From contig NW_003117744.1 in the NCBI RefSeq assembly GCF_000003605.2, positions 1-64,000 of the forward strand: a stretch of 64,000 bases of DNA, read 5' to 3'. The stretch is from Saccoglossus kowalevskii. Lineage: Eukaryota; Hemichordata; Enteropneusta; Harrimaniidae. Shown in pieces: positions 1 to 64,000 of this stretch. Under the pieces are notes generated by a model, which was not told where the DNA came from, did no database searches, and worked only from the letters and a program-made list of their open reading frames with translations. Each line of letters starts with the position of its first letter. Position 1 is the stretch's first letter. The translations under genes and the position numbers were made by a program.

Positions 1-280
1 CGTTAATATATTGCATAGATGTTTCTACCTTTTCAAGTTTTGCCTCCAATGCACCCATTTTCTCCAACTTTTCATTAATTCCACGTATTTCCTGTAGAAT
101 TGTTAGTATATTGGCTTCACTGTTGTTACCATCATCTGTTGCAGTGGCATTCACCACCGTGCCTGTCATTGCCGAGTGACCATCGTGCTGGAAACGCTTC
201 TTTTTGCATTTTTCACACAATAGCAAATCTCCTTGGCACAAATGCACTCCCCGTTTTATATTACAGTCGTCGCACTTCAT
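1..280 (-). CDS. partial B-box-like zinc finger / coiled-coil protein (N-terminus)
   Basis: A minus-strand frame starts at ATG 280 and is still open at the window edge, giving 93 residues. Residues 3-35 carry C3-x2-C6-x8-C15-x2-D18-x3-C22-x2-C25-x6-H32-x2-H35, the spacing of a B-box zinc finger. A polar linker rich in T, N and D follows, and from about residue 58 a heptad-like stretch rich in L, E and K suggests a coiled coil. B-box plus coiled coil is known from TRIM-type proteins, and small zinc-finger/coiled-coil N-termini also occur in first ORFs of some LINE elements; the fragment is too short to choose. It lies downstream of the array in the array's direction of transcription and shares no sequence with it. 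The ATG is the first in this frame after the array edge. Confidence 0.6.
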   Translation of the reverse strand, partial: MKCDDCNIKRGVHLCQGDLLLCEKCKKKRFQHDGHSAMTGTVVNATATDDGNNSEANILTILQEIRGINEKLEKMGALEAKLEKVETSMQYIN

Positions 281-374
281 TCTTTAGTGGATTATGATAT
301 AGTATAACGAATTTGAGGTAGTTTTCCCGTGAAAATCTCAAGAGCACGAAATTGGCCGTGTTCACTGTTCACAC
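281..374. other. unique flank between zinc-finger gene and array
   Basis: Non-repetitive sequence between the zinc-finger ATG and the first base alignable to the array (about 375, where the shared text starts aaatacgcatag). No promoter element of its own was recognised. It supplies the last three residues and the stop of truncated copy g0. Confidence 0.6.
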
Positions 375-436
375 AAATACGCATAGTAGCATGCTATACG
401 GGAGTCAAACATGATATGGCAGTTATTTGGATCCAT
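362..436 (-). pseudogene. g0: 5' fragment of array gene at array edge
   Basis: The first 21-22 codons of the array gene (start at 436, one N missing after MDPNN) run into flanking DNA and stop after CEQ, giving 24 residues. The promoter is intact: TATAAA at 486-491 and predicted start at 461. There is no stem-loop. The truncation is the array boundary itself. Its promoter points at the zinc-finger gene whose ATG is at 280. Confidence 0.7.
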
Positions 437-646
437 GTCGATTGATGGTATGGCTGTATCTGATGGAAAACAGTAAATTATGTCGTTTATAAAAGGGGGT
501 CGGCCAATCAGCTTGATCTCGAACATGTCACTTTTTGAACCAATCAGAAATCCCCGTCGAAGTGACAAAGTCGTCCAAACACGAAAATAGTTGTCACATT
601 TTCACTTGTAGGCGGCGTGATTGAAGTTCTGCGTTATTGTTTCCAC

Positions 647-887
647 AGTTGTTATGGCAGTTGTTACTTGGATCCATGTCGATTGATGGTATGGCGGTAT
701 CTGATGGAAAACAGTAAATTCTGTCGTTTATAAAAGGGGGTCGGCCAATCAGCTTGATCTCGCACATGTCACTTTTTGAACCAATCAGAAATCCCCGTCG
801 AAGTGATAAAGTCGTCCAAACACGAAAATAGTTGTCACATTTTCACTTGTAGGCGGCGTGATTGAAGTTCTACGTTATTGTTTCCAC
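647..887 (-). promoter_or_regulatory. promoter module S1 (241 bp)
   Basis: First of three consecutive extra promoter modules upstream of g0. Each module holds two CCAAT boxes, TATAAA, the TCAGAT initiator and the ATG, but only six codons of the array gene; the frame then runs into the next module and stops at codon 28 (27 residues, ending LQVKM). The module joint carries a short tandem duplication of cagttgttatgg, absent from the gene-proximal promoter. Confidence 0.8.
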
Positions 888-1128
888 AGTTGTTATGGCA
901 GTTCTTACTTGGATCCATGTTGATTTATGGCATGGCGGTATCTGATGGAAAACAGTAAATTCTGTCGTTTATAAAAGGGGGTCGGCCAATCAGCTTGATC
1001 TCGCACATGTCACTTTTTGAACCAATCAGAAATCCCCGTCGAAGTGATAAAGTCGTCCAAACGCGAAAACAGTTGTCACATTTTCACTTGTAGGCGGCGT
1101 GATTGAAGTTCTACGTTATTGTTTCCAC
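888..1128 (-). promoter_or_regulatory. promoter module S2
   Basis: Second module of the g0 run. It is the subtype with gttgatttatggc just upstream of the ATG instead of gtcgattgatggt. Confidence 0.8.
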
Positions 1129-1369
1129 AGTTGTTATGGCAGTTGTTACTTGGATCCATGTCGATTGATGGTATGGCTGTATCTGATGGAAAACAGTAAA
1201 TTCTGTCGTTTATAAAAGGGGGTCGGCCAATCAGCTTGATCTCGCACATGTCACTTTTTGAACCAATCAGAAATCCCCGTCGAAGTAACAAAGCCGTCCA
1301 AACACGAAAATAGTTGTCACATTTTCACTTGTAGGCGGCGTGATTGAAGTTCTACGTTATTGTTTCCAC
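1129..1369 (-). promoter_or_regulatory. promoter module S3
   Basis: Third module of the run, abutting the unit spacer at 1370. The run of four promoters from 436 to 1369 is the longest in the window. Confidence 0.8.
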
Positions 1370-1922
1370 TAAACTTTGTTGTGAAGCGAGTTTTTTATTT
1401 GCGACGCCTATTTGTTACCAGACACAACCGCGAAAAGGTGACTCTTTGGTACGTCCCGGCAAATTAACAGTACATATTCTGAGAGCTTTGCATAATGTAG
1501 TAATACATGCATTTGACTATTGCAATTTCTAGTTCATTACTTGCTCAGTTTCGCATTGCCAAACTCTTATTCGCAACACATATGTATTAACATATATTTA
1601 CTCGACAAAAAGTTGGCGTTTTGTTGAGAACCGGAGATTAGCATTACATATTCTGAAAGCTTTAAATAATTATGTAATACTTGTAATTAATCATTTGAAA
1701 TTAGCTGCTATTACATAATCTGCTTCTACATGTTCTTTTACTTAACTGAATTATTCCAATGTGATGTGCGTCGAATGTTGGCGCTCTTTATTCTGTTTTA
1801 TGCATTATGACATTGACCTGAATTGGTTGAAATCGTTCTGATTTGCAAATTAATATGATATGGCAGTTGTTCATAGCATAGCGTGCAATAATCTGAGTGA
1901 TGGGATGGACAATGTACGGTAG
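1370..1922. other. representative unit spacer
   Basis: About 550 bp of AT-rich sequence lie between the promoter block and the HDE of the next gene; every other gene-free stretch over 300 bp in the array is a copy of this or of promoter modules. On the minus strand it holds AATAAA at 787-792 of the second kilobase (1787-1792) and an octamer-like TTGCAAAT near 1842-1849. A 62-codon frame on the plus strand begins with TTG, lacks ATG and has no promoter. I see no tRNA, 5S, snRNA or SINE signature. Confidence 0.7.
1787..1792 (-). promoter_or_regulatory. AATAAA polyadenylation-type signal downstream of stem-loop
   Basis: AATAAA on the coding strand, 152 nt beyond the stem-loop of g1 (the plus strand reads gcgctctttattctg). 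The same hexamer stands at the corresponding place in nearly every unit. Some animal histone genes carry such a backup signal. No strong GU-rich element follows it here. Confidence 0.45.
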
Positions 1923-1934
1923 TTCTCTTTTTGG
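1923..1934 (-). terminator. histone downstream element (U7-type), representative
   Basis: The coding strand reads CCAAAAAGAGAA starting about 11 nt after the stem-loop, the position and purine-rich composition of an HDE that pairs with U7 snRNA. Variants among copies: AAAAGGAGAA, AAAAAAAGAA, AAAAGCAGAA and AAAAGTCGAA, all A-rich at their 5' side. Confidence 0.75.
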
Positions 1935-1944
1935 AGTATGTGCT

Positions 1945-1960
1945 GGCCCTGAGAAGGGCC
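1945..1960 (-). terminator. histone 3' stem-loop of g1, representative
   Basis: The coding strand reads GGCCCTTCTCAGGGCC: a 6-bp stem with a 4-nt loop that satisfies the animal histone stem-loop consensus GGYYYUUHUNARRRCC at every position. It is preceded by ACAAAAC and followed by AGCACA. The stop codon of g1 is 22 nt upstream. In 53 of the 59 loci the element is present, usually 23-38 nt below the low coordinate of the gene; the type-B loop is often TCTG. Confidence 0.9.
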
Positions 1961-1982
1961 GTTTTGTATGAGTGTCGTAGCA

Positions 1983-2243
1983 CTATTGCTGACGACGATT
2001 TTGCCTTTTCTGGATAATTTTTAAAATCACCCAAGGAGCATAATCTACAGGATAATTGCCTTCTCCAAGAATTGAGATGACCTCTTCGACAGGTAATAAC
2101 TGTACGATGGATCGTGCCCAAGACGAGAATGCTCGTGTCCATTGCTGCGGTGGTCTCCTTGTCGAAAGAGGGCTGCATAAATACGCATAGTAGCATGCTA
2201 TACGGGAGTCAAACATGATATGGCAGTTGTTATTTGGATCCAT
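1983..2243 (-). CDS. g1: 86-aa protein with histone-type gene structure (type A)
   Basis: Reference copy of the array gene; function unknown. The start is the first ATG after the predicted transcription start at 2268 and has a favourable context (GACATGG); the frame is also open upstream through the TATA box, but that part would not be transcribed. Features: N- and C-containing N-terminus (MDPNNNCH), aromatic patch CYYAYL at 17-22, RRPP at 29-32, a helix-prone, partly hydrophobic stretch at about 36-60, GEGNYPVDYAPW at 60-71, and a basic tail KIIQKRQNRRQQ at 75-86. Ten K/R against six D/E give a basic protein. There is no signal peptide, membrane segment, intron or histone-fold similarity that I can recognise. 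This copy has C23 and Q34. Stem-loop 1945-1960. Confidence 0.6.
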   Translation of the reverse strand: MDPNNNCHIMFDSRIACYYAYLCSPLSTRRPPQQWTRAFSSWARSIVQLLPVEEVISILGEGNYPVDYAPWVILKIIQKRQNRRQQ

Positions 2244-2267
2244 GTCGATTGATGGTATGGCGGTATC

Positions 2268-2351
2268 TGATGGAAAACAGTAAATTCTGTCGTTTATAAA
2301 AGGGGGTCGGCCAATCAGCTTGATCTCGCACATGTCACTTTTTGAACCAAT
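2268..2351 (-). promoter_or_regulatory. core promoter of g1, representative
   Basis: On the coding strand, ATTGG boxes lie at 2347-2351 and 2311-2315, TATAAA at 2293-2298 and TCAGAT with its A at 2268. That A is 30 nt from the first T of TATAAA, the normal TATA-to-start distance, and the boxes sit near -80 and -45. The leader to the ATG at 2243 is 25 nt. For a typical type-A copy add 25 to the start-codon coordinate for the transcription start and 50-55 for TATAAA. An E-box-like CACATG lies between the CCAAT boxes. Confidence 0.75.
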
Positions 2352-3066
2352 CAGAAATCCCCGTCGAAGTGACAAAGTCGTCCAGACGCGAAAATAGTTG
2401 TCACATTTTCACTTGTAGGCGGCGTGATTGAAGTTCTACGTTATTGTTTCCACTAAACTTTGTTGTGAAGCGAGTTTTTTAATTGCGACGCCTATTTGTT
2501 ACTAGATACAACCGCGAAACGGTGACACTTTAGTACGTCCCGGCAAATTAACAATACATATTCTGAGAGCTTTGCATAATGTAGTAATACATGCATTTGA
2601 TTATTGCAATTTCTAGTTCATTACTTGCTCAGTTTCGCATTGCCAAACTCTTATTCGCAACACATATGTATTAACATATATTTACTCGACAAAAAGATGG
2701 CGTTTTGTTGAGAACCGGAGATTAATATTACATATTCTGAAAGCTTTAAATAATTATGTAATACTTGTAATTAATCATTTGAAATTACCTGCAATTACAT
2801 AAACTGCTTCTACATGCTCTTTTACTTAACTGAATTTTTCCAATTTGATGTGCGTCGAATGTTGGCGCTCTTTATTCTGTTTTTTGCATTATGACATTGA
2901 CCTGAATTGGTTGAAATCGTTCTGATTTGCAAATAAGTATGATATGACAGTTGTACATTGCATTACGTGCAATAATCGCAGTGATGGGATGGACAATGTA
3001 CGGTAGTTCTTTTTTTGGAGTATGTGCTGGCCCTCAGAAGGGCCGTTTTGTATGAGTGTCGTAGCA

Positions 3067-3327
3067 CTATTGCTGACGACGATTTTGCCTTTTCTGGATA
3101 ATTTTTAAAATCACCCAAGGAGCATAATCTACAGGATAATTGCCTTCTCCAAGAATTGAGATGACCTCTTTAACAGGTAATAACTGTACGATGGATCGTG
3201 CCCAAGACGAGAATGCCCGTGTCCATGGCTGCGGTGGTCTCCTTGTCGAAAGAGGGCTGGATAAATACGCATAGTAGCATGCTATACGGGAGTCAAACAT
3301 GATATGGCAGTTGTTATTTGGATCCAT
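3067..3327 (-). CDS. g2: array gene, type A, intact
   Basis: 86 residues, with K53 instead of E53 (PVKEV). Short unit. Stem-loop 3029-3044 with loop TCTG; HDE variant AAAAAAAGAA. Confidence 0.6.
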   Translation of the reverse strand: MDPNNNCHIMFDSRIACYYAYLSSPLSTRRPPQPWTRAFSSWARSIVQLLPVKEVISILGEGNYPVDYAPWVILKIIQKRQNRRQQ

Positions 3328-4150
3328 GTCGATTGATGGTATGGCGGTATCTGATGGAAAACAGTAAATTCTGTCGTTTATAAAAGGGGGTCGGCCAATC
3401 GGCTTAATCTCGCACATGTCACTTTTAGAACCAATCAGAAATCCCCGTCGAAGTGACAAAGTCGTCCAAACACGAAAATAGTCGTGACATTTTCACTTGT
3501 AGGCGGCGTGATTGAAGTTCTACGTTATTGTTTCCACTAAACTTTATTGTGAAGCGAGTTTTTTAATTGCGACGCCTATTTGTTACCAGATACAACCGCG
3601 AAAAGGTGACGCTTTAGTACGTCCCGGCAAATTAAAAATACATATTCTGAGAGCTTTGCATAATGTAGTAATACATGCATTTGATTATTGCAATTTCCAG
3701 TTCATTACTTGCTCAATTTCGCATTGCCAAACTCTTATTCACAACACATATGTATTAGCATATATTTACTCGACAAAAAGATGGCGTTTTGTTGACAACC
3801 GGAGATTAACATTACATATTCTGAAAGCTTTAAATAATTATGTAATACTTGTAATTAATCATTTGAAATTAGCTGCTATTACATAATCTGCTTCTACATG
3901 TTCTTTTACTTAACTGAATTATTCCAATGTGATGTGCGTTGAATGTTGGCGCTCTTTATTCTGTTTTATGCATTATGACATTGACCTGAATTGGTTGAAA
4001 TCGTTCTGATTTGCAAATTAATATGATATGGCAGTTGTTCATAGTATTACGTGCAATAATCGCAGTGATGGGATGGAAAATGTATGGTAGTTTTCTTTTT
4101 GGAGTATGTGCTGGCCCTGAGAAGGGCCGTTTTGTATGAGTGTCGTAGCA

Positions 4151-4410
4151 CTATTGCTGACGACGATTTTGCCTTTTCTGGATAATTTTTAAAATCACAC
4201 AAGGAGCATAATCTACAGGATAATTGCCTTCTTCAAGAATTGAGATGACCTCTTCGACAGGTAATAACTGTACGATGGATCGTGCCCAAGACGAGAATGC
4301 TCGGGTCATGGCTGCGGTGGTCTCCTTGTCGAAAAAGGGCTGAATAAATACGGATAGTAGCATGCTATACGGGAGTCCAACATGATATGGCAGTTGTTAT
4401 TTGGATCCAT
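4151..4410 (-). pseudogene. g3: array gene, type B, frameshifted
   Basis: A one-base deletion beside the codons for P34-W35 (near 4308) ends the frame after RRPPQP. The promoter is type B: TATAAA and the initiator are both altered (around 4430-4465), while the CCAAT boxes remain. Stem-loop 4113-4128. Confidence 0.65.
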
Positions 4411-4622
4411 GTCGATTGATAGTATGGCGGTATCATATGGAAAAATGTAAACAGCTGTCATTTTAAAAAAAGCGTTCGGCCAATCAGCATGATCTCGCAC
4501 ATGTCACTTTTCGAACCAATCGGAAATCCCCGTCGAAGTGACAAAGTCGTCCAAACACGAAAATAGTTGTCACATTTTCACTTGTAGGCGGCGTGATTGA
4601 AGTTCTACGTTATTGTTTCCAC

Positions 4623-4863
4623 AGTTGTTATGGCAGTTGTTACTTGGATCCATGTTGATTTATGGCATGGCGGTATCTGATGGAAAACAGTAAATTCTGT
4701 CGTTTATAAAAGGGGGTCGGCCAATCAGCTTGATCTCGCACATGTCACTTTTTGAAACAATCAGAAATCCCCGTCGAAGTGATAAAGTCGTCCAAACACG
4801 AAAATAGTTGTCACATTTTCACTTGTAGGCGGCGTGATTGAAGTTCTACGTTATTGTTTCCAC
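4623..4863 (-). promoter_or_regulatory. promoter module upstream of g3
   Basis: Extra 241-bp module with intact TATA and TCAGAT, lying behind the TATA-less promoter of g3. Confidence 0.75.
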
Positions 4864-5476
4864 TAAACTTTGTTGTGAAGCGAGTTTTTTAATTGCGACG
4901 CCTATTTGTTACCAGATACAACCGAGAAAAGGAGACGCTTTAGTACGTCCTGGCAAATTAACAATACATATTCTGAGAGCTTTGCATAATGTAGTAATAC
5001 ATGCATTTGATTATTGCAATTTCTAGTTCATTACTTGCTCAGTTTCGCATTGCCAAACTCTTATTCGCAACACATATGTATTAATATATATTTACTCGAC
5101 AAAAAGTTGGCGTTTTGTTGAGAACCGGAGATTAACATTACATATTCTGAAAGCTTTAAATAATTATGTAATACTTGTAATTAATCATTTGAAATTAGCT
5201 GCTATTACATAATCTGCTTCTACATGTTCTTTTACTTAACTGAATTATTCCAATGTGATGTGCGTCGAATGTTGGCGCTCTTTATTCTGTTTTATGCATT
5301 ATGACATTGACCTGAATTGGTTGAAATCGTCCTGATTTGCAAATTAATATGATATGGCAGTTGTTCATAGCATTACGTGCAATAATCTGAGTGATGGGAT
5401 GGACAATGTACGGTAGTTCTCTTTTTGGAGTATGTGCTGGCCCTGAGAAGGGCCGTTTTGTATGAGTGTCGTAGCA

Positions 5477-5737
5477 CTATTGCTGACGACGATTTTGCCT
5501 TTTCTGGATAATTTTTAAAATCACCCAAGGAGCATAATCTACAGGATAATTGCCTTCTCCAAGAATTGAGATGACCTCTTCGACAGGTAATAACTGTACG
5601 ATGGATCGTGCCCAAGACGAGAATGCTCGTGACCATGGCTGCGGTGGTCTCCTTGTCGAAAGAGGGCTGGATAAATACGCATAGTAGCATGCTATACGGG
5701 AGTCAAACATGATATGGCAGTTGTTATTTGGATCCAT
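5477..5737 (-). CDS. g4: array gene, type A, intact
   Basis: 86 residues, S36 instead of T36 (PWSRAF). Stem-loop 5439-5454. Confidence 0.6.
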   Translation of the reverse strand: MDPNNNCHIMFDSRIACYYAYLSSPLSTRRPPQPWSRAFSSWARSIVQLLPVEEVISILGEGNYPVDYAPWVILKIIQKRQNRRQQ

Positions 5738-5947
5738 GTCGATTGATGGTATGGCGGTATCTGATGGAAAACAGTAAATTCTGTCGTTTATAAAACGGGG
5801 TCGGCCAATCAGCTTGATCTCGCACATGTCACTTTTTGAACCAATCAGAAATCCCCGTCGAAGTAACAAAGTCGTCCAAACACGAAAATAGTTGTCACAT
5901 TTTCACTTGTAGGCGGCGTGATTGAAGTTCTACGTTATTGTTTCCAC

Positions 5948-6172
5948 AGTTGTTATGGCAGTTATTACTTGGATCCATGTTGATTGATGGTATGGCGGTA
6001 TCTGATGGAAAACAGTAAATTCTGTCGTTTATAAAAGGGGTTCGGCCAATCAGCTTGATCTCGCACATGTCACTTTTTGAACCAATCAGAAATCCCCGTC
6101 GAAGTGATAAAGTCGTCCAAACACGAAAATAGTTGTCACATTTTCACTTGTAGGCGGCGTGATTGTTTCCAC
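5948..6172 (-). promoter_or_regulatory. promoter module upstream of g4, 16 bp short
   Basis: Module of 225 bp: 16 bp are missing just before the spacer (near 6165), the same deletion as in the module at 39515. TATA, initiator and CCAAT are kept. Confidence 0.75.
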
Positions 6173-6785
6173 TAAACTTTATTGTGAAGCGAGTTTTTTA
6201 ATTGCGACGCCTATTTGTTACCAGATACAACCGCGAAAAGGTGACGCTTTAGTACGTCCCGGCAAATTAACAATACATATTCTGAGAGCTTTGCATAATG
6301 TAGTAATACATGCATTTGATTATTGCAATTTCTAGTTCATTACTTGCTCAGTTTCGCATTGCCAAACTCTTATTCGCAACACATATGTATTAACATATAT
6401 TTACTCGACAAAAAGTTGGCGTTTTGTTGAGAACCGGAGATTAGCATTACATATTCTGAAAGCTTTAAATAATTATGTAATACTTGTAATTAATCATTTG
6501 AAATTAGCTGCTATTACATAATCTGTTTCTACATGTTCTTTTACTTAACTGAATTATTCCAATGTGATGTGCGTCGAATGTTGGCGCTCTTTATTCTGTT
6601 TTATGCATTGTGACATTGACCTGAATTGGTTGAAATCGTTCTGATTTGCAAATAAGTATGATATGACAGTTGTACATTGCATAACGTGCAATAATCGCAG
6701 TGATGGGATGGACAATGTACGGTAGTTCTTTTTTTGGAGTATGTGCTGGCCCTCAGAAGGGCCGTTTTGTATAAGTGTCGTAGCA

Positions 6786-7046
6786 CTATTGCTGACGACG
6801 ATTTTGCCTTTTCTGGATAATTTTTAAAATCACCCAAGGAGCATAATCTACAGGATAACTGCCTTCTCCAAGAATTGAGATGACCTCTTCGACAGGTAAT
6901 AACTGTACGATGGATCGTGCCCAAGACGAGAATGCTCGTGTCCATGGCTGCGGTGGTCTCCTTGTCGAAAGAGGGCTGGATAAATACGGATAGTAGCATG
7001 CTGTACGGGAGTCAAACATGATATGGCAGTTGTTATTTGGATCCAT
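6786..7046 (-). CDS. g5: array gene, type A, intact
   Basis: 86 residues with T15, P20 (YYPYL) and S63 (GEGSYP). Stem-loop 6748-6763, loop TCTG. Confidence 0.6.
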   Translation of the reverse strand: MDPNNNCHIMFDSRTACYYPYLSSPLSTRRPPQPWTRAFSSWARSIVQLLPVEEVISILGEGSYPVDYAPWVILKIIQKRQNRRQQ

Positions 7047-7256
7047 GTCGATTGATGGTATGGCTGTATCTGATGGAAAACAGTAAATTCTCTCGTTTAT
7101 AAAAGGGGGTCGGCCAATCAGCTTGATCTCGCACATGTCACTTTTTGAACCAATCAGAAATCCCCGTCGAAGTAACAAAGTCGTCCAAACACGAAAATAG
7201 TTGTCACATTTTCACTTGTAGGCGGCGTGATTGAAGTTCTACGTTATTGTTTCCAC

Positions 7257-7497
7257 AGTTGTTATGGCAGTTATTACTTGGATCCATGTTGATTGATGGC
7301 ATGGCGGTATCTGATGGAAAACAGTAAATTCTGTCGTTTATAAAAGGGGTTCGGCCAATCAGCTTGATCTCGCACATGTCACTTTTTGAACCAATCAGAA
7401 ATCCCCGTCGAAGTGATAAAGTCGTCCAAACACGAAAATAGTTGTCACATTTTCACTTGTAGGCGGCGTGATTGAAGTTCTACGTTATTGTTTCCAC
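7257..7497 (-). promoter_or_regulatory. promoter module upstream of g5
   Basis: 241-bp extra module with intact TATA, initiator and CCAAT boxes. Confidence 0.75.
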
Positions 7498-8110
7498 TAA
7501 ACTTTGTTGTGAAGCGAGTTTTTTAATTGCGACGCCTATTTGTTACCAGATACAGCCGCGAAAAGGTGACGCTTTAGTACGTCCCGGCAAATTAACAATA
7601 CATATTCTGAGAGCTTTGCATAATGTAGTAATACATGCATTTGATTATTGCAATTTCTAGTTCATTACTTGCTCAGTTTCGCATTGCCAAACTCTTATTC
7701 GCAACACATGAGTATTAACATATATTTACTCGACAAAAAGTTGGCGTTTTGTTGAGAACCGGAGATTAACATTACATATTTTGAAAGCTTTAAATAATTA
7801 TGTAATACTTTTAATTATTCATTGAAATTAGCTGCTATTACATAATCTGCTTGTACATGTTTTTGTACTTAAGTGAATTATTCCAATTTGATGTGCGTCG
7901 AATGTTGGCGCTCTTTATTCTGTTTTATGCTTTATGACATTGACCTGAAATTGGTTGAAATCGTTCTGATTTGCAAATTAATATGATATGGCAGTTGTTC
8001 ATAGCATTGCGTGCAATAATCGCAGTGATGGGATGGACAATGCACGGTAGTTCGTTTTTTGGAGTATGTGCTGGCCCTCAGAAGGGCCGTTTTGTATGAG
8101 TGTCGTAGCA

Positions 8111-8371
8111 CTATTGCTGACGACGATTTTGCCTTTTCTGGATAATTTTTAAAATCACACAAGGAGTATAATCTACAGGATAATTGCCTTCTTCAAGAAT
8201 TGAGATGACCTCTTCGACAGGTAATAACTGTACGATGGATCGTGCCCAAGACGAGAATGCTCGGGTCCATGGCTGCGGTGGTCTCCTTGTCGAAAAAGGG
8301 CTGAATAAATTCGCATAGTAGCATGCTATACGGGAGTCAAACATGATATGGCAGTTGTTATTTGGATCCAT
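8111..8371 (-). CDS. g6: array gene, type-B body behind type-A promoter
   Basis: 86 residues, N21 (YYANLF), F23, F26, E60, T69 and C71. TATAAA is intact, so body and promoter come from different subfamilies. Stem-loop 8073-8088. Confidence 0.6.
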   Translation of the reverse strand: MDPNNNCHIMFDSRIACYYANLFSPFSTRRPPQPWTRAFSSWARSIVQLLPVEEVISILEEGNYPVDYTPCVILKIIQKRQNRRQQ

Positions 8372-8581
8372 GTCGATTGATAGTATAGCGATATCTGATG
8401 GAAAACAGTAAATTCTTTCGTTTATAAAAGGGGGTCGGCCAATCAGCTTGATCTCGCACATGTCACTTTTCGAACCAATCGGAAATCCCCGTCGAAGTGA
8501 CAAAGTCGTCCAAACACGAAAATAGTTGTCACATTTTCACTTGTAGGCGGCGTGATTGAAGTTCTACGTTATTGTTTCCAC

Positions 8582-8822
8582 AGTTGTTATGGCAGTTGTT
8601 ATTTGGATCCATGTCGATTGATGGTATGGCGGTATCTGATGGAAAACAGTAAATTCTGTCGTTTATAAAAGGGGGTCGGCCAATCAGCTTGATCTCGCAC
8701 ATGTCACCTTTTGAACCAATCAGAAATCCCCGTCGAAGTGACAAAGTCGTCCAAACACGAAAATAGTTGTCACATTTTCACTTGTAGGCGGCGTGATTGA
8801 AGTTCAACGTTATTGTTTCCAC
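8582..8822 (-). promoter_or_regulatory. promoter module upstream of g6
   Basis: 241-bp extra module, core elements intact. Confidence 0.75.
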
Positions 8823-9435
8823 TAAACTTTATTGTGAAGCGAGTTTTTTAATTGCGACGCCTATTTGTTACCAGATACAACCGCGAAAAGGTGACGCTTT
8901 AGTACGTCCCGGGAAATTAACAATACATATTCTGAGAGCTTTGCATAATGTAGTAATACATGCATTTGATTATTGCAATTTCTAGTTCATTACTTGCTCA
9001 GTTTCGCATTGCCAAACTCTTATTCGCCACACATATGTATTAACATATATTTACTCGACAAAAAGATGGCGTTTTGTTGAGAACCGGAGATTAACATTAC
9101 ATATTCTGAAAGCTTTAAATAATTATGTAATACTTGTAATTAATCATTTGAAATTAGCTGCTATTACATAATCTGCTTCCACATGTTCTTTTACTTAACT
9201 GAATTATTCCAATGTGATGTGCGTCGAATGTTGGCGCTCTTTATTCTGTTTTATGCATTATGACATTGACCTGAATTGGTTGAAATCGTTCTGATTTGCA
9301 AATAAGTATGATATGACAGTTGTACATTGCATTACGTGCAATAATCGCAGTGATGGGATGGACAATGTACGGTAGTTCTTTTTTTGGAGTATGTGCTGGC
9401 CCTCAGAAGGGCCGTTTTGTATAAGTGTCGTAGCA

Positions 9436-9696
9436 CTATTGCTGACGACGATTTTGCCTTTGCTGGATAATTTTTAAAATCACACAAGGAGCATAATCTA
9501 CAGGATAATTGCCTTCTTCAAGAATTGAGATGACCGCTTCGACAGGTAATAACTGTACGATGGATCGTGCCCAAGACGAGAATGCTCGGGTCCATGGCTG
9601 CGGTGGTCTCCTTGTCGAAAAAGGGCTGAATAAATTCGCATAGTAGCATGCTATACGGGAGTCCAACATGCTAGGGCAGTTGTTATTTGGATACAT
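9436..9696 (-). CDS. g7: array gene, type B, intact
   Basis: Reference type-B copy, 86 residues: begins MYPNNNCPSML, with N21, F23, F26, A54 (PVEAV), E60, C71 and Q79. In the promoter TATAAA has become TTTAAA-like and TCAGAT is replaced (9715-9760); CCAAT boxes remain. The +4 base of the start context is T instead of G. Stem-loop 9398-9413, loop TCTG. Confidence 0.55.
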   Translation of the reverse strand: MYPNNNCPSMLDSRIACYYANLFSPFSTRRPPQPWTRAFSSWARSIVQLLPVEAVISILEEGNYPVDYAPCVILKIIQQRQNRRQQ

Positions 9697-9908
9697 GTCG
9701 ATTGATAGTATGGCGGTATTATATGGAAAAATGTAAAGGGCTGTCGTTTTTAAAAAGGCGTTCGGCCAATCAGCATGATCTCGCACATGTCACTTTTCGA
9801 ACCAATCGGAAATCCCCGTCGAAGTGACAAAGTCGTCCAAACACGAAAATGGTTGTCACATTTTCACTTGTAGGCGGCGTGATTGAAGTTCTACGTTATT
9901 GTTTCCAC

Positions 9909-10149
9909 AGTTGTTATGGCAGTTGTTACTTGGATCCATGTTGATTTATGGCATGGCGGTATCTGATGGAAAACAGTAAATTCTGTCGTTTATAAAAGGG
10001 GGTCGGCCAATCAGCTTGATCTCGCACATGTCACTTTTTGAACCAATCAGAAATCCCCGTCGAAGTGACAAAGTCGTCCAAACAGGAAAATAGTTGTCAC
10101 ATTTTCACTTGTAGGCGGCGTGATTGAAGTTCAACGTTATTGTTTCCAC
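9909..10149 (-). promoter_or_regulatory. promoter module upstream of g7
   Basis: 241-bp extra module with intact TATA and initiator behind the altered g7 promoter. Confidence 0.75.
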
Positions 10150-10762
10150 TAAACTTTATTGTGAAGCGAGTTTTTTAATTGCGACGCCTATTTGTTACCA
10201 GATACAACCGCGAAAAGGTGACGCTTTAGTACGTCCCGGCAAATTAACAATACATATTCTGAGAGCTTTGCATAATGTAGTAATACATGCATTTGATTAT
10301 TGCAATTTCTAGTTCATTACTTGCTCAGTTTCGCATTGCCAAACTCTTATTCGCAACACATATGTATTAACATATATTTACTCGACAAAAAGATGGCGTT
10401 TTGTTGAGAACCGGAGATTAACATTACATATTCTGAAAGCTTTAAATAATTATGTAATACTTGTAATTAATCATTTGAAATTAGCTGCTATTACATAATC
10501 TGCTTCCACATGTTCTTTTACTTAACTGAATTATTCCAATGTGATGTGCGTCGAATGTTGGCGCTCTTTATTCTGTTTTATGCATTATGACATTGACCTG
10601 AATTGGTTGAAATCGTTCTGATTTGCAAATAAGTATGATATGACAGTTGTACATTGCATTACGGGCAATAATCGCAGTGATGGGATGGACAATGTACGGT
10701 AGTTCTTTTTTTGGAGTATGTGCTGGCCCTCAGAAGGGCCGTTTTGTATGAGTGTCGTAGCA

Positions 10763-11026
10763 CTATTGCTGACGACGATTTTGCCTTTTCTGGATAATTT
10801 TTAAAATCACACAAGGAGCATAATCTACAGGATAATTGCCTTCTTCAAGAATTGAGATGACCTCTTCGACAGGTAATAACTGTACGATGGATCGTGCCCA
10901 AGACGAGAATGCTCGGGTCCATGGCTGCGGTTGTCTCCTTGTCGAAAAAGGGCTGAATAAATACGCATAGTAGCATGCTATACGGGATTCCAACATGATG
11001 ATAGGGCAGTTGCTATTTGGATCCAT
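10763..11026 (-). CDS. g8: array gene, type B, 87 aa
   Basis: One extra codon (PIIML) from an ATG-triplet duplication gives 87 residues; also S5, E13 and Q30. TATAAA is kept while the initiator is type B. Short unit. Stem-loop 10725-10740. Confidence 0.58.
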   Translation of the reverse strand: MDPNSNCPIIMLESRIACYYAYLFSPFSTRRQPQPWTRAFSSWARSIVQLLPVEEVISILEEGNYPVDYAPCVILKIIQKRQNRRQQ

Positions 11027-11851
11027 GTCGATTGATAGTATGGCGGTATCATATGGAAAAATGTAAACAGTTTGTCGTTTATAATAGGGGGTCGGCCAAT
11101 CAGCTTGATCTCGCACATGTCACTTTTTGAACCAATCAGAAATCCCCGTCGAAGTGATAAAGTCGTCCAAACACGAAAATAGTTGTCACATTTTCACTTG
11201 TAGGCGGCGTGATTGAAGTTCTACGTTATTGTTTCCACTAAACTTTGTTGTGAAGCGAGTTTTTTAATTGCGACGCCTATTTGTTACCAGAAACAACCGC
11301 GAAAAGGTGACGCTTTAGTACGTCCCGGCAAATTAACAATACATATTTTCAGAGCTTTGCATAATGTAGTAATACATGCATTTGATTATTGCAATTTCTA
11401 GTTCATTACTTGCTTAGTTTCGCATTGCCAAACTCTTATTCGCAACACATATGTATTAATATATATTTACTCGACAAAAAGTTGGCGTTTTGTTGAGAAC
11501 CGGAGATTAACATTACGTATTCTGAAAGCTTTAAATAATTATGTAACAGTTGTAATTAATCATTTGAAATTAGCTGCTATTACATAATCTGCTTCCACAT
11601 GTTCTTTTACTTAACTGAATTATTCCAATGTGATGTGCGTCGAATGTTGGCGCTCTTTATTCTGTTTTATGCATTATGACATTGACCTGAATTGGTTGAA
11701 ATCGTTCTGATTTGCAAATTAATATGATATGGCAGTTGTTCATAGCATTGCGTGCAATAATCTGAGTGATGGGATGGACAATGTACGGTAGTTCTCTTTT
11801 TGGAGTATGTGCTGGCCCTGAGAAGGGCCGTTTTGTATGAGTGTCGTAGCA

Positions 11852-12112
11852 CTATTGCTGACGACGATTTTGCCTTTTCTGGATAATTTTTAAAATCACC
11901 CAAGGCGCATAATCTACAGGATAATTGCCTTCTCCAAGAATTGAGATGACCTCTTCGACAAGTAATAACTGTACGATGGATCGTGCCCAAGACGAGAATG
12001 CTCGTGTCCATGGCTGCGGTGGTCTCCTTGTCGAAAGAGGGCTGGATAAATACGCATAGTAGCATGATATACGGGAGTCAAACATGATATGGCAGTTGTT
12101 ATTTGGATCCAT
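11852..12112 (-). CDS. g9: array gene, type A, intact
   Basis: 86 residues with S16 (RISCYY) and L51 (LLLVEEV). Stem-loop 11814-11829. Confidence 0.6.
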   Translation of the reverse strand: MDPNNNCHIMFDSRISCYYAYLSSPLSTRRPPQPWTRAFSSWARSIVQLLLVEEVISILGEGNYPVDYAPWVILKIIQKRQNRRQQ

Positions 12113-12322
12113 GTCGATTGATGGTATGGCGGTATCTGATGGAAAACAGTAAATTCTGTCGTTTATAAAAGGGGGTCGGCCAATCAGCTTGATCTCGCAC
12201 ATGTCACTTTTCGAACCAATCGGAAATCCCCGTCGAAGTGACAAAGTCGACCAAACACGAAAATAGTTGTCACATTTTCACTTGTAGGCGGCGTGATTGA
12301 AGTTCTACGTTATTGTTTCCAC

Positions 12323-12563
12323 AGTTGTTATGGCAGTTGTTACTTGGATCCATGTTGATTTATGGCATGGCGGTATCTGATGGAAAACAGTAAATTCTGT
12401 CGTTTATAAAAGGGGGTCGGCCAATCAGCTTGATCTCGCACATGTCACTTTTTGAACCAATCAGAAATCCTCGTCGAAGTGACAAAGTCGTCCAAACACG
12501 AAAATAGTTGTCACATTTTCACTTGTAGTCGGCGTGATTGAAGTTCTACGTTATTGTTTCCAC
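12323..12563 (-). promoter_or_regulatory. promoter module upstream of g9
   Basis: 241-bp extra module, core elements intact. Confidence 0.75.
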
Positions 12564-13177
12564 TAAACTTTATTGTGAAGCGAGTTTTTTTAATTGCAAC
12601 GCCTATTTGTTACCAGATACAACCGCGAAAAGGTGACGCTTTAGTACGTCCCGGCAAATTAACAATACATATTCTGAGAGCTTTGCATAATGTAGTAATA
12701 CATGCATTTGAATATTGCAATTTCTAGTTCATTACTTGCTCAGTTTCGCATTGCGAAACTCTTATTCGCAACACATATGTATTAACATATATTTACTCGA
12801 CAAAAAGATGGCGTTTTGTTGAGAACCGGAGATTAACATTACATATTCTGAAAGCTTTAAATAATTATGTAATACTTGTAATTAATCATTTGAAATTAGC
12901 TGCTATTACATAATCTGCTTCTACATGTTCTTTTACTTAACTGAATTTTTCCAATTTGATGTGCGTCGAATGTTGGCGCTCTTTATTCTGTTTTATGCAT
13001 TATGACATTGACCTGAATTGGTTGAAATCGCTCTGATTTGCAAATTAATATGATATGGCAGTTGTTCATAGCATTACGTGCAATAATCTGAGTGATGGGA
13101 TGGACAATGTACGGTAGTTCTCCTTTTGGAGTATGTGCTGGCCCTGAGAAGGGCCGTTTTGTATGCGTGTCGTAGCA

Positions 13178-13438
13178 CTATTGCTGACGACGATTTTGCC
13201 TTTTCTGGATAATTTTTAAAATCACCCAAGGAGCATAATCTACAGGATAATTGCATTCTCCAAGAATTGAGATGACCTCTTTAACAGGTAATAACTGTAC
13301 GATGGATCGTGCCCAAGACGAGAATGCTCGTGTCCATGGCTGCGGTGGTCTCCTTGTCGAAAGAGGGCTGGATAAATACGCATAGTAGCATGCTATACGG
13401 GAGTCAAACATGATATGGCAGTTGTTATTTGGATCCAT
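13178..13438 (-). CDS. g10: array gene, type A, intact
   Basis: 86 residues, K53 and C62 (GECNYP). Stem-loop 13140-13155; HDE variant AAAAGGAGAA. Confidence 0.6.
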   Translation of the reverse strand: MDPNNNCHIMFDSRIACYYAYLSSPLSTRRPPQPWTRAFSSWARSIVQLLPVKEVISILGECNYPVDYAPWVILKIIQKRQNRRQQ

Positions 13439-14260
13439 GTCGATTGATGGTATGGCGGTATCTGATGGAAAACAGTAAATTCTGTCGTTTATAAAAGGGG
13501 GTCGGCCAATCAGCTTGATCTCGCACATGTCACTTTTTGAACCAATCAGAAATCCCCGTCGAAGTGACAAAGTCGTCCAGACGCGAAAATAGTTGTCACA
13601 TTTTCACTTGTAGGCGGCGTGATTGAAGTTCTACGTTATTGTTTCCACTAAACTTTGTTGTGAAGCGGGTTTTTTAATTGCGACGCCTATTTGTTACCAG
13701 ATACAACCGCGAAAAGGTGACGCTTTAGTACGTCCCGGCAAATTAACAATACATATTCTGAGAGCTTTGCATAATGTAGTAATACATGCATTTGATTATT
13801 GCAATTTCTAGTTCATTACTTGCTCAGTTTCGCATTGCCAAACTCTTATTCGCAACACATATGTATTAACATATATTTACTGGACAAAAAGATGGCGTTT
13901 TGTTGAGAACCGGAGATTAACATTACATATTCTGAAAGCTTTAAATAATTATGTAATACTTGTAATTAATCATTTGAAATTTGCTGCTATTACATAATCT
14001 GCTTCTACATGTTCTTTTACTTAACTGAATTTTTCCAATTTGATGTGCGTCGAATGTTGGCGCTCTTTATTCTGTTTTATGCATTATGACATTGACCTGA
14101 ATTGGTTGAAATCGCTCTGATTTGCAAATTAATATGATATGGCAGTTGTTCATAGCATTACGTGCAATAATCTGAGTGATGGGATGGACAATGTACGGTA
14201 GTTCTCCTTTTGGATATGTGCTGGCCCTGAGAAGGGCCGTTTTGTATGCGTGTCGTAGCA

Positions 14261-14521
14261 CTATTGCTGACGACGATTTTGCCTTTTCTGGATAATTTTT
14301 AAAATCACCCAAGGAGCATAATCTACAGGATAATTGCCTTCTCCAAGAATTGAGATGACCTCTTTAACAGGTAATAACTGTACGATGGATCGTGCCCAAG
14401 ACGAGAATGCTCGTGTCCATGGCTGCGGTGGTCTCCTTGTCGAAAGAGGGCTGGATAAATACGCATAGTAGCATGCTATACGGGAGTCAAACATGATATG
14501 GCAGTTGTTATTTGGATCCAT
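14261..14521 (-). CDS. g11: array gene, type A, intact; upstream frame closed
   Basis: 86 residues, K53. An in-frame stop lies between the predicted transcription start and the ATG, so here the frame exists only as the 86-codon form, which supports the chosen start. Stem-loop 14223-14238. Confidence 0.62.
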   Translation of the reverse strand: MDPNNNCHIMFDSRIACYYAYLSSPLSTRRPPQPWTRAFSSWARSIVQLLPVKEVISILGEGNYPVDYAPWVILKIIQKRQNRRQQ

Positions 14522-14732
14522 GTCGATTGATGGTATGGCGGTATCTGATTGAAAACAGTAAATTCTGTCGTTTATAAAAGGGGGTCAGCCAATCAGCTTT
14601 ATCTCGCACATGTCACTTTTTTGAAACAATCAGAAATCCCCGTCGATGTGACAAAGTCGTCCAAACACGAAAATAGTTGTCTCATTTTCACTTGTAGGCG
14701 CCGTGATTGAAGTTCTACGTTATTGTTTCCAC

Positions 14733-14973
14733 AGTTGTTATGGCAGTTGTTACTTGGATCCATGTCGATTGATGGTATGGCGGTATCTGATGGAAAACAG
14801 TAAATTCTGTCGTTTATAAAAGGGGGTCGGCCAATCAGCTTGATCTCGCACATGTCACTTTTTGAACCAATCAGAAATCCCCGTCGAAGAGACAAAGTCG
14901 TCCAAACACGCAAATAGTTGTCACATTTTCACTTGTAGGCGGCGTGATTGAAGTTCTACGTTATTGTTTTCAC
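14733..14973 (-). promoter_or_regulatory. promoter module upstream of g11
   Basis: 241-bp extra module, core elements intact. Confidence 0.75.
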
Positions 14974-15587
14974 TAAACTTTATTGTGAAGCGAGTTTTTT
15001 AATGGCGACGCCTAATTGTTACCAGATACAACCGCGAAAAGGTGACGCTTTAGTACGTCCCGGTAAATTAACAATACATATTCTGGGAGCTTTGCATAAT
15101 GTAGTAATACATGCATTTGATTATTGCAATTTCTAGTTCATTACTTGCTCAGTTTCGCATTGCCAAACTCTTATTCGCAACACATATGTATTAACATATA
15201 TTTACTCGACAAAAAGATGGCGTTTTGTTGAGAACCGGAGATTAACATTACATATTCTGAATGCTTTAAATAATTATGTAATACTTGTAATTAATCGTTT
15301 GAAATTAGCTGCTATTATATAATCTGCTTCTACAGGTTCTTTGACTTAACTGAATTACTCCAATGTGATGTGCGTCGAATGTTGGCGCTCTTTATTCTGT
15401 TTTATGCATTGTGACATTGCCCCGAATTGGTTGAAATCGTTCTGATTTGCAAATAAGTATGATATGACAGTTGTACATAGCATTACGTGCAATAATCCAG
15501 TCATGGAATGGACAATGTACGGTAGTTCTCTTTTTGGAGTACGTGCTGGCCCTGAGAAGGGCCGTTATGTATGTGTGTGTCGTAGCA

Positions 15588-15848
15588 CTATTGCTGACGA
15601 CGATTTTGCCTTTTCTGGATAATTTTTTAAATCACCCAAGGAGCATAATCTACAGGATAATTGCCTTCTCCAAGAATTGAGATGACCTCTTCGACAGGTA
15701 ATAATTGTACGATGGATCGTGCCCAAGACGAGAAAGCTCGTGTCCATGGCTGCGGTGGTCTCCTTGTCGAAAGAGGGCTGGATAAATACGCATAGTAGCA
15801 TGCTATTCGGGAGTCAAACATGATATGGCAGTTGTTATTTGGATCCAT
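15588..15848 (-). pseudogene. g12: array gene, type A, early stop after 73 aa
   Basis: A substitution turns the codon after WVI into TAA (15627), removing the basic tail. The span to the old stop is full length. The 3' UTR is 2 nt longer than usual (extra tg repeats); stem-loop 15548-15563. Confidence 0.65.
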
Positions 15849-16671
15849 GTCGATTGATGGTATGGCTGTATCTGATGGAAAACAGTAAATTATATCGTTT
15901 ATAAAAGGGGGTCGGCCAATCAGCTTGATCTCGCACATGTCACTTTTTGAACCAATCAGTAATCCCCGTCGAAGTGACAAAGTCGTCCAAACACGAAAAT
16001 AGTTGTCACATTTTCACTTGTAGGCGGCGTGATTGAAGTTTTACGTTATTGTTTCCACTAAACTTTGTTGTGAAGCGAGTTTTTTAATTGCGACGCCTAT
16101 TTGTTACCAGATACAACCGCGAAACGGTGACGCTTTAGTACGTCCCGGCAAATTAACAATACATATTCTGAGAGCTTTGCATAATGTAGTAATACATGCA
16201 TTTGATTATTGCAATTTCTAGTTCATTACTTGCTCAGTTTCGCATTGCCAAACTCTTATTCGCAACACATATGTTTTAACATATATTTACTCGACAAAAA
16301 GATGGCGTTTTGTTGAGAACCGGAGATTAACATTACATATTCTGAAAGCTTTAAATAATTATGTAATACTTGTAATTAAGCATTTGAAATTAGCTGCTAT
16401 TACATAATCTGCTTCTACATGTTCTTTTACTTAACTGAATTATTCCAATGTGATGTGCGTCGAATGTTGGCGCTCTTTATTCTGTTTTATGCATTATGAC
16501 ATTGACCTGAATTGGTTGAAATCGTTCTGATTTGCAAAGTAATATGATATGGCAGTTGTTCATAGTATTACGTGCAATAATCTGAGTGATGGGATGGACA
16601 ATGTACGGTAGTTCTGCTTTTGGAGTATGTGCTGGCCCTGAGAAGGGCCGTTTTGTATGAGTGTCGTAGCA

Positions 16672-16932
16672 CTATTGCTGACGACGATTTTGCCTTTTCT
16701 GGATAATTTTTAAAATCACACAAGGAGCATAATCTACAGGATAATTGCCTTCTCCAAGAATTGAGATGACCTGTTCGACAGGTAATAACTGTACGATGGA
16801 TCGTGCCCAAGACAAGAATGCTCGTGACCATGGCTGCGGTGGTCTCCTTATCGAAAGAGGGCTGGATAAATACGCATAGTAGCATGCTATACGGGAGTCA
16901 AACATGATATGGCAGTTGTTATTTGGATCCAT
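16672..16932 (-). CDS. g13: array gene, A/B mixed, intact
   Basis: 86 residues, I28, S36, L40, Q54 (PVEQV) and C71 with G60: a recombinant of A and B states. Forms a near-identical pair with g14. Stem-loop 16634-16649; HDE variant AAAAGCAGAA. Confidence 0.6.
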   Translation of the reverse strand: MDPNNNCHIMFDSRIACYYAYLSSPLSIRRPPQPWSRAFLSWARSIVQLLPVEQVISILGEGNYPVDYAPCVILKIIQKRQNRRQQ

Positions 16933-17756
16933 GTCGATAGATGGTATGGCGGTATCTGATGGAAAACAGTAAATTCTGTCCTTTATAAAAGGAGGTCGGC
17001 CAATCAGCTTGATCTCGCACAAGTCACTTTTTGAACCAATCAGAAATCCCCGTCGAAGTGACAAAGTCGTCCAAACACGAAAATAGTTGTCATATTTTCA
17101 CTTGTAGGCGGCGTGATTGAAGTTCTACGTTATTGTTTCCACTAAACTTTATTGTGAAGCGAGTTTTTTTAATTGCGACGCCTATTTGTTACCAGATACA
17201 ACCGCGAAAAGGTGACGCTTTAGTACGTCCCGGCAAATTAAAAATACATATTCTGAGAGCTTTGCATAATGTAGTAATACATGCATTTGATTATTGCAAT
17301 TTCTAGTTCATTACTTGCTCAGTTTCGCATTGCCAAACTCTTATTCGCAACACATATGTATTAACATATATTTACTCGACAAAAAGATGGCGTTTTGTTG
17401 AGAACCGGAGATTAACATTACATATTCTGAAAGCTTTAAATAATTATGTAATACTTGTAATTAAGCATTTGAAATTAGCTGCTATTACATAATCTGCTTC
17501 TACATGTTCTTTTACTTAACTGAATTATTCCAATGTGATGTGCGTCGAATGTTGGCGCTCTTTATTCTGTTTTATGCATTATGACATTGACCTGAATTGG
17601 TTGAAATCGTTCTGATTTGCAAAGTAATATGATATGGCAGTTGTTCATAGTATTACGTGCAATAATCTGAGTGATGGGATGGACAATGTACTGTAGTTCT
17701 GCTTTTGGAGTATGTGCTGGCCCTGAGAAGGGCCGTTTTGTATGAGTGTCGTAGCA

Positions 17757-18017
17757 CTATTGCTGACGACGATTTTGCCTTTTCTGGATAATTTTTAAAA
17801 TCACACAAGGAGCATAATCTACAGGATAATTGCCTTCTCCAAGAATTGAGATGACCTGTTCGACAGGTAATAACTGTACGATGGATCGTGCCCAAGACGG
17901 GAATGCTCGTGACCATGGCTGCGGTGGTCTCCTTATCGAAAGAGGGCTGGATAAATACGCATAGTAGCATGCTATACGGGAGTCAAACATGATATGGCAG
18001 TTGTTATTTGGATCCAT
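17757..18017 (-). CDS. g14: array gene, A/B mixed, intact
   Basis: Sister of g13 in the neighbouring unit, differing by P40 and a few bases. The array's most recent single-unit duplication in this stretch. Stem-loop 17719-17734. Confidence 0.6.
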   Translation of the reverse strand: MDPNNNCHIMFDSRIACYYAYLSSPLSIRRPPQPWSRAFPSWARSIVQLLPVEQVISILGEGNYPVDYAPCVILKIIQKRQNRRQQ

Positions 18018-18525
18018 GTCGATTGATGGTATGGCGGTATCTGATGGAAAACAGTAAATTCTGTCCTTTATAAAAGGAGGTCGGCCAATCAGCTTGATCT
18101 CGCACAAGTCACTTTTTGAACCAATCAGAAATCCCCGTCGAAGTGACAAAGTCGTCCAAACACGAAAATAGTTGTCACATTTTCACTTGCAGGCGGCGTG
18201 ATTGAAGTTCTACGTTATTGTTTCCACTAAACTTTATTGTGAAGCGAGTTTTTTTAATTGCGACGCCTATTTGTTACCAGATACAAACGCGAAAAGGTGA
18301 CGCTTTAGTACGTCCCGGCAAATTAACAATACATATTCTGTAGTAATACATGACATTGACCTGCATTGGTTGAAATCGTTCTGATTTGCAAATTAATATG
18401 ATATGGCAGTTGTTCATAGCATTACGTGCAATAATCTGTGTGATGGGATGGACAATGTACGGTAGTTCTCCTTTTGGAGTATGTGCTGGCCCTGAGAAGG
18501 GCCGTTTTGTATGAGTGTCGTAGCA

Positions 18526-18785
18526 CTATTGCTGACGACGATTTTGCCTTTTCTGGATAATATTTAAAATCACCCAAGGAGCATAATCTACAGGATAATT
18601 GCCTTCTCCAAGAATTGAGATGACCTCTTCGACAGGTAATAACTGTACGATGGATCGTGCCTAAGACGAGAATGCTCTGTCCATGGCTGCGGTGGTCTCC
18701 TTGTCGAAAGAGGGCTGGATAAATACGCATAGTAGCATGCTATACGGGAGTCAAACATGATATGGCAGTTATTATTTGGATCCAT
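18526..18785 (-). pseudogene. g15: array gene, frameshifted
   Basis: A one-base deletion right after W35-T36 (near 18677) shifts the frame, which stops 30 codons later. The unit spacer also lost about 320 bp (joint near 18340). Both lesions are shared with g28. Stem-loop 18488-18503. Confidence 0.7.
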
Positions 18786-18995
18786 GTGGATTGATGGTAT
18801 GGCGGTATCTGATGGAAAACAGTAAATTATGTCGTTTATAAAAGGGGGTCGGCCAATCAGCTTGATCTCGCACATGTCACTTTTTGAACCAATCAGAAAT
18901 ACCCGTCTAAGTGACAAAGTCGTCCATACACGAAAATAGTTGTCACATTTTCACTTGTAGGCGGCGTGATTGAAGTTCTATGTTATTGTTTCCAC

Positions 18996-19236
18996 AGTTG
19001 TTATGGCAGTTGTTACTTGGATCCATGTCGATTGATGGTATGGCGGTATCTGATGGAAAACAGTAAATTCTGTCGTTTATAAAAGGGGGTCGGCCAATCA
19101 GCTTGATCTCGCACATGTCACTTTTTGAACCAATCAGAAATCCCCGTCGAAGTGATAAAGTCGTCCAAACACGAAAATAGTTGTCACATTTTCACTTGTA
19201 GGCGGCGTGATTGAAGTTCTACGTTATTGTTTCCAC
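18996..19236 (-). promoter_or_regulatory. promoter module upstream of g15
   Basis: 241-bp extra module, core elements intact. Confidence 0.75.
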
Positions 19237-19849
19237 TAAACGTTATTGTGAAGCGAGTTTTTTAATTGCGACGCCTATTTGTTACCAGATACAACCGCGA
19301 AACGGTGACACTTTAGTACGTCCCGGCAAATTAACAATACTTATTCTGAGAGCTTTGCATAATGTAGTAATACATGCATTTGATTATTGCAATTTCTAGT
19401 TCATTACTTGCTCAGTTTCGCATTGCCAAACTCTTATTCGCAACACATATGTATTAACATATATTTACTCGACAAAAAGATGGCGTTTTGTTGAGAACCG
19501 GAGATTAACATTACATATTCTGAAAGCTTTAAATAATTATGTAATACTTATAATTAATCATTTGAAATTAGCTGCTATTACATAATCTGCTTCTACATGT
19601 TCTTTTACTTAACTGAATTTTTCCAATTTGATGTGCGTCGAATGTTGGCGCTCTTTATTCTGTTTTATGCATTATGACATTGACCTGAATTGGTTGAAAT
19701 CGTTCTGATTTGCAAATAAGTAAGATATGACAGTTGTACATAGCATTACGTGCAATAATCGCAGTGATGGGATGGACAATGTACGGTAGTTCTCTTTTTG
19801 GAGTATGTGCTGGCCCTGAGAAGGGCCGTTTTGTATGAGTGTCGTAGCA

Positions 19850-20110
19850 CTATTGCTGAAGACGATTTTGCCTTTTCTGGATAATTTTTAAAATCACACA
19901 AGGAGCATAATCTACAGGATAATTGCCTTCTTCAAGAATTGAGATGACCTCTTCGACAGGTAATAACTGTACGATGGATCGTGCCCAAGACGAGAATGCT
20001 CGTGTCCATGGCTGCGGTGGTCTCCTTGTCAAAAGAGGGCTGGATAAATACGCATAGTAGCATGCTATACGGCAGTCAAACATGATATGGCAGTTGTTAT
20101 TTGGATCCAT
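19850..20110 (-). CDS. g16: array gene, A front / B rear, intact
   Basis: 86 residues, C13, LLTRR at 26-30, then E60, C71 and L84: type-A first half joined to type-B second half. Stem-loop 19812-19827. Confidence 0.6.
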   Translation of the reverse strand: MDPNNNCHIMFDCRIACYYAYLSSPLLTRRPPQPWTRAFSSWARSIVQLLPVEEVISILEEGNYPVDYAPCVILKIIQKRQNRLQQ

Positions 20111-20320
20111 GTCGATTGATGGTATGGCTGTATCTGATGGAAAACAGTAAATTCTGTCGTTTATAAAAGGGGGTCGGCCAATCAGCTTGATCTCGCACAT
20201 GTCACTTTTTGAACCAATCAGAAATCCCCGTCGAAGTGACAAAGTCGTCCAAACACGAAAATAGTTGTCACATTTTCATTTGTAGGCGGCGTGATTGAAG
20301 TTCTACGTTATTGTTTCCAC

Positions 20321-20561
20321 AGTTGTTATGGCAGTTGTTACTTGGATCCATGTCGATTGATGGTATGGCTGTATCTGATGGAAAACAGTAAATTCAGTCG
20401 TTTATAAAAGGGGGTCGGCCAATCAGCTTGATCTCGCACATGTCACTTTTTGAACCAATCAGAAATCCCCGTCGAAGTAACAAAGTCGTCCAAACACGAA
20501 AATAGTTGTCACATTTTCACTTGTAGGCGGCGTGATTGAAGTTCTACGTTATTGTTTCCAC
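20321..20561 (-). promoter_or_regulatory. promoter module upstream of g16
   Basis: 241-bp extra module, core elements intact. Confidence 0.75.
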
Positions 20562-21174
20562 TAAACTTTGTTGTGAAGCGAGTTTTTTATTTGCGACGCC
20601 TATTTGTTACCAGATACAACCGCGAAAAGGTGACGCTTTGGTACGTCCCGGCAAATTAACAATACATATTCTGAGAGCTTTGCATAATGTAGTAATACAT
20701 GCATTTGACTATTGCAATTTCTAGTTCATTACTTGCTCAGTTTCGCATTGCCAAACTCTTATTCGCAACACATATGTATTAACATATATTTACTCGACAA
20801 AAAGTTGGCGTTTTGTTGAGAACCGGAGATTAGCATTACATATTCTGAAAGCTTTAAATAATTATGTAATACTTGTAATTAATCATTTGAAATTAGCTGC
20901 TATTACATAATCTGCTTCTACATGTTCTTTTACTTAACTGAATTATTCCAATGTGATGTGCGTCAAATGTTGGCGCTCTTTATTCTGTTTTATGCATTAT
21001 GACATTGACCTGAATTGTTTGAAATCGTTCTGATTTGCAAATTAATATGATATGGCAGTTGTTCATAGCATTACGTGCAATAATCTGAGTGATGGGATGG
21101 ACAATGTACGGTAGTTCTCCTTTTGGAGTATGTGCTGGCCCTGAGAAGGGCCGTTTTGTATGAGTGTCGTAGCA

Positions 21175-21435
21175 CTATTGCTGACGACGATTTTGCCTTT
21201 TCTGGATAATTTTTAAAATCACCCAAGGAGCATAATCTACAGGATAATTGCCTTCTCGAAGAATTGAGATGACCTCTTCGACAAGTAATAACTGTACGAT
21301 GGATCGTGCCCAAGACGAAAATGCTCGTGTCCATGGCTGCGGTGGTCTCCTTGTCAAAAGAGGGCTGGATAAATACGCATAGTAGCATGCTATACGGGAG
21401 TCAAACATGATATGGCAGTTGTTATTTGGATCCAT
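21175..21435 (-). CDS. g17: array gene, type A (LLTRR/R60 group), intact
   Basis: 86 residues, LLTRR, L51, R60 (ILREGN). Same group as g32. Stem-loop 21137-21152. Confidence 0.6.
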   Translation of the reverse strand: MDPNNNCHIMFDSRIACYYAYLSSPLLTRRPPQPWTRAFSSWARSIVQLLLVEEVISILREGNYPVDYAPWVILKIIQKRQNRRQQ

Positions 21436-22256
21436 GTCGATTGATGGTATGGTGGTATCTGATGGAAAACAGTAAATTCTGTCGTTTATAAAAGGGGGTC
21501 GGCCAATCAGCTTGATCTCGCACATGTCACTTTTTGAACCAATCAGAAATCCCCGTCGAAGTGACAAAGTTCTCCAGACGCGAAAATAGTTGTCACATTT
21601 TCACTTGTAGGCGGCGTGATTGAAGTTCTACGTTATTGTTTCCACTAAACTTTGTTGTGAAGCGAGTTTTTTAATTGCGACGCCTATTTGTTACCAGATA
21701 CAACCGCGAAAAGATGACGCTTTAGTACGTCCCAGCAAATTAACAATACATATTCTGAGAGCTTTGCATAATGTAGTAATACATGCATTTGATTATTGCA
21801 ATTTTATTCATTACTTGCTCAGTTTCGCATTGCCAAACTCTTATTCGCAACACATATGTATTAACATATATTTACTCGACAAAAAGATGGCGTTTTGTTG
21901 AGAACCGGAGATTAACATTACATATTCTGAAAGCTTTAAATAATTATGTAATACTTGTAATTAATCATTTGAAATTAGCTGCTATTACATAATCTGCTTC
22001 TACATGTTCTTTTACTTAACTGAATTTTTCCAATTTGATGTGCGTCGAATGTTGGCGCTCTTTATTCTGTTTTATGCATTATGACATTGACCTGAATTGG
22101 TTGAAATCGCTCTGATTTGCAAATTAATATGATATGGCAGTTGTTCATAGCATTATGTGCAATAATCTGAGTGATGGGATGGACAATGTACGGTAGTTCG
22201 ACTTTTGGAGTATGTGCTGGCCCTGAGAAGGGCCGTTTTGTATGCGTGTCGTAGCA

Positions 22257-22517
22257 CTATTGCTGACGACGATTTTGCCTTTTCTGGATAATTTTTAAAA
22301 TCACCCAAGGAGCATAATCTACAGGATAATTGCCTTCTCCAAGAATTGAGATGACCTCTTTAACAGGTAATAACTGTACGATGGATCGTGCCCAAGACGA
22401 GAATGCTCGTGTCCATGGCTGCGGTGGTCTCCTTGTCGAAAGAGGGCTGGATAAATACGCATAGTAGCATGCTATACGGGAGTCAAACATGATATGGCAG
22501 TTGTTATTTGGATCCAT
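22257..22517 (-). CDS. g18: array gene, type A, intact
   Basis: 86 residues, K53. HDE variant AAAAGTCGAA. Stem-loop 22219-22234. Confidence 0.6.
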   Translation of the reverse strand: MDPNNNCHIMFDSRIACYYAYLSSPLSTRRPPQPWTRAFSSWARSIVQLLPVKEVISILGEGNYPVDYAPWVILKIIQKRQNRRQQ

Positions 22518-23340
22518 GTCGATTGATGGTATGGCGGTATCTGATGGAAAACAGTAAATTCTGTCGTTTATAAAAGGGGGTCGGCCAATCAGCTTGATCT
22601 CGCACATGTCACTTTTTGAACCAATCAGAAATCCCCGTCGAAGTGACAAAGTCGTCCAGACGCGAAAATAGTTGTCACATTTTCACTTGAAGGCGGCGTG
22701 ATTGAAGTTCTACGTTATTGTTTCCACTAAACTTTGTTGTGAAGCGGGTTTTTTAATTGCGACGCCTATTTGTTACCAGATACAACCGCGAAAAGGTGAC
22801 GCTTTAGTACGTCCCGGCAAATTAACAATACATATTCTGAGAGCTTTGCATAATGTAGTAATACATGCATTTGATTATTGCAATTTCTAGTTCATTACTT
22901 GCTCAGTTTCGCATTGCCAAACTCTTATTCGCAACACATATGTATTAACATATATTTACTCGACAAAAAGATGGCGTTTTGTTGAGAACCGGAGATTAAC
23001 ATTACATATTCTGAAAGCTTTAAATAATTATGTAATACTTGTAATTAATCATTTGAAATTAGCTGCTATTACATAATCTGCTTCTACATGTTCTTTTACT
23101 TAACTGAATTTTTCCAATTTGATGTGCGTCGAATGTTGGCGCTCTTTATTCTGTTTTATGCATTATGACATTGACCTGAATTGGTTGAAATCGCTCTGAT
23201 TTGCAAATTAATATGATATGGCAGTTGTTCATAGCATTACGTGCAATAATCTGAGTGATGGGATGGACAATGTACGGTAGTTCTCCTTTTGGAGTATGTG
23301 CTGGCCCTGAGAAGAGCCGTTTTGTATGAGTGTCGTAGCA

Positions 23341-23601
23341 CTATTGCTGACGACGATTTTGCCTTTTCTGGATAATTTTTAAAATCACCCAAAGAGCATA
23401 ATCTACAGGATAACTGCCTTCTCCAAGAATTGAGATGACCTCTTCGACAGGTAATAACTGTACGATGGATCGTTCCCAAGACGAGAATGCTCGTGTCCAT
23501 GGCTGCGGTGGTCTCCTTGTCGAAAGAGGGCTGGATAAATACGCATAGTAGCATGCTATACGGGAGTCAAACATGATATGGCAGTTGTTATTTGGATCCA
23601 T
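23341..23601 (-). CDS. g19: array gene, type A, intact
   Basis: 86 residues, E43 (SSWERS), S63 and L70. Stem-loop 23303-23318 reads GGCTCT on its 5' arm, giving one U-G wobble but still fitting the histone consensus. Confidence 0.6.
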   Translation of the reverse strand: MDPNNNCHIMFDSRIACYYAYLSSPLSTRRPPQPWTRAFSSWERSIVQLLPVEEVISILGEGSYPVDYALWVILKIIQKRQNRRQQ

Positions 23602-23811
23602 GTCGATTGATGGTATGGCTGTATCTGATGGAAAACAGTAAATTCTCTCGTTTATAAAAGGGGGTCGGCCAATCAGCTTGATCTCGCACATGTCACTTTT
23701 TGAACCAATCAGAAATCCCCGTCGAAGTAACAAAGTCGTCCAAACACGAAAATAGTTGTCACATTTTCACTTGTAGGCGGCGTGATTGAAGTTCTACGTT
23801 ATTGTTTCCAC

Positions 23812-24051
23812 AGTTGTTATGGCAGTTATTACTTGGATCCATGTTGATTGATGGTATGGCGGTATCTGATGGAAAACAGTAAATTCTGTCGTTTATAAAA
23901 GGGGTTCGGCCAATCAGCTTGATCTCGCACATGTCACTTTTTGAACCAATCAGAAATCCCCGTCGAAGTGATAAAGTCGTCCAAACACGAAAATAGTTGT
24001 CACATTTTCACTTGTAGGCGGCGTGATTGAAGTTCTACTTATTGTTTCCAC
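23812..24051 (-). promoter_or_regulatory. promoter module upstream of g19
   Basis: 240-bp extra module, core elements intact. Confidence 0.75.
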
Positions 24052-24664
24052 TAAACTTTGTTGTGAAGCGAGTTTTTTAATTGCGACGCCTATTTGTTAC
24101 CAGATACAGCCGCGAAAAGGTGACGCTTTAGTACGTCCCGGCAAATTAACAATACATATTCTGAGAGCTTTGCATAATGTAGTAATACATGCATTTGATT
24201 ATTGCAATTTCTAGTTCATTACTTGCTCAGTTTCGCATTGCCAAACTCTTATTCGCAACACATATGTATTAACATATATTTACTCGACAAAAAGTTGGCG
24301 TTTTGTTGAGAACCGGAGATTAACATTACATATTCTGAAAGCTTTAAATAATTATGTAATACTTTTAATTATTCATTTGAAATTAGCTGCTATTACATAA
24401 TCTGCTTCTACATGTTCTTTTACTTAACTGAATTATTCCAATGTGATGTGCGTCGAATGTTGGCGCTCTTTATTCTGTTTTATGCATTATGACATTGACC
24501 TGAATTGGTTGAAATCGTTCTGATTTGCAAATTAATATGATATGCCTGTTGTTCATAGCATTACGTGCAATAATCTGAGTGATGGGATGGACAATGTACG
24601 GTAGTTCTCTTTTTGGAGTATGTGCTGGCCCTGAGAAGGGCCGTTTTGTATGAGTGTCGTAGCA

Positions 24665-24926
24665 CTATTGCTGACGACGATTTTGCCTTTTCTGGATAAT
24701 TTTTTAAAATCACCCAAGGAGCATAATCTACAGGATAATTGCCTTCTCCAAGAATCGAGATGACCTCTTCGACAGGTGATAACTGTACGACGGATCGTGC
24801 CCAAGACGAGAATGCTCGTGTCCATGGCTGCGGTGGTCTCCTTGTCGAAAGAGGGCTGGATAAATACGCATAGTAGCATGCTATACGGGAGTCAAACATG
24901 ATATGGCAGTTGTTATTTGGATCCAT
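24665..24926 (-). pseudogene. g20: array gene, type A, C-terminal frameshift
   Basis: One extra T in the run near 24706 shifts the frame after VILK; the altered frame runs on through the stem-loop to 24561, so a stem-loop-ended mRNA would lack a stop. Stem-loop 24627-24642. Confidence 0.65.
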
Positions 24927-25750
24927 GTCGATTGATGGTATGGCGGTATCTGATGGAAAACAGTAAATTCTGTCGTTTATAAAAGGGGGTCGGCCAATCA
25001 GCTTGATCTCGCTCATGTCACTTTTTGAACCAATCAGAAATCCCCGTCGAAGTAACAAAGTCGTCCAAACACGAAAATAGTTGTCACATTTTCACTTGTA
25101 GTCGGCGTGATTGAAGTTCTACGTTATTGTTTCCACTAAACTTTATTGTGAAGCGAGTATTTTTAATTGCAACGCCTATTTGTTACCAGATACAACCGCG
25201 AAAAGGTGACGCTTTAGTACGTCCCGGCAAATTAACAATACATATTCTGAGAGCTTTGCATAATGTAGTAATACATGCATTTGACTATTGCAATTTCTAG
25301 TTCATTACTTGCTCAGTTTCGCATTGCCAAACTCTTATTCGCAACACATATGTATTAACATATATTTACTCGACAAAAAGATGGAGTTTTGTTGAGAACC
25401 GGAGATTAACATTACATATTCTGAATGCTTTAAATAATTATGTAATACTTGTAATTAATCATTTGAAATTAGCTGCTATTACATAATCTGCTTCTACATG
25501 TTCTTTCACTTAACTGAATTATTCCAATTTGATGTGCGTCGAATGTTGGCGCTCTTTATTCTGTTTTATGCATTATGACATTGACCCGAATTGGTTGAAA
25601 TCGTTCTGATTTGCAAATAAGTATGATATGACAGTTGTACATAGCATTACGTGCAATAATCGCAGTGATGGGATGGACAATGTACGGTAGTTCTCTTTTT
25701 GGAGTATGTGCTGGCCCTGAGAAGGGCCGTTTTGTATGAGTGTCGTAGCA

Positions 25751-26011
25751 CTATTGCTGACGACGATTTTGCCTTTTCTGGATAATTTTTAAAATCACCC
25801 AAGGAGCATAATCTACAGGATAATTGCCTTCTCCAAGAATTGAGATGACCTCTTCGACAGGTAATAACTGTACGATGGATCGTGCCCAAGACGAGAATGC
25901 TCGTGACCATGGCTGCGGTGGTCTCCTTGTCGAAAGAGGGCTGGATAAATACGCATAGTAGCATGCTATACGGGAGTCAAACATGATATGGCAGTTGTTA
26001 TTTGGATCCAT
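25751..26011 (-). CDS. g21: array gene, type A, intact
   Basis: 86 residues, S36. Stem-loop 25713-25728. Confidence 0.6.
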   Translation of the reverse strand: MDPNNNCHIMFDSRIACYYAYLSSPLSTRRPPQPWSRAFSSWARSIVQLLPVEEVISILGEGNYPVDYAPWVILKIIQKRQNRRQQ

Positions 26012-26835
26012 GTCGATTGATGGTATGGCGGTATCTGATGGAAAACAGTAAATTCTGTCGTTTATAAAAGGGGGTCGGCCAATCAGCTTGATCTCGCACA
26101 TGTCACTTTTTGAACCAATCAGAAATCCCCGTCGAAGTGATAAAGTCGTCCAAACACGAAAATAGTTGTGACATTTTCACTTGTAGGCGGCGTGATTGAA
26201 GTTCTACGTTATTGTTTCCACTAAACTTTATTGTGAAGCGAGTTTTTTTAATTGCGACGCCTATTTGTTACCAGATACAACCGCGAAAAGGTGACGCTTT
26301 AGTACGTCCCGGCAAATTAAAAATACATATTCTGAGAGCTTTGCATAATGTAGTAATACATGCATTTGATTATTGCAATTTCTAGTTCATTACTTGCTCA
26401 ATTTCGCATTGCCAAACTCTTATTCACAACACATATGTATTAACATATATTTACTCGACAAAAAGATGGCGTTTTGTTGAGAACCGGAGATTAACATTAC
26501 ATATTCTGAAAGCTTTAAATAATTATGTAATACTTGTATTTAATCATTTGAAATTAGCTGCTATTACATAATCTGCTTCTACATGTTCTTTTACTTAACT
26601 GAATTATTTCAATTTGATGTGCGTCGAATGTTGGCGCTCTTTATTCTGTTTTATGCATTATGACATTGACCCGAATTTGTTGAAATCGTTCTGATTTGCA
26701 ATTAAGTATGATATGACAGTTGTACATAGCATTACGTACAATAGTCGCAGTGATGGGATGGACAATGTACGGTAGTTCTCTTTTTGGAGTATGTGCTGGC
26801 CCTGAGAAGGGCCGTTTTGTATGAGTGTCGTAGCA

Positions 26836-27069
26836 CTATTGCTGACGACGATTTTGCCTTTTCTGGATAATTTTTAAAATCACACAAGGAGCATAATCTA
26901 CAGGATAATTGCCTTCTTCAAGAATTGAGATGACCTCTTCGACAGGTAATAACTGTACGATGGATCGTGCCCAAGACGAGAATGATCGGGTCCATGGCTG
27001 CGGTGGTCTCCTTGTCGAAAAAGGGCTGAATAAATACGGATAGTAGCATGCTATACGGGAGTCCAACAT
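26836..27069 (-). pseudogene. g22: array gene, type B, 5'-truncated, no promoter
   Basis: Starts at M10 (MLDSR); the promoter and first nine codons are missing because the gene is joined at about 27070 directly to the 3' spacer of the next unit (around its AATAAA). The 77-codon remainder is open. Same joint as g55. Stem-loop 26798-26813. Confidence 0.7.
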
Positions 27070-27269
27070 TATATTTATTCTGTTTTATGCATTATGACAT
27101 TGACCTGAATTGGTTGAAATCGTCCTGATTTGCAAATTAATATGATATGGCAGTTGTTCATAGCATTACGTGCAATAATCTGAGTGATGGGATGGACAAT
27201 GTACGGTAGTTCTCTTTTTGGAGTATGTGCTGGCCCTGAGAAGGGCCGTTTTGTATGAGTGTCGTAGCA

Positions 27270-27530
27270 CTATTGCTGACGACGATTTTGCCTTTTCTGG
27301 ATAATTTTTAAAATCACCCAAGGAGCATAATCTACAGGATAATTGCCTTCTCCAAAAATTGAGATGACCTCTTCGACAGGTAATAACTGTACGATGGATC
27401 GTGCCCAAGACGAGAATGCTCGTGACCATGGCTGCGGTGGTCTCCTTGTCGAAAGAGGGCTGGATAAATACGCATAGTAGCATGCTATACGGGAGTCAAA
27501 CATGATATGGCAGTTGTTATTTGGATCCAT
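27270..27530 (-). CDS. g23: array gene, type A, intact
   Basis: 86 residues, S36 and F59 (ISIFGEG). Stem-loop 27232-27247. Confidence 0.6.
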   Translation of the reverse strand: MDPNNNCHIMFDSRIACYYAYLSSPLSTRRPPQPWSRAFSSWARSIVQLLPVEEVISIFGEGNYPVDYAPWVILKIIQKRQNRRQQ

Positions 27531-28353
27531 GTCGATTGATAGTATAGCGGTATCTGATGGAAAACAGTAAATTCTGTCGTTTATAAAAGGGGGTCGGCCA
27601 ATCAGCTTGATCTCGCACATGTCACTTTTCGAACCAATCGGAAATCCCCGTCGAAGTGACAAAGTCGTCCAAACACGAAAATAGTTGTCACATTTTCACT
27701 TGTAGGCGGCGTGATTGAAGTTCTACGTTATTGTTTCCACTAAACTTTGTTGTGAAGCAAGTTTTTTAATTGCGACGCCTATTTGTTACCAGATTCAGCC
27801 GCGAAAAGGTGACGCTTTAGTACGTCCCGGCAAATTAACAATACATATTCTGAGAGCTTTGCATAATGTAGTAATACATGCATTTGATTATTGCAATTTC
27901 TAGTTCATTACTTGCTCAGTTTCGCATTGCCAAACTCTTATTCGCAACACATATGTATTAACATATATTTACTCGACAAAAAGTTGGCGTTTTGTTGAGA
28001 ACCGGAGATTAACATTACATATTCTGAAAGCTTTAAATAATTATGTAATACTTTTAATTATTCATTTGAAATTAGCTGCTATTACATAATCTGCTTCTAC
28101 ATGTTCTTTTACTTAACTGAATTATTCCAATGTGATGTGCGTCGAATGTTGGCGCTCTTTATTCTGTTTTATGCATTATGACATTGACCTGAATTAGTTG
28201 AAATCGTTCTGATTTGCAAAATAATATGATATGGCAGTTGTTCATAGCATTACGTGCAATAATCTGAGTGATGGGATGGACAATGTACGGTAGTTCTCCT
28301 TTTGGAGTATGTGCTGGCCCTGAGAAGGGCCGTTTTGTAAGAGTGTCGTAGCA

Positions 28354-28614
28354 CTATTGCTGACGACGATTTTGCCTTTTCTGGATAATTTTTAAAATCA
28401 CCCAAGGAGCATAATCTACAGGATAATTGCCTTCTCCAAGAATTGAGATGACCTCTTCGACAGGTAATAACTGTACGATGGATCGTGCCCAAGACGAGAA
28501 TGCTCGTGTCCATGGCTGCGGTGGTCTCTTTGTCGAAAGAGGGCTGGATAACTACGCATAGTAGCATGCTATACGGGAGTCAAACATGATATGGCAGTTG
28601 TTATTTGGATCCAT
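28354..28614 (-). pseudogene. g24: array gene with stop at codon 21
   Basis: Y21 is TAG (the plus strand reads ggataactacgc), leaving 20 residues; the rest is full length. Stem-loop 28316-28331 intact. Confidence 0.65.
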
Positions 28615-28824
28615 GTCGATTGATGGTATGGCGGTATCTGATTGAAAACAGTAAATTCTGTCGTTTATAAAAGGGGGTCAGCCAATCAGCTTGATCTCGC
28701 ACATGTCACTTTATGAACCAATCAGAAATCCCCGTCGAAGTGACAAAGTCGTCCAAACACGAAAATAGTTGTCACATTTTCACTTGTATTCGCCGTGATT
28801 GAAGTTCTACGTTATTGTTTCCAC

Positions 28825-29026
28825 AGTTGTTATGGCAGTTGTTACTTGGATCCATGTCGATTGATGGTATGGCGGTATCTGATGGAAAACAGTAAATTCT
28901 GTGGTTTATAAAAGGGGGTCGGCCAATCAGCTTGATCTCGCACATGTCACTTTTTTAACCAATCAGAAATCCCCGTCGATGAGACAAAGTCGTCCAAACA
29001 CGAAAATAGTTGTCACAGTTTCTACA
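28825..29026 (-). promoter_or_regulatory. truncated promoter module upstream of g24
   Basis: Module with TATA-region change (gtggtttataaaag) cut at about 29026, where it is joined to the middle of g25. Confidence 0.65.
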
Positions 29027-29038
29027 GCATAATATTCA

Positions 29039-29232
29039 GGATAATTGCCTTCTCCAAGAATTGAGATGACCTCTTCGACAGGTAATAACTGTACGATGGA
29101 TCGTGCCCAAGACGAGAATGCTCGTGTCCATGGCTGCGGTGGTCTCTTTGTCGAAAGAGGGCTGGATAATTACGCATAGTAGCATGCTATACGGGAGTCA
29201 AACATGATATGGCAGTTGTTATTTGGATCCAT
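29039..29232 (-). pseudogene. g25: array gene, 3'-truncated, stop at codon 21
   Basis: Keeps about 64 codons from the start at 29232, with TAA at codon 21; the last third, stem-loop and spacer are deleted. The joint (ttctacagcataat) recurs at g29, g34 and g40. Promoter TATA region reads tttattaaaag, a weak match. Confidence 0.65.
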
Positions 29233-29441
29233 GTCGATTGATAGTATGGCGGTATCTGATGGAAAACAGTAAATTCTGTCGTTTATTAAAAGGGTCGGCC
29301 AATCAGCTTGATATCGCACATGTCACTTTTCGAACCAATCGGAAATCCCCGTCGAAGTGACAAAGTCGTCCAAACACGAAAATAGTTGTCACATTTTCAC
29401 TTGTAGGCGGCGTGATTGAAGTTCTACGTTATTGTTTCCAC

Positions 29442-29682
29442 AGTTGTTATGGCAGTTGTTACTTGGATCCATGTTGATTTATGGCATGGCGGTATCTGAT
29501 GGAAAACAGTAAATTCTGTCGTTTATAAAAGGGGGTCGGCCAATCAGCTTGATTTCGCACATGTCACTTTTTGAACCAATCAGAAATCCCCGTCGAAGTG
29601 ACAAAGTCGTCCAAACACGAAAATAGTTGTCACATTTTCACTTGTAGGCGGCGTGAATGAAGTTCTACGTTATTGTTTCCAC
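29442..29682 (-). promoter_or_regulatory. promoter module upstream of g25
   Basis: 241-bp extra module, core elements intact. Confidence 0.75.
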
Positions 29683-30295
29683 TAAACTTTATTGTGAAGC
29701 GAGTTTTTTAATTGCGACGCCTATTTGTTACCAGATACAACCGCGAAAAGGTGACGCTTTAGTACGTCCCGGCAAATTAACAATACATATTCTGAGAGCT
29801 TTGCATAATGTAGTAATACATGCATTTGATTATTGCAATTTCTAGTTCATTACTTGCTCAGTTTCGCATTGCCAAACTCTTATTCACAACACATATGTAT
29901 TAGCATATATTTACTCGACAAAAATATGGCGTTTTGTTGAGAACCGGAGATTAACATTACATATTCTGAAAGCTTTAAATAATTATGTAATACTTGTAAT
30001 TAACCATTTGAAATTAGCTGCTATTACATAATCTGCTTCCACATGTTCTTTTACTTAACTGAATTATTCCAATGTGATGTGCGTCGAATGTTGGCGCTCT
30101 TTATTCTGTTTTATGCATTATGACATTGACCTGAATTGGTTGAAATCGTTCTGATTTGCAAATTAATATGATATGGCAGTTGTTCATAGCATTACGTGCA
30201 ATAATCTGAGTGATTGGATGGACAATGTACGGTAGTTCTCCTTTTGGAGTATGTGCTGGCCCTGAGAAGGGCCGTTTTGTATGAGTGTCGTAGCA

Positions 30296-30556
30296 CTATT
30301 GCTGACGACGATTTTGCCTTTTCTGGATAATATTTAAAATCACCCAAGGAGCATAATCTACAGGATAATTGCCTTCTCCAAGAATTGAGATGACCTCTTC
30401 GACAGGTAATAACTGTACGATGGATCGTGCCCAAGACGAGAATGCTCGTGTCCATGGCTGCGGTGGTCTCCTTGTCGAAAGAGGGATGGATAAATACGCA
30501 TAGTAGCATGCTATACGGGAGTCAAACATGATATGGCAGTTATTATTTGGATCCAT
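30296..30556 (-). CDS. g26: array gene, type A, intact
   Basis: 86 residues, I24 (LSIPL) and N75 (VILNII). Small indels in the upstream modules happen to leave this frame open for 210 codons through both promoters; that extension is not expected in an mRNA starting at the TCAGAT. Stem-loop 30258-30273. Confidence 0.58.
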   Translation of the reverse strand: MDPNNNCHIMFDSRIACYYAYLSIPLSTRRPPQPWTRAFSSWARSIVQLLPVEEVISILGEGNYPVDYAPWVILNIIQKRQNRRQQ

Positions 30557-30765
30557 GTGGATTGATGGTATGGCGGTATCTGATGGAAAACAGTAAATTA
30601 TGTCGTTTATAAAAGGGGGTCGGCCAATCAGCTTGATCTCGCACATGTCACTTTTGAACCAATCAGAAATCCCGTCGAAGTGATAAAGTCGTCCAAACGC
30701 GAAAATAGTTGTCACATTTTCACTTGTAGGCGGGCGTGATTGAAGTTCTACGTTATTGTTTCCAC

Positions 30766-31006
30766 AGTTGTTATGGCAGTTGTTACTTGGATCCATGTCG
30801 ATTGATGGTATGGCTGTATCTGATGGAAAACAGTAAATTCTGTCGTTTATAAAAGGGGGTCGGCCAATCAGCTTGATCTCGCACATGTCACTTTTTGAAC
30901 CAATCAGAAATCCCCGTCGAAGTAACAAAGTCGTCCAAACACGAAAATAGTTGTCACATTTTCACTTGTAGGCGGCGTGATTGAAGTTCTACGTTATTGT
31001 TTCCAC
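30766..31006 (-). promoter_or_regulatory. promoter module upstream of g26
   Basis: 241-bp extra module, core elements intact. Confidence 0.75.
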
Positions 31007-31619
31007 TAAACTTTGTTGTGAAGCGAGTTTTTTATTTGCGACGCCTATTTGTTACCAGATACAACCGCGAAAAGGTGACTCTTTGGTACGTCCCGGCAAA
31101 TTAACAGTACATATTCTGAGAGCTTTGCATAATGTAGTAATACATGCATTTGACTATTGCAATTTCTTGTTCATTACTTGCTCAGTTTCGCATTGCCAAA
31201 CTCTTATTCGCAACACATATGTATTAACATATATTTACTCGACAAAAAGTTGGCGTTTTGTTGAGAACCGGAGATTAGCATTACATATTCTGAAAGCTTT
31301 AAATAATTATGTAATACTTGTAATTAATCATTTGAAATTAGCTGCTATTACATAATCTGCTTCTACATGTTCTTTTACTTAACTGAATTATTCCAATGTG
31401 ATGTGCGTCGAATGTTGGCGCTCTTTATTCTGTTTTATGCATTATGACATTGGCCTGAATTGGTTGAAATCGTTCTGATTTGCAAAGTAATATGATATGG
31501 CAGTTGTTCATAGTATTACGTGCAATAATCTGAGTGATGGGATGGACAATGTACTGTAGTTCTGCTTTTGGAGTATGTGCTGGCCCTGAGAAGGGCCGTT
31601 TTGTATGAGTGTCGTAGCA

Positions 31620-31880
31620 CTATTGCTGACGACGATTTTGCCTTTTCTGGATAATTTTTAAAATCACACAAGGAGCATAATCTACAGGATAATTGCCTTC
31701 TCCAAGAATTGAGATGACCTGTTCGACAGGTAATAACTGTACGATGGATCGTGCCCAAGACGAGAATGCTCGTGTCCATGGCGGCGGTGGTCTCCTTGTC
31801 GAAAGAGGGCTGGATAAATACGCATAGTAGCATGCTATACGGGAGTCAAACATGATATGGCAGTTGTTATTTGGATCCAT
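31620..31880 (-). CDS. g27: array gene, A/B mixed, intact
   Basis: 86 residues, PPPPW at 31-35, Q54 and C71, related to g13/g14. Stem-loop 31582-31597. Confidence 0.6.
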   Translation of the reverse strand: MDPNNNCHIMFDSRIACYYAYLSSPLSTRRPPPPWTRAFSSWARSIVQLLPVEQVISILGEGNYPVDYAPCVILKIIQKRQNRRQQ

Positions 31881-32387
31881 GTCGATTGATGGTATGGCGG
31901 TATCTGATGGAAAACAGTAAATTCTGTCGTTTATAAAAGGGGGTCGGCCAATCAGCTTGATCTCGCACATGTCACTTTTTGAACCAATCAGAAATCCCCG
32001 TCGAAGTGATAAAGTCGTCCAAACACGAAAATAGTTGTCACATTTTCACTTGTAGGCGGCGTGATTGAAGTTCTACGTTATTGTTTCCACTAATCTTTGT
32101 TGTGAAGCGAGTTTTTTAATTGCGACGCCTATTTGTTACCAGATACAGCCGCGAAAAGGTGACGCTTTAGTACGTCCCGGCAAATTAACAATACATATTC
32201 TGTAGTAATACATGACATTGACCTGCATTGGTTGAAATCGTTCTGATTTGCAAATTAATATGATATGGCAGTTGTTCATAGCATTACGTGCAATAATCTG
32301 TGTGATGGGATGGACAATGTACGGTAGTTCTCCTTTTGGAGTATGTGCTGGCCCTGAGAAGGGCCGTTTTGTATGAGTGTCGTAGCA

Positions 32388-32647
32388 CTATTGCTGACGA
32401 CGATTTTGCCTTTTCTGGATAATATTTAAAATCACCCAAGGAGCATAATCTACAGGATAATTGCCTTCTCCAAGAATTGAGATGACCTCTTCGACAGGTA
32501 ATAACTGTACGATGGATCGTGCCTAAGACGAGAATGCTCTGTCCATGGCTGCGGTGGTCTCCTTGTCGAAAGAGGGCTGGATAAATACGCATAGTAGCAT
32601 GCTATACGGGAGTCAAACATGATATGGCAGTTATTATTTGGATCCAT
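32388..32647 (-). pseudogene. g28: array gene, frameshifted, duplicate of g15
   Basis: Shares with g15 the same one-base deletion, the same spacer deletion (joint near 32200) and linked substitutions in the promoter. Its upstream side is joined near 32815 to truncated g29. Stem-loop 32350-32365. Confidence 0.7.
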
Positions 32648-32814
32648 GTGGATTGATGGTATGGCGGTATCTGATGGAAAACAGTAAATTATGTCGTTTA
32701 TAAAAGGGGGTCGGCCAATCAGCTTGATCTCGCACATGTCACTTTTTGAACCAATCAGAAATACCCGTCTAAGTGACAAAGTCGTCCATACACGAAAATA
32801 GTTGTCACATTTTC

Positions 32815-33024
32815 TACAGCATAATCTACAGGATAATTGCCTTCTCCAAGAATTGAGATGACCTCTTTAACAGGTAATAACTGTACGATGGATCGTGCCC
32901 AAGACGAGAATGCTCGTGTCCATGGCTGCGGTGGTCTCCTTGTCGAAAGAGGGCTGGATAAATACGCATAGTAGCATGCTATACGGGAGTCAAACATGAT
33001 ATGGCAGTTGTTATTTGGATCCAT
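32815..33024 (-). pseudogene. g29: array gene, 3'-truncated
   Basis: Open from the start at 33024 through DYA (K53), then fused to the promoter-upstream region of the g28 unit; the fused frame stops at 32755 after 89 residues. It lacks stem-loop and HDE, so its transcript would run into g28. Confidence 0.65.
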
Positions 33025-33847
33025 GTCGATTGATGGTATGGCGGTATCTGATGGAAAACAGTAAATTCTGTCGTTTATAAAAGGGGGTCGGCCAATCAGC
33101 TTGATCTCGCACATGTCACTTTTCGAACCAATCAGAAATCCCCGTCGAAGTGACAAAGTCGTCCAGACGCGAAAATAGTTGTCACATTTTCACTTGTAGG
33201 CGGCGTGATTGAAGTTCTACGTTATTGTTTCCACTAAACTTTGTTGTGAAGCGGGTTTTTTAATTGCGACGCCTATTTGTTACCAGATACAACCGCGAAA
33301 AGGTGACGCTTTAGTACGTCCCGGCAAATTAACAATACATATTCTGAGAGCTTTGCATAATGTAGTAATACATGCATTTGATTATTGCAATTTCTAGTTC
33401 ATTACTTGCTCAGTTTCGCATTGCCAAACTCTTATTCGCAACACATATGTATTAACATATATTTACTCGACAAAAAGATGGCGTTTTGTTGAGAACCGGA
33501 GATTAACATTACATATTCTGAAAGCTTTAAATAATTATGTAATACTTGTAATTAATCATTTGAAATTAGCTGCTATTACATAATCTGCTTCTACATGTTC
33601 TTTTACTTAACTGAATTATTCCAATGTGATGTGCGTCGAATGTTGGCGCTCTTTATTCTGTTTTATGCATTATGACATTGACTTGAATTGGTTGAAATCG
33701 TTCTGATTTGCAAATTAATATGACATGGCAGTTGTTCATAGCATTACGTGCAATAATCTGAGTGATGGGATGGACAATGTACGGTAGTTCTCTTTTTGGA
33801 GTATGTGCTGGCCCTGAGAAGGGCCGTTTTGTATGAGTGTCGTAGCA

Positions 33848-34108
33848 CTATTGCTGACGACGATTTTGCCTTTTCTGGATAATTTTTAAAATCACCCAAG
33901 GAGCATAATCTACAGGATAATTGCCTTCTCCAAGAATTGAGATGACCTCTTCGACAGGTAATAACTGTACGATGGATCGTGCCCAAGACGAGAATGCTCG
34001 TGACCATGGCGGCGGTGGTCTCCTTGTCGAAAGAGGGCTGGATAAATACGCATAGTAGCATGCTATACGGGAGTCAAACATGATATGGCAGTTGTTATTT
34101 GGATCCAT
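33848..34108 (-). CDS. g30: array gene, type A, intact
   Basis: 86 residues, PPPPWS at 31-36. Stem-loop 33810-33825. Confidence 0.6.
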   Translation of the reverse strand: MDPNNNCHIMFDSRIACYYAYLSSPLSTRRPPPPWSRAFSSWARSIVQLLPVEEVISILGEGNYPVDYAPWVILKIIQKRQNRRQQ

Positions 34109-34931
34109 GTCGATTGATGGTATGGCGGTATCTGATGGAAAACAGTAAATTCTGTCGTTTATAAAAGGGGGTCGGCCAATCAGCTTGATCTCGCACATGT
34201 CATTTTTTGAACCAATCAGAAATCCCCGTCGAAGTGATAAAGTCGTCCAAACACGAAAATAGTTGTCACATTTTCACTTGTAGGCGGCGTGATTGAAGTT
34301 CTACGTTATTGTTTCCACTAAACTTTGTTGTGAAGCGAGTTTTTTAATTGCGACGCCTATTTGTTACCAGATACAACCGCGAAACGGAGACACTTTAGTA
34401 CGTCCCGGCAAATTAACAATACATATTCTGAGAGCTTTGCATAATGTAGTAATACATGCATTTGATTATTGCAATTTCTAGTTCATTACTTGCTCAGTTT
34501 CGCATTGCCAAACTCTTATTTGCAACACATATGTATTAACATATATTTACTCGACAAAAAGATGGAGTTTTGTTGAGAACCGGAGATTAACATTACATAT
34601 TCTGAATGCTTTAAATAATTATGTAATACTTGTAATTAATCATTTGAAATTAGCTGCTATTACATAATCTGCTTCTACATGTTCTTTTACTTAACTGAAT
34701 TATTCCAACGTGATGTGCGTCGAATGTTGGCGTTCTTTATTCTGTTTTATGCATTATGACATTGACCCGAATTGGTTGAAATCGTTCTGATTTGCAAATA
34801 AGTGTGATATGACAGTTGTACATAGCATTACGTGCAATAATCGCAGTGATGGGATGGACAATGTACGGTAGTTCTCTTTTTGGAGTATGTGCTGGCCCTG
34901 AGAAGGGCCGTTTTGTATGAGTGTCGTAGCA

Positions 34932-35192
34932 CTATTGCTGACGACGATTTTGCCTTTTCTGGATAATTTTTAAAATCACCCAAGGAGCATAATCTACAGG
35001 ATAATTGCCTTCTCCAAGAATTGAGATGACCTCTTCGACAGGTAATAACTGTACGACGGATCGTGCCCAAGACGAGAATGCTCGTGTCCATGGCTGCGGC
35101 GGTCACCTTGTCGAAAGAGGGCTGGATAAATACGCATAGTAGCATGCTATACGGGAGTCAAACATGATATGGCAGTTGTTATTCGGATCCAT
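34932..35192 (-). pseudogene. g31: array gene, type A, stop at codon 30
   Basis: R30 is TGA, ending the product after STR (29 residues); length otherwise complete. Stem-loop 34894-34909. Confidence 0.65.
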
Positions 35193-36015
35193 GTCGATTG
35201 ATGGTGTGGCGGTATCTGATGGAAAACTGTAAATTCTGTCGTTTATAAAAGGGGGTCGGCCAATCAGCTTGATCTCGCACATGTCACTTTTTGAACCAAT
35301 CAGAAATCCCCGTCGAAGTGACAAAGTCGTCCAGACGCGAAAATAGTTGTCACATTTTCACTTGTAGGCGGCGTGATTGAAGTTCTACGTTATTGTTTCC
35401 ACTAAACTTTGTTGTGAAGCGGGTTTTTTAATTGCGACGCCTATTTGTTACCAGATACAACCGCGAAAAGGTGACGCTTTAGTACGTCCCGGCAAATTAA
35501 CAATACATATTCTGAGAGCTTTGCATAATGTAGTAATACATGCATTTGATTATTGCAATTTCTAGTTCATTACTTGCTCAGTTTCGCATTGCCAAACTCT
35601 TATTCGCAACACATATGTATTAACATATATTTACTCGACAAAAAGATGGCGTTTTGTTGAGAACCGGAGATTAACATTACATATTCTGAAAACTTTAAAT
35701 AATTATGTAATACTTGTAATTAATCATTTGAAATTAGCTGCTATTACATAATCTGCTTCTACATGTTCTTTTACTTAACTGAATTTTTCCAATTTGATGT
35801 GCGTCGAATGTCGGCGCTCTTTATTCTGTTTTATGCATTATGACATTGACCTGAATTGGTTGAAATCGCTCTGATTTGCAAATTAATATGATATGGCAGT
35901 TGTTCATAGCATTACGTGCAATAATCTGAGTGATGGGATGGACAATGTACGGTAGTTCGACTTTTGGAGTATGTGCTGGCCCTGAGAAGGGCCGTTTTGT
36001 ATGAGTGTCGTAGCA

Positions 36016-36276
36016 CTATTGCTGACGACGATTTTGCCTTTTCTGGATAATTTTTAAAATCACCCAAGGAGCATAATCTACAGGATAATTGCCTTCTCGA
36101 AGAATTGAGATGACCTCTTCGACAAGTAATAACTGTACGATGGATCGTGCCCAAGACGAAAATGCTCGTGTCCATGGCTGCGGTGGTCTCCTTGTCAAAA
36201 GAGGGCTGGATAAATACGCATAGTAGCATGCTATACGGGAGTCAAACATGGTATGGCAGTTGTTATTTGGATCCAT
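36016..36276 (-). CDS. g32: array gene, type A (LLTRR/R60 group), intact
   Basis: 86 residues, T9, LLTRR, L51, R60. Stem-loop 35978-35993; HDE variant AAAAGTCGAA. Confidence 0.6.
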   Translation of the reverse strand: MDPNNNCHTMFDSRIACYYAYLSSPLLTRRPPQPWTRAFSSWARSIVQLLLVEEVISILREGNYPVDYAPWVILKIIQKRQNRRQQ

Positions 36277-37099
36277 GTCGATTGATGGTATGGTGGTATC
36301 TGATGGAAAACAGTAAATTCTGTCGTTTATAAAAGGGGGTCGGCCAATCAGCTTGATCTCGCACATGTCACTTTTTGAACCAATCAGAAATCCCCGTCGA
36401 AGTGACAAAGTCGTCCAGACGCGAAAATAGTTGTCACATTTTCACTTGTAGGCGGCGTGATTGAAGTTCTACGTTATTGTTTCCTCTAAACTTTGTTGTG
36501 AAGCGGGTTTTTTAATTGCGACGCCTATTTGTTACCAGATACAACCGCGAAACGGTGACACTTTAGTACTTCCCGGCAAATTAACAATACATATTCTGAG
36601 AGCTTTGCATAATGTAGTAATACATGCATTTGATTATTGCAATTTCTAGTTCATTACTTGCTCAGTTTCGCATTGCCAAACTCTTATTCGCAACACATAT
36701 GTATTAACATATATTTACTCGACAAAAAGATGGCGTTTTGTTGAGAACCGGAGATTAACATTACATATTCTGAAAGCTTTAAATAATTATGTAATACTTG
36801 TAATTAATCATTTGAAATTAGCTGCTATTACATAATCTGCTTCTACATGTTCTTTTACTTAACTGAATTTTTCCAATTTGATGTGCGTCGAATGTTGGCG
36901 CTCTTTATTCTGTTTTATGCATTATGACATTGACCTGAATTGGTTGAAATCGCTCTGATTTGCAAATTAATATGATATGGCAGTTGTTCATAGCATTACG
37001 TGCAATAATCTGAGTGATGGGATGGACAATGTACGGTAGTTCTCCTTTTGGAGTATGTGCTGGCCCTGAGAAGGGCCGTTTTGTATGAGTGTCGTAGCA

Positions 37100-37360
37100 C
37101 TATTGCTGACGACGATTTTGCCTTTTCTGGATAATTTTTAAAATCACCCAAGGAGCATAATCTACAGGATAATTGCCTTCTCCAAGAATTGAGATGACCT
37201 CTTCGACAGGTAAAAACTGTACGACGGATCGTGCCCAAGACGAGAATGCTCGTGTCCATGGCTGCGGTGGTCTCCTTGTCCAAAGAGGGCTGGATAAATA
37301 CGCATTGTAGCATGCTATACGGGAGTCAAACATGATATGGCAGTTATTATTTGGATCCAT
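37100..37360 (-). CDS. g33: array gene, type A, intact
   Basis: 86 residues, N19 (CYNAYL), W27, V46 and F49. The unit upstream is rearranged (joint about 37530). Stem-loop 37062-37077. Confidence 0.6.
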   Translation of the reverse strand: MDPNNNCHIMFDSRIACYNAYLSSPLWTRRPPQPWTRAFSSWARSVVQFLPVEEVISILGEGNYPVDYAPWVILKIIQKRQNRRQQ

Positions 37361-37530
37361 GTGGATTGATGGTATGGCGGTATCTGATGGAAAACAGTAA
37401 ATTATGTCGTTTATAAAAGGGGGTCGGCCAATCAGCTTGATCTCGCACATGTCACTTTTTGAGTCAATCAGAAATCCCCGTCGAAGTGACAAAGTCGTCC
37501 AAACACGAAAATAGTTGTCTCATTTTCTGC

Positions 37531-37737
37531 AGCATAATATTCAGGATAATTGCCTTCTCCAAGAATTGAGATGACCTCTTCGACAGGTAATAACTGTACG
37601 ATGGATCGTGCCCAAGACGAGAATGCTCGTGTCCATGGCTGCGGTGGTCTCTTTGTCGAAAGAGGGCTGGATAACTACGCATAGTAGCATGCTATACGGG
37701 AGTCAAACATGATATGGCAGTTGTTATTTGGATCCAT
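37531..37737 (-). pseudogene. g34: array gene, 3'-truncated, stop at codon 21
   Basis: Same joint and codon-21 stop (TAG) as g25 and g40; no stem-loop. Confidence 0.65.
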
Positions 37738-37947
37738 GTCGATTGATGGTATAGCGGTATCTGATTGAAAACAGTAAATTCTGTCGTTTATAAAAGGGGG
37801 TCAGCCAATCAGCTTGATCTCGCACATGTCACTTTTTGAACCAATCAGAAATCCCCGTCGAAGTGACAAAGTCGTCCAAACACGAAAATAGTTGTCACAT
37901 TTTCACTTGTAGGCGCCGTGATTGAAGTTCTACGTTATTGTTTCCAC

Positions 37948-38186
37948 AGTTGTTATGTCAGTTGTTACTTGGATCCATGTCGATTGATGGTATGGCGGTA
38001 TCTGATGGAAATCAGTAAATTCTGTCGTTTATAAAAGGGGTCGGCCAATCAGCTAGATCTCGCACATGTCACTTTTTGAACCAATCAGAAATCCCTCGTC
38101 GAGAGACAAAGTCGTCCAAACACGAAATAGTTGTCACATTTTCACTTGTAGGCGGCGTGATTGAAGTTCTACGTTATTGTTTCCAC
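37948..38186 (-). promoter_or_regulatory. promoter module upstream of g34
   Basis: 239-bp extra module with small indels; TATA and CCAAT kept. Confidence 0.7.
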
Positions 38187-38799
38187 TAAACTTTGTTGTG
38201 AAGCGAGTTTTTTAAATGCGACGCCTATTTGTTACCAGATACAACCGCGAAACGGTGACACTTTTGTACGTCCCGGCAAATTAACAATACATATTCTGAG
38301 AGCTTTGCATAATGTAGTAATACATGCATTTGATTATTGCAATTTCTAGTTCATTACTTGCTCAGTTTCGCATTGCCAAACTCTTATTCGCAACACATAT
38401 GTATTAATATATATTTACTCGACAAACAGTTGGCGTTTTGTTGAGAACCGGAGATTAACATTACATATTCTGAAAGCTTTAAATAATTATGTAATACTTG
38501 TAATTAATCATTTGAAATTAGCTGCTATTACATAATCTGCTTCTACATGTTCTTTTACTTAACTGAATTATTCCAATGTGATGTGCGTCGAATGTTGGCG
38601 CTCTTTATTCTGTTTTATGCATTATGACATTGACCTGAATTGGTTGAAATCGTTCTGATTTGCAAATTAATATGATATGACAGTTGTACATTGCATTACG
38701 TGCAATAATCGCAGTGATGGGATGGACAATGTACGGTAGTTCTTTTTTTGGAGTATGTGCTGGCCCTCAGAAGGGCCGTTTTGTATGAGTGTCGTAGCA

Positions 38800-39060
38800 C
38801 TATTGCTGACGACGATTTTGCCTTTTCTGGATAATTTTTAAAATCACACAAGGAGCATAATCTACAGGATAATTGCCTTCTTCAAGAATTGAGATGACCT
38901 CTTCGACAGGTAATAACTGTACGATGGATCGTGCCCAAGACGAGAATGCTCGGGTCCATGGCTGCGGTGGTCTCCTTGTCGAAAAAGGGCTGAATAAATA
39001 CGCATAGTAGCATGCTATACGGGAGTCCAACATGCTAGGGCAGTTGTTATTTGGATACAT
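38800..39060 (-). CDS. g35: array gene, type B, intact
   Basis: 86 residues, starts MYPNNNCPSML; F23, F26, E60, C71. Type-B promoter without TATAAA or TCAGAT, backed by two extra modules. Stem-loop 38762-38777, loop TCTG. Confidence 0.55.
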   Translation of the reverse strand: MYPNNNCPSMLDSRIACYYAYLFSPFSTRRPPQPWTRAFSSWARSIVQLLPVEEVISILEEGNYPVDYAPCVILKIIQKRQNRRQQ

Positions 39061-39272
39061 GTCGATTGATAGTATGGCGGTATTATATGGAAAAATGTAA
39101 AGGGCTGTCGTTTTTAAAAAGGCGTTCGGCCAATCAGCATGATCTCGCACATGTCACTTTTCGAACCAATCGGAAATCCCCGTCGAAGCGACAAAGTCGT
39201 CCAAACACGAAAATGGTTGTCACATTTTCACTTGTAGGCGGCGTGATTGAAGTTCTACGTTATTGTTTCCAC

Positions 39273-39514
39273 AGTTGTTATGGCAGTTGTTACTTGGATC
39301 CATGTTGATTTATGGCATGGCGGTATCTGATGGAAAACAGTAAATTCTGTCGTTTATAAAAGGGGGGTCGGCCAATCAGCTTGATCTCGCACATGTCACT
39401 TTTTGAACCAATCAGAAATCTCCGTCGAAGTGACAAAGTCGTCCAAACACGAAAATGGTTGTCACATTTTCACTTGTAGGCGGCGTGATTGAACTTCTAC
39501 GTTATTGTTTCCAC
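39273..39514 (-). promoter_or_regulatory. promoter module 1 upstream of g35
   Basis: 242-bp extra module with intact TATA and initiator. Confidence 0.75.
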
Positions 39515-39739
39515 AGTTGTTATGGCAGTTGTTACTTGGATCCATGTTGATTTATGGCATGGCGGTATCTGATGGAAAACAGTAAATTCTGTCGTTTATA
39601 AAAGGGGGTCGGCCAATCAGCTTGATCTCGCACATGTCACTTTTTGAACCAATCAGAAATCCCCGTCGAAGTGACAAAGTCGTCCAAACACGAAAATAGT
39701 TGTCACATTTTCACTTGTAGGCGGCGTGATTGTTTCCAC
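39515..39739 (-). promoter_or_regulatory. promoter module 2 upstream of g35, 16 bp short
   Basis: 225 bp, with the same 16-bp deletion next to the spacer as the module at 5948. Confidence 0.75.
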
Positions 39740-40352
39740 TAAACTTTATTGTGAAGCGAGTTTTTTAATTGCGACGCCTATTTGTTACCAGATACAACCG
39801 CGAAAAGGTGACGCTTTAGTACGTCCCGGCAAATTAACAATACATATTCTGAGAGCTTTGCATAATGTAGTAATACATGCATTTGATTATTGCAATTTCT
39901 AGTTCATTACTTGCTCAGTTTCGCATTGCCAAACTCTTATTCGCAACACATATGTATTAACATATATTTACTCGACAAAAAGATGGCGTTTTGTTGAGAA
40001 CCGGAGATTAACATTACATATTCTGAAAGCTTTAAATAATTATGTAATACTTGTAATTAATCATTTGAAATTAGCTGCTATTACATAATCTGCTTCCACA
40101 TGTTCTTTTACTTAACTGAATTATTCCAATGTGATGTGCGTCGAATGTTGGCGCTCTTTATTCTGTTTTATGCATTATGACATTGACCTGAATTGGTTGA
40201 AATCGTTCTGATTTGCAAATAAGTATGATATGACAGTTGTACATTGCATTACGTGCAATAATCGCAGTGATGGGATGGACAATGTACGGTAGTTCTTTTT
40301 TTGGAGTATGTGCTGGCCCTCAGAAGGGCCGTTTTGTATGAGTGTCGTAGCA

Positions 40353-40611
40353 CTATTGCTGACGACGATTTTGCCTTTTCTGGATAATTTTTAAAATCAC
40401 ACAAGGAGCATAATCTACAGGATAATTGCCTTCTTCAAGAAGTGAGATGACCTCTTCGACAGGTAATAACTGTACGATGGATCGTGCCCAAGACGAGAAT
40501 GCTCGGGTCCATGGCTGCGGTGGTCTCCTTGTCGAAAAAGGGCTGATAATACGCATAGTAGCATGCTATACGGGAGTCCAACATGCTAGGGCAGTTGTTA
40601 TTTGGATACAT
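40353..40611 (-). pseudogene. g36: array gene, type B, frameshifted
   Basis: Two bases are missing near codon 21-22 (around 40547). Type-B promoter with two extra modules behind it. Stem-loop 40315-40330. Confidence 0.65.
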
Positions 40612-40823
40612 GTCGATTAATAGTATGGCGGTATTATATGGAAAAATGTAAAGGGCTGTCGTTTTTAAAAAGGCGTTCGGCCAATCAGCATGATCTCGCA
40701 CATGTCACTTTTCGAACCAATCGGAAATCCCCGTCGAAGTGACAAAGTCGTCCAAACACGAAAATGGTTGTCACATTTTCACTTGTAGGCGGCGTGATTG
40801 AAGTTCTACGTTATTGTTTCCAC

Positions 40824-41064
40824 AGTTGTTATGGCAGTTGTTACTTGGATCCATGTTGATTTGTGGCATGGCGGTATCTGATGGAAAACAGTAAATTCTG
40901 TCGTTTATAAAAGGGGGTCGGCCAATCAGCTTGACCTCGCACATGTCACTTTTTGAACCAATCAGAAATCCCCGTCGAAGTGACAAAGTCGTCCAAACAC
41001 GAAAATAGTTGTCACATTTTCACTTGTAGGCGGCGTGATTGAAGTTCAACGTTATTGTTTCCAC
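40824..41064 (-). promoter_or_regulatory. promoter module 1 upstream of g36
   Basis: 241-bp extra module, core elements intact. Confidence 0.75.
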
Positions 41065-41305
41065 AGTTGTTATGGCAGTTATTACTTGGATCCATGTTGA
41101 TTTATGGCATGGCGGTATCTGATGGAAAACAGTAAATTCTGTCGTTTATAAAAGGGGTTCGGCCAATCAGCTTGATCTCGCACATGTCACTTTTTGAACC
41201 AATCAGAAATCCCCGTCGAAGTGATAAAGTCGTCCAAACACGAAAATAGTTGTCACATTTTCACTTGTAGGCGGCGTGATTGAAGTTCTACGTTATTGTT
41301 TCCAC
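41065..41305 (-). promoter_or_regulatory. promoter module 2 upstream of g36
   Basis: 241-bp extra module, core elements intact. Confidence 0.75.
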
Positions 41306-41917
41306 TAAACTTTGTTGTGAAGCGAGTTTTTTAATTGCGACGCCTATTTGTTACCAGATACAGCCGCGAAAAGGTGACGCTTTAGTACGTCCCGGCAAAT
41401 TAACAATACATATTCTGAGAGCTTTGCATAATGTAGTAATACATGCATTTGATTATTGCAATTTCTAGTTCATTACTTGCTCAGTTTCGCATTGCCAAAC
41501 TCTTATTCGCAACACATATGTATTAACATATATTTACTCGACAAATATTTGGCGTTTTGTTGAGAACCGGAGATTAACATTACATATTCTGAAAGCTTTA
41601 AATAATTATGTAATACTTTTAATTATTCATTTGAAATTAGCTGCTATTACATAATCTGCTTCTACATGTTCTTTTACTTAACTGAATTATTCCATTTGAT
41701 GTGCGTCGAATGTTGGCGCTCTTTATTCTGTTTTATGCATTATGACATTGACCCGAATTGGTTGAAATCGTTCTGATTTGCAAATAAGTATGATATGACA
41801 GTTGTACATAGCATTACGTGCAATAATCAGAGTGATGGGATGGACAATGTACGGTAGTTCTCTTTTTGGAGTATGTGCTGGCCCTGAGAAGGGCCGTTTT
41901 GTATGAGTGTCGTAGCA

Positions 41918-42178
41918 CTATTGCTGACGACGATTTTGCCTTTTCTGGATAATTTTTACAATCACCCAAGGAGCATAATCTACAGGATAATTGCCTTCTC
42001 CAAGAATTGAGATGACCTCTTCGACAGTTAATAACTGTACGACGGATCGTGCCCAAGACGAGAATGCTCGTGTCCATGGCTGCGGTGGTCTCCTTGTCGA
42101 AAGAGGGCTGGATAAATACGCATAATAGCATGCTATACGGGAGTCAAACATGATATGGCAGTTGTTATTTGGATCCAT
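41918..42178 (-). CDS. g37: array gene, type-A body behind type-B promoter
   Basis: 86 residues, V46, T51 (LLTVEEV) and V74 (VIVKII). TATAAA and initiator are of the altered type B and no extra module follows. Near-identical to g45, 8,695 bp away. Stem-loop 41880-41895. Confidence 0.57.
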   Translation of the reverse strand: MDPNNNCHIMFDSRIACYYAYLSSPLSTRRPPQPWTRAFSSWARSVVQLLTVEEVISILGEGNYPVDYAPWVIVKIIQKRQNRRQQ

Positions 42179-43009
42179 GTCGATTGATGGTATGGCGGTA
42201 TCATATGGAAAAATGTAAACGGCTGTCGTTTTTAAAAAGGCGTTCGGCCAATCAGCATGATCTCGCACATGTCACTTTTCGAACCAATCGGAAATCCCCG
42301 TCGAAGTGACAAAGTCGTCCAAACACGAAAATAGTTGTCACATTTTCACTTGAAGGCGGCGCGATTGAAGTTCTACGTTATTGTTTCCACTAAACTTTAT
42401 TGTGAAGCGAGTTTTTTAATTGCGACGCCTATTTGTTACCAGATACAACCGCGAAAAGGTGACGCTTTAGTACGTCCTGGCAAATTAACAATACATATTC
42501 TGAGAGCTTTGCATAATGTAGTAATACATGCATTTGATTATTGCAATTTCTAGTTCATTACTTGCTCAGTTTCGCATTGCCAAACCCTTATTCGCAACAC
42601 ATATGTATTAACATATATTTACTCAACAAAAAGATGGCGTTTTGTTGAGAACCGGAGATTAACATTACATATTCTGAAAGCTTTAAATAATTATGTAATA
42701 CTTGTAATTAAGCATTTGAAATTAGCTGCTATTACATAATCTGCTTCCACATGTTCTTTTACTTACGAGTAACTGAATTATTCCAATGTGATGTGCGTCG
42801 AATGTTGGCGCTCTTTATTCTGTTTTATGCATTATGACATTGACCTCCATTGGTTGAAATCGTTCTGATTTGCAAATTAATATGATATTGCAGTTGTTCA
42901 TAGCATTACGTGCAATAATCTGAGTGATGGGATGGACAATGTACGGTAGTTCTCCTTTTGGAGTATGTGCTGGCCCTGAGAAGGGCCGTTTTGTATGAGT
43001 GTCGTAGCA

Positions 43010-43270
43010 CTATTGCTGACGATGATTTTGCCTTTTCTGGATAATATTTAAAATCACCCAAGGAGCATAATCTACAGGATAATTGCCTTCTCCAAGAATT
43101 GAGATGACCTCTTCGACAGGTAATAACTGTACGATGGATCGTGCCCAAGACGAGAATGCTCGTGTCCATGGCTGCGGTGGTCTCTTTGTCGAAAGAGGGC
43201 TGGATAAATACGCATAGTAGCATGCTATACGGGAGTCAAACATGTTATGGCAGTTGTTACTTGGATCCAT
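43010..43270 (-). CDS. g38: array gene, type A, promoter from an S module
   Basis: 86 residues, begins MDPSNNCHNMF, K29, N75, H83. The 5' end is that of a promoter module (gttgatttatggc leader), joined near codon 8-9 to a normal body; the frame stays open. Stem-loop 42972-42987. Confidence 0.58.
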   Translation of the reverse strand: MDPSNNCHNMFDSRIACYYAYLSSPLSTKRPPQPWTRAFSSWARSIVQLLPVEEVISILGEGNYPVDYAPWVILNIIQKRQNHRQQ

Positions 43271-44093
43271 GTTGATTTATGGCATGGCGGTATCTGATGG
43301 AAAACAGTAAATTCTGTCGTTTATAAAAGTGGGTCGGCCAATCAGCTTGATCTCGCACATGTCACTTTTTGAACCAATCATAAATTCCCGTCGAAGTGAC
43401 AAACTCATCCAAACACGAAAATAGTTGTCACATTTTCACTTGTAGGCGGCGTGATTGAAGTTTTACGTTATTGTTTCCACTAAACTTTATTGTGAAGCGA
43501 GTTTTTTAATTGCGACGCCTATTTGTTACCAGATACAACCGCGAAAAGGTGACGCTTTAGTACGTCCCGGCAAATTAACAATACATATTCTGAGAGCTTT
43601 GCATAATGTAGTAATACATGCATTTGATTATTGCAATTTCTAGTTCATTACTTGCTCAGTTTCGCATTGCCAAACTCTTATTCGCAACACATATGTATTA
43701 ACATATATTTACTCGACAAAAAGATGGCGTTTTGTTGAAAACCGGAGATTAACATTACATATTCTGAAAGCTTTAAATAATTATGTAATACTTGTAATTA
43801 ATCATTTGAAATTAGCTGCTATTACATAATCTGCTTCTACATGTTCTTTTACTTAACTGAATTATTCCAATTTGATGTGCGTCGAATGTTGGCGCTCTTT
43901 ATTCTGTTTTATGCATTATGACATTGACCCGAATTGGTTGAAATCGTTCTGATTTGCAAATTAGTATGATATGACAGTTGAACATAGCATTACGTGCAAT
44001 AATCTGAGTGATGGGATGGACAATATACGGTAGTTCTCTTTTTGGAGTATGTGCTGGCCCTGAGAAGGGCCGTTTTGTATGAGTGTCGTAGCA

Positions 44094-44354
44094 CTATTGC
44101 TGACGACGATTTTGCCTTTTCTGGATAATTTTTAAAATCACCCAAGGAGCACAATCTACAGGATAATTGCCTTCTCCAAGAATTGAGATGACCTCTTCGA
44201 CAGGTAATAACTGTACGATGGATCGTGCCCAAGACGAGAATGCTCGTGACCATGGCTGCGGTGGTCTCCTTGTCGAAAGAGGGCTGGATAATTACGCATA
44301 GTAGCATGCTATACGGGAGTCAAACATGATATGGCAGTTGTTATTTGGATCCAT
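44094..44354 (-). pseudogene. g39: array gene with stop at codon 21
   Basis: TAA at codon 21; full length otherwise. TCAGAT kept but TATAAA lost. Stem-loop 44056-44071. Confidence 0.65.
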
Positions 44355-44530
44355 GTCGATTGATGGTATGGCGGTATCTGATGAAAAATGTAAACGACTG
44401 TCGTTTTTAAAAGGGCGTCAGCCAATCAGCATGATCTCGCATATGTCACTTTTTGAACCAATCGGAAATCCCCGACGAAGTGACAAAGTCGTCCAAACAC
44501 GAAAATAGTTGTCACAGTTTCTACAGTATA

Positions 44531-44731
44531 ATATTCAGGATAATTGCCTTCTCCAAGAATTGAGATGACCTCTTCGACAGGTAATAACTGTACGATGGAT
44601 CGTGCCCAAGACGAGAATGCTCGTGTCCATGGCTGCGGTGGTCTCTTTGTCGAAAGAGGGCTGGATAACTACGCATAGTAGCATGCTATACGGGAGTCAA
44701 ACATGATATGGCAGTTGTTATTTGGATCCAT
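44531..44731 (-). pseudogene. g40: array gene, 3'-truncated, stop at codon 21
   Basis: Same joint as g25/g34 (near 44520), TAG at codon 21, no stem-loop. Confidence 0.65.
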
Positions 44732-44940
44732 GTCGATTGATGGCATGGCGGTATCTGATTGAAAACAGTAAATTCTGTCGTTTTAAAAGGGGGTCAGCCA
44801 ATCAGCTTGATCTCGCACATTTCACTTTTTGAACCAATCAGAAATCCCCGTCGAAGTGACAAAGTCCTCCAAACACGAAAATAGTTGTCACATTTTCACT
44901 TGTAGGCGGCGTGATTGAAGTTCTACGTTATTGTTTCCAC

Positions 44941-45181
44941 AGTTGTTATGGCAGTTGTTACTTGGATCCATGTTGATTTATGGCATGGCGGTATCTGATG
45001 GAAAACAGTAAATTCTGTCGTTTATAAAAGGGGGTCGGCCAATCAGCTTGATCTCGCACATGTCACTTTTTGAACCAATCAGAAATCCCCGTCGAAGTGA
45101 TAAAGTCGTCCAAACACGAAAATAGTTGTCACATTTTCACTTGTAGGCGGCGTGATTGAAGTACTACGTTATTGTTTCCAC
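44941..45181 (-). promoter_or_regulatory. promoter module upstream of g40
   Basis: 241-bp extra module, core elements intact. Confidence 0.75.
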
Positions 45182-45794
45182 TAAACTTTGTTGTGAAGCG
45201 AGTTTTTTAATTGCGACGCCTATTTGTTACCAGATACAGCCGCGAAAAGGTGACGCTTTAGTACGTCCCGGCAAATTAACAATACATATTCTGAGAGCTT
45301 TGCATAATGTAGTAATACATGCATTTGATTATTGCAATTTCTAGTTCATTACTTGCTCAGTTTCGCATTGCCAAACTCTTATTCGCAACACATATGTATT
45401 AACATATATTTACTTGACAAAAAGTTGGCGTTTTGTTGAGAACCGGAGATTAACATTACATATTCTGAAAGCTTTAAATAATTATGTAATACTTGTAATT
45501 AATCATTTGAAATTAGCTGCTATTACATAATCTGCTTCCACGTGTTCTTTTACTTAACTGAATTATTCCAATTTGATGTGCGTCGAATGTTGGCGCTCTT
45601 TATTCTGTTTTATGCATTATGACATTGACCCGAATTGGTTGAAATCGTTCTGATTTGCAAATAAGTTAGATATGACAGTTGTACATAGCATTACGTGCAA
45701 TAATCGCAGTGATGGGATGGACAATGTACGGTAGTTCTCTTTTTGGAGTATGTGCTGGCCCTGAGAAGGGCCGTTTTGTATGAGTGTCGTAGCA

Positions 45795-46056
45795 CTATTG
45801 CTGAAGACGATTTTGCCTTTTCTGGATAATTTTTAAAATCACACAAGGAGCATAATCTACAGGATAATTGCCTTCTTCAAGAATTGAGATGACCTCTTCG
45901 ACAGGTAATAACTGTACGATGGATCGTTCCCAAGACGAGAATGCTCGTGTCCATGGCTGCGGTGGTCTCCTTGTCGAAAAAGGACTGAATAAATACGGAT
46001 AGTAGCATGCTATACGGGAGTCCAACATGATTATGGCAGTTGTTACTTGGATCCAT
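45795..46056 (-). pseudogene. g41: array gene, type B body joined to S-module promoter out of frame
   Basis: The start at 46056 belongs to a promoter module; the joint to the type-B body near codon 9 adds one base and shifts the frame. From M10 (46028) the body is open for 77 codons (P20, E43, L84). Stem-loop 45757-45772. Confidence 0.6.
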
Positions 46057-46879
46057 GTTGATTTGTGGCATGGCGGTATCTGATGGAAAACAGTAAATTC
46101 TGTCGTTTATAAAAGGGGGTCGGCCAATCAGCTTGACCTCGCACATGTCACTTTTTGAACCAATCAGAAATCCCCGTCGAAGTGACAAAGTCGTCCAAAC
46201 ACGAAAATAGTTGTCACATTTTCACTTGTAGGCGGCGTGATTGAAGTTCTACGTTATTGTTTCCACTAAACTTTATTGCGAAGCGAGTTTTTTAATTGCG
46301 ACGCCTATTTGTTACCAGATACAACCGCGAAAAGGTGACGCTTTAGTACGTCCCGGCAAATTAACAATACATATTCTGAGAGCTTTGCATAATGTAGTAA
46401 TACATGCATTTGATTATTGCAATTTCTAGTTCATTACTTGCTCAGTTTCGCATTGCCAAACTCTTATTCACAACACATATGTATTAGCATATATTTACTA
46501 GACAAAAAGATGGCATTTTGTAGAGAACCGGAGATTAACATTACATATTCTGAAAGCTTTAAATAATTATGTAATACTTGTAATTAATCAGTTGAAATTA
46601 GCTGCTATTACATAATCTGCTTTTACATGTTCTTTTACTTAACTGAATTATTCCAATGTGATGTGCGTCGAATGTTGGCGCTCTTTATTCTGTTTTATGC
46701 ATTATGACATTGACCTGAATTGGTTGAAATCGTTCTGATTTGCAAACTAATATGATATGGCAGTTGTTCATAGCATTACGTGCAATAATCTGACTGATGG
46801 GATGGACAATGTACGGTAGTTCTCCTTTTGGAGTATGTGCTGGCCCTGAGAAGGGCCGTTTTGTATGAGTGTCGTAGCA

Positions 46880-47140
46880 CTATTGCTGACGACGATTTTG
46901 CCTTTTCTGGATAATTTTTAAAATCACCCAAGGAGCATAATCTACAGGATAATTGCCTTCTCTAAGAATTGAGATGACCTCTTCGACAGGTAATAACTGT
47001 ACGATGGATCGTGCCCAAGACGAAAATGCTCGTGTCCATGGCTGCGGTGGTCTCCTTGTCAAAAGAGGGCTGGATAAATACGCATAGTAGCATGCTATAC
47101 GGGAGTCAAACATGATATGGCAGTTGTTATTTGGATCCAT
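46880..47140 (-). CDS. g42: array gene, type A (LLTRR/R60 group), intact
   Basis: 86 residues, LLTRR, R60. Stem-loop 46842-46857. Confidence 0.6.
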   Translation of the reverse strand: MDPNNNCHIMFDSRIACYYAYLSSPLLTRRPPQPWTRAFSSWARSIVQLLPVEEVISILREGNYPVDYAPWVILKIIQKRQNRRQQ

Positions 47141-47350
47141 GTCGATTGATGGTATGGCTGTATCTGATGGAAAACAGTAAATTCTGTCGTTTATAAAAGG
47201 GGGTCGGCCAATCAGCTTGATCTCGCATATGTCACTTTTCGAGCCAATCGGAAATCCCCGTCGAAGTGACAAAGTCGTCCAACCACGAAAATAGTTGTCA
47301 CATTTTCACTTGTAGGCGGCGTGATTGAAGTTCTACGTTATTGTTTCCAC

Positions 47351-47591
47351 AGTTGTTATGGCAGTTGTTATTTGGATCCATGTCGATTGATGGTATGGCG
47401 GTATCTGATGGAAAACAGTAAATTCTGTCGTTTATAAAAGGGTGTCGGCCAATCAGCTTGATCTCGCACATGTCACTTTTTGAACCAATCAGAAATCCCC
47501 GTCGAAGTGACAAAGTCGTCCAAACACGAAAATAGTTGTCACATTTTCACTTGTAGGCGGCGTGATTGAAGTTCTACGTTATTGTTTCCAC
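47351..47591 (-). promoter_or_regulatory. promoter module upstream of g42
   Basis: 241-bp extra module, core elements intact. Confidence 0.75.
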
Positions 47592-48204
47592 TAAACTTTA
47601 TTGTGAAGCGAGTTTTTTAATTGCGACGCCTATTTCTTACCAGATACAACCGCGAAAAGGTGACGCTTTAGTACGTCCCGGCAAATTAACAATACATATT
47701 CTGAGAGCTTTGCATAATGTAGTAATACATGCATTTGATTATTGCAATTTCTAGTTCATTACTTGCTCAGTTTCGCATTGCCAAACTCTTATTCACAACA
47801 CATATGTATTAGCATATATTTACTCGACAAAAAGATGGCGTTTTGTTGAGAACCGGAGATTAACATTACATATTCTGAAAGCTTTAAATAATTATGTAAT
47901 ACTTGTAATTAAGCATTTGAAATTAGCTGCTATTACATAATCTGCTTCCACATGTTCTTTTACTTAACTAAATTATTCCAATGTGATGTGCGTCGAATGT
48001 TGGCGCTCTTTATTCTGTTTTATGCATTATGACATTGACCTGCATTGGTTGAAATCGTTCTGATTTGCAAATTAATATGATATGGCAGTTGTTCATAGCA
48101 TTACTTGCAATAATCTGAGTGATGGGATGGACAATGTACGGTAGTTCTCCTTTTGGAGTATGTGCTGGCCCTGAGAAGGGCCGTTTTGTAAGAGTGTCGT
48201 AGCA

Positions 48205-48465
48205 CTATTGCTGACGACGATTTTGCCTTTTCTGGATATTTTTTAAAATCACCCAAGGAGCATAATCTATAGGATAATTGCCTTCTCCAAGAATTGAGAT
48301 GACCTTTTCGACAGGTAATAACTGTACGATGGATCGTGCCCAAGACGAGAATGCTCGTGTCCATGGCTGCTGTGGTCTCTTTGTCGAAAGAGTGCTGGAT
48401 AACTACGCATAGTAGCATGCTATTCGGGAGTCAAACATGATATGGCAGTTGTTATTTGGATCCAT
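48205..48465 (-). pseudogene. g43: array gene with stop at codon 21
   Basis: TAG at codon 21 (20 residues, ending YYA). Stem-loop 48167-48182 intact. Confidence 0.65.
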
Positions 48466-49286
48466 GTCGATTGATGGTATGGCGGTATCTGATGGAAAAC
48501 AGTAAATTCTGTCGTTTATAAAAGGGTGTCGGCCAATCAGCTTGATCTCGCACATGTCACTTTTTGAACCAATCAGAAATCCCCGTCGAAGAGACAAAGT
48601 CGTCCAAACACGAAAATAGTTGTCACATTTTCACTTGTAGGCGGCGTGATTGAAGTTCTACGTTATTGTTTCCACTAAACTTTATTGTGAAGCGAGTTTT
48701 TTAATTGCGACGCCTATTTCTTACCAGATACAACCGCGAAAAGGTGACGCTTTAGTACGTCCCGGCAAATTAACAATACATATTCTGAGAGCTTTGCATA
48801 ATGTAGTAATACATGCATTTGATTATTGCAATTTCTAGTTCATTACTGCTCAGTTCGCATTGCCAAACTCTTATTCGCAACACATATGTATTAACATATA
48901 TTTACTCGACAAAAAGATGGCGTTTTGTTGTGAATCGGAGATTAACATTACATATTCTGAAAGCTTTAAATAATTATGTAATACTTGTAATTAATCATTT
49001 GAAATTAGTTGCTATTACATAATCTGCTTCGACATGTTCTTTTACTTAAATGAATTATTCCAATTTGATGTGAGTCGAATGTTTGCGCTCTTTATTCTGT
49101 TTTATGCATTATGACATTGACCCGAATTGGTTGAAATCGTTCTGATTTGCAAATAAGTATGATATGGCAGTTGTTCATAGCATTACGTGCAATAATCTGA
49201 GTGATGGGATGGACAATGTACGGTAGTTCTCTTTTTGGAGTATGTGCTGGCCCTGAGAAGGGCCGTTTTGTATGAGTGTCGTAGCA

Positions 49287-49547
49287 CTATTGATGACGAC
49301 GATTTTGCCTTTTCTGGATAATTTTTAAAATCACACAAGGAGCATAATCTACAGGATAATTGCCTTCTTCAAGAATTGAGATGACCTCTTCGACAGGTAA
49401 TAACTGTACGATGGATCGTGCCCAAGACGAGAATGCTCGTGACCATGGCTGCGGTGGTCTCCTTGTCGAAAGAGGGCTGGATAAATACGCATAGTAGCAT
49501 GTTATACGGGAGTCAAACATGATATGGCAGTTGTTATTTGGATCCAT
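49287..49547 (-). CDS. g44: array gene, A front / B rear, intact
   Basis: 86 residues, T16, S36, then E60, C71 and H85. Stem-loop 49249-49264. Confidence 0.6.
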   Translation of the reverse strand: MDPNNNCHIMFDSRITCYYAYLSSPLSTRRPPQPWSRAFSSWARSIVQLLPVEEVISILEEGNYPVDYAPCVILKIIQKRQNRRHQ

Positions 49548-49758
49548 GTCGATTGATGGTATGGCGGTATCTGATGGAAAACAGTAAATTCTGTCGTTTA
49601 TAAAAGGGGGTCGGCCCATCAGCTTGATCTCGCACATGTCACTTTTCGAACCAATCGGAAATCCCCGTCTGAAGTGACAAAGTCGTCCAAACACGAAAAT
49701 AGTTGTCACATTTTCACTTGTAGGCGGCGTGATTGAAGTTCTACGTTATTGTTTCCAC

Positions 49759-49999
49759 AGTTGTTATGGCAGATGTTATTTGGATCCATGTCGATTGATG
49801 GTATGGCGGTATCTGATGGAAAACAGTAAATTCTGTCGTTTATAAGAGGGTGTCGGCCAATCAGCTTGATCTCGCACATGTCACTTTTTGAACCAATCAG
49901 AAATCCCCGTCGAAGTGACAAAGTCGTCCAAACACGAAAATAGTTGTCACATTTTCACTTGTAGGCGGCGTGATTGAAGTTCTACGTTATTGTTTCCAC
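49759..49999 (-). promoter_or_regulatory. promoter module upstream of g44
   Basis: 241-bp extra module; TATA context reads tttataagaggg on the plus strand. Confidence 0.75.
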
Positions 50000-50612
50000 T
50001 AAACTTTATTGTGAAGCGAGTTTTTTAATTGCGACGCCTATTTCTTACCAGATACAACCGCGAAAAGGTGACGCTTTAGTACGTCCCGGCAAATTAACAA
50101 TACATATTCTGAGAGCTTTGCATAATGTAGTGATACATGCATTTGATTATTGCAATTTCTAGTTCATTACTTGCTCAGTTTCGCATTGCCAAACTCTTAT
50201 TCACAACACATATGTATTAGCATATATTTACCCGACAAAAAGATGGCGTTTTGTTGAGAACCGGAGATTAACATTACATATTCTGAAAGCTTTAAATAAT
50301 TATGTAATACTTGTAATTAAGCATTTGAAATTAGCTGCTATTACATAATCTGCTTCCACATGTTCTTTTACTTAACTGAATTATTCCAATGTGATGTGCG
50401 TCGAATGTTGGCGCTCTTTATTCTGTTTTATGCATTATGACATTGACCTGCATTGGTTGAAATCGTTCTGATTTGCAAATTAATATGATATGGCAGTTGT
50501 TCATAGCATTACGTGCAATAATCTGAGTGATGGGATGGACAATGTACGGTAGTTCTCCTTTTGGAGTATGTGCTGGCCCTGAGAAGGGCCGTTTTGTATG
50601 AGTGTCGTAGCA

Positions 50613-50873
50613 CTATTGCTGACGACGATTTTGCCTTTTCTGGATAATTTTTACAATCACCCAAGGAGCATAATCTACAGGATAATTGCCTTCTCCAAGA
50701 ATTGAGATGACCTCTTCGACAGTTAATAACTGTACGACGGATCGTGCCCAAGACGAGAATGCTCGTGTCCATGGCTGCGGTGGTCTCCTTGTCGAAAGAG
50801 GGCTGGATAAATACGCATAATAGCATGCTATACGGGAGTCAAACATGATATGGCAGTTGTTATTTGGATCCAT
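50613..50873 (-). CDS. g45: array gene, type-A body behind type-B promoter
   Basis: Duplicate of g37 with the same V46, T51, V74 and the same altered promoter. Stem-loop 50575-50590. Confidence 0.57.
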   Translation of the reverse strand: MDPNNNCHIMFDSRIACYYAYLSSPLSTRRPPQPWTRAFSSWARSVVQLLTVEEVISILGEGNYPVDYAPWVIVKIIQKRQNRRQQ

Positions 50874-51704
50874 GTCGATTGATGGTATGGCGGTATCATA
50901 TGGAAAAATGTAAACGGCTGTCGTTTTTAAAAAGGCGTTAGGCCAATCAGCATGATCTCGCACATGTCACTTTTCGAACCAATCGGAAATCCCCGTCGAA
51001 GTGACAAAGTCGTCCAAACACGAAAATAGTTGTCACATTTTCACTTGAAGGCGGCGCGATTGAAGTTCTACGTTATTGTTTCCACTAAACTTTATTGTGA
51101 AGCGAGTTTTTTAATTGCGACGCCTATTTGTTACCAGATACAACCGCGAAAAGGTGACGCTTTAGTACGTCCTGGCAAATTAACAATACATATTCTGAGA
51201 GCTTTGCATAATGTAGTAATACATGCATTTGATTATTGCAATTTCTAGTTCATTACTTGCTCAGTTTCGCATTGCCAAACCCTTATTCGCAACACATATG
51301 TATTAACATATATTTACTCAACAAAAAGATGGCGTTTTGTTGAGAACCGGAGATTAACATTACATATTCTGAAAGCTTTAAATAATTATGTAATACTTGT
51401 AATTAAGCATTTGAAATTAGCTGCTATTACATAATCTGCTTCCACATGTTCTTTTACTTACGAGTAACTGAATTATTCCAATGTGATGTGCGTCGAATGT
51501 TGGCGCTCTTTATTCTGTTTTATGCATTATGACATTGACCTGCATTGGTTGAAATCGTTCTGATTTGCAAATTAATATGATATGGCAGTTGTTCATAGCA
51601 TTACGTGCAATAATCTGAGTGATGGGATGGACAATGTACGGTAGTTCTCCTTTTGGAGTATGTGCTGGCCCTGAGAAGGGCCGTTTTGTATGAGTGTCGT
51701 AGCA

Positions 51705-51965
51705 CTATTGCTGACGACGATTTTGCCTTTTCTGGATAATTTTTAAAATCACCCAAGGCGCATAATCTACAGGATAATTGCCTTCTCCAAGAATTGAGAT
51801 GACCTCTTCGACAAGTAATAACTGTACGATGGATCGTGCCCAAGACGAGAATGCTCGTGTCCATGGCTGCGGTGGTCTCCTTGTCGAAAGAGGGCTGGAT
51901 AAATACGCATAGTAGCATGCTATACGGGAGTCAAACATGATATGGCAGTTGTTATTTGGATCCAT
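51705..51965 (-). CDS. g46: array gene, type A, intact
   Basis: 86 residues, L51. Spacer carries the cttacgagtaactg insertion also seen in the g38 unit. Stem-loop 51667-51682. Confidence 0.6.
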   Translation of the reverse strand: MDPNNNCHIMFDSRIACYYAYLSSPLSTRRPPQPWTRAFSSWARSIVQLLLVEEVISILGEGNYPVDYAPWVILKIIQKRQNRRQQ

Positions 51966-52789
51966 GTCGATTGATGGTATGGCGGTATCTGATGGAAAAC
52001 AGTAAATTCTGTCGTTTATAAAAGGGGGTCGGCCAATCAGCTTGATCTCGCACATGTCACTTTTTGAACCAATCAGAAATCCCCGTCGAAGTAACAAAGT
52101 CGTCCAGACACGAAAATAGTTGTCACATTTTCACTTGTAGGCGGCGTGATTGAAGTTCTACGTTATTGTTTCCACTAAACTTTATTGTGAAGCGAATTTT
52201 TTTAATTGCAACGCCTATTTGTTACCAGATACAACCGCGAAAAGGTGACGCTTTAGTACGTCCCGGCAAATTAACAATACATATTCTGAGAGCTTTGCAT
52301 AATGTAGTAATACATGCATTTGATTATTGCAATTTCTAGTTCATTACTTGCTCAGTTTCGCATTGCCAAACTCTTATTCGCAACACATATGTATTAACAT
52401 ATATTTACTCGACAAAAAGATGGAGTTTTGTTGAGAACCGGAGATTAACATTACATATTCTGAATGCTTTAAATAATTATGTAATACTTGTAATTAATCA
52501 TTTGAAATTAGCTGCTATTACATAATCTGCTTCTACATGTTCTTTTACTTAACTGAATTATTCCAATGTGATGTGCGTCGAATGTTGGCGCTCTTTATTC
52601 TGTTTTATGCATTATGACATTGACCTCAATTGGTTGAAATCGTTCTGATTTGCAAATTAATATGATATGGCAGTTGTTCATAGCATTACGTGCAATAATC
52701 TGAGTGATGGGATGGACAATGTACGGTAGTTCTCTTTTTGGAGTATGTGCTGGCCCTGAGAAGGGCCGTTTTGTATGAGTGTCGTAGCA

Positions 52790-53050
52790 CTATTGCTGAC
52801 GACGATTTTGCCTTTTCTGGATAATTTTTAAAATCACCCAAGGAGCATAATCTACAGGATAATTGCCTTCTCCAAGAATTGAGATGACCTCTTCGACAGG
52901 TAATAACTGTACGATGGATCGTGCCCAAGACGAGAATGCTCGTGTCCGTGGCGGCGGTGGTCTCCTTGTCGAAAGAGGGCTGGATAAATACGCATAGTAG
53001 CATGCTATACGGGAGTCAAACATGATATGGCAGTTGTTATTTGGATCCAT
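52790..53050 (-). CDS. g47: array gene, type A, intact
   Basis: 86 residues, PPPPR: R35 replaces the otherwise constant W35. Stem-loop 52752-52767. Confidence 0.6.
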   Translation of the reverse strand: MDPNNNCHIMFDSRIACYYAYLSSPLSTRRPPPPRTRAFSSWARSIVQLLPVEEVISILGEGNYPVDYAPWVILKIIQKRQNRRQQ

Positions 53051-53872
53051 GTCGATTGATGGTATGGCTGTATCTGATGGAAAACAGTAAATTCTGTCGT
53101 TTATAAAAGGGGGTCGGCCAATCAGCTTGATCTCGCACATGTCACTTTTTGAACCAATCAGAAATCCCCGTCGAAGTAACAAAGTCGTCCAAACACGAAA
53201 ATAGTTGTCACATTTTCACTTGTAGGCGGCGTGATTGAAGTTCTACGTTATTGTTTCCACTAAACTTTATTGTGAAGCGAGTTTTTTAATTGCGACGCCT
53301 ATTTGTTACCAGATACAACCGCGAAAAGGTGACGTTTTAGTACGTCCCGGCAAATTAACAATACATATTCTGAGAGTTTGCATAATGTAGTAATACATGC
53401 ATTTGATTATTGCAATTTCTAGTTCATTACTTGCTCAGTTTCGCATTGCCAAACTCTTATTCGCAACACATATGTATTAACATATATTTACTCGACAAAA
53501 AGATGGCGTTTTTTTGAGAACCGGAGATTAACATTACATATTCTGAAAGCTTTAAATAATTATGTAATACTTGTAATTAATCATTTGAAATTAGCTGCTA
53601 TTACATAATCTGCTTCCACGTGTTCTTTTACTTAACTGAATTATTCCAATTTGATGTGCGTCGAATGTTGGCGCTCTTTATTCTGTTTTATGCATTATGA
53701 CATTGACCTGAATTGGTTGAAATCGTTCTGATTTGCAAATAAGTAAGATATGACAGTTGTACATAGCATTACGTGCAATAATCGCAGTGATGGGATGAAC
53801 AATGTACGGTAGTTCTCCTTTAGGAGTATGTGCTGGCCCTGAGAAGGGCCGTTTTGTATGAGTGTCGTAGCA

Positions 53873-53935
53873 CTATTGCTGACGACGATTTTGCCTTTTC
53901 TGGATATTTTTTAAAATCACCCAAGGAGCATAATC
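53873..53935 (-). pseudogene. g48: 3' remnant of array gene
   Basis: Only about the last 20 codons remain, with stop and stem-loop (53835-53850). At about 53935 it is joined to mid-spacer sequence of the next unit, so it has no promoter and a roughly 900-bp stretch from here to g49 is spacer only. Confidence 0.7.
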
Positions 53936-54377
53936 TTGCTCAGTTTCGCATTGCCAAACTCTTATTCGCAACACATATGTATTAACATATATTTACTCGA
54001 CAAAAATTTGGCGTTTTGTTGAGAACCGGAGATTAACATTACATATTCTGAAAGCTTTAAATAATTATGTAATACTTGTAATTAATCATTTGAAATTAGC
54101 TGCTATTACATAATCTGCTTCTACATGTTCTTTTACTTAACTGAATTATTCCAATGTGATGTGCGTCGAATGTTGGCGCTCTTTATTCTGTTTTATGCAT
54201 TGTGACATTGACCTGAATTGGTTGAAATCGTTCTGATTTGCAAATAAGTATGATATGGCAGTTGTTCATAGCATTACGTGCAATAATCTGAGTGATGGGA
54301 TGGACAATGTACGGTAGTTCTCTTGTTGGAGTATGTGCTGGCCCTGAGAAGGGCCGTTTTGTATGATTGTCGTAGCA

Positions 54378-54638
54378 CTATTGCTGACGACGATTTTGCC
54401 TTTTCTGGATAATTTTTAAAATCACCCAAGGAGCATAATCTACAGGATAATTGCCTTCTCCAAGAATTGAGATGACCTCTTCGACAGGTAATAACTGTAC
54501 GACGGATCGTGCCCAAGTCGAGAATGCTCGTGTCCATGGCTGCGGTGGTCTCCTTGTCGAAAGAGGGCTGGATAAATACGCATAGTAGCATGCTATACGA
54601 GAGTCAAACATGATATGGCAGTTGTTATTTGGATCCAT
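54378..54638 (-). CDS. g49: array gene, type A, intact
   Basis: 86 residues, T41 (AFSTWARS), V46. Stem-loop 54340-54355. Confidence 0.6.
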   Translation of the reverse strand: MDPNNNCHIMFDSRIACYYAYLSSPLSTRRPPQPWTRAFSTWARSVVQLLPVEEVISILGEGNYPVDYAPWVILKIIQKRQNRRQQ

Positions 54639-55461
54639 GTCGATTGATGGTATGGCGGTATCTGATGGAAAACAGTAAATTCTGTCGTTTATAAAAGGGG
54701 GTCGGCCAATCAGCTTGATCTCGCACATGTCATTTTTTGAACCAATCAGAAATCCCCGTCGAAGTGATAAAGTCGTCCAAACACGAAAATAGTTGTCACA
54801 TTTTCACTTGTAGGCGGCGTGATTGAAGTTCTACGTTATTGTTTCCACTAAACTTTGTTGTGAAGCGAGTTTTTTAATTGCGACGCCTATTTGTTACCAG
54901 ATACAACCGCGAAACGGAGACACTTTAGTACGTCCCGGCAAATTAACAATACATATTCTGAGAGCTTTGCATAATGTAGTAATACATGCATTTGATTATT
55001 GCAATTTCTAGTTCATTACTTGCTCAGTTTCGCATTGCCAAACTCTTATTCGAAACACATATGTATTAACATATATTTACTCGACAAAAAGATGGCGTTT
55101 TGTTGAGAACCGGAGATTAACATTACATATTCTGAAAGCTTTAAATAATTATGTAATACTTGTAATTAATCATTTGAAATTAGCTGCTATTACATAATCT
55201 GCTTCTACATGTTCTTTTACTTAACTGAATTTTTCCAATTTGATGTGCGTCGAATGTTGGCGCTCTTTATTCTGTTTTATGCATTATGACATTGACCTGA
55301 ATTGGTTGAAATCGCTCTGATTTGCAAATTAATATGATATGGCAGTTGTTCATAGAATTACGTGCAATAATCTGAGTGATGGGATGGACAATGTACGGTA
55401 GTTCTCCTTTTGGAGTATGTGCTGGCCCTCAGAAGGGCCGTTTTGTATGAGTGTCGTAGCA

Positions 55462-55722
55462 CTATTGCTGACGACGATTTTGCCTTTTCTGGATAATTTT
55501 TAAAATCACCCAAGGAGCATAATCTACAGGATAATTGCCTTCTCCAAGAATTGAGATGACCTCTTCGACAGGTAATAACTGTACGATGGATCGTGCCCAA
55601 GACGAGAATGCTCGTGACCATGGCGGCGGTGGTCTCCTTGTCGAAAGAGGGCTGGATAAATACGCATAGTAGCATGCTATACGGGAGTCAAACATGATAT
55701 GGCAGTTGTTATTTGGATCCAT
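55462..55722 (-). CDS. g50: array gene, type A, intact
   Basis: 86 residues, PPPPWS at 31-36. Stem-loop 55424-55439, loop TCTG. Confidence 0.6.
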   Translation of the reverse strand: MDPNNNCHIMFDSRIACYYAYLSSPLSTRRPPPPWSRAFSSWARSIVQLLPVEEVISILGEGNYPVDYAPWVILKIIQKRQNRRQQ

Positions 55723-56544
55723 GTCGATTGATGGTATGGCGGTATCTGATGGAAAACAGTAAATTCTGTCGTTTATAAAAGGGGGTCGGCCAATCAGCTT
55801 GATCTCGCACATGTCACTTTTTGAACCAATCAGAAATCCCCGTCGAAGTGATAAAGTCGTCCAAACACGAAAATAGTTGTCACATTTTCACTTGTAGGCG
55901 GCGTGATTGAAGTTCTACGTTATTGTTTCCACTAAACTTTGTTGTGAAGCGAGTTTTTTAATTGCGACGCCTATTTGTTACCAGATACAACCGCGAAAAG
56001 GTGACGCTTTAGTACGTCCCGGCAAATTAACAATACATATTCTGAGAGCTTTGCATAATGTAGTAATACATGCATTTGATTATTGCAATTTCTAGTTCAC
56101 TACTTGCTCAGTTTCGCATTGCCAAATTCTTATTCGCAACACATATGTATTAACATATATTTACTCGACAAAAAGATGGCGTTTTGTTGAGACCCGGAGA
56201 TTAACATTACATATTCTGAAACTTTAAATAATTATGTAATACTTGTAATTAATCATTTGAAATTAGCTGCTATTACATAATCTGCTTCCACATGTTCTTT
56301 TACTTAACTGAATTATTCCAATGTGATGTGCGTCGAATGTTGGCGCTCTTTATTCTGTTTTATGCATTATGACATTCACCTGAATTTGTTGAAATCGTTC
56401 TGATTTGCAAATAAGTATGATATGACAGTTGTACATTGCATTACGTGCAATAATCGCAGTGATGGGATGGACAATGTACGGTAGTTCTTTTTTTGGAGTA
56501 TGTGCTGGCCCTCAGAAGGGCCGTTTTGTATAAGTGTCGTAGCA

Positions 56545-56805
56545 CTATTGCTGACAACGATTTTGCTTTTTCTGGATAATTTTTAAAATCACACAAGGAG
56601 CATAATCTACAGGATAATTGCCTTCTTCAAGAATTGAGATGACCTCTTCGACAGGTAATAACTGTACGATGGATCGTGCCCAAGACGAGAATGCTCGGGT
56701 CCATGGCTGCGGTGGTCTCCTTATCGAAAAAGGGCTGAATAAATACGCATAGTAGCAAGCTATACGGGAGTCCAACATGCCAGGGCAGTTGTTATTTGGA
56801 TACAT
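56545..56805 (-). CDS. g51: array gene, type B, intact
   Basis: 86 residues, starts MYPNNNCPGML; I28, K80 and C84. Type-B promoter. Stem-loop 56507-56522, loop TCTG. Confidence 0.55.
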   Translation of the reverse strand: MYPNNNCPGMLDSRIACYYAYLFSPFSIRRPPQPWTRAFSSWARSIVQLLPVEEVISILEEGNYPVDYAPCVILKIIQKKQNRCQQ

Positions 56806-57017
56806 GTCGATTGATAGTATGGCGGTATTATATGGAAAAATGTAAAGGGCTGTCGTTTTTAAAAAGGCGTTCGGCCAATCAGCATGATCTCGCACATGTC
56901 ACTTTTCGAACCAATCGGAAATCCCCGTCGAAGTGACAAAGTCGTCCAAACACGTAAATGGTTGTCACATTTTCACTTGTAGGCGGCGTGATTGAAGTTC
57001 TACGTTATTGTTTCCAC

Positions 57018-57258
57018 AGTTGTTATGGCAGTTGTTACTAGGATCCATGTTGATTTATGGCATGGCGGTATCTGATGGAAAACAGTAAATTCTGTCGTTT
57101 ATAAAAGGGGGTCGGCCAATCAGCTTGATCTCGCACATGTCACTTTTTGAACCAATCAGAAATCCCCGTCGAAGTGACAAAGTCGTCCAAACACGAAAAT
57201 AGTTGTCACATTTTCACTTGTAGGCGGCGTGATTGAAGTTCAACGTTATTGTTTCCAC
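57018..57258 (-). promoter_or_regulatory. promoter module upstream of g51
   Basis: 241-bp extra module, core elements intact. Confidence 0.75.
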
Positions 57259-57871
57259 TAAACTTTATTGTGAAGCGAGTTTTTTAATTGCGACGCCTAT
57301 TTGTTACCAGATACAACCGCGAAAAGGTGACGCTTTAGTACGTCCCGGCAAATTAACAATACATATTCTGAGAGCTTTGCATAATGTAGTAATACATGCA
57401 TTTGATTATTGCAATTTCTAGTTCATTACTTGCTCAGTTTCGCATTGCCAAACTCTTATTCGCAACACATATGTATTAACATATATTTACTCGACAAAAA
57501 GATGGCGTTTTGTTGAGAACCGGAGATTAACATTACATATTCTGAAAGCTTTAAATAATTATGTAATACTTGTAATTATTCATTTGAAATTAGCTGCTAT
57601 TACATAATCTGCTTCCACATGTTCTTTTACTTAACTGAATTATTCCAATGTGATGTGCGTCGAATGTTGGCGCTCTTTATTCTGTTTTATGCATTATGAC
57701 ATTGACCTGAATTGGTTGAAATCGTTCTGATTTGCAAATAAGTATGATATGACAGTTGTAAATTGCATTACGTGCAATAATCGCAGTGATGGGATGGACA
57801 ATGTACGGTAGTTCTTTTTTTGGAGTATGTGCTGGCCCTCAGAAGGGCCGTTTTGTATGAGTGTCGTAGCA

Positions 57872-58135
57872 CTATTGCTGACGACGATTTTGCCTTTTCT
57901 GGATAATTTTTAAAATCACACAAGGAGCATAATCTACAGGATAATTGCCTTCTTCAAGAATTGAGATGACCTCTTCGACAGGAAATAACTGTACGATGGG
58001 ATCGTGCCCAAGACGAGAATGCTCGGGTCCATGGCTGCGGTTGTCTCCTTGTCGAAAAAGGGCTGATAAATACGCATAGTAGCATGCTATACGGGAGTCC
58101 AACATGATGATAGGGCAGTTGCTATTTGGATCCAT
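57872..58135 (-). CDS. g52: array gene, type B, two compensating frameshifts
   Basis: 87 residues. One base is lost near codon 23 and one gained near codon 46, so about 22 middle residues are read in another frame while both ends remain normal. Extra codon PIIML as in g8. Type-B promoter. Stem-loop 57834-57849. Confidence 0.45.
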   Translation of the reverse strand: MDPNSNCPIIMLDSRIACYYAYLSALFRQGDNRSHGPEHSRLGHDPIVQLFPVEEVISILEEGNYPVDYAPCVILKIIQKRQNRRQQ

Positions 58136-58347
58136 GTCGATTGATAGTATGGCGGTATCATATGGAAAATGTAAAGGGCTGTCGTTTTAAAAAGGCCTTC
58201 GGCCAATCAGCATGATCTCGCACCATGTCACTTTTCGAACCAATCGGAAATCCCCGTCGAAGCGACAAAGTCGTCCCAAATACGAAAATAGTTGTCACAT
58301 TTTCACTTGTAGGCGGCGTGATTGAAGTTCTACGTTATTGTTTCCAC

Positions 58348-58588
58348 AGTTGTTATGGCAGTTGTTACTTGGATCCATGTTGATTTATGGCATGGCGGTA
58401 TCTGATGGAAAACAGTAAATTCTGTCGTTTATAAAAGGGGGTCGGCCAATCAGCTTGATCTCGCACATGTCACTTTTTGAACCAATCAGAAATCCCCGTC
58501 GAAGTGACAAAGTCGTCCAAACACGAAAATAGTTGTCACATTTTCACTTGTAGGCGGCGTGATTGAAGTTCTACGTTATTGTTTCCAC
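58348..58588 (-). promoter_or_regulatory. promoter module upstream of g52
   Basis: 241-bp extra module, core elements intact. Confidence 0.75.
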
Positions 58589-59201
58589 TAAACTTTATTG
58601 TAAAGCGAGTTTTTTATTGCGACGCCTATTTGTTACCAGATACAACCGCGAAAAGGTGACGCTTTAGTACGTCCCGGCAAATTAACAATACATATTCTGA
58701 GAGCTTTGCATAATGTAGTAATACATGCATTTGATTATTGCAATTTCTAGTTCATTACTTGCTCAGTTTCGCATTGCCAAACTCTTATTCGCAACGCATA
58801 TGTATTAACATATATTTACTCGACAAAAAGATGGCGTTTTGTTGAGAACCGGAGATTAACATTACATATTCTGAAAGCCTTAAATAATTATGTAATACTT
58901 GTAATTAATCATTTGAAATTAGCTGCTATTACATAATCTGCTTCCACATGTTCTTTTACTTAACTGAATTATTCCAATGTGATGTGCGTCGAATGTTGGC
59001 GCTCTTTATTCTGTTTTATGCATTATGACATTGACCTGAATTGGTTGAAATCGTTCTGATTTGCAAATAAGTATGATATGACAGTTGTACATTGCATTAC
59101 GTGCAATAATCGCAGTGATGGGATGGACAATGTACGGTAGTTCTTTTTTTTGGAGTATGTGCTGACCCTGAGAAGGGCCGTTTTGTATGAGTGTCGTAGC
59201 A

Positions 59202-59462
59202 CTCTTGCTGACGTCGATTTTGCCTTTTCTGGATATTTTTTAAAATCACACAAGGAGCATAATCTACAGGATAATTGCCTTCTTCAAGAATTGAGATGAC
59301 CTCTTCGACAGGTAATAACTGTACGATGGATCGTGCCCAAGACGAGAATGCTCGGGTCCATGGCTGCGGTGTTCTCCTTGTCGAAAAAGGGCTGAATAAA
59401 TACGCATAGTAGCATGCTATACGGCAGTCCAACATGATAGGGCAGTTGTTATTTGGATACAT
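59202..59462 (-). pseudogene. g53: array gene, type B, stop codon lost
   Basis: The TAG at 59202 is GAG, so the frame continues through the stem-loop to 59097. If the mRNA ends at the stem-loop it has no stop. The stem-loop (59164-59179) also has one G-C pair changed to G-U. Starts MYPNNNCPIML. Confidence 0.6.
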
Positions 59463-59642
59463 GTCGATTGATAGTATGGCGGGATCATATGGAAAAATGT
59501 AAAGGGCTGTCGTTTTTAAAAAGGCGTTCGGCCAATCAGCATGATCTCGCACATGTCACTTTTCGAACCAGTCGGAAATCCCCGTCGAATCGACAAACTC
59601 GTCCAAACACGAAAATAGTTGTCACATTTTCACTTGTAGGCG

Positions 59643-59835
59643 GATAATTGCCTTCTTCAAGAATTGAGATGACCTCTTCGACAGGTAATAACTGTACGAT
59701 GGATAGTGCCCAAGACGAGAATGCTCGTGTCCATGGCTGCGGTGGTCTCCTTGTCGAAAGAGGGCTGGATAAATACGCATAGTAGCATGCTATACGGGAG
59801 TCAAACATGATTTGGCAGTTGTTATTTGGATCCAT
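59643..59835 (-). pseudogene. g54: array gene, 3'-truncated
   Basis: Open from 59835 to NYP (L44, E60), then fused near 59643 to the region upstream of the g53 promoter; the fused frame stops at 59536. No stem-loop. Confidence 0.65.
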
Positions 59836-60045
59836 GTCGATTGATGGTATGGCTGTATCTGATGGAAAACAGTAAATTCTCTCGTTTATAAAAGGGGGTC
59901 GGCCAATCAGCTTGATCTCGCACATGTCACTTTTTGAACCAATCAGAAATCCCCGTCGAAGTAACAAAGTCGTCCAAACACGAAAATAGTTGTCACATTT
60001 TCACTTGTAGGCGGCGTGATTGAAGTTCTACGTTATTGTTTCCAC

Positions 60046-60286
60046 AGTTGTTATGGCAGTTGTTACTTGGATCCATGTTGATTTATGGCATGGCGGTATC
60101 TGATGGAAAACAGTAAATTCTGTCGTTTATAAAAGGGGGTCGGCCAATCAGCTTGATCTCGCACATGTCACTTTTTGAACCAATCAGAAATCCCCGTCGA
60201 AGTGACAAAGTCGTCCAAACACGAAAATAGTTGTCACATTTTCACTTGTAGGCGGCGTGATTGAAGTTCTACGTTATTGTTTCCAC
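60046..60286 (-). promoter_or_regulatory. promoter module upstream of g54
   Basis: 241-bp extra module, core elements intact. Confidence 0.75.
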
Positions 60287-60901
60287 TAAACTTTATTGTG
60301 AAGCGAGTTTTTTTTATTGCGACGCCTATTTGTTACCAGATACAACCGCGAAAAGGTGACGCTTTAGTACGTCCCGGCAAATTAACAATACATATTCTGA
60401 GAGCTTTGCATAATGTAGTAATACATGCATTTGATTATTGCAATTTCTAGTTCATTACTTGCTCAGTTTCGCATTGCCAAACTCTTATTCGCAACACATA
60501 TGTATTAACATATATTTACTCGACAAAAAGGTGGCGTTTTGTTGAGAACCGGAGATTAACATTACATATTCTGAAAGCTTTAAATAATTATGTAATACTT
60601 GTAATTAATCATTTGAAATTAGCTGCGTATTACATAATCTGCTTCTACATGTTCTTTTACTTAACTGAATTATTTCAATTTGATGTGCGTCGAATGTTGG
60701 CGCTCTTTATTCTGTTTTATGCATTATGACATTGACCCGAATTTGTTGAAATCGTTCTGATTTGCAAATAAGTATGATATGACAGTTGTACATAGCATTA
60801 CGTGCAATAATCGCAGTGATGGGATGGACAATGTACGGTAGTTCTCTTTTTGGAGTATGTGCTGGCCCTGAGAAGGGCCGTTTTGTATGAGTGTCGTAGC
60901 A

Positions 60902-61135
60902 CTATTACTGACGACGATTTTGCCTTTTCTGGATAATTTTTAAAATCACACAAGGAGCATAATCTACAGGATAATTGCCTTCTTCAAGAATTGAGATGAC
61001 CTCTTCGACAGGTAATAACTGTACGATGGATCGTGCCCAAGACGAGAATGCTCGGGTCCATGGCTGCGGTGGTCTCCTTGTCGAAAAAGGGCTGAATAAA
61101 TACGGATAGTAGCATGCTATACGGGAGTCCAACAT
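60902..61135 (-). pseudogene. g55: array gene, type B, 5'-truncated, no promoter
   Basis: Same joint as g22 at about 61136. Opens at M10; the last Q codon is TAA so it ends QNRRQ. Stem-loop 60864-60879. Confidence 0.7.
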
Positions 61136-61337
61136 TATATTTATTCTGTTTTATGCATTATGACATTGACCTGAATTGGTTGAAATCGTCCTGATTTGCA
61201 AATTAATATGATATGGCAGTTGTTCATAGCATTACGTGCAATAATCTGAGTGATGGGATGGACAATGTACGGTAGTTCTCTTTTTGGAGTATGTGCTGGC
61301 CCTGAGTAGGGCCGTTATGTATGTGTGTGTCGTAGCA

Positions 61338-61597
61338 CTATTGCTGACGACGATTTGCCTTTTCTGGATAATTTTTAAAATCACCCAAGGAGCATAATCT
61401 ACAGGATAATTGCCTTCTCCAAGAATTGAGATGACCTCTTCGACAGGTAATAACTGTACGATGGATCGTGCCCAAGACGAGAATGCTCGTGACCATGGCT
61501 GCGGTGGTCTCCTTGTCGAAAGAGGGCTGGATAAATACGCATAGTAGCATGCTATACGGGAGTCAAACATGATATGGCAGTTGTTATTTGGATCCAT
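61338..61597 (-). pseudogene. g56: array gene, type A, C-terminal frameshift
   Basis: One T lost near 61355 shifts the frame after KRQ; it reads on through the stem-loop to 61232. Stem-loop 61298-61313 has loop ACTC, departing from the consensus U at the first loop position. Confidence 0.65.
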
Positions 61598-62414
61598 GTC
61601 GATTGATGGTATGGCGGTATCTGATGGAAAACAGTAAATTCTGTCGTTTATAAAAGGGGGTCGGCCAATCAGCTTGATCTCGCACATGTCACTTTTTGAA
61701 CCAATCAGAAATCCCCGTCGAAGTGATAAAGTCGTCCAAACACGAAAATAGTTGTCACATTTTCACTTGTAGGCGGCGTGATTGAAGTTCTACGTTATTG
61801 TTTCCACTAAACTTTGTTGTGAAGCGAGTTTTTTAATTGCGACGCCTATTTGTTACCAGATACAACCGCGAAAATGTGACGCTTTAGTACGTCCCGGCAA
61901 ATTAACAATTCTCAGAGCTTTGCATAATGTAGTAATACTTGCATTTGATTATTGCAATTTCTAGTTCATTACTTGCTCAGTTTCGCATTGCCAAACTCTT
62001 ATTCGCAACACATATGTATTAATATATATTTACTCGACAAAAAGTTGGCGTTTTGTTGAGAACCGGAGATTAACATTACATATTCTGAAAGCTTTAAATA
62101 ATTATGTAATACTTGTAATTAATCATTTGAAATTAGCTGCTACTACATAATCTGCTTCTACATGTTCTTTTACTTAACTGAATTATTCCAAGGTGATGTG
62201 CGTCGAATGTTGGCGCTCTTTATTCTGTTTTATGCATTATGACATTGACCTGAATTGTTTGAAATCGTTCTGATTTGCAAATTAATATGATATGGCAGTT
62301 GTTCATAGCATTACGTGCAATAATCTGAGTGATGGGATGGACAATGTACGGTAGTTCTCCTTTTGGAGTATGTGCTGGCCCTGAGAAGGGCCGTTTTGTA
62401 TGAGTGTCGTAGCA

Positions 62415-62675
62415 CTATTGCTGACGACGATTTTGCCTTTTCTGGATAATTTTTAAAATCACCCAAGGAGCATAATCTACAGGATAATTGCCTTCTCTAA
62501 GAATTGAGATGACCTCTTCGACAGGTAATAACTGTATGATGGATCGTGCCCAAGACGAAAATGCTCGTGTCCATGGCTGCGGTGGTCTCCTTGTCAAAAG
62601 AGGGCTGGATAAATGCGCATAGTAGCATGCTATACGGGAGTCAAACATGATATGGCAGTTGTTATTTGGATCCAT
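62415..62675 (-). CDS. g57: array gene, type A (LLTRR/R60 group), intact
   Basis: 86 residues, H21 (YYAHLS), LLTRR, I47, R60. Stem-loop 62377-62392. Confidence 0.6.
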   Translation of the reverse strand: MDPNNNCHIMFDSRIACYYAHLSSPLLTRRPPQPWTRAFSSWARSIIQLLPVEEVISILREGNYPVDYAPWVILKIIQKRQNRRQQ

Positions 62676-63498
62676 GTCGATTGATGGTATGGCGGTATCT
62701 GATGGAAAACAGTAAATTCTGTCGTTTATAAAAGGGGGTCGGCCAATCAGCTTGATCTCGCACATGTCACTTTTTGAACCAATCAGAAATCCCCGTCGAA
62801 GTGACAAAGTCGTCCAGACGCGAAAATAGTTGTCACATTTTCACTTGTAGGCGGCGTGATTGAAGTTCTACGTTATTGTTTCCACTAAACTTTGTTGTGA
62901 AGCGGGTTTTTTAATTGCGACGCCTATTTGTTACCAGATACAACCGCGAAACGGTGACACTTTAGTACGTCCCGGCAAATTAACAATACATATTCTGAGA
63001 GCTTTGCATAATGTAGTAATACATGCATTTGATTATTGCAATTTCTAGTTCATTACTTGCTCAGTTTCGCATTGCCAAACTCTTATTCGCAACACATATG
63101 TATTAACATATATTTACTCGACAAAAAGATGGCGTTTTGTTGAGAACCGGAGATTAACATTACATATTCTGAAAGCTTTAAATAATTATGTAATACTTGT
63201 AATTAATCATTTGAAATTAGCTGCTATTACATAATCTGCTTCTACATGTTCTTTTACTTAACTGAATTTTTCCAATTTGATGTGCGTCGAATGTTGGCGC
63301 TCTTTATTCTGTTTTATGCATTATGACATTGACCTGAATTGGTTGAAATCGCTCTGATTTGCAAATTAATATGATATGGCAGTTGTTCATAGCATCACGT
63401 GCAATAATCTGAGTGATGGGATGGACAATGTACGGTAGTTCTCCTTTTGGAGTATGTGCTGGCCCTGAGAAGGGCCGTTTTGTATGAGTGTCGTAGCA

Positions 63499-63759
63499 CT
63501 ATTGCTGACGACGATTTTGCCTTTTCTGGATAATTTTTAAAATCACCCAAGGAGCATAATCTACAGGATAATTGCCTTCTCCAAGAATTGAGATGACCTC
63601 TTCGACAGGTAATAACTGTACGATGGATCGTGCCCAAGACGAGAATGCTCGTGACCATGGCGGCGGTGGTCTCCTTGTCGAAAGAGGGCTGGATAAATAC
63701 GCATAGTAGCATGCTATACGGGAGTCAAACATGATAGGGCAGTTGTTATTTGGATCCAT
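63499..63759 (-). CDS. g58: array gene, type A, intact; last full copy
   Basis: 86 residues, P8 (NNNCPIMF), PPPPWS at 31-36. The unit continues with promoter and spacer to the window end. Stem-loop 63461-63476. Confidence 0.6.
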   Translation of the reverse strand: MDPNNNCPIMFDSRIACYYAYLSSPLSTRRPPPPWSRAFSSWARSIVQLLPVEEVISILGEGNYPVDYAPWVILKIIQKRQNRRQQ

Positions 63760-64000
63760 GTCGATTGATGGTATGGCTGTATCTGATGGAAAACAGTAAA
63801 TTCTGTCGTTTATAAAAGGGGGTCGGCCAATCAGCTTGATCTCGCACATGTCACTTTTTGAACCAATCAGAAATCCCCGTCGAAGTAACAAAGTCGTCCA
63901 AACACGAAAATAGTTGTCACATTTTCACTTGTAGGCGGCGTGATTGAAGTTCTACGTTATTGTTTCCACTAAACTTTATTGTGAAGCGAGTTTTCTTTAA

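What the first reader, a model, noticed from the sequence alone, without database searches (positions are those of the whole stretch)
375..64000. Tandem family of an unrecognised 86-aa gene built exactly like a replication-dependent histone gene
Seen: each unit has paired CCAAT boxes, TATA, initiator, a 25-nt leader, an intronless 86-codon frame, a stop 22 nt before a perfect histone stem-loop, then an HDE; 59 loci, 36 full-length and open. Known: in animals this architecture is essentially confined to replication-dependent histone genes. Inference: a non-histone, basic, multicopy protein expressed in S phase, or a histone gene whose coding part was replaced. I cannot match the protein (basic tail KRQNRRQQ, core GEGNYPVDYAPW) to any family.
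Basis: partly seen in the sequence, partly recalled or inferred. Interest (0 to 1): 0.92.

Follow-up and report, generated by a model that had tools for sequence, protein, structure and literature searches.

The report
Tandem array with histone-type mRNA ends
A long tandem array in an animal genome carries the RNA-end signal normally reserved for histone genes, but its small open reading frame shows no sign of being kept as a protein; the same signal also sits behind a transposase and another non-histone gene elsewhere in that genome.

Summary
On the minus strand, 59 stretches of an 86-codon frame lie head to tail; 49-50 are full length and 37 open. In 47 of 50 the stop lies 22 nt before a histone-type stem-loop; 46 of 50 have a histone downstream element (HDE). 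Stem-loop plus HDE matches the 3' ends of 23 of 24 host histone genes compared (85.5-94.5% over 49-76 nt). The promoter resembles histone promoters in motifs only.

The protein reading is not supported. In 73 same-length copies, changes fall as expected for non-coding DNA (23 synonymous, 84 nonsynonymous; neutral 25/78). The same test detects constraint in a second, 202-aa family. No histone homology is secure; no fold is predicted.

The premise that this 3' end is confined to histones fails in this genome: it also ends a constrained 202-aa non-histone family, DDE_1 (pogo-type) transposase copies and a dispersed repeat seen on 23 contigs.

Best reading: a satellite-like array of histone-type transcription units; its RNA, if made, would be S-phase and non-polyadenylated; its ORF is not maintained. 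The spread of the histone 3'-end cassette to mobile and multicopy non-histone families is the more novel result. No RNA data were available.

The parts
375..64000 (-). Tandem array; basic unit about 1084 bp, often about 1325 bp because a 241-bp promoter module is duplicated; transcription units read on the minus strand
   Evidence: array covers all but 374 nt of the 68,896-nt contig
1983..2243 (-). Reference copy: 86-codon open frame plus stop; in this and many other copies the frame is also open upstream of the ATG (116 codons from an upstream ATG, up to 141 from stop to stop)
1945..1960 (-). Histone-type stem-loop GGCCCTTCTCAGGGCC of the reference copy, 22 nt after the stop
1915..1936 (-). 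Histone downstream element region CTCCAAAAAGAGAACTACCGTA, near-identical to host histone genes
2293..2301 (-). TATA box TTTTATAAA at -58 from the ATG
2309..2318 (-). Second CCAAT box (CTGATTGGCC on the coding strand) at -75
2344..2354 (-). First CCAAT box (CTGATTGGTTC on the coding strand) at -111
422..1369 (-). 3.9 head-to-tail copies of the 241-bp promoter module (CCAAT, CCAAT, TATA, ATG plus about 25 bp of the frame) without the rest of the unit

Best explanation
This is a satellite-like tandem array built from a histone-type transcription unit. Each unit has a CCAAT/CCAAT/TATA Pol II promoter by motif and a 3' end (stem-loop plus HDE) homologous to that of the host's replication-dependent histone genes. 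If transcribed, the RNA would be cut after the stem-loop by the SLBP/U7 machinery and accumulate in S phase without a poly(A) tail (inferred). The 86-codon frame between them is not being kept for its amino-acid sequence. The array is spread and homogenised by unequal exchange, including duplication of the 241-bp promoter module (inferred). It is one of several non-histone multicopy families in this genome that carry the histone 3'-end cassette; the others found are a constrained 202-aa gene family, a DDE_1 transposase family and a dispersed repeat. Shown: the anatomy, the homology of the 3' end, the lack of detectable coding constraint among copies, and the presence of the cassette in the other families. 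Inferred: transcription, processing, S-phase timing and the route of spread.
For: 3' end: the unit consensus matches 23 of the 24 host histone genes compared, over 49-76 nt at 85.5-94.5% identity (the 24th, H2Ai in L034, has no such end). Against mononucleotide shuffles the scores are 86-105 versus a maximum of 48, with L010, which has no stem-loop, the exception. Coding test: 62 copies, 103 distinct variants, frame 0 gives 20 synonymous / 79 nonsynonymous / 4 stop against a neutral 23.6/71.9/7.5; 73 copies, 111 variants, 23/84/4 against 25.4/77.6/8.0; all-pairs pN/pS 1.30; codon positions equally variable at 0.031/0.036/0.029; indel rate 0.072 per 100 nt per row in the ORF against 0.03-0.08 in the downstream spacer. 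Positive control: the same test on 5 copies of the 202-aa family gives 78 synonymous against 47 expected, P<0.001, and detects it in 300 of 300 draws of 103 variants. Other families with the cassette. The host has an SLBP RNA-binding domain.
Against: Variation within the array is young (about 4 substitutions per copy), and in a family with at least 150 matches selection on each copy is weak, so a functional protein could escape this test; the control compares older copies and is an easier case. Stops are somewhat fewer than neutral (4 against 8.0 distinct, P=0.10; 5 copies against 15.4 expected, range 4-29). 59 of 73 full copies are open. Indels are rarer in the ORF (0.072) than in the promoter region (0.187). 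That the 3'-end homology ends near the functional element suggests a past period of selection on that element. Against processing: 10 of 50 copies have loop base G, which by recall departs from the loop consensus; the stem-loop is not more conserved within the array than other windows (37th percentile); U7 snRNA was not identified.
Confidence: 0.6

Rival explanations
1. A functional multicopy gene family encoding a fast-evolving basic 86-aa (or N-terminally longer, up to 141-aa) nuclear protein made in S phase like a histone, with relaxed or positive selection and concerted evolution.
For: 59 of 73 full copies open; complete promoter-to-HDE architecture in 23 of 50; nonsynonymous changes slightly above neutral, 84 against 77.6, P=0.11, and stops slightly below, P=0.10; indels rarer than in the promoter region; the 202-aa family shows that a constrained non-histone protein can use this 3' end in this genome.
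Against: No purifying selection, and no significant positive selection; indels as frequent as in the downstream spacer; an overlapping frame of 105-132 codons, running through the stem-loop, is open in 27 copies of the window without being coding by the same test; no family match; AlphaFold2 mean pLDDT 54.7.
Confidence: 0.2
2. A decayed core-histone gene (H2A- or H2B-like) amplified as a pseudogene array: the frame is what is left of a histone coding region.
For: ORF residues RAFSSWARSIVQLLPVEEVISILGEGNY align with H2A (typed human-type sequence, p=0.006 of 500 shuffles; one host H2A p=0.019-0.035 and another 0.10-0.20); DNA is end-to-end colinear with several host H2B genes (best p=0.005 of 200 shuffles); the 3' end is histone-derived.
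Against: Neither match survives a family-wide dinucleotide-shuffle test (H2B p=0.063, H2A p=0.60, H3 p=0.19, H4 p=0.48) and nhmmer reports nothing for the unit. By their start coordinates H2A and H2B point to different frames, as chance matches would. Five histone types were tried.
Confidence: 0.15
3. A product of a mobile element that carries the histone 3'-end cassette (as the DDE_1 family does) and was then amplified in tandem.
For: Other cassette-bearing families here are mobile or dispersed; the unit's 3' flank matches intact members of the 202-aa family over 70 nt at 84-87% from near the stop onward.
Against: No significant similarity of the ORF or spacer to the 20 cassette-bearing loci outside the 3' end; the 86-aa matches scored lie only in the five array contigs (150 of 213 candidates scored). 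Terminal repeats and target-site duplications were not sought.
Confidence: 0.2

Closest known systems
Replication-dependent histone genes of animals (stem-loop RF00032, SLBP, U7/HDE)
   Same: Stem-loop plus HDE near-identical in sequence, short distance from the stop, TATA and CCAAT motifs, no intron within the frame, tandem copies
   Different: Coding part is not a recognisable histone and not constrained; two positions that are the same in the 23 host histone ends printed differ in the array (GCCACC there, GCCAGC here; CATCC there, CATAC here); promoter alike in motifs only
Satellite / macrosatellite DNA
   Same: Head-to-tail, homogenised units; unit and module duplications; five contigs of together about 207 kb, of which about 95 kb were read and are array
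   Different: The unit carries a full histone-type promoter and 3' end and a mostly open frame
202-aa non-histone gene family of the same genome (C1928, C4654, C4713 and others)
   Same: No intron in the frame, multicopy and partly tandem, ends 25 nt before the same stem-loop plus HDE; 3' flank alignable for 70 nt
   Different: Frame under strong purifying selection (pN/pS 0.17-0.34 among near copies); no sequence relation to the 86-aa frame found
DDE_1 (pogo-type) transposase family of the same genome (C2222, C3943, C1358)
   Same: Carries the same stem-loop plus HDE shortly after the stop (40 nt in C2222)
   Different: Encodes a transposase; dispersed; in the two longest copies read the stem has 5 of 6 pairs

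Membership tests
Replication-dependent histone gene | Histone 3' stem-loop (6-bp stem, 4-base loop) | tested here: met
   47 of 50 full copies with a perfect stem, 37 with loop C; RF00032 E 5e-6 to 4e-4 but below gathering score
Replication-dependent histone gene | Histone downstream element matching the host's | tested here: met
   46 of 50; alignment to 23 of 24 host histone genes
Replication-dependent histone gene | Encodes a histone | tested here: not met
   No Pfam family; no secure homology
Replication-dependent histone gene | Promoter homologous to histone promoters | tested here: inconclusive
   Motifs shared, but no DNA match outside the 3' end at E 0.01
Replication-dependent histone gene | Non-polyadenylated S-phase mRNA | not testable with these tools
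   No RNA data
Maintained protein-coding gene | Purifying selection in the frame | tested here: not met
   within-array variation only; the control family passes the same test
Satellite DNA | Long head-to-tail homogenised array | tested here: met
Satellite DNA | Non-coding | tested here: inconclusive
   No constraint found, but 59 of 73 copies are open
DNA transposon / TE | Terminal repeats, dispersed copies, target-site duplications | not tested
   No dispersed copy among the scored matches (150 of 213 candidates); ends not analysed

The most novel reading that the evidence does not exclude
In this animal the histone-specific 3'-end processing route has been taken over by selfish and multicopy non-histone sequences: a transposase family, a constrained 202-aa family, a dispersed repeat and this tandem array. 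Together they form a class of non-polyadenylated, replication-linked non-histone RNAs.
Probability: 0.45. Interest if true: 0.85.

Novelty: new variant of a known kind. Interest (0 to 1): 0.6.

Why it matters
Histone-type 3' ends are treated as specific to replication-dependent histone genes. A genome in which a transposase, a conserved non-histone gene family and a tandem array all carry the stem-loop and HDE would give natural substrates for asking what the cassette alone confers (S-phase timing, escape from polyadenylation) and whether mobile elements exploit replication-linked expression. For the array itself, a strong-looking gene architecture with an unconstrained frame warns against calling genes from architecture alone.

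Tried and rejected
Histone ancestry of the ORF: H2A at protein level and H2B at DNA level looked promising by eye but failed controlled tests. One single copy scored p=0.0005 against H2A; this is one copy and not the consensus. Viral origin: no relative of the 86-aa frame in viral contigs, no exact stem-loop pattern there. Structure: no confident fold, so no fold search was run. U7 snRNA: 11 matches, none above cut-off, with hits in 12 of 14 control genomes; the best one did not look like a clean U7; an alternative pattern search did not complete. Stem-loop conservation within the array: not lower than other windows (37th percentile), so it gives no support for function. Literature: searches (listings and starts of abstracts only), passages of PMC1924863 and PMC8210747; none of what I saw reported histone stem-loops on transposons or non-histone families. 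Most subscription papers and all bioRxiv preprints are not held, so this is no proof of absence.

Rows dropped before counts: 5 of 48 units with more than 12% difference to consensus before the diversity and indel counts; copies not 261 nt long before selection counts (11 of 73; 4 of 15 extra copies; two overlapping copies were removed there, and a recheck agrees once its wrong assumption about strand is allowed for). In one search one histone gene without a stem-loop (H2Ai) was dropped. In one search the control family used 5 of the 7 copies aligned. The 20 stem-loop loci were picked by hand from the first 100 of 288 places.
Full report
What was checked. The window is G000:C1112:1-64000 of a 572-Mb, 4,830-contig genome. 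It has animal-type histones: eight full-length H2A matches at 83-90% identity to the typed human-type sequence, and H3 and H4 genes matching at 100% in several places. The array lies on the minus strand, starts at position 375 and runs to the end of the contig at 68,896. Basic unit 1084 bp; the common larger spacing comes from an extra 241-bp promoter module.

Architecture. In 50 full copies (49 plus one aligned to position 258): 46 have two or more CCAAT boxes, 40 TATAAA, 47 a perfect stem, 46 an HDE, 47 the stop exactly 22 nt before the stem-loop, 23 everything at once. Rfam's histone stem-loop model matches at E 5e-6 to 4e-4 but stays under its gathering score.

The 3' end is histone-derived. 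The unit was compared with 24 histone genes of the same genome. 23 align over 49-76 nt at 85.5-94.5% identity, the best identity being an H4 gene in L032 (94.5%); the 24th, H2Ai in L034, has no stem-loop. The match covers the stem-loop, HDE and a few flanking bases and then stops. The promoter and spacer have no DNA match to the histone clusters at E 0.01; the promoter is similar in motifs only. Two positions that are the same in the 23 host histone ends printed differ in the array: GCCACC there and GCCAGC here, CATCC there and CATAC here.

The frame shows no constraint. Distinct changes among 62 copies of equal length are 20 synonymous, 79 nonsynonymous and 4 stop against a neutral 23.6, 71.9 and 7.5; with 11 more copies 23, 84 and 4 against 25.4, 77.6 and 8.0. 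The three codon positions vary equally. Pairwise pN/pS is 1.30 in this frame and 0.73 and 0.68 in the other two. Short indels are about as frequent as in the downstream spacer (0.072 against 0.03-0.08 per 100 nt per row) and rarer than in the promoter region (0.187). The same test on the 202-aa family described below gives 78 synonymous against 47 expected, P<0.001, and detects it in every one of 300 draws of 103 variants. Limits: the array's variation is young and redundancy weakens selection per copy; stops are slightly rarer than neutral (P about 0.10). The control compares older copies, some of them broken, and is therefore an easier case.

Relation to histones. Similarity to H2A (protein) and H2B (DNA) was tested with shuffles. 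The best single comparisons reach p=0.005-0.035, others do not, and family-wide dinucleotide-shuffle tests do not (H2B 0.063, H2A 0.60); nhmmer finds nothing. Histone descent of the coding part is therefore open. AlphaFold2 gives no confident fold (mean pLDDT 54.7). Pfam gives no family and the PDB nothing below E 0.9.

The cassette is not confined to histones here. A genome-wide pattern for stem-loop plus HDE finds 288 places (up to 3 mismatches), control 0; a second pattern, none of whose 100 listed places lies in an array contig, finds 120 (up to 2 mismatches), control 0. I read 20 places, chosen by hand from the first 100 listed, outside the histone contigs already read: 5 are histone genes (two H2B, an H1 part, an H4 part, an H3) and 15 have no histone. 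Of the 15, 7 belong to a 202-aa family: intact frames end 25 nt before the stem-loop, pN/pS is 0.17-0.34 between one copy and four near copies and 0.61-0.65 for two old fragments; there are 51 matches genome-wide, many of them fragments. Three carry DDE_1 transposase sequence: L055 (Pfam DDE_1 E 1.7e-28), with the stop 40 nt before the stem-loop and part of a 502-aa open frame; L056, a decayed relative (112 of 203 compared codons identical in residue; differences by codon position 66/46/132); and L052 (DDE_1 E 3e-8). A fourth, L053, matches weakly (E 0.002). In L055 and L056 the stem has 5 of 6 pairs; in the other 18 of the 20 loci it has 6 of 6, so the transposase stem-loops may be weakened. 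Five of the 15, L053 among them, remain unassigned; L050 is partly N. A further variant (CCACACACTCC or CCACACACTTC) occurs on 23 different contigs among the 100 places listed; two copies read are about 87-91% alike over 312 and 365 aligned nt, a dispersed repeat. Its decayed ORF recalls a HIRAN domain by eye only; Pfam does not confirm it.

Machinery. One SLBP RNA-binding domain in two pieces on C1837. U7 was not found above cut-off.

How it most likely works (inference). The CCAAT/TATA promoter would recruit Pol II; the transcript would be cut after the stem-loop by the SLBP/U7 route and accumulate in S phase. The frame's product, if any, is not maintained. The array grows and is homogenised by unequal exchange. 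Because the other cassette carriers include a transposase family, mobile elements may have spread the cassette or adopted it for replication-linked expression; this is the bold reading and needs RNA data.

Literature. Searches (listings and abstract starts) gave no report of histone stem-loops on transposons or on such non-histone families. The library lacks most subscription papers.

Noticed in passing
L054, L058 (C1928, C4654), also C4713, C26, C689, C46, C96: A 202-aa non-histone gene family with no intron in the frame ends 25 nt before the histone stem-loop plus HDE and is under strong purifying selection; partly tandem, with many dispersed fragments. No Pfam family at cut-off and no PDB relative.
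   Followed up: partly
L055 (C2222:752099-753001), L056 (C3943), L052 (C1358): DDE_1 (pogo-type) transposase family with the histone stem-loop plus HDE after the stop; one long open copy (502 codons), most listed relatives carry stops.
   Followed up: partly
L063, L064 and 21 further contigs listed: Dispersed repeat carrying a stem-loop/HDE variant CCACACACTCC, about 87-91% alike between two copies read.
   Followed up: partly
about 9-12 nt upstream of the stem-loop in most H2A/H2B/H3 genes, L044, L055, L056, L062, L063 and the 202-aa family: A second small hairpin of varying sequence precedes the histone stem-loop; mean best stem 4.69 in 47 loci (not independent) against 3.33 in mononucleotide-shuffled sequence; weak or absent in the H4 genes; the array has a 4-bp version by eye.
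   Followed up: partly
window 2-280, minus strand: Cysteine-rich ORF at the array's left edge, repeated genome-wide (35 matches); also at the edge of C439 (67-345) and inside array contig C2493 (21064-21342), so probably a mobile element inserted in the array.
   Followed up: partly
window 5373-5690, minus strand, and the same frame in other copies: A second frame of 105-132 codons overlaps the 86-aa one and runs through the stem-loop; open in 27 copies of the window and without coding constraint.
   Followed up: yes
L034 / L010 (C2595:436813-437187): An H2A gene with no histone stem-loop after the stop, perhaps a polyadenylated copy.
   Followed up: no
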